Shown here piece by piece: positions 1-64,000 of a stretch of 64,000 bases of DNA; within the stretch, counting starts at the first letter, position 1; every line of letters begins with the position of its first letter. The position numbers and the translations under genes were made by a program. The notes beneath the pieces are model-generated. The model ran no database searches. It saw nothing but the letters and a program-made list of their open reading frames with translations, and was not told where the DNA came from. Origin of the DNA: Deroplatys truncata (lineage: Eukaryota > Arthropoda > Insecta > Mantodea > Mantidae); contig CM060990.1 in NCBI GenBank assembly GCA_030765065.1, forward strand, positions 463,930,321-463,994,320. The letters run 5' to 3'.

Positions 1-3000
1 ATGCAAGCTGTACAGATCTTATCTTTACTTTAGAAGGTAGATGACAGAGACGCGCAACTAGTCTGAACGATCCGAGATCTGGAAATGTTAGGGGCATTCA
101 CAGTAATGCAAGCTGTACAGATCTAAACTTTACTTTAGAAGGTAGATGAAAGATACGCGCAACTAGTCTGAACGAGCCCAGATCTGGAAACGTTAGGGAC
201 ATCCGCCGCAATGTAAGCTGTACAGATCTAAACTTTACTTTAGAAGGTAGATGACAGAGACGCGCATCTAGCCTGAACGATGCGAGATCTGGAAACGTTA
301 AGGACATCCACCGCAATGCAGCTGTACAGATCTAAACTTTACTTTAGAAGGTAGATGACAGAGACGCGCAACTAGCCTAAACGATCCGAGATCTGGAAAC
401 GTTAGGGACATCCACCGCAATGCAAGCTGTACAGATCTAAACTTTACTTTAGAAGGTAGATGACAGAGACGCGAAACCCAGGCTGAACGATCCGAGATCT
501 GGAAACGTTAGGGACATCCACCGCAATGCAAGCTGTACAGATCTAAACTTCACTTTAGAAGGTAGATAACAGAGATGAGCAACTAGTCTGAACGATCCGA
601 GATCTGGAAACGTTAGGAACATCCAACGCAATGCAAGCTGTACAGATATAAACTTTACTTTAGAATGTAGATGACAGAGACGCGCGTCTAGCTGGAACGA
701 TCCGAGATCTGGAAACGTTAGGGACATCCACCGCAATGGAAGCTGTACAGATCTAAACTTTTCTTTAGAAGGTAGATGAACGAGACGCGCAACTAGTCTG
801 AACGATCCGAGAATTGGAAATCGTTAGGGACATCCGCCGAAGTGTAAGCTGTACAGATGTAAACTTTACTTTAGAAGGTAGATTACAGAGACGCGCAACT
901 AGCCTGAACGATCCGAGATCTGGAAACGTTAGGGACATCCACTGCAATGCAAGCTGTACAGATCTAATCTTTACTTTAGAAGGTAGATGACAGAGACGCG
1001 CAACTAGTCTGAACGATCCGAGATCTGGAAACGTTAGGGTTATCCACCGCAATGCAAGCTGTACAGATCTAAACTTTACTTTAGATGGTAGATGAACGAG
1101 ACGCGCAACTAGTCTGAACGATCTGAGATCTGGAAACGTTAGGGACATCCGCCGCAATGTATGCTGTACAGATCTGAACTTTACTTTAGAAGGTAGATGA
1201 CAGAGACGCGCAACTAGCCTGAACGATACGAGATCTGGAAACATTAGGGATATCCACCGCAATGCAAGCTGTACAGATCTAAACTTTACTTTAGAAGGTA
1301 GATGAACGAGACGCGCAACTAGTCTGAACGATCCGAGATCTGGAAACGTAAGGACATCCGCCGCAATGTATGCTGTACATATCTAAACTTTACTTTAGAA
1401 GGTAGATGACAGAGACGCGCAACTAGCCTGAACGACCCGAGATCTGGAAGCGTTAGGGACATGCATCGCAAGCTGTACAGATCTAAACTTTACTTTAGAA
1501 GGTAGATGACAGAGACGCGCAACTAGTCTGAACGATCCGAGATCTGGAACCGTTAGGGACATCCACCGCAATGCCAGCTGTACAGATCTAAACTTTACTT
1601 TATACGGTAGATGACAGAGACGCGCAACCCAGTCTGAACGATCCGAGGTCTGGAAACGTTAGGGACATCCACAGCAATGCAAGCTGTAGAGATCTAAAGT
1701 TTAGTTTAGAAGGTAGATGACAGCTACGCTCAACTAGTCTGAACGATCCCAGATTTGGAAACGTTAGGGACATCCACCGCAATGCAAGCAGTACAGATGT
1801 AAACTTTACTTTAGAAGGTAGATGACAGAGACGTGCAACTAGCCTGAACGATCCGAGATCTGGAAACGTTAGGGACATCCACCGCAATGGAAGCTGTACA
1901 GATCTAAACTTTACTTTAAAAGGTAGATGACAGAGACGCGCAACCCAGTCTGAACGATCCGAGATCTGGAAACGTTAGGGACATCCACCGGAACGCAAGC
2001 TGTACAGATCTAAACTTTACTTTAGAAGGTAGTTGACAGAGATGCGCAACTAGTCTGAACAATCCGAGTTCTGGAAACGTTAGGGACATCCGCCGCAATG
2101 TAAGCTGTACAGATCTAAACTTTACTTTAGAAGGTAGATGACAGAGACGCGCAACTAGCCTGAACGATCCGAGATCTGGAAACGTTAGGGATATCCATCG
2201 CAATGCAAGCTGTACAGATCCAACCCTTACTTTAGAAGGTAGTAGGCAGAGACGCGCAACTAGCCTGAACGATCCGAGATCTGGAAACGTTAGGGACATC
2301 CAGCGCAATGCAAGCTGTACAGATCTAAACTTTACTTTAGAAGGTAGATGAACGAGACGCGCAACTAGTCTGAACGATCCGAGATCTGGAAACGTTAGGG
2401 AAATCCACCGCAATGCAAGCTGTACAGATCTAAACTTTACTTTAGAAGGTAGATGAACGAGACGCGCAACTAGTCTGAACGATCCGAGATCTCGAAACGT
2501 TAGGGATATCCGCCGCAATGTATGCTGTACAGATCTAAACTTTACTTTAGAAGGTAGATGACAGAGACGCGAAACCCAGTCTGAACGATCCGAGATCTGT
2601 AAACGTTAGGGACATCCACCGCAATGCAATCTGTACACATCTTAACTTTACTTTAGAAGGTAGATGAACGAGACGCGCAACTAGTCTGAACGATCCGAGA
2701 TCTGGAAGCGTTAGGGACATCCGCCGCAATGTATGCTGTACATATCTAAACTTTACTTTAGAAGGTAGATGACAGAGACGCGCAACTAGCCTGAACGATC
2801 CGAGATCTGGAAACGTTAGGGACATCCACTGCAATGCAAGCTGTACAGATCTAAACTTTACTTTAGAAGGTAGATGACAGAGACGCGCAACTAGTCTGAA
2901 CGATCCGAGATCTGGAACCGTTAGGGACATCCACCGCAATGCAAGCTGTACAGATCTAAACTTTACTTTAGAAGGTGGCTGACAGAGATGCGCAACTAGT

Positions 3001-5462
3001 CTGAACGATCCGAGATCTGGAAACGTTAGGGACATCCGCCGCAATGTAAGCTGTACAGATCTAAACTTTACTTTAGAAGGTAGATGACAGAGACGCGCAA
3101 CTAGCCTGAACGATCCGAGATCTAGAAACGTTAGGGATATCCATCGCAATGCAAGCTGTACAGATCCAAACCTTACTTTAGAAGGTAGTAGGCAGAGACG
3201 CGCAACTAGCCTGAACGATCCGAGATCTGGAAACGTTAGGGACATCCAGCGCAATGCAAACTGTACAGATCTAAGCTTTACATTAGAAGGTAGATGACAG
3301 AGACGCGCATCTAGCTGGAACGATCCGAGATCTGGAAACGTTAGGGACATCCACCGCAATGCAAGCTGTACAGATCTAAACTTTACTTTAGAAGGTAGAT
3401 GAACGAGACGCGCAACTAGTCTGAACGATCCGAGATCTGGAAACGTTAGGGACATCCACTGCAATGCAAGCTGTACAGATCTAATCTTTAATCTAGAAGG
3501 TAGATGACAGAGACGCGCAACTAGTCTGAACGGTCCGAGATCTGGAAACGTTAGGGACATTCACCGCAATGCAAGCTGTACTGATCTAAACTTTACTTTA
3601 GAAGGTAGATGACAGATACGCGCAACTAGTCTGAACAATCCCAGATCTGGAAACGTTAGGGACATCCGCCGCAATGTAAGCTCTACAGATCTAAACTTTA
3701 CTTTAGAAGGTAGATGACAGAGACGCGCTTTTAGCCTGAACGATGCGAGATCTGGAAACGTTAGGGACATCCACCGCAATGCAAGCTGTACAGATCTAAA
3801 CTTTAGTTTATAAGGTAGATGACAGAGCCGCGCAAATAGCCTGAACGATCCGATATCTGGAAACGTTAGGGACATCTACCGCAATGCAAGCTGTAATGAT
3901 CTAAACTTTACTTTAGAAGGTAGATGACAGAGACGCTAAACCCAGTCTGAACGATCCGAGATCTGGAAACGTTAGGGACATCCACCGCAATGCAAGCTGT
4001 ACAGATCTAAAGTTTACTTTAGAAGGTAGATGACAGAGATGAGCAACTAGTCTGAACGATCCGAGATCTGGAAACGTTAGGGACATCCGCCGCAATGTAA
4101 GCTGTACATATCTAAACTTTACTTTAGAAGGTAAATGACAGATACGCGCAACCCAGTCTGAACGATCCGAGATCTGGAAAGGTTAGAGACATCCACCTTA
4201 ATGCAAGCTGTACAGATCTAAACTTTACTTTAGAAGGTAGATGACAGAGATGCGCAACTAGTCTGAACGATCCGAGATCTGGAAACATTAGGGATATCCA
4301 CCGCAATGCAAGCTGTACAGATCTAAACTTTACTTTAGAAGGTAGATGAACGAGACGCGCAACTAGTCTGAACTATCCGAGATCTGGAAACGTTAGGGAC
4401 ATTCGCCGCAATGTATGCTGTACATATCTAAACTTTACTTTAGAAGGTAGATGACAGAGACGCGCTACTAGTCTGAACGATCCGAGATCTGGAACCGTTA
4501 GGGACATCCACCGCAATGCAAGCTGTACAGATCTAAACTTTACTTTAGAAGGTAAATGACAGATACGCGCAACCCAGTCTGAACGATCCGAGATCTGGAA
4601 AGGTTAGAGACATCCACCTTAATGCAAGCTGTACAGATCTAAACTTTACTTTAGAAGGTAGATGACAGAGATGCGCAACTAGTCTGAACGATCCGAGATC
4701 TGGAAACATTAGGGATATCCACCGCAATGCAAGCTGTACAGATCTAAACTTTACTTTAGAAGGTAGATGAACGAGACGCGCAACTAGTCTGAACTATCCG
4801 AGATCTGGAAACGTTAGGGACATTCGCCGCAATGTATGCTGTACATATCTAAACTTTACTTTAGAAGGTAGATGACAGAGACGCGCAACCAGCCAGAACG
4901 ATCCGAGATCTGGAAACGTTAGGGACATCCACTGCAATGCAAGCTGTACAGATCTAAACTTTACTTTAGAAGGTAGATGACAGAGACGCGCAACTAGTCT
5001 GAACGATCCGAGATCTGGAACCGTTAGGGACATCCACCGCAATGCCAGCTGTACAGATCTAAACTTTACCTTAGACGGTAGATGACAGAGACGCGCAACC
5101 CAGTCTGAACGATCCGAGATCTGGAAACGTTAGGGACATCCACCGCAATGCAAGCTGTACAGATCGAAACCTTACTTTAGAAGGTAGATGACAGAGATGC
5201 GCAACTAGTCTGAACGATCCGAGATCTGGAAACGTTTGGGACATCCACTGCAATGCAAGCTGTACAGATCTAAACTTTACTTTAGAAGGTAGATGACAGA
5301 GACGCGCAACTAGTCTGAACGATCCGAGATCTCGAAACGTTAGGGACATCCGCCGCAATGTATGCTGTACAGATCTAAACTTTACTTTAGAAGGTAGATG
5401 ACAGAGACGCGCAACTAGCCTGAACGATCCGAGATCTGGAAACGTTAGGGACATCCACTGCA
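1..5462 (+). repeat. HOR block A, copy 1 (5,462 bp to next anchor)
   Basis: The anchor GTACAGATCTTATCTTTAC at base 10 recurs at offsets of 5,462, 9,984 and 11,765 bp. Bases 1 to about 1370 match 5463 to about 6830, except for a converted monomer near 5920. From about 1574 the match to about 7252 continues at an offset of 5,678 bp, because copy 2 lacks one short monomer and has three extra ones. A rare monomer shortened by 5 bp (GGGACATGCATCGCAAGCTG at 1456-1475) is shared with copies at 11441, 13222 and 20683. The right part, about 2600-5070, is a mosaic of shuffled segments and includes a 421-bp tandem duplication. Confidence 0.8.
4110..4886 (+). repeat. 421-bp (four-monomer) tandem duplication
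   Basis: Bases 4110-4465 read identically to 4531-4886, an offset of 421 bp made of three 105-bp monomers and one 106-bp monomer. Private changes shared by both copies are GGTAAATGACAGATACG, GGAAAGGTTAGAGAC, CCACCTTAATG, GAACTATCCGAG and ATTCGCCGC. Perfect identity over 356 bp, among otherwise diverged monomers, points to a recent local event. Confidence 0.93.
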
Positions 5463-8400
5463 ATGCAAGCTGTACAGATCTTATCTTTACTTTAGAAGGT
5501 AGATGACAGAGACGCGCAACTAGTCTGAACGATCCGAGATCTGGAAATGTTAGGGACATTCACAGTAATGCAAGCTGTACAGATCTAAACTTTACTTTAG
5601 AAGGTAGATGAAAGATACGCGCAACTAGTCTGAACGAGCCCAGATCTGGAAACGTTAGGGACATCCGCCGCAATGTAAGCTGTACAGATCTAAACTTTAC
5701 TTTAGAAGGTAGATGACAGAGACGCGCATCTAGCCTGAACGATGCGAGATCTGGAAACGTTAAGGACATCCACCGCAATGCAGCTGTACAGATCTAAACT
5801 TTACTTTAGAAGGTAGATGACAGAGACGCGCAACTAGCCTAAACGATCCGAGATCTGGAAACGTTAGGGACATCCACCGCAATGCAAGCTGTACAGATCT
5901 AAACTTTACTTTAGAATGTGGATGACAGAGACGCGCATCTAGCTGGAACGATCCGAGATCTGGAAACGTTAGGGACATCCACCGCAATGCAAGCTGTACA
6001 GATCTAAACTTCACTTTAGAAGGTAGATAACAGAGATGAGCAACTAGTCTCAACGATCCGAGATCTGGAAACTTTAGGAACATCCAACGCAATGCAAGCT
6101 GTACAGATATAAACTTTACTTTAGAATGTAGATGACAGAGACGCGCATCTAGCTGGAACGATCCGAGATCTGGAAACGTTAGGGACATCCACCGCAATGC
6201 AAGCTGTACAGATTTAAACTTTTCTTTAGAAGGTAGATGAACGAGACGCGCAACTAGTCTGAACGATCCGAGATCTGGAAATCGTTAGGGACATCCGCCG
6301 AAATGTAAGCTGTACAGATGTAAACTTTACTTTAGAAGGTAGATTACAGAGACGCGCAACTAGCCTGAACGATCCGAGATCTGGAAACGTTAGGGACATC
6401 CACTGCAATGCAAGCTGTACAGATCTAATCTTTACTTTAGAAGGTAGATGACAGAGACGCGCAACTAGTCTGAACGATCCGAGAACTGGAAACGTTAGGG
6501 TTATCCACCGCAATGCAAGCTGTACAGATCTAAACTTTACTTTAGATGGTAGATGAACGAGACGCGCAACTAGTCTGAACGATCTGAGATCTGGAAACGT
6601 TAGGGACATCCGCCGCAATGTATGCTGTACAGATCTGAACTTTACTTTAGAAGGTAGATGACAGAGACGCGCAACTAGCCTGAACGATACGAGATCTGGA
6701 AACATTAGGGATATCCACCGCAATGCAAGCTGTACAGATCTAAACTTTACTTTAGAAGGTAGATGAACGAGACGCGCAACTAGTCTGAACGATCCGAGAT
6801 CTGGAAACGTTAAGGACATCCGCCGCAATGTAAGCTGTACAGATCTAAACTTTACTTTAGAAGGTAGATGACAGAGACGCGCAACTAGTCTGAACGATCC
6901 GAGATCTGGAACCGTTAGGGACATCCACCGCAATGCCAGCTGTACAGATCTAAACTTTACCTTAGACGGTAGATGACAGAGACGCGCAACCCAGTCTGAA
7001 CGATCCGAGATCTGGAAACGTTACGGACATCCACCGCAATGAAAGCTATACAGATGTAAACTTTACTTTAGAAGGTAGATGACAGAGATGCGCAACTAGT
7101 CTGAACGATCCGAGATCTGGAAACGTAAGGGACATCCACTGCAATGCAAGCTGTACTGATCTAAACCTTACTTTAGAAGGTAGATGACAGAGACGCGCAA
7201 CTAGTCTGAACGATCCGAGATCTGGAACAGTTAGGGACATCCACCGCAATGCCAGCTGTACAGATCTAAACTTTACTTTATACGGTAGATGACAGAGCCG
7301 CGCAACCCAGTCTGAACGATCCGAGATCTGGAAACGTTAGGGACATCCACCGCAATGCAAGCTGTAGAGATCTAAAGTTTAGTTTAGAAGGTAGATGACA
7401 GCTACGCTCAACTAGTCTGAACGATCCCAGATCTGGAAACGTTAGGGACATCCACCGCAATGCAAGCAGTACAGATGTAAACTTTACTTTAGAAGGTAGA
7501 TGACAGAGACGTGCAACTAGCCTGAACGATCCGAGATCTGGAAACGTTAGGGACATCCACCGCAATGGAAGCTGTACAGATCTAAACTTTACTTTAAAAG
7601 GTAGATGACAGAGACGCGCAACCCAGTCTGAACGATCCGAGATCTGGAAACGTTAGGGACATCCACCGGAACGCAAGCTGTACAGATCTAAACTTTACTT
7701 TAGAAGGTAGTTGACAGAGATGCGCAACTAGTCTGAACGATCCGAGATCTGGAAACGTTAGGGACATCCGCCGCAATGTAAGCTAAACAGATCTAAACTT
7801 TACTTTAGAAGGTAGATGACAGAGACGCGCAACTAGCCTGAACGATCCGAGATCTGGAAACGTTAGGGATATCCATCGCAATGCAAGCTGTACAGATCCA
7901 ACCCTTACTTTAGAAGGTAGTAGGCAGAGACGCGCAACTAGCCTGAACGATCCGAGATCTGGAAACGTTAGGGACATCCAGCGCAATGCAAGCTGTACAG
8001 ATCTAAACTTTACTTCAGAAGGTAGATGAACGAGACGCGCAACTAGTCTGAACGATCCGAGATCTGGAAACGTTAGGGAAATCCACCGCAATGCAAGCTG
8101 TACAGATCTAAACATTACTTTAGAAGGTAGATGAACGAGACGCGCAACTAGTCTGAACGATCCGAGATCTCGAAACGTTAGGGACATCCGCCGCAATGTA
8201 TGCTGTACAGATCTAAACTTTACTTTAGAAGGTAGATGACAGAGACGCGCAACTAGTCTGAACGATCCGAGATCTGGAACCGTTAGGGACATCCACCGCA
8301 ATGCCAGCTGTACAGATCTAAACTTTACCTTAGACGGTAGATGACAGAGACGCGCAACCCAGTCTGAACGATCCGAGATCCGGAAACGTTAGGGACATCC

Positions 8401-9984
8401 ACTGCAATGCAAGCTGTACAGATCTAATCTTTACTTTAGAAGGTAGATGACAGAGACGCGCAACTAGTCTGAACGATCCCAGATCTGGAAACGTTAGGGA
8501 CATCCGCCGCAATGTAAGCTGTACAGATCTAAACTTTACTTCAGAAGGTAGATGACAGAAACGCGCATCTAGCATGAACGATGCGAGATCTGGAAACGTT
8601 AGGGACATCCACCGCAATGCAAGCTGTACAGATCTAAACTTTACTTTAGAAGGTAGATGACAGAGCCGCGTAACTAGCCTGAAAGATCCGAGATCTGGAA
8701 ACGTTAGGGACATCCACCGCAATGCAAGCTGTACAGATCTAAACTTTACTTTAGAAGGTAGATGACAGAGACGCGAAACGCAGTCTGAACGATCCGAGAT
8801 CTGGAAACGTTAGGGACATCCACCGCAATGCAAGCTGTACACATCTAAACTTTACTTTAGAAGGTAGATGAACGAGACGCGCAACTAGTCTGAACGATCC
8901 GAGATCTGGAAGCGTTAGGGACATCCGCCGCAATGTATGCTGTACATATCTAAACTTTACTTTAGAAGGTAGATGACAGAGACGCGCAACTAGCCTCAAC
9001 GATCCGAGATCTGGAAACGTTAGGGACATCCACTGCAATGCAAGCTGTACAGATCTAAACTTTACTTTAGAAGGTAGATGACAGAGACGCGCAACTAGTC
9101 TGAACGATCCGAGATCTGGAACCGTTAGGGACATCCACCGCAATGCCAGCTGTACAGATCTAAACTTTACTTTAGACGGTAGATGACAGAGACGCGCAAC
9201 CCAGTCTGAACGATCCGAGATCTGGAAACGTTAGGGACATCCACCGCAATGCAAGCTGTACAGATCTAAACTTTACTTTAGAAGGTAGATGACAGAGATG
9301 CGCAACTAGTCTGAACGATCCGAGATTTGGAAACGTATGGGACATCCACTGCAATGCAAGCTGTACAGATCTAAACTTTACTTTAGAAGGTAGATGACAG
9401 AGACGCGCAACTAGTCTGAATGATCCGAGATCTGGAAACGTTAGGGACATCCACCGCAATGCAAGCTGTACAGATCTAAAGTTTAGTTTAGAAGGTAGAT
9501 GACAGAGACGCGCAACTAGTCTGAACGATCCGAGATCTGGAACCGTTAGGGACATCCACCGCAATGCCAGCTGTACAGATCTAAACTTTACTTTAGACGG
9601 TAGATGACAGAGACGCGCAACCCAGTCTGAACGATCCGAGATCTGGAAACGTTAGGGACATCCACCGCAATGCAAGCTGTACAGATCTAAACTTTACTTT
9701 AGAAGGTAGATGACAGAGATGCGCAACTAGTCTGAACGATCCGAGATCTGGAAACGTTTGGGACATCCACTGCAATGCAAGCTGTACAGATCTAAACTTT
9801 ACTTTAGAAGGTAGATGACAGAGACGCGCAACTAGTCTGAACGATCCGAGATCTCGAAACGTTAGGGACATCCGCCGCAATGTATGCTGTACAGATCTAA
9901 ACTTTACTTTAGAAGGTAGATGACAGAGACGCGCAACTAGCCTGAACGATCCGAGATCTGGAAACGTTAGGGACATCCACTGCA
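5463..9984 (+). repeat. HOR block A, copy 2 (4,522 bp)
   Basis: This block starts at the second ATCTTATCTTTAC anchor. It follows copy 1 for about 1.4 kb and then carries a set of monomers (about 6937-7260) absent at the corresponding place in copy 1 but present near 13342-13660. The interval 7252 to about 8300 matches 13656 to about 14810 at an offset of 6,404 bp, with one extra monomer in the later copy. Its end is a run of 421-bp segments (four monomers each, one of 106 bp) with 106-bp monomers at about 8330, 8751, 9172 and 9593. Confidence 0.78.
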
Positions 9985-11765
9985 ATGCAAGCTGTACAGA
10001 TCTTATCTTTACTTTAGAAGGTAGATGACAGAGACGCGCAACTAGTCTGAACGATCCGAGATCTGGAAACGTTAGGGACATTCACAGTAATGCAAGCTGT
10101 ACAGATCTAAACTTTACTTTAGAAGGTAGATGAAAGATACGCGCAACTAGTCTGAACGAGCCCAGATCTGGAAACGTTAGGGACATCCGCCGCAATGTAA
10201 GCTGTACAGATCTAAACTTTACTTTAGAAGGTAGATGACAGAGACGCGCATCTAGCCTGAACGATGCGAGATCTGGAAACGTTAAGGACATCCACCGCAA
10301 TGCAGCTGTACAGATCTAAACTTTACTTTAGAAGGTAGATGACAGAGACGCGCAACTAGCCTAAACGATCCGAGATCTGGAAACGTTAGGGACATCCACC
10401 GCAATGCAAGCTGTACAGATCTAAACTTTACTTTAGAAGGTAGATGACAGAGACGCGAAACCCAGGCTGAACGATCCGAGATCTGGAAACGTTAGGGACA
10501 TCCACCGCAATGCAAGCTGTACAGATCTAAACTTCACTTTAGAAGGTAGATAACAGAGATGAGCAACTAGTCTGAACGATCCGAGATCTGGAAACGTTAG
10601 GAACATCCAACGCAATGCAAGCTGTACAGATATAAACTTTACTTTAGAATGTAGATGACAGAGACGCGCATCTAGCTGGAACGATCCGAGATCTGGAAAC
10701 GTTAGGGACATCCACCGCAATGCAAGCTGTACAGATCTAAACTTTTCTTTAGAAGGTAGATGAACGAGACGCGCAACTAGTCTGAACGATCCGAGATCTG
10801 GAAATCGTTAGGGACATCCGCCGAAATGTAAGCTGTACAGATGTAAACTTTACTTTAGAAGGTAGATTACAGAGACGCGCAACTAGCCTGAACGATCCGA
10901 GATCTGGAAACGTTAGGGACATCCACTGCAATGCAAGCTGTACAGATCTAATCTTTACTTTAGAAGGTAGATGACAGAGACGCGCAACTAGTCTGAACGA
11001 TCCGAGATCTGGAAACGTTAGGGTTATCCACCGCAATGCAAGCTGTACAGATCTAAACTTTACTTTAGATGGTAGATGAACGAGACGCGCAACTAGTCTG
11101 AACGATCTGAGATCTGGAAACGTTAGGGACATCCGCCGCAATGTATGCTGTACAGATCTGAACTTTACTTTAGAAGGTAGATGACAGAGACGCGCAACTA
11201 GGCTGAACGATACGAGATCTGGAAACATTAGGGATATCCACCGCAATGCAAGCTGTACAGATCTAAACTTTACTTTAGAAGGTAGATGAACGAGACGCGC
11301 AACTAGTCTGAACGATCCGAGATCTGGAAACGTTAAGGACATCCGCCGCAATGTATGCTGTACATATCTAAACTTTACTTTAGAAGGTAGATGACAGAGA
11401 CGCGCAACTAGCCTGAACGACCCGAGATCTGGAAGCGTTAGGGACATGCATCGCAAGCTGTACAGATCTAAACTTTACTTTAGAAGGTAGATGACAGAGA
11501 CGCGCAACTAGTCTGAACGATCCGAGATCTGGAAACGTTTGGGACATCCACTGCAATGCAAGCTGTACAGATCTAAACTTTACTTTAGAAGGTAGATGAC
11601 AGAGACGCGCAACTAGTCTGAACGATCCGAGATCTCGAAACGTTAGGGACATCCGCCGCAATGTATGCTGTACAGATCTAAACTTTACTTTAGAAGGTAG
11701 ATGACAGAGACGCGCAACTAGCCTGATCGATCCGAGATCTGGAAACGTTAGGGACATCCACTGCA
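9985..11765 (+). repeat. Short HOR unit, 17 monomers (1,781 bp), first tandem copy
   Basis: This unit runs from the third to the fourth ATCTTATCTTTAC anchor. The following 1,781 bp repeat it almost exactly: marked monomers at 10082, 10433 and 10749 recur at 11863, 12214 and 12530. The length equals 17 x 105 minus 4. That is explained by two monomers of +1, one of -1 (ATGCAGCTG) and one of -5 (GACATGCATCGCAAG). The exchange junction appears to lie near 11461-11520, where the sequence jumps from the short GACATGCATCGCAAG monomer back to material like that at about 9680. Confidence 0.88.
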
Positions 11766-14700
11766 ATGCAAGCTGTACAGATCTTATCTTTACTTTAGAA
11801 GGTAGATGACAGAGACGCGCAACTAGTCTGAACGATCCGAGATCTGGAAATGTTAGGGACATTCACAGTAATGCAAGCTGTACAGATCTAAACTTTACTT
11901 TAGAAGGTAGATGAAAGATACGCGCAACTAGTCTGAACGAGCCCAGATCTGGAAACGTTAGGGACATCCGCCGCAATGTAAGCTGTACAGATCTAAACTT
12001 TACTTTAGAAGGTAGATGACAGAGACGCGCATCTAGCCTGAACGATGCGAGATCTGGAAACGTTAAGGACATCCACCGCAATGCAGCTGTACAGATCTAA
12101 ACTTTACTTTAGAAGGTAGATGACAGAGACGCGCAACTAGCCTAAACGATCCGAGATCTGGAAACGTTAGGGACATCCACCGCAATGCAAGCTGTACAGA
12201 TCTAAACTTTACTTTAGAAGGTAGATGACAGAGACGCGAAACCCAGGCTGAACGATCCGAGATCTGGAAACGTTAGGGACATCCACCGCAATGCAAGCTG
12301 TACAGATCTAAACTTCACTTTAGAAGGTAGATAACAGAGATGAGCAACTAGTCTGAACGATCCGAGATCTGGAAACGTTAGGAACATCCAACGCAATGCA
12401 AGCTGTACAGATATAAACTTTACTTTAGAATGTAGATGACAGAGACGCGCATCTAGCTGGAACGATCCGAGATCTGGAAACGTTAGGGACATCCACCGCA
12501 ATGCAACCTGTACAGATCTAAACTTTTCTTTAGAAGGTAGATGAACGAGACGCGCAACTAGTCTGAACGATCCGAGATCTGGAAATCGTTAGGGACATCC
12601 GCCGAAATGTAAGCTGTACAGATGTAAACTTTACTTTAGAAGGTAGATTACAGAGACGCGCAACTAGCCTGAACGATCCGAGATCTGGAAACGTTAGGGA
12701 CATCCACTGCAATGCAAGCTGTACAGATCTAATCTTTACTTTAGAAGGTAGATGACAGAGACGCGCAACTAGTCTGAACGATCCGAGATCTGGAAACGTT
12801 AGGGTTATCCACCGCAATGCAAGCTGTACAGATCTAAACTTTACTTTAGATGGTAGATGAACGAGACGCGCAACTAGTCTGAACGATCTGAGATCTGGAA
12901 ACGTTAGGGACATCCGCCGCAATGTATGCTGTACAGATCTGAACTTTACTTTAGAAGGTAGATGACAGAGACGCGCAACTAGCCTGAACGATACGAGATC
13001 TGGAAACATTAGGGATATCCACCGCAATGCAAGCTGTACAGATCTAAACTTTACTTTAGAAGGTAGATGAACGAGACGCGCAACTAGTCTGAACGATCCG
13101 AGATCTGGAAACGTTAAGGACATCCGCCGCAATGTATGCTGTACATATCTAAACTTTACTTTAGAAGGTAGATGACAGAGACGCGCAACTAGCCTGAACG
13201 ACCCGAGATCTGGAAGAGTTAGGGACATGCATCGCAAGCTGTACAGATCTAAACTTTACTTTAGAAGGTAGATGACAGAGACGCGCAACTAGTCTGATCG
13301 ATCCGAGATCTGGAACCGTTAGGGACATCCACCGCAATGCCAGCTGTACAGATCTAAACTTTACCTTAGACGGTAGATGACAGAGACGCGCAACCCAGTC
13401 TGAACGATCCGAGATCTGGAAACGTTACGGACATCCACCGCAATGAAAGCTATACAGATGTAAACTTTACTTTAGAAGGTAGATGACAGAGATGCGCAAC
13501 TAGTCTGAACGATGCGAGATCTGGAAACGTAAGGGACATCCACTGCAATGCAAGCTGTACTGATCTAAACCTTACTTTAGAAGGTAGATGACAGAGACGC
13601 GCAACTAGTCTGAACGATCCGAGATCTGGAACCGTTAGGGACATCCACCGCAATGCCAGCTGTACAGATCTAAACTTTACTTTATACGGTAGATGACAGA
13701 GACGCGCAACCCAGTCTGAACGATCCGAGATCTGGAAACGTTAGGGACATCCACCGCAATGCAAGCTGTAGAGATCTAAAGTTTAGTTTAGAAGGTAGAT
13801 GACAGCTACGCTCAACTAGTCTGAACGATCCCAGATCTGGAAACGTTAGGGACATCCACCGCAATGCAAGCAGTACAGATGTAAACTTTACTTTAGAAGG
13901 TAGATGACAGAGACGTGCAACTAGCCTGAACGATCCGAGATCTGGAAACGTTAGGGACATCCACCGCAATGGAAGCTGTACAGATCTAAACTTTACTTTA
14001 AAAGGTAGATGACAGAGACGCGCAACCCAGTCTGAACGATCCGAGATCTGGAAACGTTAGGGACATCCACCGGAACGCAAGCTGTACAGATCTAAACTTT
14101 ACTTTAGAAGGTAGTTGACAGAGATGCGCAACTAGTCTGAACGATCCGAGATCTGGAAACGTTAGGGACATCCGCCGCAATGTAAGCTAAACAGATCTAA
14201 ACTTTACTTTAGAAGGTAGATGACAGAGACGCGCAACTAGCCTGAACGATCCGAGATCTGGAAACGTTAGGGATATCCATCGCAATGCAAGCTGTACAGA
14301 TCCAACCCTTACTTTAGAAGGTAGTAGGCAGAGACGCGCAACTAGCCTGAACGATCCGAGATCTGGAAACGTTAGGGACATCCAGCGCAATGCAAGCTGT
14401 ACAGATCTAAACTTTACTTCAGAAGGTAGATGAACGAGACGCGCAACTAGCCTGAACGATCCGAGATCTGGAAACGTTAGGGACATCCAGCGCAATGCAA
14501 GCTGTACAGATCTAAACTTTACTTCAGAAGGTAGATGAACGAGACGCGCAACTAGTCTGAACGATCCGAGATCTGGAAACGTTAGGGAAATCCACCGCAA
14601 TGCAAGCTGTACAGATCTAAACTTTACTTTAGAAGGTAGATGAACGAGACGCGCAACTAGTCTGAACGATCCGAGATCTCGAAACGTTAGGGACATCCGC

Positions 14701-15570
14701 CGCAATGTATGCTGTACAGATCTAAACATTACTTTAGAAGGTAGATGACAGAGACGCGCAACTAGCCTGAACGATCCGAGATCTGGAAACGTTAGGGACA
14801 TCCACTGCAATGCAAGCTAAACAGATCTAATCTTTACTTTAGAAGGTAGATGACAGAGACGCGCAACTAGCCTAAAACGATCCGAGATCCGGAAACGTTA
14901 GGGACATCCACTGCAATGCAAGCTGTACAGATCTAATCTTTACTTTAGAAGGTAGATGACAGAGACGCGCAACTAGTCTGAACGATCCCAGATCTGGAAA
15001 CGTTAGGGACATCCACCGCAATGCAAGCTGTACAGATCTAAACTTTACTATAGAAGGTAGATGACAGAGATGAGCAACTAGTCTGAACGATCCGAGATCT
15101 GGAAACGTTAGGGACATCCGCCGCAATGTAAGCTGTACAGATCTAAACTTTACTTTAGAAGGTAGATGACAGAAACGCGCAACTAGGCTGAACGATCCGA
15201 GATCTGGAACCGTTAGGGACATCCACCGCAATGCAAGCTGTACAGATCTAAACTTTACTTTAGAAGGTAGATGACAGATACGCGCAACCCAGTCTGAACG
15301 ATCCGAGATCTGGAAACGTTAAGGACATCCACCTTAATGCAAGCTGTACAGATCTAAACTTTACTTTAGAAGGTAGATGACAGAGATGCGCAAGTAGTCT
15401 GAACGATCCGGATTCTGGAAACGTTAGGGATATCCACCGCAATGCAAGCTGTACAGATCTAAACTTTACTTTAGATGGTAGATGAACGAGACGCGCAACC
15501 AGTCTGAACGATCCGAGATCTGGAAACGTTAGGGACATCCGCCGCAATGTATGCTGTACAAATCTAAACT
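11766..15570 (+). repeat. Second copy of the 1,781-bp unit and block A tail
   Basis: Up to about 13240 this repeats the preceding 1,781-bp unit. After that it follows block A copy 2 at an offset of 6,404 bp, from about 13450 to 14810. It contains one single-monomer duplication at 14331-14540. From about 14900 to 15570 the order changes to segments that recur 8,828 bp later, at about 23728-24398, and lead into the first 104-bp marker monomer. Confidence 0.78.
14331..14540 (+). repeat. Single-monomer tandem duplication (105 bp x 2)
   Basis: Two adjacent identical 105-bp copies carry the linked variants CATCCAGCGCAATG, TTTACTTCAGAAGG and GATGAACGAGAC. The homologous place in block A copy 2 (about 7930-8040) has only one such monomer. 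This accounts for the extra 105 bp of the later block. Confidence 0.9.
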
Positions 15571-18500
15571 TTATTTAGAAGGTAGATGACAGAGACGCGC
15601 AACTAGCCTGAACGATCTGAGATCTGGAAACGTTAGGGACATCCACTGCAATGCAAGATGTACAGATCTAAACATCACTTTAGTAGGTAGATGACAGAGA
15701 CGCGCAACTAGTCTGAACGATCCGAGATCTGGAACCGTTAGGGACATCCACCGCAATGCAAGCTGTACAGATCTAAAATTTACTTTAGAAGGTAGATGAA
15801 CGAGACGCGCAACTAGTGTGAACGATCCGAGATCTCGAAACGTTAAGGACATCCGCCGCAATGTATGCTGTACAGATCTAAAGTTTAGTTTAGAAGGTAG
15901 ATGACAGATACACTCAACTAGTCTGAACGATCCCAGATCTGGAAACGTTAGGGACATCCACCGCAATGCAAGCAGTACAGATCTAAAGTTTACTTTAGAA
16001 GGTAGATGACAGAGACGCGCAACCCAGTCTGAACGATCCCAGATCTGGAAACGTTAGGGATATCCATCGCAATGCAAGCTGTACAGATCCAAACCTTACT
16101 TTAGAAGGTAGTAGGCAGAGAAGCGCAACTAGCCTGAACGATCCGAGATCTGGAAACGTTAGGGACTTCCACTGAAATGCAAGCTGTACAGATCTAAACT
16201 TTACTTTAGAAGGTAGATGACAGAGACGCGCAACTAGTCTGAACGATCCGAGATCTGGAACCGTTAGGGACATCCACCGCAATGCCAGCTGTACAGATCT
16301 AAACTTTACTTTAGACGGTAGATGACAGAGACGCGCAACCCAGTCTGAACGATCCGAGATCTGGAAACGTTAGGGACATCCACCGCAATGCAAGCTGTAC
16401 AGATCTAAACTTTACTTTAGAAGGTAGATGACAGAGATGCGCAACTAGTCTGAACGATCCGAGATCTGGAAACGTATGGGACATCCACTGCAATGCAAGC
16501 TGTACAGATCTAAACTTTACTTTAGAAGGTAGATGACAGAGACGCGCAACTACTCTGAATGATCCGAGATCTGGTAACGTTAGGGACATCCACCGCAATG
16601 CAAGCTGTACAGATCTAAACTTTTGTTTAGAAGGTAGATGACAGATACGCTCAACTAGTCTGAACGATCCCAGATCTGGAAACGTTAGGGACATCCACCG
16701 CAATGCAAGCTGTACAGATGTAAACTTTACTTTAGAAGGTAGATGAATAAGACGCGCAACTAGCCTGAACGATCCGAGATCTGGAAACGTTAGGGACATC
16801 CACCGCAATGGAAGCTGTACAGATCTAAACTTTACTTTAGAAGGTAGATGACAGAGACGCGCAACTAGCCTGAACGATCCGAGATCTGGAACCGTTAGGG
16901 ACATGCACCGCAATGCCAGCTGTACAGTTCTAAACTTTACTTTAGACGGTAGATGACAGAGACGCGCAACCCAGTCTGAACAATCCGAGATCTGGAAACG
17001 TTAGGGACATCCACCGCAATGCAAGCTGTACAGATCTAAACTTTATTTTAGAAGGTAAATGACAGAGATGCGCAACTAGTCTGAACGATCCGAGATCTGG
17101 AAACGTTTGGGACATCCACTGCAATGCAAGCTGTTCAGATCTAAACTTTACTTTAGAAGGTAGATGACAGAAACGCGCAACTAGTCTGAACGATCCGAGA
17201 TCTGGAAACGTTAGGGACATCCACCGCAATGCAAGCTGTACAGATCTAAAGTTTAGTTTAGAAGGTAGATGACAGATACGCTCAACTAGTCTGAACGATC
17301 CCAGATCTGGAAACGTTAGGGACATCCACCACAATGCAAGCTGTACAGATGTAAACTTTACTTTAGAAGGTAGATGACAGAGACGCGCAACTAGCCTGAA
17401 CGATCCGAGATCTGGAAACGTTAGGGACATCCACCGCAATGGAAGCTGTACAGATCTAAACTTTACTATAGAAGGTAGATGACAGAGCCGCGCAACCCAG
17501 TCTGAACGATCCGAGATCTGGAAACATTAGGGACATCCACCGCAATGCAAGCTGTACAGATCTAAACTTTACTTTAGAAGGTAGATGAACGAGACGCGCA
17601 ACTAGTCTGAACGATCCGAGATCTCGAAACGTTAGGGACATCCGCCGCAATGTATGCTGTACAGATCTAAACTTTACTTTAGAAGGTAGATGACAGATAC
17701 GCGCAACTAGTCTGAACGATCCCAGATCTGGAAACGTTAGGGACATCCGCCGCAATGTAAGCTCTACAGATCTAAACTTTACTTTAGAAGGTAGATGACA
17801 GAGACGCGCATCTAGCCTGAACGATGCGAGATCTGGAAACGTTAGGGACATCCACCGCATTGCAAGATGTACAGATCTAAACTTTACTTTAGAAGGTAGA
17901 TGACAGAGCCGCGCAACTAGCCTGAACGATCCGATATCTGGAAACGTTAAGGACATCCACCGCAATGCAAGCTGTACAGATCTAAACTTTACTTTAGAAG
18001 GTAGATGACAGAGACGCGTAACCCAGTCTGAACGATCCGAGATCTGGAAACGTTAGGGACATCCACCGCAATGCAAGCTGTACAAATCTAAACTTTACTA
18101 TAGAAGGTAGATGACAGAGATGAGCAACTACTCTGAACGATCCTTGATCTGGAAACGTTAGGGACATCCGCCGCAATGTAAGCTGTACAGATCTCAACTT
18201 TACCTTAGAAGGTAAATGACAGAAACGCGCAACTAGTCTGAACGATCCGAGATCTGGAACCGTTAGGGACATCCACCGCAATGCAAGCTGTACAGATCTA
18301 AACTTTACTTTAGAAGGTAGATGACAGATACGCGCAACCCAGTCTGAACGATCCGAGATCTGGAAACGTTAAGGACATCCACCTTAATGCAAGCTGTACA
18401 GATCTAAACTTTACTTTAGAAGGTAGATGACAGAGATACGCAACTAGTCTGAACGATCCGAGATCTGGAAACGTTAGGGATATCCACCGCAATGCAAGCT

Positions 18501-21500
18501 GTACAGATCTAAACTTTACTTTAGATGGTAGATGAACGAGACGCGCAACAAGTCTGAACGATCCGAGATCTGGAAACGTTAGGTACATCCGCCGCAATGT
18601 ATGCTGTACAGATCTAAACTTTACATTAGAAGGTAGATGACAGAGACGCGCAACTAGCCTGAACGATCCGAGATCTGGAAACGTTAGAGATATCCATCGC
18701 AATGCAAGCTGTACAGATCCAAACCTTACTTTACAAGGTAGCAGGCAGAGACGCGCAACTAGCCTGAACGATCCGAGATCGGGAAACGTTAGGGACATCC
18801 AGCGCAATGCAAGCTGTACAGATCTAAACTTTACTTTAGAAGGTAGATGAACGAGACGCGCAACTAGTCTGAACGATCCGAGATCTCGAAACGTTAGGGA
18901 CATCCACCGCAATGCAAGCTGTACAGATCTAAACTTTAATTTAGAAGGTAGATGAACGAGACGCGCAACTAGTCTGAACGATCCGAGATCTCGAAACGTT
19001 AGGGACATCCACCGCAATGCAAGCTGTACACATCTAAACTTTACTTTAGAAGGTAGATGAACGAGACGCGCAACTAGTCTGAACGATCCGAGATCTGGAA
19101 GCGTTAGGGACATCCGCCGCAATGTATGCTGTACATATCTAAACTTTACTTTAGAAGGTAGATGACAGAGACGCGCAACTAGCCTGAACGATCCGAGATC
19201 TGGAAACGTTAGGGACATCCACTGCAATGCAAGCTGTACAGATCTAAACTTTACTTTAGAAGGTAGATGACAGAGACGCGCAACTAGTCTGAAAGATCCG
19301 AGATCTGGAACCGTTAGGGACATCCACCGCAATGCCAGCTGTACAGATCTAAACTTTACTTTAGACGGTAGATGACAGAGACGCGCAACCCAGTCTGAAC
19401 GATCCGAGATCTGCAAACGTTAGGGACATCCACCGCAATGCAAGCTGTACAGATCTAAACTTTACTTTAGAAGGTAGATGACAGAGATGCGCAACTAGTC
19501 TGAACGATCCGAGATCTGGAAACGTATGGGACATCCACTGCAATGCAAGCTGTACAGATCTAAACTTTAATTTAGAAGGTAGATGACAGAGACGCGCAAC
19601 TAGTCTGAATGATCCGAGATCTGGAAACGTTAGGAACATCCACCGCAATGCAAGCTGTACAGATCTAAACTTTTGTTTAGAAGGTAGATGACAGATACGC
19701 TCAACTAGTCTGAACGATCTTAGATCTGGAAACGTTAGGGACATCCACCGCAATGCAAGCTGTACAGATATAAACTTTACTTTAGAATGTAGATGACAGA
19801 GACGCGCATCTAGCTGGAACGATCCGAGATCTGGAAACGTTAGGGACATCCACCGCAATGCAAGCTGTACAGATCTAAACTTTACTTTAGAAGGTAGATG
19901 ACAGAGACGCGCAACTAGTCTGAAAGATCCGAGATCTGGAACCGTTAGGGACATCCACCGCAATGCCAGCTGTACAGATCTAAACTTTTCTTTAGAAGGT
20001 AGATGAACGAGACGCGCAACTAGTCTGAACGATCCGAGATCTGGAAATCGTTAGGGACATCCGCGAAATGTAAGCTGTACAGATGTAAACTTTACTTTAG
20101 AAGGTAGATGACAGAGACGCGCAACTAGCCTGAACGATCCGAGATCTGGAAACGTTAGGGACATCCACTGCAATGCAAGCTGTACAGATCTAATCTTTAT
20201 TTTAGAAGGTAGATGACAGAGACGCGCAACTAGTCTGAACGATCCGAGATCTGGAAACGTTAGGGTTATCCACCGCAATGCAAGCTGTACAGATCTAAAC
20301 TTTACTTTAGATGGTAGATGAACGAGACGCGCAACTAGTCTGAACGATCTGAGATCTGGAAACGTTAGGGACATCCGCCGCAATGTATGCTGTACAGATC
20401 TGAACTTTACTTTAGAAGGTAGATGACAGAGACGCGCAACTAGCCTGAACGATACGAGATCTGGAAACATTAGGGATATCCACCGCAATGCAAGCTGTAC
20501 AGATCTAAACTTTACTTTAGAAGGTAGATGAACGAGACGCGCAACTAGTCTGAACGATCCGAGATCTGCAAACGTTAAGGACATCCGCCGCAATGTATGC
20601 TGTACATATCTAAACTTTACTTTAGAAGGTAGATGACAGAGACGCGCAACTAGCCTGAACGACCCGAGATCTGGAAACGTTAGGGACATGCATCGCAAGC
20701 TGTACAGATCTAAACTTTACTTTAGAAGGTAGATGACAGAGACGTGGAACTAGTCTGAACGATCCGAGATCTGGAACCGTTAGGGACATCCACCGCAATA
20801 CCAGCTGTACAGATCTAAACTTTACCTTAGACGGTAGATGACAGAGACGCGCAACGCAGTCTGAACGATCCGAGATCTGGAAACGTTACGGACATTCACC
20901 GCAATGAAAGCTATACAGATCTAAACTTTACTTTAGAAGGTAGATGACAGAGATGCGCAACTAGTCTGAACGATCCGAGATCTGGAAACGAAAGGGACAT
21001 CCACTGCAATGCAAGCTGTACTGATCTAAACCTTACTTTAGAAGGTAGATGACAGAGACGCGCAACTAGTCTGAACGATCCGAGATCTGGAACCGTTAGG
21101 GACATCCACCGCAATGCCAGCTGTACAGATCTAAACTTTACTTTATACGGTAGATGACAGAGACGCGCAACCCAGTCTGAACGATCCGAGATCTGGAAAC
21201 GTTAGGGACATCCACCGCAATGCAAGCTGTAGAGATCTAAACTTTACTTTAGAAGGTAGATGACAGAGATGCGCAGCTAGTCTGAACGATCCGAGATCTG
21301 GAAACGTTTGGGACATCCACTGCAATGCAAGCTGTACAGATCTAAACTTTACTTTAGAAGGTAGATGACAGAGACGCGCAACTAGTCTGAACGATCCGAG
21401 ATCCGGAAACGTTAGGGACATCCACCGCAATGCAAGCTGACAGATCTAAAGTTTAGTTTAGAAGGTAGATGACAGCTACGCTCAACTAGTCTGAACGATC

Positions 21501-24398
21501 CCAGATCTGGAAACGTTAGGGACATCCACCGCAATGCAAGCAGTACAGATGTAAACTTTACTTTAGAAGGTAGATGACAGAGACGTGCAACTAGCCTGAA
21601 CGATCCGAGATCTGGAAACGTTAGGGACATCCACCGCAATGGAAGCTGTACAGATCTAAACTTTATTTTAGAAGGTAGATGACAGAGACGCGCAACCCAG
21701 TCTGAACGATCCGAGATCTGGAAACGTTAGGGACATCCACCGGAACGCAAGCTGTACAGATCTAAACTTTACTTTAGAAGGTAGTTGACAGAGATGCGCA
21801 ACTAGTCTGAACGATCCGAGATCTGGAAACGTTAGGGACATCCGCCGCAATGTAAGCTGTACAGATCTAAACTTTACTTTAGAAGGTAGATGACAGAGAC
21901 GCGCAACTAGCCTGAACGATCCGAGATCTGGAAACGTTAGGGATATCCATCGCAATGCAAGCTGAACAGATCCAACCCTTACTTTAGAAGGTAGTAGGCA
22001 GAGACGCGCAACTAGCCTGAACGATCCGAGATCTGGAAACGTTAGGGACATCCACCGCAATGCAAGCTGTACAGATCTAAACTTTACTTTAGAAGGTAGA
22101 TGAACGAGACGCGCAACTAGTCTGAACGATCCGAGATCTGGAAACGTTAGGGACATCCACCGCAATGCAAGCTGTACAGATCTAAACTTTACTTTAGAAG
22201 GTAGATGAACGAGACGCGCAACTAGTCTGAACGATCCGAGATCTCGCAACGTTAGGGACATCCGCCGCAATGTATGCTGTACAGATCTAAACTTTACTTT
22301 AGAAGGTAGATGACAGAGACGCGCAACTAGCCTGAACGATCCGAGATCTGGAAACGTTAGGGACATCCACTGCAATGCAAGCTGTACAGATCTAATCTTT
22401 ACTTTAGAAGGTAGATGACAGAGACGCGCAACTAGCCTAAAACGATCTGAGATCCGGAAACGTTAGGGACATCCACTGCAATGCAAGCTGTACAGATCTA
22501 ATCTTTACTTTAGAAGGTAGATGACAGAGACGCGCAACTAGTCTGAACGATCCCAGATCTGGAAACGTTAGGGACATCCGCCGCAATGTAAGCTGTACAG
22601 ATCTAAACTTAACTTCAGAAGGTAGATGACAGAGCCGCGTAACTAGCCTGAACGATCCGAGATCTGGAAACGTTAGGGACATCCACCGCAATGCAAGCTG
22701 TACAGATCTAAACTTTACTTTAGAAGGTAGATGACAGAGACGCGAAACCCAGTCTGAACGATCCGAGATCTGGAAACGTTAGGGACATCCACCGCAATGC
22801 AAGCTGTACACATCTAAACTTTACTTTAGAAGGTAGATGAACGAGACGCGCAACTAGTCTGAACGATCCGAGATCTGGAAGCGTTAGGGACATCCGCCGC
22901 AATGTATGCTGTACATATCTAAACTTTACTTTAGAAGGTAGATGACAGAGACGCGCAACTAGCCTGAACGATCCGAGATCTGGAAACGTTAGGGACATCC
23001 ACTGCAATGCAAGCTGTACAGATCTAAACTTTACTTTAGAAGGTAGATGACAGAGACGCGCAACTATTCTGAACGATCCGAGATCTGGAACCGTTAGGGA
23101 CATCCACCGCAATGCCAGCTGTACAGATCTAAACTTTACTTTAGACGGTAGATGACAGAGACGCGCAACCCAGTCTGAACGATCCGAGATCTGGAAACGT
23201 TAGGGACATCCACCGCAATGCAAGCTGTACAGATCTAAACTTTACTTTAGAAGGTAGATGACAGAGATGCGCAACTAGTCTGAACGATCCGAGATCTGGA
23301 AACGTATGGGACATCCACTGCAATGCAAGCTGTACAGATCTAAACTTTGCTTTAGAAGGTAGATGACAGAGACGCGCAACTAGTCTGAATGATCCGAGAT
23401 CTGGAAACGTTAGGGACATCCACCGCAATGCAAGCTGTACAGATCTAAAGTTTAGTTTAGAAGGTAGATGACAGATACGCTCAACTAGTCTGAACGATCC
23501 GAGATCTGGAAACGTTAGGGACATCAACCGCAATGCAAGCTGTACAGATCTAAACTTTACTTTAGAAGGTAGTTGACAGAGATGCGCAACTAGTCTGAAC
23601 GATCCGAGATCTGGAAACGTTAGGGACATCCGCCGCAATGTAAGCTGTACAGATCTAAACTTTACTTTAGAAGGTAGATGACAGAGACGCGCAACTAGCC
23701 TGAACGATCCGAGATCTGGAAACGTTAGGTATATCCATCGCAATGCAAGCTGTACAGATCTAAACTTTACTTTAGAAGGTAGATGACAGAGACGCGAAAC
23801 CCAGTCTGAAAGATCCGAGATCTGGAAACGTTAGGGACATCCACCGCAATGCAAGCTGTACAGATCTAAACTTTACTATAGAAGGTAGATGACAGAGATG
23901 AGCAACTAGTCTGAACGATCCGAGATCTGGAAACGTTAGGGACATCCGCCGCAATGTAAGCTGTACAGATCTAAACTTTACTTTAGAAGGTAGATGACAG
24001 AAACGCGCAACTAGGCTGAACGATCCGAGATCTGGAACCGTTAGGGACATCCACCGCAATGCAAGCTGTACAGATCTAAACTTTACTTTAGAAGGTAGAT
24101 GACAGATACGCGCAACCCAGTCTGAACGATCCGAGATCTGGAAATGTTAAGGACATCCACCTTAATGCAAGCTGTACAGATCTAAACTTTACTTTAGAAG
24201 GTAGATGACAGAGATGCGCAAGTAGACTGAACGATCCGAGATCTGGAAACGTTAGGGATATCCACCGCAATGCAAGCTGTACAGATCTAAACTTTACTTT
24301 AGATGGTAGATGAACGAGACGCGCAACTAGTCTGAACGATCCGAGATCTGGAAACGTTAGGGACATCCGCCGCAATGTATGCTGTACAGATCTAAACT
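15571..24398 (+). repeat. HOR unit B1 (8,828 bp)
   Basis: This unit lies between the first and second 104-bp marker monomers. Bases from about 15571 to 19960 share segment order with about 24400-29210. That includes the stretch of monomers with no 106-bp unit at 18310-19416, whose counterpart is 27662-28579. The unit is longer than its neighbours because about 19970-22570 is a block of type A. After that, about 22720-23740 resembles 8751-9560, and 23728-24398 repeats 14900-15570. The unit is therefore a composite of two HOR families. Confidence 0.78.
19970..22570 (+). repeat. Displaced block A inside HOR unit B1
   Basis: Markers in this interval match the block at about 12510-15000, including AACTTTTCTTTAG, GGAAATCGTTAGG, the shortened GGGACATGCATCGCAAGCTG monomer at 20683, the CTATACAG monomer and TTTATACGG. 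The offset is 7,461 bp at first. It becomes 7,670 bp after about two extra monomers near 21143-21430, and 7,565 bp beyond the single-monomer duplication that only the earlier copy has. The corresponding place is empty of this block in the next two B units. Boundaries are estimated by eye. Confidence 0.75.
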
Positions 24399-27300
24399 AT
24401 ATTTAGAAGGTAGATGACAGAGACGCGCAACTAGCCTAAACGATCTGAGATCTGGAAACGTTAGGGACATCCACTGCAATGCAAGCTGTACAGATCTAAA
24501 CATCACTTTAGTAGGTAGATGACGGAGACGCGCAACTAGTCTGAACGATCCGAGATCTGGAACCGTTAGGGACATCCACCGCAATGCAAGCTGTACAGAT
24601 CTAAACTTTACTTTAGAAGGTAGATGAACGAGACGCGCAACTAGTGTGAACGATCCGAGATCTCGAAACGTTAAGGACATCCGCCCCAATGTATGCTGTA
24701 CAGATCTAAAGTTTAGTTTAGAAGGTAGATGACAGATACGCTCAACTAGTCTGAACGATCCCAGATCTGGAAACGTTAGGGACATCCACCGCAATGCAAG
24801 CAGTACAGATGTAAACTTTACTTTAGAAGGTAGATGACAGAGACGCGCAACTAGCCTGAACGATCCGAGATCTGGAAACGTTAGGGACATCCACAGCAAT
24901 GCAAGCGGTACAGATCTAAAGTTTACTTTAGAAGGTAGATGACAGAGACGCGCAACCCAGTCTGAACGATCCCAGATCTGGAAACGTTAGGGATATCCAT
25001 CGCAATGCAAGCTGTACAGATCCAAACCTTACTTTAGAAGGTAGTAGGCAGAGACGCGCAACTAGCCTGAACGATCCGAGATCTGGAAACGTTAAGGACT
25101 TCCACTGAAATGCAAGCTGTACAGATCTAAACTTTACTTTAGAAGGTAGATGACAGAGACGCGCAACTAGTCTGAACGATCCGAGATCTGGAACCGTTAG
25201 GGACATCCACCGCAATGCCAGCTGTACAGATCTAAACTTTACTTTAGACGGTAGATGACAGAGACGCGCAACCCAGTCTGAACGATCGGAGATCTGGAAA
25301 GTTAGGGACATCCACCGCAATGCAAGCTGTACAGATCTAAACTATACTTTAGAAGGTAGATGACAGAGATGCGCAACTAGTCTGAACGATCCGAGATCTG
25401 GAAACGTATGGGACATCCACTGCAATGCAAGCTGTACAGATCTAAACTTTACTTTAGAAGGTAGATGACAGAGACGCGCAACTAGTCTGAATGATCCGAG
25501 ATCTGGAAACGTTAGGGACATCCACCGCAATGCAAGCTGTACAGATCTAAACTTTTGTTTAGAAGGTAGATGACAGATACGCTCAACTAGTCTGAACGAT
25601 CCCAGATCTGGAAACGTTAGGGACATCCACCGCAATGCAAGCTGTACAGATGTAAACTTTACTTTAGAAGGTAGATGACAGAGACGCGCAACTAGCCTGA
25701 ACGATCCGAGATCTGGAAACGTTAGGGACATCCACCGCAATGGAAGCTGTACAGATCTAAACTTTACTTTAGAAGGTAGATGACAGAGACGCGCAACTAG
25801 CCTGAACGATCCGAGATCTGGAACCGTTAGGGACATGCACCGCAATGCCAGCTGTACAGTTCTAAACTTTACTTTAGACGGTAGATGACAGAGACGCGCA
25901 ACCCAGTCTGAACAATCCGAGATCTGGAAACGTTAGGGACATCCACCGCAATGCAAGCTGTACAGATCTAAACTTTATTTTAGAAGGTAGATGACAGAGA
26001 TGCGCAACTAGTCTGAACGATCCGAGATCTGGAAACGTTTGGGACATCCACTGCAATGCAAGCTGTACAGATCTAAACTTTACTTTAGAAGGTAGATGAC
26101 AGAGACGCGCAACTAGTCTGAACGATCCGAGATCTGGAAACGTTAGGGACATCCACCGCAATTCAAGCTGTACAGATCTAAAGTTTAGTTTAGAAGGTAG
26201 ATGACAGATACGCTCAACTAGTCTGAACGATCCCAGATCTGGAAACGTTAGGGACATCCACCACAATGCAAGCTGTACAGATGTAAACTTTACTTTAGAA
26301 GGTAGATGACAGAGACGCGCAACTAGCCTGAACGATCCGAGATCTGGAAACGTTAGGGACATCCACCGCAATGGAAGCTGTACAGATCTAAACTTTACTT
26401 TAGAAGGTAGATGACAGAGCCGCGCAACCCAGTCTGAACGATCCGAGATCTGGAAACATTAGGGACATCCACCGCAATGCAAGCTGTACAGATCCAAACC
26501 TTACTTTAGAAGGTAGTAGGCAGAGACGCGCAACTAGCCTGAACGATCCGAGATCTGGAAACGTTAAGGACATCCAGTGCAATGCAAGCTGTACAGATCT
26601 AAACTTTACTTTAGAAGGTAGATGACAGAGACGCGCATCTAGCTGGAACGATCCGAGATCTGGAAACGTTAGGGACCTCCACCGCAATGCAAGCTGTACA
26701 GATCTAAACTTTACTTTAGAAGGTAGATGAACGAGACGCGCAACTAGTCTGAGCGATCCGAGATCTCGAAACGTTAGGGACATCCGCCGCAATGTATGCT
26801 GTACAGATCTAAACTTTACTTTAGAAGGTACATGACAGAGACGCGTAACTAGCCTGAACGATCCGAGATCTGGAAACGTTAGGGACATCCACTGCATGGC
26901 AAGCTGTACAGATCTAATCTTTAATCTAGAAGGTAGATGACAGAGACGCGCAACTAGCCTGAACGATCTGAGATCTGGAAACGTTAGGGACATTCACCGC
27001 AATGCAAGCTGTACTGATCTAAACTTTACTTTAGAAGGTAGATGACAGATACGCGCAACTAGGCTGAACGATCCCAGATCTGGAAACGTTAGGGACATCC
27101 GCCGCAATGTAAGCTCTACAGATCTAAACTTTACTTTAGAAGGTAGATGACAGAGACGCGCATCTAGCCTGAACGATGCGAGATCTGGAAACGTTAGGGA
27201 CATCCACCGCAATGCAAGCTGTACAGATCTAAACTTTACTTTAGAAGGTAGATGACAGAGCCGCGCAACTAGCCTGAACGATCCGATATCTGGAAACGTT

Positions 27301-30300
27301 AGGGACATCCACCGCAATGCAAGCTGTACAGATCTAAACTTTACTTTAGAAGGTAGATGACAGAGACGCGAAACCCAGTCTGAACGATCCGAGATCTGGA
27401 AACGTTAGGGACATCCACCGCAATGCAAGCTGTACAGATCTAAACTTTACTATAGAAGGTAGATGACAGAGATGAGCAACTACTCTGAACGATCCGAGAT
27501 CTGGAAACGTTAGGGACATCCGCCGCAATGTAAGCTGTACAGATCTAAACTTTACCTTAGAAGGTAAATGACAGAAACGCGCTACTAGTCTGAACGATCC
27601 GAGATCTGGAACCGTTAGGGACATCCACCGCAATGCAATCTGTACAGATCTAAACTTTACTTTAGAAGGTAGATGACAGATACGCGCAACCCAGTCTGAA
27701 CGATCCGAGATCTGGAAACGTTAAGGACATCCACCTTAATGCAAGCTGTACAGATCTAAACTTTACTTTAGAAGGTAGAAGAGAGAGATACGCAACTAGT
27801 CTGAACGATCCGAGATCTGGAAACGTTAGGGATATCCACCGCAATGCAAGCTGTACAGATCTAAACTTTACTTTAGATGGTAGATGAACGAGACGCGCAA
27901 CAAGTCTGAACGATCCGAGATCTGGAAACGTTAGGTACATCCGCCGCAATGTATGCTGTACAGATCTAAACTTTACTTTAGAAGGTAGATTACAGAGACG
28001 CGCAACTAGCCTGAACGATCCGAGATCTGGAAACGTTAGAGATATCCATCGCAATGCAAGCTGTACAGATCCAAACCTTACTTTAGAAGGTAGTAGGCAG
28101 AGACGCGCAACTAGCCTGAACGATCCGAGATCTGGAAACGTTAGGGACATCCAGCGCAATGCAAGCTGTACAGATCTAAACTTTACTTTAGAAGGTAGAT
28201 GACAGATACGCTCAACTAGTCTGAACGATCCGAGATCTCGAAACGTTAGGGACATCCACCGCAATGCAAGCTGTACAGATCTAAAATTTAATTTAGAAGG
28301 TAGATGAACGAGACGCGCAACTAGTCTGAACGATCCGAGATCTCGAAACGTTAGGGACATCCACCGCAATGCAAGCTGTACACATCTAAACTTTACTTTA
28401 GAAGGTAGATGAACGAGACGCGCAACTAGTCTGAACGATCCGAGATCTGGAAGCGTTAGGGACATCCGCCGCAATGTATGCTGTACATATCTAAACTTTA
28501 CTTTAGAAGGTAGATGACAGAGACGCGCAACTAGCCTGAACGATCCGAGATCTGGAAACGTTAGGGACATCCACTGCAATGCAAGCTGTACAGATCAAAA
28601 CTTTACTTTAGAAGGTAGATGACAGAGACGCGCAACTAGTCTGAACGATCCGAGATCTGGAACCGTTAGGGACATCCACCGCAATGCCAGCTGTACAGAT
28701 CTAAACTTTACTTTAGACGGTAGATGACAGAGACGCGCAACCCAGTCTGAACGATACGAGATCTGCAAACGTTAGGGACATCCACCGCAATGCAAGCTGT
28801 ACAGATCTAAACTTTACTTTAGAAGGTAGATGACAGAGATGCGACACTAGTCTGAACGATCCGAGATCTGGAAACGTATGGGACATCCACTGCAATGCAA
28901 GCTGTACAGATCTAAACTTTAGTTTAGAAGGTAGATGACAGAGACGCGCAACTAGTCTGAATGATCCGAGATCTGGAAACGTTAGGAACATCCACCGCAA
29001 TGCAAGCTGTACAGATCTAAACTTTTGTTTAGAAGGTAGATGACAGATACGCTCAACTAGTCTGAACGATCCCAGATCTGGAAACGTTAGGGACATCCAC
29101 CGCAATGCAAGCTGTACAGATGTAAACTTTACTTTAGAAGGTAGATGACAGAGACGCGCAACTAGCCTGAACGATCCGAGATCTGGAAACGTTAGTGACA
29201 TCCACCGCAATGGAAGCTGTACAGATCTAAACTTTACTTTAGACGGTAGATGACAGAGACGCGCAACCCAGTCTGAACGATCCGAGATTCTGAAACGTTA
29301 GGGACATCCACCGCAATGCAAGCTGTACAGATCTAAAGTTTACTTTAGAAGGTAGATGACAGAGATGCGCAACTAGTCTGAACGATCCGAGATCTGGAAA
29401 CGTTTGGGACATCCACTGCAATGCAAGCTGTACAGATCTAAACTTTACGTTAGAAGGTAAATGACAGAGACGCGCAACTAGTCTGAACGATCCGAGATCT
29501 GGAAACGTTAGGGACATCCAACCGCAATGCAAGCTGTACAGATCTAAAGTTTAGTTTAGAAGGTAGATGACAGATACGCTCAACTAGTCTGAACGATCCG
29601 AGATCTGGAAACGTTAGGGATATCCACCGCAATGCAAGCTGTACAGATCTAAACTTTACTTTAGAAGGTAGATGACAGATACGCGCAAATAGTCTGAACG
29701 ATCCCAGATCTGGAAACGTTAGGGACATCCGCCGCAATGTAAGCTCTACAGATCTAAACTTTACTTTAGAAGGTAGATGACAGAGACGCGCATCTAGCCT
29801 GAACGATGCGAGATCTGGAAACGTTAGGGACATCCACCGCAATGCAAGCTGTACAGATCTAAACTTTACTTTATAAGGTAGATGACAGAGCCGCGCAACT
29901 AGCCTGAACGATCCGATATCTGGAAACGTTAGGGACATCCACCGCATTGCAAGCTGTACACATCTAAGCTTTACTTTAGAAGGTAGATGACAGAGACGCG
30001 AAACCCAGTCTGAACGATCCGAGATCTGGAAACGTTAGGGACATCCACCGCAATGCAAGCTGTACAGATCTAAACTTTACTATAGAAGGTAGATGACAGA
30101 GATGAGCAACTAGTCTGAACGATCCGAGATCTGGAAACGTTAGGGACATCCGCCGCAATGCAAGCTGTACAGATCTAAACTTTACTTTAGAAGGTAGATG
30201 ACAGAAACGCGCAACTAGTCTGAACGATCCGACATCTGGAACCGTTAGGGACATCCACCGCAATGCAAGCTGTACAGATCTAAACTTTACTTTAGAAGGT

Positions 30301-30602
30301 AGATGACAGATACGCGCAACCCAGTCTGAACGATCCGAGATTTGGAAACGTTAAGGACATCCACCTTAATGCAAGCTGTACAGATCTAAACTTTACTTTA
30401 GAAGGTAGATGACAGAGATGCGCAAGTAGTCTGAACGATCCGAGATCTGGAAACGTTAGGGATATCCACCGCAATGCAAGCTGTACAGATCTAAACTTTA
30501 CTTTAGATGGTAGATGAACGAGACGCGCAACTAGTCTGAACGATCCGAGATCTGGAAACGTTAGGGACATCCGCCGCAATGTATGCTGTACAGATCTAAA
30601 CT
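24399..30602 (+). repeat. HOR unit B2 (6,204 bp)
   Basis: This unit runs between 104-bp markers. From about 25150 it is repeated in the next unit at a constant offset of 5,469 bp (52 monomers plus 9 bases). Segment starts at 25342, 25874, 26400, 26994, 27346, 27662, 28713 and 29239 all recur at +5,469. The offset then rises to 5,890 bp after extra monomers appear in the second copy near 34990-35510. Only a few single-base differences per kilobase are visible, such as GAAGAGAG against GATGAGAG near 27780 and 33248. Confidence 0.85.
26058..26162 (+). repeat. Reference 105-bp monomer
   Basis: This copy matches the consensus I derived by eye at every position, so it serves as the type monomer. 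GC is 48 of 105 bases and there are six CpG. It is rich in short perfect dyads: CTGTACAG at 26063-26070, AGATCT at 26069-26074 and again at 26130-26135, ACTAGT at 26112-26117, and AACGTT at 26139-26144. CTAAA and TTTAG form a small inverted repeat with a 6-bp loop at 26073-26088. The two AGATCT sites lie 61 bp apart, and 44 bp from the next monomer's site. One reverse-strand frame is open for all 35 codons. The start point chosen (GCAAGC) is arbitrary. Confidence 0.95.
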
Positions 30603-33600
30603 TTATTTAGAAGGTAGATGACAGAGACGCGCAACTAGTCTGAACGATCCGAGATCTGGAACCGTTAGGGACATCCACCGCAATGCCAGCTGTACAGATC
30701 TAAACTTTACTTTAGACGGTAGATGACAGAGACGCGCAACCCAGTCTGAACGATCGGAGATCTGGAAACGTTAGGGACATCCACCGCAATGCAAGCTGTA
30801 CAGATCTAAACTATACTTTAGAAGGTAGATGACAGAGATGCGCAACTAGTCTGAACGATCCGAGATCTGGAAACGTATGGGACATCCACTGCAATGCAAG
30901 CTGTACAGATCTAAACTTTACTTTAGAAGGTAGATGACAGAGACGCGCAACTAGTCTGAATGATCCGAGATCTGGAAACGTTAGGGACATCCACCGCAAT
31001 GCAAGCTGTACAGATCTAAACTTTTGTTTAGAAGGTAGATGACAGATACGCTCAACTAGTCTGAACGATCCCAGATCTGGAAACGTTAGGGACATCCACC
31101 GCAATGCAAGCTGTACAGATGTAAACTTTACTTTAGAAGGTAGATGACAGAGACGCGCAACTAGCCTGAACGATCCGAGATCTGGAAACGTTAGGGACAT
31201 CCACCGCAATGGAAGCTGTACAGATCTAAACTTTACTTTAGAAGGTAGATGACAGAGACGCGCAACTAGCCTGAACGATCCGAGATCTGGAACCGTTAGG
31301 GACATGCACCGCAATGCCAGCTGTACAGTTCTAAACTTTACTTTAGACGGTAGATGAAAGAGACGCGCAACCCAGTCTGAACAATCCGAGATCTGGAAAC
31401 GTTAGGGACATCCACCGCAATGCAAGCTGTACAGATCTAAACTTTATTTTAGAAGGTAGATGACAGAGATGCGCAACTAGTCTGAACGATCCGAGATCTG
31501 GAAACGTTTGGGACATCCACTGCAATGCAAGCTGTACAGATCTAAACTTTACTTTAGAAGGTAGATGACAGAGACGCGCAACTAGTCTGAACGATCCGAG
31601 ATCTGGAAACATTAGGGACATCCACCGCAATTCAAGCTGTACAGATCTAAAGTTTAGTTTAGAAGGTAGATGACAGATACGCTCAACTAGTCTGAACGAT
31701 CCCAGATCTGGAAACGTTAGGGACATCCACCACAATGCAAGCTGTACAGATGTAAACTTTACTTTAGAAGGTAGATGACAGAGACGCGCAACTAGCCTGA
31801 ACGATCCGAGATCTGGAAACGTTAGGGACATCCACCGCAATGGAAGCTGTACAGATCTAAACTTTACTTTAGAAGGTAGATGACAGAGCCGCGCAACCCA
31901 GTCTGAACGATCCGAGATCTGGAAACATTAGGGACATCCACCGCAATGCAAGCTGTACAGATCCAAACCTTACTTTAGAAGGTAGTAGGCAGAGACGCGC
32001 AACTAGCCTGAACGATCCGAGATCTGGAAACGTTAAGGACATCCAGTGCAATGCAAGCTGTACAGATCTAAACTTTACTTTAGAAGGTAGATGACAGAGA
32101 CGCGCATCTAGCTGGAACGATCCGAGATCTGGAAACGTTAGGGACCTCCACCGCAATGCAAGCTGTACAGATCTAAACTTTACTTTAGAAGGTAGATGAA
32201 CGAGACGCGCAACTAGTCTGAGCGATCCGAGATCTCGAAACGTTAGGGACATCCGCCGCAATGTATGCTGTACAGATCTAAACTTTACTTTAGAAGGTAC
32301 ATGACAGAGACGCGCAACTAGCCTGAACGATCCGAGATCTGGAAACGTTAGGGACATCCACTGCATGGCAAGCTGTACAGATCTAATCTTTAATCTAGAA
32401 GGTAGATGACAGAGACGCGCAACTAGCCTGAACGATCTGAGATCTGGAAACGTTAGGGACATTCACCGCAATGCAAGCTGTACTGATCTAAACTTTACTT
32501 TAGAAGGTAGATGACAGATACGCGCAACTAGTCTGAACGATCCCAGATCTGGAAACGTTAGGGACATCCGCCGCAATGTAAGCTCTACAGATCTAAACTT
32601 TACTTTAGAAGGTAGATGACAGAGACGCGCATCTAGCCTGAACGATGCGAGATCTGGAAACGTTAGGGACATCCACCGCAATGCAAGCTGTACAGATCTA
32701 AACTTTACTTTAGAAGGTAGATGACAGAGCCGCGCAACTAGCCTGAACGATCCGATATCTGGAAACGTTAGGGACATCCACCGCAATGCAAGCTGTACAG
32801 ATCTAAACTTTACTTTAGAAGGTAGATGACAGAGACGCGAAACCCAGTCTGAACGATCCGAGATCTGGAAACGTTAGGGACATCCACCGCAATGCAAGCT
32901 GTACAGATCTAAACTTTACTATAGAAGGTAGATGACAGAGATGAGCAACTACTCTGAACGATCCGAGATCTGGAAACGTTAGGGACATCCGCCGCAATGT
33001 AAGCTGTACAGATCTAAACTTTACCTTAGAAGGTAAATGACAGAAACGCGCAACTAGTCTGAACGATCCGAGATCTGGAACCGTTAGGGACATCCACCGC
33101 AATGCAAGCTGTACAGATCTAAACTTTACTTTAGAAGGTAGATGACAGATACGCGCAACCCAGTCTGAACGATCCGAGATCTGGAAACGTTAAGGACATC
33201 CACCTTAATGCAAGCTGTACAGATCTAAACTTTACTTTAGAAGGTAGATGAGAGAGATACGCAACTAGTCTGAACGATCCGAGATCTGGAAACGTTAGGG
33301 ATATCCACCGCAATGCAAGCTGTACAGATCTAAACTTTACTTTAGATGGTAGATGAACGAGACGCGCAACAAGTCTGAACGATCCGAGATCTGTAAACGT
33401 TAGGTACATCCGCCGCAATGTATGCTGTACAGATCTAAACTTTACTTTAGAAGGTAGATTACAGAGACGCGCAACTAGCCTGAACGATCCGAGATCTGGA
33501 AACGTTAGAGATATCCATCGCAATGCAAGCTGTACAGATCCAAACCTTACTTTAGAAGGTAGTAGGCAGAGACGCGCAACTAGCCTGAACGATCCGAGAT

Positions 33601-36492
33601 CTGGAAACGTTAGGGACATCCAGCGCAATGCAAGCTGTACAGATCTAAACTTTACTTTAGAAGGTAGATGACAGATACGCTCAACTAGTCTGAACGATCC
33701 GAGATCTCGAAACGTTAGGGACATCCACCGCAATGCAAGCTGTACAGATCTAAAATTTAATTTAGACGGTAGATGAACGAGACGCGCAACTAGTCTGAAC
33801 GATCCGAGATCTCGAAACGTTAGGGACATCCACCGCAATGCAAGCTGTACACATCTAAACTTTACTTTAGAAGGTAGATGAACGAGACGCGCAACTAGTC
33901 TGAACGATCCGAGATCTGGAAGCGTTAGGGACATCCGCCGCAATGTATGCTGTACATATCTAAACTTTACTTTAGAAGGTAGATGACAGAGACGCGCAAC
34001 TAGCCTGAACGATCCGAGATCTGGAAACGTTAGGGACATCCACTGCAATGCAAGCTGTACAGATCAAAACTTTACTTTAGAAGGTAGATGACAGAGACGC
34101 GCAACTAGTCTGAACGATCCGAGATCTGGAACCGTTAGGGACATCCACCGCAATGCCAGCTGTACAGATCTAAACTTTACTTTAGACGGTAGATGACAGA
34201 GACGCGCAACCCAGTCTGAACGATCCGAGATCTGCAAACGTTAGGGACATCCACCGCAATGCAAGCTGTACAGATCTAAACTTTACTTTAGAAGGTAGAT
34301 GACAGAGATGCGACACTAGTCTGAACGATCCGAGATCTGGAAACGTATGGGACATCCACTGCAATGCAAGCTGTACAGATCTAAACTTTAGTTTAGAAGG
34401 TAGATGACAGAGACGCGCAACTAGTCTGAATGATCCGAGATCTGGAAACGTTAGGAACATCCACCGCAATGCAAGCTGTACAGATCTAAACTTTTGTTTA
34501 GAAGGTAGATGACAGATACGCTCAACTAGTCTGAACGATCCCAGATCTGGAAACGTTAGGGACATCCACCGCAATGCAAGCTGTACAGATGTAAACTTTA
34601 CTTTAGAAGGTAGATGACAGAGACGCGCAACTAGCCTGAACGATCCGAGATCTGGAAACGTTAGTGACATCCACCGCAATGGAAGCTGTACAGATCTAAA
34701 CTTTACTTTAGACGGTAGATGACAGAGACGCGCAACCCAGTCTGAACGATCCGAGATTCTGAAACGTTAGGGACATCCACCGCAATGCAAGCTGTACAGA
34801 TCTAAAGTTTACTTTAGAAGGTAGATGACAGAGATGCGCAACTAGTCTGAACGATCCGAGATCTGGAAACGTTTGGGACATCCACTGCAATGCAAGCTGT
34901 ACAGATCTAAACTTTACGTTAGAAGGTAAATGACAGAGACGCGCAACTAGTCTGAACGATCCGAGATCTGGAAACGTTAGGGACATCCAACCGCAATGCA
35001 AGCTGTACAGATCTAAACTTTACGTTAGAAGGTAAATGACAGAGACGCGCAACTAGTCTGAACGATCCGAGATCTGGAAACGTTAGGGACATCCAACCGC
35101 AATGCAAGCTGTACAGATCTAAAGTTTAGTTTAGAAGGTAGATGACAGATACGCTCAACTAGTCTGAACGATCCGAGATCTGGAAACGTTAGGGATGTCC
35201 ACCGCAATGCAAGCTGTACAGATCTAAACTTTACTTTAGAAGGTAGTTGACAGAGATGAGCAACTAGTCTGAACGATCCGAGATCTGGAAACGTTAGGGA
35301 CATCCGCCGCAATGTAAGCTGTACAGATCTAAACTTTACTTTAGAAGGTAGATGACAGAGACGCGCAACTAGCCTGAACGATCCGAGTTCTGGAAACGTT
35401 AGGGATATCCATCGCAATGCAAGCTGTACAGATCCAAACCTTACTTTAGAAGGTAGTAGGCATAGACGCGCAACTAGCCTGAACGATCCGAGATCTGGAA
35501 ACGTTAGGGACATTCACCGCAATGCAAGCTGTACTGATCTAAACTTTACTTTAGAAGGTAGATGACAGATACGCGCAAATAGTCTGAACGATCCCAGATC
35601 TGGAAACGTTAGGGACATCCGCCGCAATGTAAGCTCTACAGATCTAAACTTTACTTTAGAAGGTAGATGACAGAGACGCGCATCTAGCCTGAACGATGCG
35701 AGATCTGGAAACGTTAGGGACATCCACCGCAATGCAAGCTGTACAGATCTAAACTTTACTTTATAAGGTAGATGACAGAGCCGCGCAACTAGCCTGAACG
35801 ATCCGATATCTGGAAACGTTAGGGACATCCACCGCATTGCAAGCTGTACAGATCTAAGCTTTACTTTAGAAGGTAGATGACAGAGACGCGAAACCCAGTC
35901 TGAACGATCCGAGATCTGGAAACGTTAGGGACATCCACCGCAATGCAAGCTGTACAGATCTAAACTTTACTATAGAAGGTAGATGACAGAGATGAGCAAC
36001 TAGTCTGAACGATCCGAGATCTGGAAACGTTAGGGACATCCGCCGCAATGCAAGCTGTACAGATCTAAACTTTACTTTAGAAGGTAGATGACAGAAACGC
36101 GCAACTAGTCTGAACGATCCGACATCTGGAACCGTTAGGGACATCCACCGCAATGCAAGCTGTACAGATCTAAACTTTACTTTAGAAGGTAGATGACAGA
36201 TACGCGCAACCCAGTCTGAACGATCCGAGATTTGGAAACGTTAAGGACATCCACCTTAATGCAAGCTGTACAGATCTAAACTTTACTTTAGAAGGTAGAT
36301 GACAGAGATGCGCAAGTAGTCTGAACGATCCGAGATCTGGAAACGTTAGGGATATCCACCGCAATGCAAGCTGTACAGATCTAAACTTTACTTTAGATGG
36401 TAGATGAACGAGACGCGCAACTAGTCTGAACGATCCGAGATCTGGAAACGTTAGGGACATCCGCCGCAATGTATGCTGTACAGATCTAAACT
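30603..36492 (+). repeat. HOR unit B3 (5,890 bp), tandem copy of B2
   Basis: This is the partner of the previous unit. Its first few monomers join the 104-bp marker directly to material equivalent to about 25150, so about 0.75 kb present at 24400-25150 is missing here. That placement identifies the duplication junction at about 30600-30660. About 421 bp (four monomers, one of 106 bp) is extra near 34990-35510 relative to B2, and this includes an exact 106-bp tandem duplication. The end (35514-36469) matches 29590-30579 at +5,890. Confidence 0.85.
34887..35098 (+). repeat. Single-monomer tandem duplication (106 bp x 2)
   Basis: Two adjacent identical 106-bp copies carry TTTACGTTAGAAGG, GGTAAATGACAG and the one-base insertion CATCCAACCGC. 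HOR unit B2 has one such monomer at the equivalent place, about 29418-29523. This is a different 106-bp subtype from the CCCAG form, because its extra base lies at the CCAACCG junction. Confidence 0.92.
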
Positions 36493-38782
36493 TTATTTAG
36501 AAGGTAGATGACAGAGACGCGCAACTAGCCTGAGCGATCTGAGATCTGGAAACGTTAGGGACATCCACTGCAATGCAAGCTGTACAGATCTAAACTTCAC
36601 TTTAGTAGGTAGATGACAGAGACGCGCAACTAGTCTGAACGATCCGAGATCTGTAACCGTTAGGGACATCCACCGCAATGCAAGCTGTACAGATCTAAAC
36701 TTTACTTTAGAAGGTAGATGAACGAGACGCGCAACTAGTGTGAACGATGCGAGATCTCGAAACGTTAAGGACATCCGCCGCAATGTATGCTGTACAGATC
36801 TAAAGTTTAGTTTAGAATGTAGATGACAGATACGCTCAACTAGTCTGAACGATCCCAGATCTGGAAACGTTAGGGACATCCACCGCAATGCAAGCAGTAC
36901 AAATGTAAACTTTACTTTAGAAGGTAGATGACAGAGACGCGCAACTAGCCTGAACGATCCGAGATCTGGAAACGTTAGGGACATCCACAGCAATGCAAGC
37001 GGTACAGATCTAAAGTTTACTTTAGAAGGTAGATGACAGAGACGCGCAACCCAGTCTGAACGATCCGAGATCTGGAAACGTTAGGGACATCCACCGCAAC
37101 GCAAGCTGTACAGATCTAAACTTTACTTTAGAAGGTGGTTGACAGAGATGCGCAACTAGTCTGAACGATCCGAGATCTGGAAACGTTAAGGACATCCGCC
37201 GCAATGTAAGCTGTACAGATCTAAAATTTACTTTAGAAGGTAGATGACAGAGACGCGCAACTAGCCTAACCGATCCGAGATCTGGAAACATTAGGGATAT
37301 CCATCGCAATGCAAGCTGTACAGATCCAAACCTTACTTTAGAAGGTAGTAGGCAGAGACGCGCAACTAGCCTGAACGATCCGAGATCTGGAAACGTTAGG
37401 GACATCCACTGAAATGCAAGCTGTACAGATCTAAACTTTACTTTAGAAGGTAGATGACAGAGACGCGCAACTAGTCTGAACGATCCGAGATCTGGAACCG
37501 TTAGGCACATCCACCGCAATGCCACCTGTACAGATCTAAACTTTACTTTAGACGGTAGATGACAGAGACGCGCAACCCAGTCTGAACGATCCGAGATCTG
37601 GAAACGTTAGGGACATCCACCGCAATGCAAGCTGTACAGATCTAAACTTTACTTTAGAAGGTAGATGACAGAGATGCGCAACTAGTCTGAACGATCCGAG
37701 ATCTGGAAACGTATGGGGCATCCACTGCAATGCAAGCTGTACAGATCTAAACTTTACTTTAGAAGGTAGTTGACAGAGACGCGCAACTAGTCTGAATGAT
37801 CCGAGATCTGGGAACGTTAGGGACATCCACCGCAATGCAAGCTGTACAGATCTAAAGTTTAGTTTAGAAGGTAGATGACAGATACGCTCAACTAGTCTGA
37901 ACGATTCCAGATCTGGAAACGTTAGGGACATCCACCGCAATGCAAGCTGTACAGATGTAAACTTTACTTTAGAAGGTAGATGACAGAGACGCGCAACTAG
38001 CCTGAACGATCCGAGATCTGGAAACGTTAGGGACATCCACCGCAATGGAAGCTGTACAGATCTAAACTTTATTTTAGAAGGTAGATGACAGAGCCGCGCA
38101 ACCCAGTCTGAACGATCCGAGATCTGGAAACATTAGGGACATCCACCGCAATGCAAGCTGTACAGATCTAAACTTTACTTTAGAAGGTAGTTGACAGAGA
38201 TGCGCAACTAGTCTGAACAATCCGAGATCTGGAAACGTTAAGGACATCCAGCGCAATGCAAGCTGTACAGATCTAAACTTTACTTTAGAAGGTAGATGAC
38301 AGAGACGCGCATCTAGCTGGAACGATCCGAGATCTGGAAACGTTAGGGACATCCACTGCAATGCAAGGTGTACAGATATAAACTTTACTTTAGAAGGTAG
38401 ATGAACGAGACGCGCAACTAGTCTGAACGATCCGAGATCTCGAAACGTTAGGGACATCCGCCGCAATGTATGCTGTACAGATCTAAACTTTACTTTAGAA
38501 GGTAGATGACAGAGACGCGCAACTAGCCTGAACGATCCGAGATCTGGAAACGTTAGGTACATCCACTGCATGGCAAGCTGTACAGATCTAATCTTTACTC
38601 TAGAAGGTAGATGACAGAGACGCGCAACTAGCCTGAACGATCCGAGATCTGGAAACGTTAGGGACATTCACCGCAATGCAAGCTGTACTGATCTAAACTT
38701 TACTTTAGAAGGTAGATGACAGATACGCGCAACTAGTCTGAACGATCCCAGATCTGGAAACGTTAGGGACATCCGCCGCAAT

Positions 38783-38887
38783 GTAAGCTCTACAGATCTA
38801 AACTTTACTTTAGAAGGTAGATGACAGAGACGCGCATCTAGCCTGAACGATGCGAGATCTGGAAACGTTAGGGACATCCACCGCAAT
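38783..38887 (+). repeat. 'GCATCTAGCC / GATGCGAG' monomer subtype (example)
   Basis: Two linked changes mark this subtype: ACGCGCATCTAGCCTG (usually ACGCGCAACTAG) and AACGATGCGAG (usually AACGATCCGAG). Here it begins GTAAGCTCTACAG, another linked change. Copies lie near 265, 3730, 5725, 8570, 10250, 12030, 17810, 27170, 29800, 32630, 35690, 40625, 45150, 47040, 51560, 53140, 58710 and 60290. It is distinct from a second CATCTAG form that continues CTGGAACGATCC, as near 10670. Confidence 0.87.
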
Positions 38888-39098
38888 GCAAGCTGTACAG
38901 ATCTAAACTTTACTTTAGAAGGTAGATGACAGAGCCGCGCAACTAGCCTGAACGATCCGATATCTGGAAACGTTAGGGACATCCACCGACATGCAAGCTG
39001 TACAGATCTAAACTTTACTTTAGAAGGTAGATGACAGAGACGCGAAACCCAGTCTGAACGATCCGAGATCTGGAAACGTTAGGGACATCCACCGCAAT

Positions 39099-39203
39099 GC
39101 AAGCTGTACAGATCTAAACTTTACTATAGAAGGTAGATGACAGAGATGAGCAACTAGTCTGAACGATCCGAGATCTGGAAACGTTAGGGACATCCGCTGC
39201 AAT
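39099..39203 (+). repeat. 'CTATAGAAGG / GATGAGCAAC' monomer subtype (example)
   Basis: The variants TTTACTATAGAAGG and GACAGAGATGAGCAACTAG occur together in this monomer. It directly follows a GCGAAACCCAG 106-bp monomer and precedes a monomer reading GACAGAAACGC. The trio recurs near 15050, 18100, 23880, 27450, 30080, 32930, 35970, 45330, 51750 and 58900. The later copies have acquired TTTACTATAGTAGG. Confidence 0.87.
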
Positions 39204-42200
39204 GTAAGCTGTACAGATCTAAACTTTACCTTAGAAGGTAAATGACAGAAACGCGCAACTAGTCTGAACGATCCGAGATCTGGAACCGTTAGGGACATCC
39301 ACCGCAATGCAAGCTGTACAGATCTAAACTTTACTTTAGAAGGTAGATGACAGATTCGCGCAACCCAGTCTGAACGATCCGAGATCTGGAAACGTTAAGG
39401 ACATCCACCTTAATGCAAGCTGTACAGATCTAAACTTTACTTTAGAAGGTAGATGACAGAGATGCGCAACTAGTCTGAACGATCCGAGATCTGGAAACGT
39501 TAGGGATATCCACCGCAATGCAAGCTGTACAGGTCTAAACTTTACTTAAGATGGTAGATGAACGAGACGCGCAACAAGTCTGATCGATCCGAGATCTGGA
39601 AACGTTAGGTACATCCGCCGCAATGTATGCTGTACAGATCTAAACCTTACTTTAGAAGGTAGATGACAGAGACGCGCAACTAGCCTGAACGATCCGAGAT
39701 CTGGAAACGTTAGGGACATCCACTGCAATGGAAGCTGTACAGATCTAAACTTTACTTTAGAAGGTAGATGACAGAGACGCGCAACAAGCCTGAACGATCC
39801 GAGATCTGGAAACGTTAGGGATATCCATCGCAATGCAAGCTGTACAGATCCAAACCTTACTTTAGAAGGTAGTAGGCAGAGACGCGCAACTAGCCTGAAC
39901 CATCCGAGATCTGGAAACGTTAGGGACATCCAGCGCAATGCAAGCTGTACAGATCTAAACTTTACTTTAGAAGGTAGATGAACGAGACGCGCAACTACTC
40001 TGAACGATCCGAGATCTCGAAACGTTAGGGACATATACCGCAATGCAAGCTGTACAGATCTAAACTTTAATTTAGAAGGTAGATGAACGAGACGCGCAAC
40101 TAGTCTGAACGATCCGAGATCTCGAAACGTTAGGGACATCCGCCGCAATGTATGCTGTACAGATCTAAGCTTTACTTTAGAAGGTAGATGACAGAGACGC
40201 GCAACTAGCCTGAACGATCCGAGATCTGGAAACGTTAGGGACATCCACTGCAATGCAAGCTGTACAGATCTAATCTTTACTTTAGAAGGTAGATGACAGA
40301 GACGCGCAACTAGCCTAAAACGATCCGAGATCCGGAAACGTTAGGGACATCCACTGCAATTCAAGCTGTACAGATCTAATCTTTACTTTAGAAGGTAGAT
40401 GATCGAGACGCGCAACTAGTCTGAACGATCCGAGATCTGGAAACGTTAAGGACATTTACCGCAATGCAAGCTGTACAGATCTAAACTTTACTTTAGAAGG
40501 TAGATGACAGAGACGCGAAACCCAGTCTGAACGATCCGAGATCTGGAAACGTTAGGGACATCCGCCGCAATGTAAGCTGTACAGATCTAAACTTTACTTC
40601 AGAAGGTAGATGACAGAGACGCGCATCTAGCCTGAACGATGCGAGATCTGGAAACGTTAGGGACATCCACCGCAATGCAAGCTGTACAGATCTAAACTTT
40701 ACTTTAGAAGGTAGATGACAGAGCCGCGTAACTAGCCTGAACGATCCGAGATCTGGAAACTTTAGGGACATCCACCGCAATGCAAGCTGTACAGATCTAA
40801 ACTTTACTTTAGAAGGTAGATGACAGAGACGCGAAACCCAGTCTGAACGATCCGAGATCTGGAAACGTTAGGGACATCCACCGCAATGCAAGCTGTACAG
40901 ATCTAAACTTTACTTTAGAAGGTAGATGAACGAGACGCGCAACTAGTCTGAACGATTCGAGATCTGGAAGCGTTAGGGACATCCGCCGCAATGTATGCTG
41001 TACATATCTAAACTTTACTTTAGAAGGTAGATGACAGAGACGAGCAAATAGCCTGAACGATCCGAGATCTGGAAACGTTAGGGACATCCACTGCAATGCA
41101 AGCTGTACAGATCTAAACTTTACTTTAGAAGGTAGATGACAGAGACGCGCAACCCTGTCTGAACGATCCGAGATCTGGAAACGTTAGGGACATCCACCGC
41201 AATGCAAGCTGTACAGATCTAAACTTTACTTTTGAAGGTAGATGACAGAGATGCGCAACTAGTCTGAACGATCCGAGATCTGGAAACGTATGGGACATCC
41301 ACTGCAATGCAAGCTGTACAGATCTAAAATTTACTTTAGAAGGTAGATGACAGAGACGCGCAACTAGTCTAAATGATCCGAGATCTGGAAACCTTAGGGA
41401 CATCCACCGCAATGCAAGCTGTACAGGTCTAAACTTTTGTTTAGAAGGTAGATGACAGATACGCTCAACTAGTCTGAACGATCCCAGATCTGGAAACGTT
41501 AGGGACATCCACCGCAATGCAAGCTGTACAGATGTAAACTTTACTTTAGAAGGTAGATGACAGAGACGCGCAACTAGCCTGAACGATCCGAGATCTGGAA
41601 ACGTTAGGGACATCCACCGCAATGGAAGCTGTACAGATCTAAACTTTACTTTAGAAGGTAGATGACAGAGACGCGCAACTAGCCTGAACGATCCGAGATC
41701 TGGAACCGTTAGGGACATGCACCGCAATGCCAGCTGTACAGTTCTAAACTTTACCTTAGACGGTAGATGACAGAGACGCGCAACCCATTCTGAACAATCC
41801 GAGATCTGGAAACGTTAGGGACATCCACCGCAATGCAAGCTGTACAGATCTAAACTTTATTTTAGAAGGTAGATGACAGAGATGCGCAACTAGTCTGAAC
41901 GATCCGAGATCTGGAAACGTTAGGGACATCCACCGCAATGCAAGCTGTACAGATGTAAACTTTACTTTAGAAGGTAGATGACAGAGACGCGCAACTAGCC
42001 TGAACGATCCGAGATCTGGAAACGTTAGAGACATCCACCGCAATGGAAGCTGTACAGATCTAAACTTTACTTTAGAAGGTAGATGACAGAGCCGCGCAAC
42101 CCAGTCTGAACGATCCGAGATCTGGAAACATTAGGGACATCCACCGCAATGCAAGCTGTACAGATCTAAACTTTACTTTAGAAGGTAGTTGACAGAGATG

Positions 42201-42360
42201 CGCAACTAGTCTGAACGATCCGAGATCTGGAAACGTATGGGACATCCGCCGCAATGTAAGCTGTACAGATCTAAACCTTACTTTAGAAGGTAGATGACAG
42301 AGACGCGCAACTAGCCTGAACGATCCGAGATCTGGAAACGTTAGGGATATCCATCGCAAT

Positions 42361-42465
42361 GCAAGCTGTACAGATCCAAACCTTACTTTAGAAGGTAGTA
42401 GGCAGAGACGCGCAACTAGCCTGAACGATCCCAGATCTAGAAACGTTAGGGAAATCCGCCGCAAT
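42361..42465 (+). repeat. 'GTAGTAGGCAGAG' monomer subtype (example)
   Basis: This subtype begins GCAAGCTGTACAGATCCAAA, continues CCTTACTTTAGAAGG and then reads GTAGTAGGCAGAG instead of GTAGATGACAGAG. The preceding monomer usually ends in GATATCCATCGCAAT. The same package recurs near 2220, 3170, 7900, 14310, 16100, 18730, 21980, 25020, 28080, 33540, 37325, 39850, 43320, 46080, 48790, 52490, 55940, 59640 and 62990. It is a stable family member that marks equivalent positions in different HOR units. The copy near 62965 has a modified junction (CATCGCATCGCAAG). Confidence 0.9.
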
Positions 42466-42569
42466 GTATGCTGTACAGATCTAAACTTTATTTAGAAGGT
42501 AGACGACAGAGACGCGCAACTAGCCTGAACGATCCGAGATCTGGAAACCATAGGGACATCCACTGCAAT
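42466..42569 (+). repeat. 104-bp 'TTTATTTAG' monomer, HOR phase marker (example)
   Basis: One base is missing from the A/T-rich segment, giving AAACTTTATTTAGAAGG where the usual monomer has AAACTTTACTTTAGAAGG. The monomer is 104 bp. It is rare and recurs at about 15571, 24399, 30603, 36493, 42488, 48904, 56053 and 63097, with further copies at 53952 and 61101. It normally follows a junction reading CCGCCGCAATGTATGCTG. Its scarcity makes it a good anchor for dividing the right three quarters of the array into HOR units. The copy near 24399 carries an additional change (AAACTATATTTAG). Confidence 0.92.
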
Positions 42570-42674
42570 GCAAGCTGTACAGATCTAAACTTCATTTTAG
42601 AAGGTAGATGACAGAGACGCGCAACTAGTCTGAACGATCCGAGATCTGGAACCGTTAGGGACATCCACCGCAAT

Positions 42675-42779
42675 GCAAGCTGTACAGATCTAAACTTTAC
42701 TTTAGAAGGTAGATGAACGAGACGCGCAACTAGTCTGAACGATCCGAGATCTCGAAACGTTAGGGACATCTGCCGCAAT
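42675..42779 (+). repeat. 'GAACGAGAC' monomer subtype (example)
   Basis: This subtype reads GATGAACGAGACGCGC in place of GATGACAGAGACGCGC, a two-base swap. It is often linked to GATCTCGAAACG. It commonly ends in a CCGCCGCAAT-type junction (here CTGCCGCAAT) and is then followed by a monomer starting GTATGCTGTACA. The association is visible many times, for example near 2460, 8140, 17590, 22210, 40100 and 46500. This shows that diagnostic variants travel together across monomer borders. Confidence 0.88.
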
Positions 42780-42884
42780 GTATGCTGTACAGATCTAAAG
42801 TTTAGTTTAGAAGGTAGATGACAGATACGCTCAACTAGTCTGAACGATCCCAGATCTGGAAACGTTAGGGACATCCACCGCAAT
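42780..42884 (+). repeat. 'AAGTTTAGTTTAG / ACGCTCAAC' monomer subtype (example)
   Basis: This subtype has CTAAAGTTTAGTTTAG, GACAGATACGCTCAAC and ATCCCAGATCTGG. These changes create two dyads absent from the consensus: CTAAA-G-TTTAG, and a 10-bp perfect palindrome CCAGATCTGG at 42850-42859. Recurrences include about 1700, 7375, 13780, 17245, 21450, 23450, 26180, 31645, 37855, 44480, 49215, 50895, 56360, 58045 and 63410. A sister form has AACTTTTGTTTAG with the same right half. Confidence 0.88.
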
Positions 42885-43515
42885 GCAAGCAGTACAGATG
42901 TAAACTTTACTTTAGAAGGTAGATGACAGAGACGCGCAACTAGCCTGAACGATCCGAGATCTGGAAACGTTAGGGACATCCACAGCAATGCCAGCGGTAC
43001 AGATCTAAAGTTTACTTTAGAAGGTAGATGACAGAGACGCGCAACCCAGTCTGAACGATTCGAGATCTGGAAACGTTAGAGACATCCACCGCAACGCAAG
43101 CTGTACAGATCTAAACTTTACTTTAGAAGGTAGTTGACAGAGATGCGCAACTAGTCTGAACGATCCGAGATCTGGAAACGTTAGGGACATCCGCCGCAAT
43201 GTAAGCTGTACAGATCTAAAATTTACTTTAGAAGGTAGATGACAGAGACGCGCAACTAGCCTAAACGATCCGAGATCTGGAAACATTAGGGATATCCATC
43301 GCAATGCAAGCTGTACAGATCCAAACCTTACTTTAGAAGGTAGTAGGCAGAGACGCGCAACTAGCCTGAACGATCCGAGATCTGGAAACGTTAGGGACAT
43401 CCACTGAAATGCAAGCTGTACAGATCTAAACTTTACTTTAGAAGGTAGATGAGAGAGACGCGCAACTAGTCTTAACGTTCCGAGATCTGGAACTGTTAGG
43501 GACATCCACCGCAAT

Positions 43516-43621
43516 GCCAGCTGTACAGATCTAAACTTTACTTTAGACGGTAGATGACAGAGACGCGCAACCCAGTCTGAACGATCCGAGATCTGGAAAC
43601 GTTAGGGACATCCACCGCAAT
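43516..43621 (+). repeat. 106-bp 'CCCAG' monomer subtype (example)
   Basis: This subtype reads GCGCAACCCAGTCTG where most monomers read GCGCAACTAGTCTG, a net gain of one base, so it is 106 bp long. It recurs through the window, mostly after every third to sixth monomer. Here it carries the linked upstream changes GCCAGCTG and TTTAGACGG. Other versions are linked to GCGAAACCCAG, to GAGCCGCGCAACCCAG or to AGATACGCGCAACCCAG. In the reverse-strand open frame the extra base shifts the phase and produces a TAA 11 codons later, which is why periodic open frames end there. It is the main punctuation mark of the higher-order structure. Confidence 0.93.
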
Positions 43622-44488
43622 GCAAGCTGTACAGATCTAAACTTTACTTTAGAAGGTAGATGACAGAGATGCGCAACTAGTCTGAACGATCCGAGATCTG
43701 GAAACGTATGGGACATCCACTGCAATTCAAGCTGTACAGATCTAAACTTTACTTTAGAAGGTAGACGACAGAGACGCGCAACTAGTCTGAATGATCCGAG
43801 ATCTGGAAACGTTAGGGACATCCACCGCAATGCAAGCTGTACAGATCTAAACTTTTGTTTAGAAGGTAGATGACAGATACGCTCAACTAGTCTGAACGAT
43901 CCCAGATCTGGAAACGTTAGGGACATCCACCGCAATGCAAGCTGTACAGATGTAAACTTTACTTTAGAAGGTAGATGACAGAGACGCGCAACTAGCCTGA
44001 ACGATCCGAGATCTGGAAACGTTAGGGACATCCACCGCAATGGAAGCTGTAAAGATCTAAACTTTACTTTAGAAGGTAGATGACAGAGACGCGCAACTAG
44101 CCTGAACGATCCGAGATCTGGAACCGTTAGGGACATGCACCGCAATGCCAGCTGTACAGTTCTAAACTTTACTTTAGACGGTAGATGACAGAGACGCGCA
44201 ACCCAGTCTGAACAATCCGAGATCTGGAAACGTTAGGGACATCCACCGCAATGCAAGCTGTACAGATCTAAACTTTATTTTAGAAGGTAGATGACAGAGA
44301 TGCGCAACTAGTCTGAACGATCCGAGATCTGGAAACGTTTGGGACATCCACTGCAATGCAAGCTGTACAGATCTAAACTTTACTTTAGAAGGTAGATGAC
44401 AGAGACGCGCAACTAGTCTGAACGATCCGAGATCTGGAAACGTTAGGGACATCCACCGCAATGCAAGCTGTACAGATCTAAAGTTTAG

Positions 44489-44718
44489 TTTAGAAGGTAG
44501 ATGACAGATACGCTCAACTAGTCTGAACGATCCCAGATCTGGAAACGTTAGGGACATCCACCGCAATGCAAGCTGTACAGATGTAAACTTTACTTTAGAA
44601 GGTAGATGACAGATACGCTCAACTAGTCTGAACGATCCCAGATCTGGAAACGTTAGGGACATCCACCGCAATGCAAGCTGTACAGATGTAAACTTTACTT
44701 TAGAAGGTAGATGACAGA
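44489..44718 (+). repeat. Single-monomer tandem duplication kept in later HOR units
   Basis: The monomer with ACGCTCAAC, ATCCCAGATCTGG and ACAGATGTAAAC is present twice in a row at an offset of 105 bp. The same doublet is found at about 50905-51134 and 58054-58283. The duplication therefore preceded amplification of the C units and is inherited by each. Confidence 0.88.
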
Positions 44719-45541
44719 CACGCGCAACTAGCCTGAACGATCCGAGATCTGGAAACGTTAGAGACATACACCGCAATGGAAGCTGTACAGATCTAAACTT
44801 TACTTTAGAAGGTAGATGACAGAGCCGCGCAACCCAGTCTGAACGATCCGAGATCTGGAAACATTAGGGACATAAACCGCAATGCAAGCTGTACAAATCT
44901 AAACTTTACTTTAGAAGGTAGTTGACAGAGATGCGCAACTAGTCTGAACGATCCGAGCTCTGGAAACGTATGGGACATCCGCCGCAATGTAAGCTGTACA
45001 GATCTAAACCTTACTTTAGAAGGAAGATGACAGAGACGCGCAACTAGTCTGAACGATCCCAGATCTGGAAACGTTAGGGACATCCGCCGCAATGTAAGCT
45101 CTACAGATCTAAACTTTACTTTAGAAGGTAGATGACAGAGACGCGCATCTAGCCTGAACGATGCGAGATCTGGAAACGTTAGGGACATCCACCGCAATGC
45201 AAGCTGTACAGATCTACACTTTACTTTAGAAGGTAGATGACAGAGACGCGAAACCCAGTCTGAACGATCAGAGATCTGGAAACGTTAGGGACATCCACCG
45301 CAATGCAAGCTGTTTAGATCTAAACTTTACTATAGTAGGTAGATGACAGAGATGAGCAACTAGTCTGAACGATCCGAGATCTGGAAACGTTAGGGACATC
45401 CGCCGCAATGTAAGCTGTACAGATCTAAACTTTACTTTAGAAGGTAGATGACAGAAACGCATAACTAGTCTGAACGATCCGAGATCTGGAACCGTTAGGG
45501 ACATCCACCGCAATGCAAGCTGTACAGATCTAAACTTTACT

Positions 45542-46669
45542 TTAGAAGGTAGATGACAGATACGCGCAACCCAGTCTGAACAATCCGAGATCTGGAAACG
45601 TTAAGGACATCCACCTTAATGCAAGCTGTACAGATCTAAACTTTACTTTAGAAGGTAGATGACAGAGATGCGCAACTAGTCTGAACGATCCGAGATCTGG
45701 AAACGTTAGGGATATCCACCGCAATGCAAGCTGTACAGATCTAAACTTCACTTTAGATGGTAGATGAACGAGACGCGCAACAAGTCTGAACGATCCGAGA
45801 TCTGGAAACGTTAGGTACATCCGCCGCAATGTATGCTGTACAGATCTAAACTTTACTTTAGAAGGTAGATGACAAAGACGCGCAACTAGCCTGAACGATC
45901 CGAGATCTGGAAACGTTAGGGACATCCACTGCAATGCAAGCTGTACAGATCTAAACTTTACTTTAGAAGGTAGATGACAGAGACGCGCAACTAGCCTGAA
46001 CGATCCGAGATCTGGAAACGTTGGGGATATCCATCGCAATGCAAGCTCTACAGATCCAAACCTTACTTTAGAAGGTAGTAGGCAGAGACGCGCAACTAGC
46101 CTGAACGATCCGAGATCTGGAAACGTTAGGGACATCCAGCGCAATGGAAGCTGTACAGATCTAAACTTTACTTTAGAAGGTAGATGAACGAGACGCGCAA
46201 CAAGCCTGAACGATCCGAGATCTGGAAACGTTAGGGATATCCATCGCAATGCAAGCTGTACAGATCCAAACCTTACTTTAGAAGGTAGTAGGCAGAGACG
46301 CGCAACTAGCCTGAACCATCCGAGATCTGGAAACGTTAGGGACATCCAGCGCAATGCAAGCTGTACAGATCTAAACTTTACTTTAGAAGGTAGATGAACG
46401 AGACGCGCAACTACTCTGAACGATCCGAGATCTCGAAACGTTAGGGACATATACCGCAATGCAAGCTGTACAGATCTAAACTTTAATTTAGAAGGTAGAT
46501 GAACGAGACGCGCAACTAGTCTGAACGATCCGAGATCTCGAAACGTTAGGGACATCCGCCGCAATGTATGCTGTACAGATCTAAGCTTTACTTTAGAAGG
46601 TAGATGACAGAGACGCGCAACTAGCCTGAACGATCCGAGATCTGGAAACGTTAGGGACATCCACTGCAA
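45542..46669 (-). other. Longest periodic open frame (375 codons); not annotated as a gene
   Basis: The reverse strand is open here across about 11 monomers because none of them is 106 bp and the period of 105 is 35 codons. The translation is a 35-residue repeat with a core near MSLTFPDLGSFRLVAR followed by HLPSKVKFRSVQ. I see no similarity to a known family, no promoter, no intron signals and no non-repeat N or C terminus. The frame begins and ends only where a 106-bp monomer or a substitution changes phase. Differences between monomers alter residues freely (for example VARLCHLP, VERICHLP, VAHLCQLP), so no coding constraint is visible. I read it as a by-product of the satellite period. Confidence 0.85.
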
Positions 46670-49600
46670 TGCAAGCTGTACAGATCTAATCTTTACTTTA
46701 GAAGGTAGATGACAGAGACGCGCAACTAGCCTAAAACGATCCGAGATCCGGAAACGTTAGGGACATCCACTGCAATGCAAGCTGTACAGATCTAATCTTT
46801 ACTTTAGAAGGTAGATGATCGAGACGCGCAACTAGTCTGAACGATCCGAGATCTGGAAACGTTAGGGACATTTACCGCAATGCAAGCTGTACAGATCTAA
46901 ACTTTACTTTAGAAGGTAGATGACAGAGACGCGAAACCCAGTCTGAACGATCCGAGATCTGGAAACGTTAGGGACATCCGCCGCAATGTAAGCTGTACAG
47001 ATCTAAACTTTACTTCAGAAGGTAGATGACAGAGACGCGCATCTAGCCTGAACGATGCGAGATCTGGAAACGTTAGGGACATCCACCGCAATGCAAGCTG
47101 TACAGATCTAAACTTTACTTTAGAAGGTAGATGACAGAGCCGCGTAACTAGCCTGAACGATCCGAGATCTGGAAACTTTAGGGACATCCACCTCAATGCA
47201 AGCTGTACAGATCTAAACTTTACTTTAGAAGGTAGATGACAGAGACGCGAAACCCAGTCTGAACGATCCGAGATCTGGAAACGTTAGGGACATCCACCGC
47301 AATGCAAGCTGTACAGATCTAAACTTTACTTTAGAAGGTAGATGAACGAGACGCGCAACTAGTCTGAACGATTCGAGATCTGGAAGCGTTAGGGACATCC
47401 GCCGCAATGTATGCTGTACATATCTAAACTTTACTTTAGAAGGTAGATGACAGAGACGAGCAAATAGCCTGAACGATCCGAGATCTGGAAACGTTAGGGA
47501 CATCCACTGCAATGCAAGCTGTACAGATCTAAACTTTACTTTAGAAGGTAGATGACAGAGACGCGCAACCCTGTCTGAACGATCCGAGATCTGGAAACGT
47601 TAGGGACATCCACCGCAATGCAAGCTGTACAGATCTAAACTTTACTTTTGAAGGTAGATGACAGAGATGCGCAACTAGTCTGAACGATCCGAGATCTGGA
47701 AACGTATGGGACATCCACTGCAATGCAAGCTGTACAGATCTAAAATTTACTTTAGAAGGTAGATGACAGAGACGCGCAACTAGTCTAAATGATCCGAGAT
47801 CTGGAAACGTTAGGGACATCCACCGCAATGCAAGCTGTACAGGTCTAAACTTTTGTTTAGAAGGTAGATGACAGATACGCTCAACTAGTCTGAACGATCC
47901 CAGATCTGGAAACGTTAGGGACATCCACCGCAATGCAAGCTGTACAGATGTAAACTTTACTTTAGAAGGTAGATGACAGAGACGCGCAACTAGCCTGAAC
48001 GATCCGAGATCTGGAAACGTTAGGGACATCCACCGCAATGGAAGCTGTACAGATCTAAACTTTACTTTAGAAGGTAGATGACAGAGACGCGCAACTAGCC
48101 TGAACGATCCGAGATCTGGAACCGTTAGGGACATGCACCGCAATGCCAGCTGTACAGTTCTAAACTTTACCTTAGACGGTAGATGACAGAGACGCGCAAC
48201 CCATTCTGAACAATCCGAGATCTGGAAACGTTAGGGACATCCACCGCAATGCAAGCTGTACAGATCTAAACTTTATTTTAGAAGGTAGATGACAGAGATG
48301 CGCAACTAGTCTGAACGATCCGAGATCTGGAAACGTTAGGGACATCCACCGCAATGCAAGCTGTACAGATGTAAACTTTACTTTAGAAGGTAGATGACAG
48401 AGACGCGCAACTAGCCTGAACGATCCGAGATCTGGAAACGTTAGAGACATCCACCGCAATGGAAGCTGTACAGATCTAAACTTTACTTTAGAAGGTAGAT
48501 GACAGAGCCGCGCAACCCAGTCTGAACGATCCGAGATCTGGAAACATTAGGGACATCCACCGCAATGCAAGCTGTACAGATCTAAACTTTACTTTAGAAG
48601 GTAGTTGACAGAGATGCGCAACTAGTCTGAACGATCCGAGATCTGGAAACGTATGGGACATCCGCCGCAATGTAAGCTGTACAGATCTAAACCTTACTTT
48701 AGAAGGTAGATGACAGAGACGCGCAACTAGCCTGAACGATCCGAGATCTGGAAACGTTAGGGATATCCATCGCAATGCAAGCTGTACAGATCCAAACCTT
48801 ACTTTAGAAGGTAGTAGGCAGAGACGCGCAACTAGCCTGAACGATCCCAGATCTGGAAACGTTAGGGAAATCCGCCGCAATGTATGCTGTACAGATCTAA
48901 ACTTTATTTAGAAGGTAGACGACAGAGACGCGCAACTAGCCTGAACGATCCGAGATCTGGAAACCATAGGGACATCCACTGCAATGCAAGCTGTACAGAT
49001 CTAAACTTCATTTTAGAAGGTAGATGACAGAGACGCGCAACTAGTCTGAACGATCCGAGATCTGGAACCGTTAGGGACATCCACCGCAATGCAAGCTGTA
49101 CAGATCTAAACTTTACTTTAGAAGGTAGATGAACGAGACGCGCAACTAGTCTGAACGATCCGAGATCTCGAAACGTTAGGGACATCTGCCGCAATGTATG
49201 CTGTACAGATCTAAAGTTTAGTTTAGAAGGTAGATGACAGATACGCTCAACTAGTCTGAACGATCCCAGATCTGGAAACGTTAGGGACATCCACCGCAAT
49301 GCAAGCAGTACAGATGTAAACTTTACTTTAGAAGGTAGATGACAGAGACGCGCAACTAGCCTGAACGATCCGAGATCTGGAAACGTTAGGGACATCCACA
49401 GCAATGCCAGCGGTACAGATCTAAAGTTTACTTTAGAAGGTAGATGACAGAGACGCGCAACCCAGTCTGAACGATTCGAGATCTGGAAACGTTAGAGACA
49501 TCCACCGCAACGCAAGCTGTACAGATCTAAACTTTACTTTAGAAGGTAGTTGACAGAGATGCGCAACTAGTCTGAACGATCCGAGATCTGGAAACGTTAG

Positions 49601-52600
49601 GGACATCCGCCGCAATGTAAGCTGTACAGATCTAAAATTTACTTTAGAAGGTAGATGACAGAGACGCGCAACTAGCCTAAACGATCCGAGATCTGGAAAC
49701 ATTAGGGATATCCATCGCAATGCAAGCTGTACAGATCCAAACCTTACTTTAGAAGGTAGTAGGCAGAGACGCGCAACTAGCCTGAACGATCCGAGATCTG
49801 GAAACGTTAGGGACATCCACTGAAATGCAAGCTGTACAGATCTAAACTTTACTTTAGAAGGTAGATGAGAGAGACGCGCAACTAGTCTTAACGTTCCGAG
49901 ATCTGGAACTGTTAGGGACATCCACCGCAATGCCAGCTGTACAGATCTAAACTTTACTTTAGACGGTAGATGACAGAGACGCGCAACCCAGTCTGAACGA
50001 TCCGAGATCTGGAAACGTTAGGGACATCCACCGCAATGCAAGCTGTACAGATCTAAACTTTACTTTAGAAGGTAGATGACAGAGATGCGCAACTAGTCTG
50101 AACGATCCGAGATCTGGAAACGTATGGGACATCCACTGCAATTCAAGCTGTACAGATCTAAACTTTACTTTAGAAGGTAGACGACAGAGACGCGCAACTA
50201 GTCTGAATGATCCGAGATCTGGAAACGTTAGGGACATCCACCGCAATGCAAGCTGTACAGATCTAAACTTTTGTTTAGAAGGTAGATGACAGATACGCTC
50301 AACTAGTCTGAACGATCCCAGATCTGGAAACGTTAGGGACATCCACCGCAATGCAAGCTGTACAGATGTAAACTTTACTTTAGAAGGTAGATGACAGAGA
50401 CGCGCAACTAGCCTGAACGATCCGAGATCTGGAAACGTTAGGGACATCCACCGCAATGGAAGCTGTACAGATCTAAACTTTACTTTAGAAGGTAGATGAC
50501 AGAGACGCGCAACTAGCCTGAACGATCCGAGATCTGGAACCGTTAGGGACATGCACCGCAATGCCAGCTGTACAGTTCTAAACTTTACTTTAGACGGTAG
50601 ATGACAGAGACGCGCAACCCAGTCTGAACAATCCGAGATCTGGAAACGTTAGGGACATCCACCGCAATGCAAGCTGTACAGATCTAAACTTTATTTTAGA
50701 AGGTAGATGACAGAGATGCGCAACTAGTCTGAACGTTCCGAGATCTGGAAACGTTTGGGACATCCACTGCAATGCAAGCTGTACAGATCTAAACTTTACT
50801 TTAGAAGGTAGATGACAGAGACGCGCAACTAGTCTGAACGATCCGAGATCTGGAAACGTTAGGGACATCCACCGCAATGCAAGCTGTACAGATCTAAAGT
50901 TTAGTTTAGAAGGTAGATGACAGATACGCTCAACTAGTCTGAACGATCCCAGATCTGGAAACGTTAGGGACATCCACCGCAATGCAAGCTGTACAGATGT
51001 AAACTTTACTTTAGAAGGTAGATGACAGATACGCTCAACTAGTCTGAACGATCCCAGATCTGGAAACGTTAGGGACATCCACCGCAATGCAAGCTGTACA
51101 GATGTAAACTTTACTTTAGAAGGTAGATGACAGACACGCGCAACTAGCCTGAACGATCCGAGATCTGGAAACGTTAGAGACATACACCGCAATGGAAGCT
51201 GTACAGATCTAAACTTTACTTTAGAAGGTAGATGACAGAGCCGCGCAACCCAGTCTGAACGATCCGAGATCTGGAAACATTAGGGACATAAACCGCAATG
51301 CAAGCTGTACAGATCTAAACTTTACTTTAGAAGGTAGTTGACAGAGATGCGCAACTAGTCTGAACGATCCGAGCTCTGGAAACGTATGGGACATCCGCCG
51401 CAATGTAAGCTGTACAGATCTAAGCCTTACTTTAGAAGGAAGATGACAGAGACGCGCAACTAGTCTGAACGATCCCAGATCTGGAAACGTTAGGGACATC
51501 CGCCGCAATGTAAGCTCTACAGATCTAAACTTTACTTTAGAAGGTAGATGACAGAGACGCGCATCTAGCCTGAACGATGCGAGATCTGGAAACGTTAGGG
51601 ACATCCACCGCAATGCAAGCTGTACAGATCTACACTTTACTTTAGAAGGTAGATGACAGAGACGCGAAACCCAGTCTGAACGATCAGAGATCTGGAAACG
51701 TTAGGGACATCCACCGCAATGCAAGCTGTTTAGATCTAAACTTTACTATAGTAGGTAGATGACAGAGATGAGCAACTAGTCTGAACGATCCGAGATCTGG
51801 AAACGTTAGGGACATCCGCCGCAATGTAAGCTGTACAGATCTAAACTTTACTTTAGAAGGTAGATGACAGAAACGCATAACTAGTCTGAACGATCCGAGA
51901 TCTGGAACCGTTAGGGACATCCACCGCAATGCAAGCTGTACAGATCTAAACTTTACTTTAGAAGGTAGATGACAGATACGCGCAACCCAGTCTGAACAAT
52001 CCGAGATCTGGAAACGTTAAGGACATCCACCTTAATGCAAGCTGTACAGATCTAAACTTTACTTTAGAAGGTAGATGACAGAGATGCGCAACTAGTCTGA
52101 ACGATCCGAGATCTGGAAACGTTAGGGATATCCACCGCAATGCAAGCTGTACAGATCTAAACTTTACTTTAGATGGTAGATGAACGAGACGCGCAACAAG
52201 TCTGAACGATCCGAGATCTGGAAACGTTAGGTACATCCGCCGCAATGTATGCTGTACAGATCTAAACTTTACTTTAGAAGGTAGATGACAAAGACGCGCA
52301 ACTAGCCTGAACGATCCGAGATCTGGAAACGTTAGGGACATCCACTGCAATGCAAGCTGTACAGATCTAAACTTTACTTTAGAAGGTAGATGACAGAGAC
52401 GCGCAACTAGCCTGAACGATCCGAGATCTGGAAACGTTGGGGATATCCATCGCAATGCAAGCTCTACAGATCCAAACCTTACTTTAGAAGGTAGTAGGCA
52501 GAGACGCGCAACTAGCCTGAACGATCCGAGATCTGGAAACGTTAGGGACATCCAGCGCAATGCAAGCTGTACAGATCTAAACTTTACTTTAGAAGGTAGA

Positions 52601-53719
52601 TGAACGAGACGCGCAACTAGTCTGAACGATCCGAGATCTCGAAACGTTAGGGACATCCACCGCAATGCAAGCTGTACAGATCTAAACTTTACTTTAGAAG
52701 GTAGACGAACGAGACGCGCAACTAGTCTGAACGATCCGAGATCTCGAAACGTTAAGGACATCCGCCGCAATGTATGCTGTCCAGATCTAAACTTTACTTT
52801 AGAAGGTAGATGACAGAGACGCGCAACTAGCCTGAACGATCCGAGATCTGGAAACGTTAGGGACATCCACTGCAATGCAAGCTGTACAGATCTAATCTTT
52901 ACTTTAGAAGGTAGATGACAGAGACGCGCAACTAGCCTAAAACGATCCGAGATTCGGAAACGTTAAGGACATCCACTGCAATGCAAGCTGTACAGATCTA
53001 ATCTTTACTTTAGAAGGTAGATGCCAGAGACGCGCAACTAGTCTGAACGATCCGAGATCTGGAAACGTTAGGGACATTCACCGCAATGCAAGCTGTACAG
53101 ATCTAAACTTTACTTCAGAAGGTAGATGACAGAGACGCGCATCTAGCCTGAACGATGCGAGATCTGGAAACGTTAGGGACATCCACCGCAATGCAAGCTG
53201 TACAGATCTAAACTTTACATTAGTAGGTAGATGACAGAGCCGCGTAACCAGCCTGAGCGATCCGAGATCTGGAAACGTTAGGGACATCCACCGCAATGCA
53301 AGCTGTACAGATCTAAACTTTACTTTAGAAGGTAGATGACAGAGACGCGAAACCCAGTCTGAACGATCCGAGATCTGGAAACGTAAGGGACATCCACCGC
53401 AATGCAAGCTGTACAGATCTAAACTTTACTTTAGAAGGTAGATGAACGAGACGCGCAACTAGTCTGAACGATCCGAGATCTGGAAGCGTTAGGGACATCC
53501 GCCGCAATGTATGCTGTACATATCTAAACTTTACTTTAGAAGGTAGATGACAGAGACGCGCAACTAGCCTGAACGATCCGAGATCTGGAAACGTTAGGGA
53601 CATCCACTGCAATGCAAGCTGTACAGATCTAAACTTTACTTTAGAAGGTAGATGACAGAGACGCGCAACTAGTCTGAACGATCCGAGATCTGGAACCGTT
53701 AGGGACATCCACCGCAATG

Positions 53720-54585
53720 CCAGCTGTACAGATCTAAACTTTACTTTAGACGGTAGATGACAGAGACGCGCAACCCAGTCTGAACGATCCGAAATCTGGA
53801 AACGTTAGGGACATCCACCGCAAAGCAAGCTGTACAGATCTAAACTTTACTTTAGAAGGTATATGACCGAGATGCGCAACTAGTCTGAACGATCCGAGAT
53901 CTGGAAGCGTATGGGACATCCACTGCAATGCAAGCTGTACAGATCTAAACTTTATTTAGAAGGTAGATGACAGAGACGCGCAACTAGCCTGAACGATCCG
54001 AGATCTGGAAACGTTAGGGACATCCACTGCAATGCAAGCTGTACAGATCTAAACTTCACTTTAGAAGGTAGATGACAGAGACGCGCAACTAGTCTGAACG
54101 ATCCGAGATCTGGAACCGTTAGGGACATCCACCGCAATGCAAGCTGTACAGATCTAAACTCTACTTTAGAAGGTAGATGAACGAGACGCGAATCTAGTCT
54201 GAACGATCCGAGATCTCGAAACGTTAGGGACATCCGCCGAAATGTATGCTGTACAGATCTAAAGTTTAGTTTAGAAGGTAGATGACAGATACGCTCAACT
54301 AGCCTGAACGATCCCAGACCTGGAAACGTTAGGGACATCCACCGCAATGCAAGCAGTACTGATGTAAACTTTACTTTAGAAGGTAGATGACAGAGACGCG
54401 CAACTAGCCTGAACGATCCGAGATCTGGAAACGTTAGGGACATCCACTGAAATGCAAGCTGTACAGCTCTAAACTTTACTTTAGAAGGTAGATGACAGAG
54501 ACGCGCAACTAGTCTGAACGATCCGAGATCTTGAACCGTTAGGGACATCCACCGCAATGCCAGTGTACAGATCTAAACTTTACTT
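53720..54585 (+). repeat. Extra ~8-monomer segment with second 104-bp marker
   Basis: This stretch, repeated at about 60869-61734, has no counterpart between the matching segments of C1 and C2 (about 41096-41125 and 47512-47541). It includes a second TTTATTTAG monomer at 53952. Its monomer order resembles the marker region at 42488-42990, but with private changes such as CCCAGACCTGG, GCGAATCTAG and CAGCTCTAAAC. The simplest reading is insertion by unequal exchange of an older, diverged copy of the marker region before the C3/C4 duplication. Confidence 0.7.
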
Positions 54586-55360
54586 TAGACGGTAGATGAC
54601 AGAGACGCGCAACCCTGTCTGAACGATCCGAGATCTGGAAACGTTAGGGACATCCACCGCAATGCAAGCTGTACAGATCTAAACTTTACTTTTGAAGGTA
54701 GATGACAGAGATGCGCAACTAGTCTGAACGATCCGAGATCTGGAAACGTATGGGACATCCACTGCAATGCAAGCTGTACAGATCTAAAATTTACTTTAGA
54801 AGGTAGATGACAGAGACGCGCAACTAGTCTAAATGATCCGAGATCTGGAAACGTTAGGGACATCCACCGCAATGCAAGCTGTACAGATCTAAACTTTTGT
54901 TTAGAAGGTAGATGACAGATACGCTCAACTAGTCTGAACGATCCCAGATCTGGAAACGTTAGGGACATCCACCGCAATGCAAGCTGTACAGATGTAAACT
55001 TTACTTTAGAAGGTAGATGACAGAGACGCGCAACTAGCCTGAACGATCCGAGATCTGGAAACGTTAGGGACATCCACCGCAATGGAAGCTGTACAGATCT
55101 AAACTTTACTTTAGAAGGTAGATGACAGAGACGCGCAACTAGCCTGAACGATCCGAGATCTGGAACCGTTAGGGACATGCACCGCAATGCCAGCTGTACA
55201 GTTCTAAACTTTACCTTAGACGGTAGATGACAGAGACGCGCAACCCATTCTGAACAATCCGAGATCTGGAAACGTTAGGGACATCCACTGCAATGCAAGC
55301 TGTACAGATCTAAACTTTATTTTAGAAGGTAGATGACAGAGATGCGCAACTAGTCTGAAC

Positions 55361-55570
55361 GATCCGAGATCTGGAAACGTTAGGGACATCCACCGCAATG
55401 CAAGCTGTACAGATGTAAACTTTACTTTAGAAGGTACATGACAGAGACGCGCAACTAGCCTGAACGATCCGAGATCTGGAAACGTTAGGGACATCCACCG
55501 CAATGCAAGCTGTACAGATGTAAACTTTACTTTAGAAGGTAGATGACAGAGACGCGCAACTAGCCTGAAC
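55361..55570 (+). repeat. Single-monomer tandem duplication private to C3
   Basis: A monomer with ACAGATGTAAAC is doubled here, and one copy has GGTACATGACAG where the other has GGTAGATGACAG. The matching positions in C2 (about 48320) and C4 (about 62510) have it once. The boundaries are approximate. It is the only length difference I found between C3 and C4. Confidence 0.82.
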
Positions 55571-56052
55571 GATCCGAGATCTGGAAACGTTAGAGACATC
55601 CACCGCAATGGAAGCTGTACAGATCTAAACTTTACTTTAGAAGGTAGATGACAGAGCCGCGCAACCCAGTCTGAACGATCCGAGATCTGGAAACATTAGG
55701 GACATCCACCGCAATGCAAGCTGTACAGATCTAAACTTTACTTTAGAAGGTAGTTGACAGAGATGCGCAACTAGTCTGAACGATCCGAGATCTGGAAACG
55801 TATGGGACATCCGCCGCAATGTAAGCTGTACAGATCTAAACCTTACTTTAGAAGGTAGATGACAGAGACGCGCAACTAGCCTGAACGATCCGAGATCTGG
55901 AAACGTTAGGGATATCCATCGCAATGCAAGCTGTACAGATCCAAACCTTACTTTAGAAGGTAGTAGGCAGAGACGCGCAACTAGCCTGAACGATCCCAGA
56001 TCTGGAAACGTTAGGGAAATCCGCCGCAATGTATGCTGTACAGATCTAAACT

Positions 56053-59000
56053 TTATTTAGAAGGTAGACGACAGAGACGCGCAACTAGCCTGAACGATCC
56101 GAGATCTGGAAACCATAGGGACATCCACTGCAATGCAAGCTGTACAGATCTAAACTTCATTTTAGAAGGTAGATGACAGAGACGCGCAACTAGTCTGAAC
56201 GATCCGAGATCTGGAACCGTTAGGGACATCCACCGCAATGCAAGCTGTACAGATCTAAACTTTACTTTAGAAGGTAGATGAACGAGACGCGCAACTAGTC
56301 TGAACGATCCGAGATCTCGAAACGTTAGGGACATCTGCCGCAATGTATGCTGTACAGATCTAAAGTTTAGTTTAGAAGGTAGATGACAGATACGCTCAAC
56401 TAGTCTGAACGATCCCAGATCTGGAAACGTTAGGGACATCCACCGCAATGCAAGCAGTACAGATGTAAACTTTACTTTAGAAGGTAGATGACAGAGACGC
56501 GCAACTAGCCTGAACGATCCGAGATCTGGAAACGTTAGGGACATCCACAGCAATGCCAGCGGTACAGATCTAAAGTTTACTTTAGAAGGTAGATGACAGA
56601 GACGCGCAACCCAGTCTGAACGATTCGAGATCTGGAAACGTTAGAGACATCCACCGCAACGCAAGCTGTACAGATCTAAACTTTACTTTAGAAGGTAGTT
56701 GACAGAGATGCGCAACTAGTCTGAACGATCCGAGATCTGGAAACGTTAGGGACATCCGCCGCAATGTAAGCTGTACAGATCTAAAATTTACTTTAGAAGG
56801 TAGATGACAGAGACGCGCAACTAGCCTAAACGATCCGAGATCTGGAAACATTAGGGATATCCATCGCAATGCAAGCTGTACAGATCCAAACCTTACTTTA
56901 GAAGGTAGTAGGCAGAGACGCGCAACTAGCCTGAACGATCCGAGATCTGGAAACGTTAGGGACATCCACTGAAATGCAAGCTGTACAGATCTAAACTTTA
57001 CTTTAGAAGGTAGATGAGAGAGACGCGCAACTAGTCTTAACGTTCCGAGATCTGGAACTGTTAGGGACATCCACCGCAATGCCAGCTGTACAGATCTAAA
57101 CTTTACTTTAGACGGTAGATGACAGAGACGCGCAACCCAGTCTGAACGATCCGAGATCTGGAAACGTTAGGGACATCCACCGCAATGCAAGCTGTACAGA
57201 TCTAAACTTTACTTTAGAAGGTAGATGACAGAGATGCGCAACTAGTCTGAACGATCCGAGATCTGGAAACGTATGGGACATCCACTGCAATTCAAGCTGT
57301 ACAGATCTAAACTTTACTTTAGAAGGTAGACGACAGAGACGCGCAACTAGTCTGAATGATCCGAGATCTGGAAACGTTAGGGACATCCACCGCAATGCAA
57401 GCTGTACAGATCTAAACTTTTGTTTAGAAGGTAGATGACAGATACGCTCAACTAGTCTGAACGATCCCAGATCTGGAAACGTTAGGGACATCCACCGCAA
57501 TGCAAGCTGTACAGATGTAAACTTTACTTTAGAAGGTAGATGACAGAGACGCGCAACTAGCCTGAACGATCCGAGATCTGGAAACGTTAGGGACATCCAC
57601 CGCAATGGAAGCTGTACAGATCTAAACTTTACTTTAGAAGGTAGATGACAGAGACGCGCAACTAGCCTGAACGATCCGAGATCTGGAACCGTTAGGGACA
57701 TGCACCGCAATGCCAGCTGTACAGTTCTAAACTTTACTTTAGACGGTAGATGACAGAGACGCGCAACCCAGTCTGAACAATCCGAGATCTGGAAACGTTA
57801 GGGACATCCACCGCAATGCAAGCTGTACAGATCTAAACTTTATTTTAGAAGGTAGATGACAGAGATGCGCAACTAGTCTGAACGTTCCGAGATCTGGAAA
57901 CGTTTGGGACATCCACTGCAATGCAAGCTGTACAGATCTAAACTTTACTTTAGAAGGTAGATGACAGAGACGCGCAACTAGTCTGAACGATCCGAGATCT
58001 GGAAACGTTAGGGACATCCACCGCAATGCAAGCTGTACAGATCTAAAGTTTAGTTTAGAAGGTAGATGACAGATACGCTCAACTAGTCTGAACGATCCCA
58101 GATCTGGAAACGTTAGGGACATCCACCGCAATGCAAGCTGTACAGATGTAAACTTTACTTTAGAAGGTAGATGACAGATACGCTCAACTAGTCTGAACGA
58201 TCCCAGATCTGGAAACGTTAGGGACATCCACCGCAATGCAAGCTGTACAGATGTAAACTTTACTTTAGAAGGTAGATGACAGACACGCGCAACTAGCCTG
58301 AACGATCCGAGATCTGGAAACGTTAGAGACATACACCGCAATGGAAGCTGTACAGATCTAAACTTTACTTTAGAAGGTAGATGACAGAGCCGCGCAACCC
58401 AGTCTGAACGATCCGAGATCTGGAAACATTAGGGACATAAACCGCAATGCAAGCTGTACAGATCTAAACTTTACTTTAGAAGGTAGTTGACAGAGATGCG
58501 CAACTAGTCTGAACGATCCGAGCTCTGGAAACGTATGGGACATCCGCCGCAATGTAAGCTGTACAGATCTAAGCCTTACTTTAGAAGGAAGATGACAGAG
58601 ACGCGCAACTAGTCTGAACGATCCCAGATCTGGAAACGTTAGGGACATCCGCCGCAATGTAAGCTCTACAGATCTAAACTTTACTTTAGAAGGTAGATGA
58701 CAGAGACGCGCATCTAGCCTGAACGATGCGAGATCTGGAAACGTTAGGGACATCCACCGCAATGCAAGCTGTACAGATCTACACTTTACTTTAGAAGGTA
58801 GATGACAGAGACGCGAAACCCAGTCTGAACGATCAGAGATCTGGAAACGTTAGGGACATCCACCGCAATGCAAGCTGTTTAGATCTAAACTTTACTATAG
58901 TAGGTAGATGACAGAGATGAGCAACTAGTCTGAACGATCCGAGATCTGGAAACGTTAGGGACATCCGCCGCAATGTAAGCTGTACAGATCTAAACTTTAC

Positions 59001-62000
59001 TTTAGAAGGTAGATGACAGAAACGCATAACTAGTCTGAACGATCCGAGATCTGGAACCGTTAGGGACATCCACCGCAATGCAAGCTGTACAGATCTAAAC
59101 TTTACTTTAGAAGGTAGATGACAGATACGCGCAACCCAGTCTGAACAATCCGAGATCTGGAAACGTTAAGGACATCCACCTTAATGCAAGCTGTACAGAT
59201 CTAAACTTTACTTTAGAAGGTAGATGACAGAGATGCGCAACTAGTCTGAACGATCCGAGATCTGGAAACGTTAGGGATATCCACCGCAATGCAAGCTGTA
59301 CAGATCTAAACTTTACTTTAGATGGTAGATGAACGAGACGCGCAACAAGTCTGAACGATCCGAGATCTGGAAACGTTAGGTACATCCGCCGCAATGTATG
59401 CTGTACAGATCTAAACTTTACTTTAGAAGGTAGATGACAAAGACGCGCAACTAGCCTGAACGATCCGAGATCTGGAAACGTTAGGGACATCCACTGCAAT
59501 GCAAGCTGTACAGATCTAAACTTTACTTTAGAAGGTAGATGACAGAGACGCGCAACTAGCCTGAACGATCCGAGATCTGGAAACGTTGGGGATATCCATC
59601 GCAATGCAAGCTCTACAGATCCAAACCTTACTTTAGAAGGTAGTAGGCAGAGACGCGCAACTAGCCTGAACGATCCGAGATCTGGAAACGTTAGGGACAT
59701 CCAGCGCAATGCAAGCTGTACAGATCTAAACTTTACTTTAGAAGGTAGATGAACGAGACGCGCAACTAGTCTGAACGATCCGAGATCTCGAAACGTTAGG
59801 GACATCCACCGCAATGCAAGCTGTACAGATCTAAACTTTACTTTAGAAGGTAGACGAACGAGACGCGCAACTAGTCTGAACGATCCGAGATCTCGAAACG
59901 TTAAGGACATCCGCCGCAATGTATGCTGTCCAGATCTAAACTTTACTTTAGAAGGTAGATGACAGAGACGCGCAACTAGCCTGAACGATCCGAGATCTGG
60001 AAACGTTAGGGACATCCACTGCAATGCAAGCTGTACAGATCTAATCTTTACTTTAGAAGGTAGATGACAGAGACGCGCAACTAGCCTAAAACGATCCGAG
60101 ATCCGGAAACGTTAAGGACATCCACTGCAATGCAAGCTGTACAGATCTAATCTTTACTTTAGAAGGTAGATGCCAGAGACGCGCAACTAGTCTGAACGAT
60201 CCGAGATCTGGAAACGTTAGGGACATTCACCGCAATGCAAGCTGTACAGATCTAAACTTTACTTCAGAAGGTAGATGACAGAGACGCGCATCTAGCCTGA
60301 ACGATGCGAGATCTGGAAACGTTAGGGACATCCACCGCAATGCAAGCTGTACAGATCTAAACTTTACATTAGTAGGTAGATGACAGAGCCGCGTAACTAG
60401 CCTGAGCGATCCGAGATCTGGAAACGTTAGGGACATCCACCGCAATGCAAGCTGTACAGATCTAAACTTTACTTTAGAAGGTAGATGACAGAGACGCGAA
60501 ACCCAGTCTGAACGATCCGAGATCTGGAAACGTAAGGGACATCCACCGCAATGCAAGCTGTACAGATCTAAACTTTACTTTAGAAGGTAGATGAACGAGA
60601 CGCGCAACTAGTCTGAACGATCCGAGATCTGGAAGCGTTAGGGACATCCGCCGCAATGTATGCTGTACATATCTAAACTTTACTTTAGAAGGTAGATGAC
60701 AGAGACGCGCAACTAGCCTGAACGATCCGAGATCTGGAAACGTTAGGGACATCCACTGCAATGCAAGCTGTACAGATCTAAACTTTACTTTAGAAGGTAG
60801 ATGACAGAGACGCGCAACTAGTCTGAACGATCCGAGATCTGGAACCGTTAGGGACATCCACCGCAATGCCAGCTGTACAGATCTAAACTTTACTTTAGAC
60901 GGTAGATGACAGAGACGCGCAACCCAGTCTGAACGATCCGAAATCTGGAAACGTTAGGGACATCCACCGCAAAGCAAGCTGTACAGATCTAAACTTTACT
61001 TTAGAAGGTATATGACCGAGATGCGCAACTAGTCTGAACGATCCGAGATCTGGAAGCGTATGGGACATCCACTGCAATGCAAGCTGTACAGATCTAAACT
61101 TTATTTAGAAGGTAGATGACAGAGACGCGCAACTAGCCTGAACGATCCGAGATCTGGAAACGTTAGGGACATCCACTGCAATGCAAGCTGTACAGATCTA
61201 AACTTCACTTTAGAAGGTAGATGACAGAGACGCGCAACTAGTCTGAACGATCCGAGATCTGGAACCGTTAGGGACATCCACCGCAATGCAAGCTGTACAG
61301 ATCTAAACTCTACTTTAGAAGGTAGATGAACGAGACGCGAATCTAGTCTGAACGATCCGAGATCTCGAAACGTTAGGGACATCCGCCGAAATGTATGCTG
61401 TACAGATCTAAAGTTTAGTTTAGAAGGTAGATGACAGATACGCTCAACTAGCCTGAACGATCCCAGACCTGGAAACGTTAGGGACATCCACCGCAATGCA
61501 AGCAGTACTGATGTAAACTTTACTTTAGAAGGTAGATGACAGAGACGCGCAACTAGCCTGAACGATCCGAGATCTGGAAACGTTAGGGACATCCACTGAA
61601 ATGCAAGCTGTACAGCTCTAAACTTTACTTTAGAAGGTAGATGACAGAGACGCGCAACTAGTCTGAACGATCCGAGATCTTGAACCGTTAGGGACATCCA
61701 CCGCAATGCCAGTGTACAGATCTAAACTTTACTTTAGACGGTAGATGACAGAGACGCGCAACCCTGTCTGAACGATCCGAGATCTGGAAACGTTAGGGAC
61801 ATCCACCGCAATGCAAGCTGTACAGATCTAAACTTTACTTTTGAAGGTAGATGACAGAGATGCGCAACTAGTCTGAACGATCCGAGATCTGGAAACGTAT
61901 GGGACATCCACTGCAATGCAAGCTGTACAGATCTAAAATTTACTTTAGAAGGTAGATGACAGAGACGCGCAACTAGTCTAAATGATCCGAGATCTGGAAA

Positions 62001-63096
62001 CGTTAGGGACATCCACCGCAATGCAAGCTGTACAGATCTAAACTTTTGTTTAGAAGGTAGATGACAGATACGCTCAACTAGTCTGAACGATCCCAGATCT
62101 GGAAACGTTAGGGACATCCACCGCAATGCAAGCTGTACAGATGTAAACTTTACTTTAGAAGGTAGATGACAGAGACGCGCAACTAGCCTGAACGATCCGA
62201 GATCTGGAAACGTTAGGGACATCCACCGCAATGGAAGCTGTACAGATCTAAACTTTACTTTAGAAGGTAGATGACAGAGACGCGCAACTAGCCTGAACGA
62301 TCCGAGATCTGGAACCGTTAGGGACATGCACCGCAATGCCAGCTGTACAGTTCTAAACTTTACCTTAGACGGTAGATGACAGAGACGCGCAACCCATTCT
62401 GAACAATCCGAGATCTGGAAACGTTAGGGACATCCACTGCAATGCAAGCTGTACAGATCTAAACTTTATTTTAGAAGGTAGATGACAGAGATGCGCAACT
62501 AGTCTGAACGATCCGAGATCTGGAAACGTTAGGGACATCCACCGCAATGCAAGCTGTACAGATGTAAACTTTACTTTAGAAGGTAGATGACAGAGACGCG
62601 CAACTAGCCTGAACGATCCGAGATCTGGAAACGTTAGAGACATCCACCGCAATGGAAGCTGTACAGATCTAAACTTTACTTTAGAAGGTAGATGACAGAG
62701 CCGCGCAACCCAGTCTGAACGATCCGAGATCTGGAAACATTAGGGACATCCACCGCAATGCAAGCTGTACAGATCTAAACTTTACTTTAGAAGGTAGTTG
62801 ACAGAGATGCGCAACTAGTCTGAACGATCCGAGATCTGGAAACGTATGGGACATCCGCCGCAATGTAAGCTGTACAGATCTAAACCTTACTTTAGAAGGT
62901 AGATGACAGAGACGCGCAACTAGCCTGAACGATCCGAGATCTGGAAACGTTAGGGATATCCATCGCATCGCAAGCTGTACAGATCCAAACCTTACTTTAG
63001 AAGGTAGTAGGCAGAGACGCGCAACTAGCCTGAACGATCCCAGATCTGGAAACGTTAGGGAAATCCGCCGCAATGTATGCTGTACAGATCTAAACT
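56053..63096 (+). repeat. HOR unit C4 (7,044 bp)
   Basis: This is an almost exact copy of C3. The length difference of 105 bp is explained by the single monomer duplicated near 55361-55570 in C3 and not here. Visible base differences from C3 are very few, for example GATCCGGAAACG near 60110 against GATTCGGAAACG near 52951, and AACTAGCC near 60396 against AACCAGCC near 53247. The extra 0.87-kb stretch and second marker monomer (61101) are retained. Confidence 0.88.
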
Positions 63097-64000
63097 TTAT
63101 TTAGAAGGTAGACGACAGAGACGCGCAACTAGCCTGAACGATCCGAGATCTGGAAACCATAGGGACATCCACTGCAATGCAAGCTGTACAGATCTAAACT
63201 TCATTTTAGAAGGTAGATGACAGAGACGCGCAACTAGTCTGAACGATCCGAGATCTGGAACCGTTAGGGACATCCACCGCAATGCAAGCTGTACAGATCT
63301 AAACTTTACTTTAGAAGGTAGATGAACGAGACGCGCAACTAGTCTGAACGATCCGAGATCTCGAAACGTTAGGGACATCTGCCGCAATGTATGCTGTACA
63401 GATCTAAAGTTTAGTTTAGAAGGTAGATGACAGATACGCTCAACTAGTCTGAACGATCCCAGATCTGGAAACGTTAGGGACATCCACCGCAATGCAAGCA
63501 GTACAGATGTAAACTTTACTTTAGAAGGTAGATGACAGAGACGCGCAACTAGCCTGAACGATCCGAGATCTGGAAACGTTAGGGACATCCACAGCAATGC
63601 CAGCGGTACAGATCTAAAGTTTACTTTAGAAGGTAGATGACAGAGACGCGCAACCCAGTCTGAACGATCCGAGATCTGGAAACGTTAGAGACATCCACCG
63701 CAACGCAAGCTGTACAGATCTAAACTTTACTTTAGAAGGTAGTTGACAGAGATGCGCAACTAGTCTGAACGATCCGAGATCTGGAAACGTTAGGGACATC
63801 CGCCGCAATGTAAGCTGTACAGATCTAAAATTTACTTTAGAAGGTAGATGACAGAGACGCGCAACTAGCCTAAACGATCCGAGATCTGGAAACATTAGGG
63901 ATATCCATCGCAATGCAAGCTGTACAGATCCAAACCTTACTTTAGAAGGTAGTAGGCAGAGACGCGCAACTAGCCTGAACGATCCGAGATCTGGAAACGT
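63097..64000 (+). repeat. HOR unit C5, partial at window edge
   Basis: This stretch repeats 56053-56956 at +7,044 bp as far as the window reaches. It has at least one difference, GATCCGAG near 63667 against GATTCGAG near 56623. The array is cut by the window, not ended, since the last bases are mid-monomer. Confidence 0.85.

Follow-up and report, generated by a model that had tools for sequence, protein, structure and literature searches.

A half-megabase satellite, very probably grown inside an arm of a single foldback-type DNA transposon with Maverick-like ends, in Deroplatys truncata

Introduction

Satellites are usually met after their origin has been erased. In alpha-satellite-style higher-order repeats (HORs), diverged monomers are arranged in multi-kb blocks that are far more alike than the monomers themselves. 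The locus described here, a 64-kb stretch of DNA (called the window) and its surroundings on a 707-Mb contig (C16), shares with such HORs the diverged monomers and the much more similar multi-kb blocks, but its blocks are unequal, few and local and no array-wide period was seen.

The closest precedent appears to be Tetris, a foldback transposon of Drosophila virilis that is linked to the TIR-220 satellite (Dias et al., 2014; PMC4079207). As described there, Tetris is a nonautonomous foldback-type element with variable internal tandem repeats in its inverted arms, and amplification within the element gives rise to long arrays. In fibre-FISH, long arrays lay between two terminal domains; unequal crossing-over was proposed, and disruption of the element was suggested as a possible outcome of amplification. 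The family of our study likewise has tandem units inside long inverted arms, their number varying across 24 paired arms (1 to ~4,535), and element arm sequence lies on both sides of the long array (seen for the focal array only). In Tetris the units are ~220 bp, the target duplications 8-10 bp and the longest assembled arrays 66 copies (PMC4079207), whereas the focal element has 105-bp units, 6-bp target duplications, Maverick-like ends and ~4,535 units, and its two ends, together with the target duplication, are located with single-base precision.

Vertebrate Maverick elements are reported to carry 6-bp target site duplications, the end motif (AGT)2//(ACT)2 or (AG)3//(CT)3 and inverted terminal repeats, which measure 46-1,447 bp in intact vertebrate Maverick/Polinton elements (PMC8097293). 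Duplication length and inverted terminal repeats are shared with the element studied here, as is the (AGT)2//(ACT)2 motif in three of the five copies read (the focal one among them); the element differs from that description by ~5-kb arms even without an array, by tandem units and by having yielded no core gene. A Maverick- or Polinton-derived satellite was not encountered in the literature searched, including the available text of two 2025 reviews (PMC12628747, PMC12692304), which is no proof of absence.

Results

Position and bounds of the array

The whole window consists of a 105-bp satellite and belongs to an array of ~477 kb and ~4,535 units. This array forms the repeat block in the right arm of one inverted-repeat transposon, located at 464 of 707 Mb on C16. 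Nine-digit positions refer to this contig and all others to the window, continued beyond 64000 into the adjoining sequence.

1..64000, + strand: 105-bp satellite, ~609 head-to-tail monomers, part of the ~477-kb array in the right arm
C16:463728925 to ~464205978, + strand: right-arm array of the focal transposon
463715213-463719609, - strand: left-arm array, 42 units (41.8)

Self-BLAST of the window was dominated by the 105-bp register. The window gave no Rfam match at gathering scores, and a 50-mer had no exact match among bacterial and archaeal contigs. Three nuclear COX1 copies in the genome are open in the invertebrate mitochondrial code, which points to an invertebrate.

The inner edge of the array (C16:463728925) lies within the element's inner flank and the outer edge (~464205978) within its outer flank. 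Between these edges the window and all ten sampled 10-kb stretches were wholly satellite on the + strand; 165,503 of the 477,053 array bases were read, and continuity elsewhere rests on the samples. The element spans 493,401 bp. Its inner arms flank a loop of ~1.95 kb and are 98.7% identical over 4,060 bp (the last ~376 bp being array), whereas identity of the focal inner arm is 95.4% to the C6 element copy and 95.8% to the C11 element copy. The outer arms agree at 1365 of 1430 positions (95.5%), a value that is not unique: identity is 95.7% in one 254-bp piece of another copy, against 87-94% in the remaining main pieces. Each end carries an exact copy of a 36-bp terminal motif (463713920 on the - strand, 464207229 on the + strand), and a 6-bp target duplication with one mismatch (GACAAT/GACAGT) encloses the entire 493 kb. 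Target duplications were read for five elements: three match at 6/6 positions, one of them (TACGTA) being a palindrome, and two, including the focal element, at 5/6. Inner and outer arm identity, the terminal motifs and the target duplication led us to reject two unrelated elements at the array ends.

The array also carries variants of its own. A C inserted after monomer column 56 was found in 248 of 1,579 array monomers and in 8/8 array samples, and in neither the left arm (0/41) nor other copies (0/194). The substitutions A45C (11.6% of array monomers), A84C (10.1%), A34C (6.8%) and A4C (6.3%) were likewise absent from the left arm and other copies. Membership of the array in a transposon was beyond the view of the original prediction, which had proposed a recently amplified HOR in the right part of the window.

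Block copies in the right part of the window

That prediction placed recurring segments at 41125, 47541, 54585 and 61734, and the matching offsets confirm this recurrence. Blocks were compared by global alignment, and sequence to the right of the window was also taken in.

41125..47540, + strand: C2; first 5,163 bp (41125-46287) common with C3 with 15 substitutions, the rest aligning poorly
47541..54584, + strand: C3; 7,044 bp, 67 units
54585..61733, + strand: C4; 7,149 bp, 68 units, equal to C3 plus one 105-bp unit at 55355-55459
61734..64000, + strand: start of C5, which runs to 69723 outside the window; 7,990 bp, with a 946-bp (9-unit) insert
69724-~74189, beyond the window: C6, directly after C5
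77.1-81.2 kb, beyond the window: C7, a more diverged remnant

At an offset of 6416, 39401-46522 matches 45817-52938; at 7149, 48167-55598 matches 55316-62747; and at 7990, 57098-66199 matches 65088-74189. Outside the part common to C2 and C3, their alignment needs gaps and 75 further substitutions. C3 and C4 differ by 5 substitutions in 7,044 bp and the extra unit at 55355, C4 and C5 by 6 substitutions in 7,044 bp and by 105-bp and 946-bp indels, and C3 and C5 by 11 substitutions. Since C3-C5 are 99.8-99.9% identical to one another and monomers of the same block average only 91.6%, this likeness is not due to chance. Site patterns across C2, C3, C4 and C5 in the common 5,163 bp were 0111 at 15 sites, 0011 at three and 0001 at five, free of conflicts. 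Recent local amplification, the near-identity of C3 and C4 and the nested order C2 then (C3, C4) had all been predicted and are borne out by these comparisons. With C7 included as an outgroup over 3,921 bp, four of the 22 variable sites put it with C4/C5 or with C5. The exchange period is 7,149 bp (68 units), and 7,044 bp falls short of this period by the single unit that C4 gained. Within the 104 kb read without a break, the most recent burst is C2-C6. As anticipated, the youngest part continues past base 64000: C5 and C6 carry it ~10 kb further, to ~74.2 kb, where it stops.

Duplications elsewhere in the array

An independent block duplication with a period of 5,469 bp (52 units) lies in the left part of the window:

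25259..29663, + strand: first copy
30728..35132, + strand: second copy

In its core (25604-29300) the copies differ by 10 substitutions over 3,697 bp and are as close as C2/C3. In the 13 kb read past 81 kb, the order is shuffled again and shorter duplications occur at offsets of 5255, 5148, 4520 and 3994, some with 99.8-100% identity in their best 1,052-bp stretches. Monomer identity to the consensus is flat along the 477-kb array (0.948-0.957 in 8/8 samples). With this flat divergence, an equally young left-hand pair and a run that stops before reshuffled sequence, the proposed age gradient is rejected for the array, and extension into the adjacent sequence did not reveal a homogeneous core in the parts of the array read. 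The HOR label fits loosely: multi-kb block copies exist, but their lengths are uneven (61, 68 and 76 units) and mean identity at these lags is only 0.923-0.924 versus 0.9175 over lags 1-99. A single regular multimer period was found neither in the 104-kb block nor in six 10-kb samples, and a regular HOR period was discarded on these lag identities and unequal lengths. Taking young blocks to mark the border of a homogeneous core can thus mislead.

Unit number across the family

Arms of the family are built from a block of 105-bp units between an outer part (~1.3 kb to the terminus) and an inner part (~3.7 kb in the focal copy), both conserved; the arms measure ~5 kb even without an array. Among 24 paired arms, seven have one unit (94-95 bp), fifteen have ~2-25, the focal left arm has 41.8 and the focal right arm ~4,535. 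Direct reading confirmed the single unit in 5/5 arms fetched. At least two other long arrays are present on C16, around 98.64-98.85 and 378.73-378.75 Mb.

Ends and gene content

In the focal element, the ends (AGTAGT...ACTACT) and the 6-bp duplication are like those of Maverick/Polinton. ACTACT stands at both ends in three of five copies, the focal one included; the other two have CCTACT/CCTACT and TATACT/CCTACT. A scan of the three longer ORFs of the element gave no Pfam family over cut-off, core Maverick genes (protein-primed polymerase, integrase, ATPase, capsid) included. A 143-aa ORF matched neither a Pfam family above cut-off (best E 0.21) nor a PHROG, and viral contigs yielded no confirmed relative; its best PDB match, complement C3 (E 0.03), was taken as chance. 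DNA polymerase B matches were scored for 76 of 11,882 candidates, and among those listed none lay, by eye, inside the listed terminal-motif pairs. A search for an adenovirus-type protease, run without a positive control, was empty, and no autonomous partner emerged from these comparisons. Judged by its ends only, the element is Maverick-like, and we do not file it as a member of Maverick/Polinton.

Discussion

The satellite array to which the window belongs very probably arose by growth in one arm of a single foldback-type DNA transposon whose ends resemble those of Maverick/Polinton. Growth would have proceeded after insertion of the element, with many-unit blocks (52, 61, 68 and 76 units observed) duplicated by unequal exchange in register or by a replication-based process, and with further gains of 1 or 9 units, in events spread over different places and times. 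Because the focal element yielded no gene for a transposase, polymerase or capsid, we infer rather than observe its Maverick-type mobilisation.

The half-megabase length, the ~105-bp units, the young block copies of several kb and the presence of at least two further long arrays on this contig would also suit an ordinary chromosomal (e.g. centromeric) satellite with a recent HOR core, transposons having captured it later or inserted at its edges. We regard this as very unlikely: the array is bordered by inner arm sequence of the element itself at one edge and by its outer arm sequence at the other, the inner arms resemble each other more than they do the two other copies compared, exact terminal motifs and the target duplication enclose everything, arms elsewhere carry short arrays or one unit, and an array-wide homogeneous core was not seen. 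Slightly less credible still is mis-assembly of a shorter repeat as the source of the array length or of the near-identical C3-C6. Arrays with blocks as alike as these are error-prone, but the blocks have their own substitutions and unit-sized indels, in a conflict-free pattern in C2-C5, and the array-private insertion recurs in 8/8 samples over ~475 kb.

Growth within one transposon arm is compatible with a further alternative that concerns classification only, namely that the element comes from another inverted-repeat superfamily with 6-bp target duplications. We hold this to be a real but minority possibility. The ORFs scanned without a Pfam family, the DNA polymerase B matches listed outside the listed motif pairs (by eye) and the empty protease search (no positive control) speak for it; AGTAGT//ACTACT on both sides in three of five copies, which is the end motif given for vertebrate Mavericks, and duplications of at least 5/6 in all five copies, at the Maverick length, speak against it (PMC8097293).

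For the growth of the array within the transposon arm, we give roughly even odds to a wider reading: one Maverick-like insertion, its two arms matching at first, would have become a 493-kb element as a half-megabase satellite developed from one of them, and the genome would keep graded arms from one unit up, so that the birth of a satellite could be followed stepwise. The family may seed such arrays, mainly on one 707-Mb chromosome. Reference states are provided elsewhere by arms with a single unit or a short array, although single-unit arms could be contractions instead of the seed state. Satellite growth can be read directly from the focal element, with the founder, its termini, the target duplication and a hundredfold arm difference all readable at one locus, and comparison of the two arms within one insertion can therefore be used to test how, and at which sites, tandem arrays begin to expand.

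The array lies in one arm of a single inverted-repeat transposon

The window, located at C16:463930321-463994320 on contig CM060990.1 (called C16; 707 Mb of a 4.29-Gb assembly), is a single unbroken 105-bp satellite of 609 monomers with a mean identity to the consensus of 95.4%. A 50-base probe (≤3 mismatches) matched the genome 4,751 times in forward and 3,628 times in reverse orientation, the reverse matches suggesting more long arrays on the minus strand. Matches occurred on contigs C1, C3, C6, C7, C11 and C12, where several among those listed are inverted pairs of short clusters. The flanks of short arrays are common to different loci (roughly 86-98% identity in longer pieces), and the copies on contigs C11 and C6 have long inverted arms with the satellite inside. 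The same architecture, in which each arm runs from an outer part through satellite units to an inner part, is found around the window (C16 coordinates):

463713892-464207292, focal element, 493,401 bp
about 9.3 kb left of the giant array, partner array of 4.4 kb in opposite orientation
463728925, start of the giant array, straight from the inner flank
463930321-463994320, + strand, window
464205978, junction of the giant array with the outer flank

The bounds of the element follow from its ends. In five element copies the arm-shared sequence stops at the identical base, 28 bases past the last base of the terminal motif, and a 6-bp target duplication lies directly beyond. The duplication is exact in three of the five (TACGTA, TATGTG and GAGGCA, the first being weaker evidence because it is a palindrome) and matches at 5/6 positions, read by eye from the ends, in the other two, including the focal copy (GACAAT/GACAGT); the chance of a match of at least 5/6 at one site is 19/4096. 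The terminal motif is present without mismatch at both element ends. Outside the focal termini (L067/L068), the flanks are 75% alike in inverted orientation over about 239 bp.

Over 1,430 bp the focal outer arms show 95.5% identity, but the main parts of pieces from other copies are 87-96% identical to the left outer arm, so that the outer arms alone are no proof of kinship. As judged from sequence identity, the inner arms are the stronger evidence: they agree with each other at 98.7% over 4,060 bp, about 3.7 kb of which lies beyond the array, and enclose a loop of about 1.95 kb, whereas their identity to the C6 and C11 copies is 95.4% and 95.8%.

Arm lengths across copies

Pairing 54 listed inner junctions with 100 of 339 outer junctions gave 24 paired arms, from junction lists that favour low-mismatch sites and with the long arrays at C16:98.64 and 378.7 Mb absent from the pairs. 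Seven arms carry one 94-95-bp unit (five were read directly, all confirmed) and fifteen about 2 to 25. The focal element has 41.8 units in its left arm and about 4,535 in its right, a copy number which is that of the assembly. The single-unit arms could be either seeds or contractions, as both fit.

A second long plus-strand array at C16:98.641-98.8466 Mb (L027, L028, L082, L083) showed satellite in all four pieces sampled, with an exact outer junction at 98846556 and a length of about 205 kb if continuous. At C16:378.725-378.750 Mb, minus-strand satellite was present in both pieces sampled about 24 kb apart (L035 and L085, the latter matching at 80% ungapped over 60 bases), and the piece at 378.700 (L084) was without satellite. 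C16 makes up 16.5% of the assembly. By eye, it carries 61 of 96 exact outer-junction sites and, for comparison, 38 of the 150 best matches to a 143-aa ORF.

Block amplification is recent and nested among blocks C2-C5

All offsets of at least 300 bp were scanned over 104 kb of unbroken sequence (the window with 10 kb on its left and 30 kb on its right; positions beyond 64000 lie to its right). The predicted repeats were recovered at offsets of 6416 (39401-46522), 7149 (48167-55598) and 7990 (57098-66199). Among the successive blocks starting at 41125 (blocks C2 to C6), substitutions were few:

Pairwise substitutions between satellite blocks
C2/C3: 15 across the common 5,163 bp
C3/C4: 5 per 7,044 bp
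C4/C5: 6 per 7,044 bp
C3/C5: 11 per 7,044 bp
C5/C6: 5 over 4,466 bp (part of C6 used)

Whole-unit indels among C3-C5 comprise 105 bp in C4 and 946 bp in C5; the latter insert is identical to sequence at 72200 in C6 and hence common to both blocks. The original prediction of a nested order, C2 followed by C3 and C4, was borne out by the site patterns of C2-C5 over 5,163 bp (15, 3 and 5, with zero conflicts). With the diverged remnant at 77.1-81.2 kb (block C7) as outgroup, 3,921 bp held 22 variable sites: 9 only in C7, 4 setting C2 apart from the rest, 3 only in C5, 2 joining C3-C5 against C2 and C7, 3 joining C4, C5 and C7 against C2 and C3, all within the first 705 bp, and 1 joining C5 and C7. 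The sites grouping C7 with C4/C5 or with C5 point to a mosaic history of the block starts. The boundary originally assigned to the blocks falls within this mosaic zone; exchange between the blocks has a period of 7,149 bp.

Growth was local and scattered along the array

The age gradient also predicted did not hold. The youngest part does continue beyond the window, and the young run stops at about 74.2 kb in window coordinates. From 81 to 94 kb, the limit of the sequence read, the units are once more in shuffled order and include other short duplications, of which some are near-identical as well. On the left side, the segment 25604-29300 and the copy lying 5,469 bp further on show 10 differences over 3,697 bp, a divergence like that of C2/C3, and monomer identity to the consensus stays at 0.948-0.957 in eight samples from the inner edge of the array to about 1.7 kb before its outer edge. 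By these comparisons, amplification bursts are local and scattered along the array, of which 165,503 of 477,053 bases were read.

Of 1,579 array monomers (about a dozen counted twice, as two samples overlap), 248 have a C inserted after column 56. The insertion is present in all eight array samples, compared with 0/194 monomers of other copies and 0/41 of the left arm. Four substitutions, each at 6-12%, are likewise private to the array, and column 61 is 66% T in the array as against 78% C in the left arm and 76% C in other copies. The right arm thus appears to have expanded out of its own subset of variants. In-register indels and duplications of 52-76-unit blocks point to unequal exchange or replication-based block copying as the probable mechanism. 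The growth of the right focal arm exceeded that of the left about a hundredfold.

Relation to known elements

ACTACT is present at both ends in three of the five copies; these ends and the 6-bp duplications match those given for Mavericks in PMC8097293. No Maverick core gene was found in three scanned element ORFs, and none of the polymerase B matches, for which 76 of 11,882 candidates were scored, lay, by eye, inside listed terminal-motif pairs. We therefore describe the element as Maverick-like by its sequence ends only, without classing it as a Maverick.

Polymerase-bearing elements are abundant in the genome: DNA polymerase B matches number at least 152, and many of them lie in open frames longer than 1,200 aa. 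Both element arms contain the 143-aa ORF (e.g. L038:5350-5778), which matched no known family; among 7,405 first-look candidates genome-wide, the best 150 are 94-100% identical, many in facing pairs, and all listed but one are without internal stops. Nuclear COX1 matches are also many: scoring 96 of 991 candidates gave 99 matches, which on C16 cluster near 193-195, 611, 638 and 672 Mb.

The route from element to satellite works alike here and in Tetris (PMC4079207).
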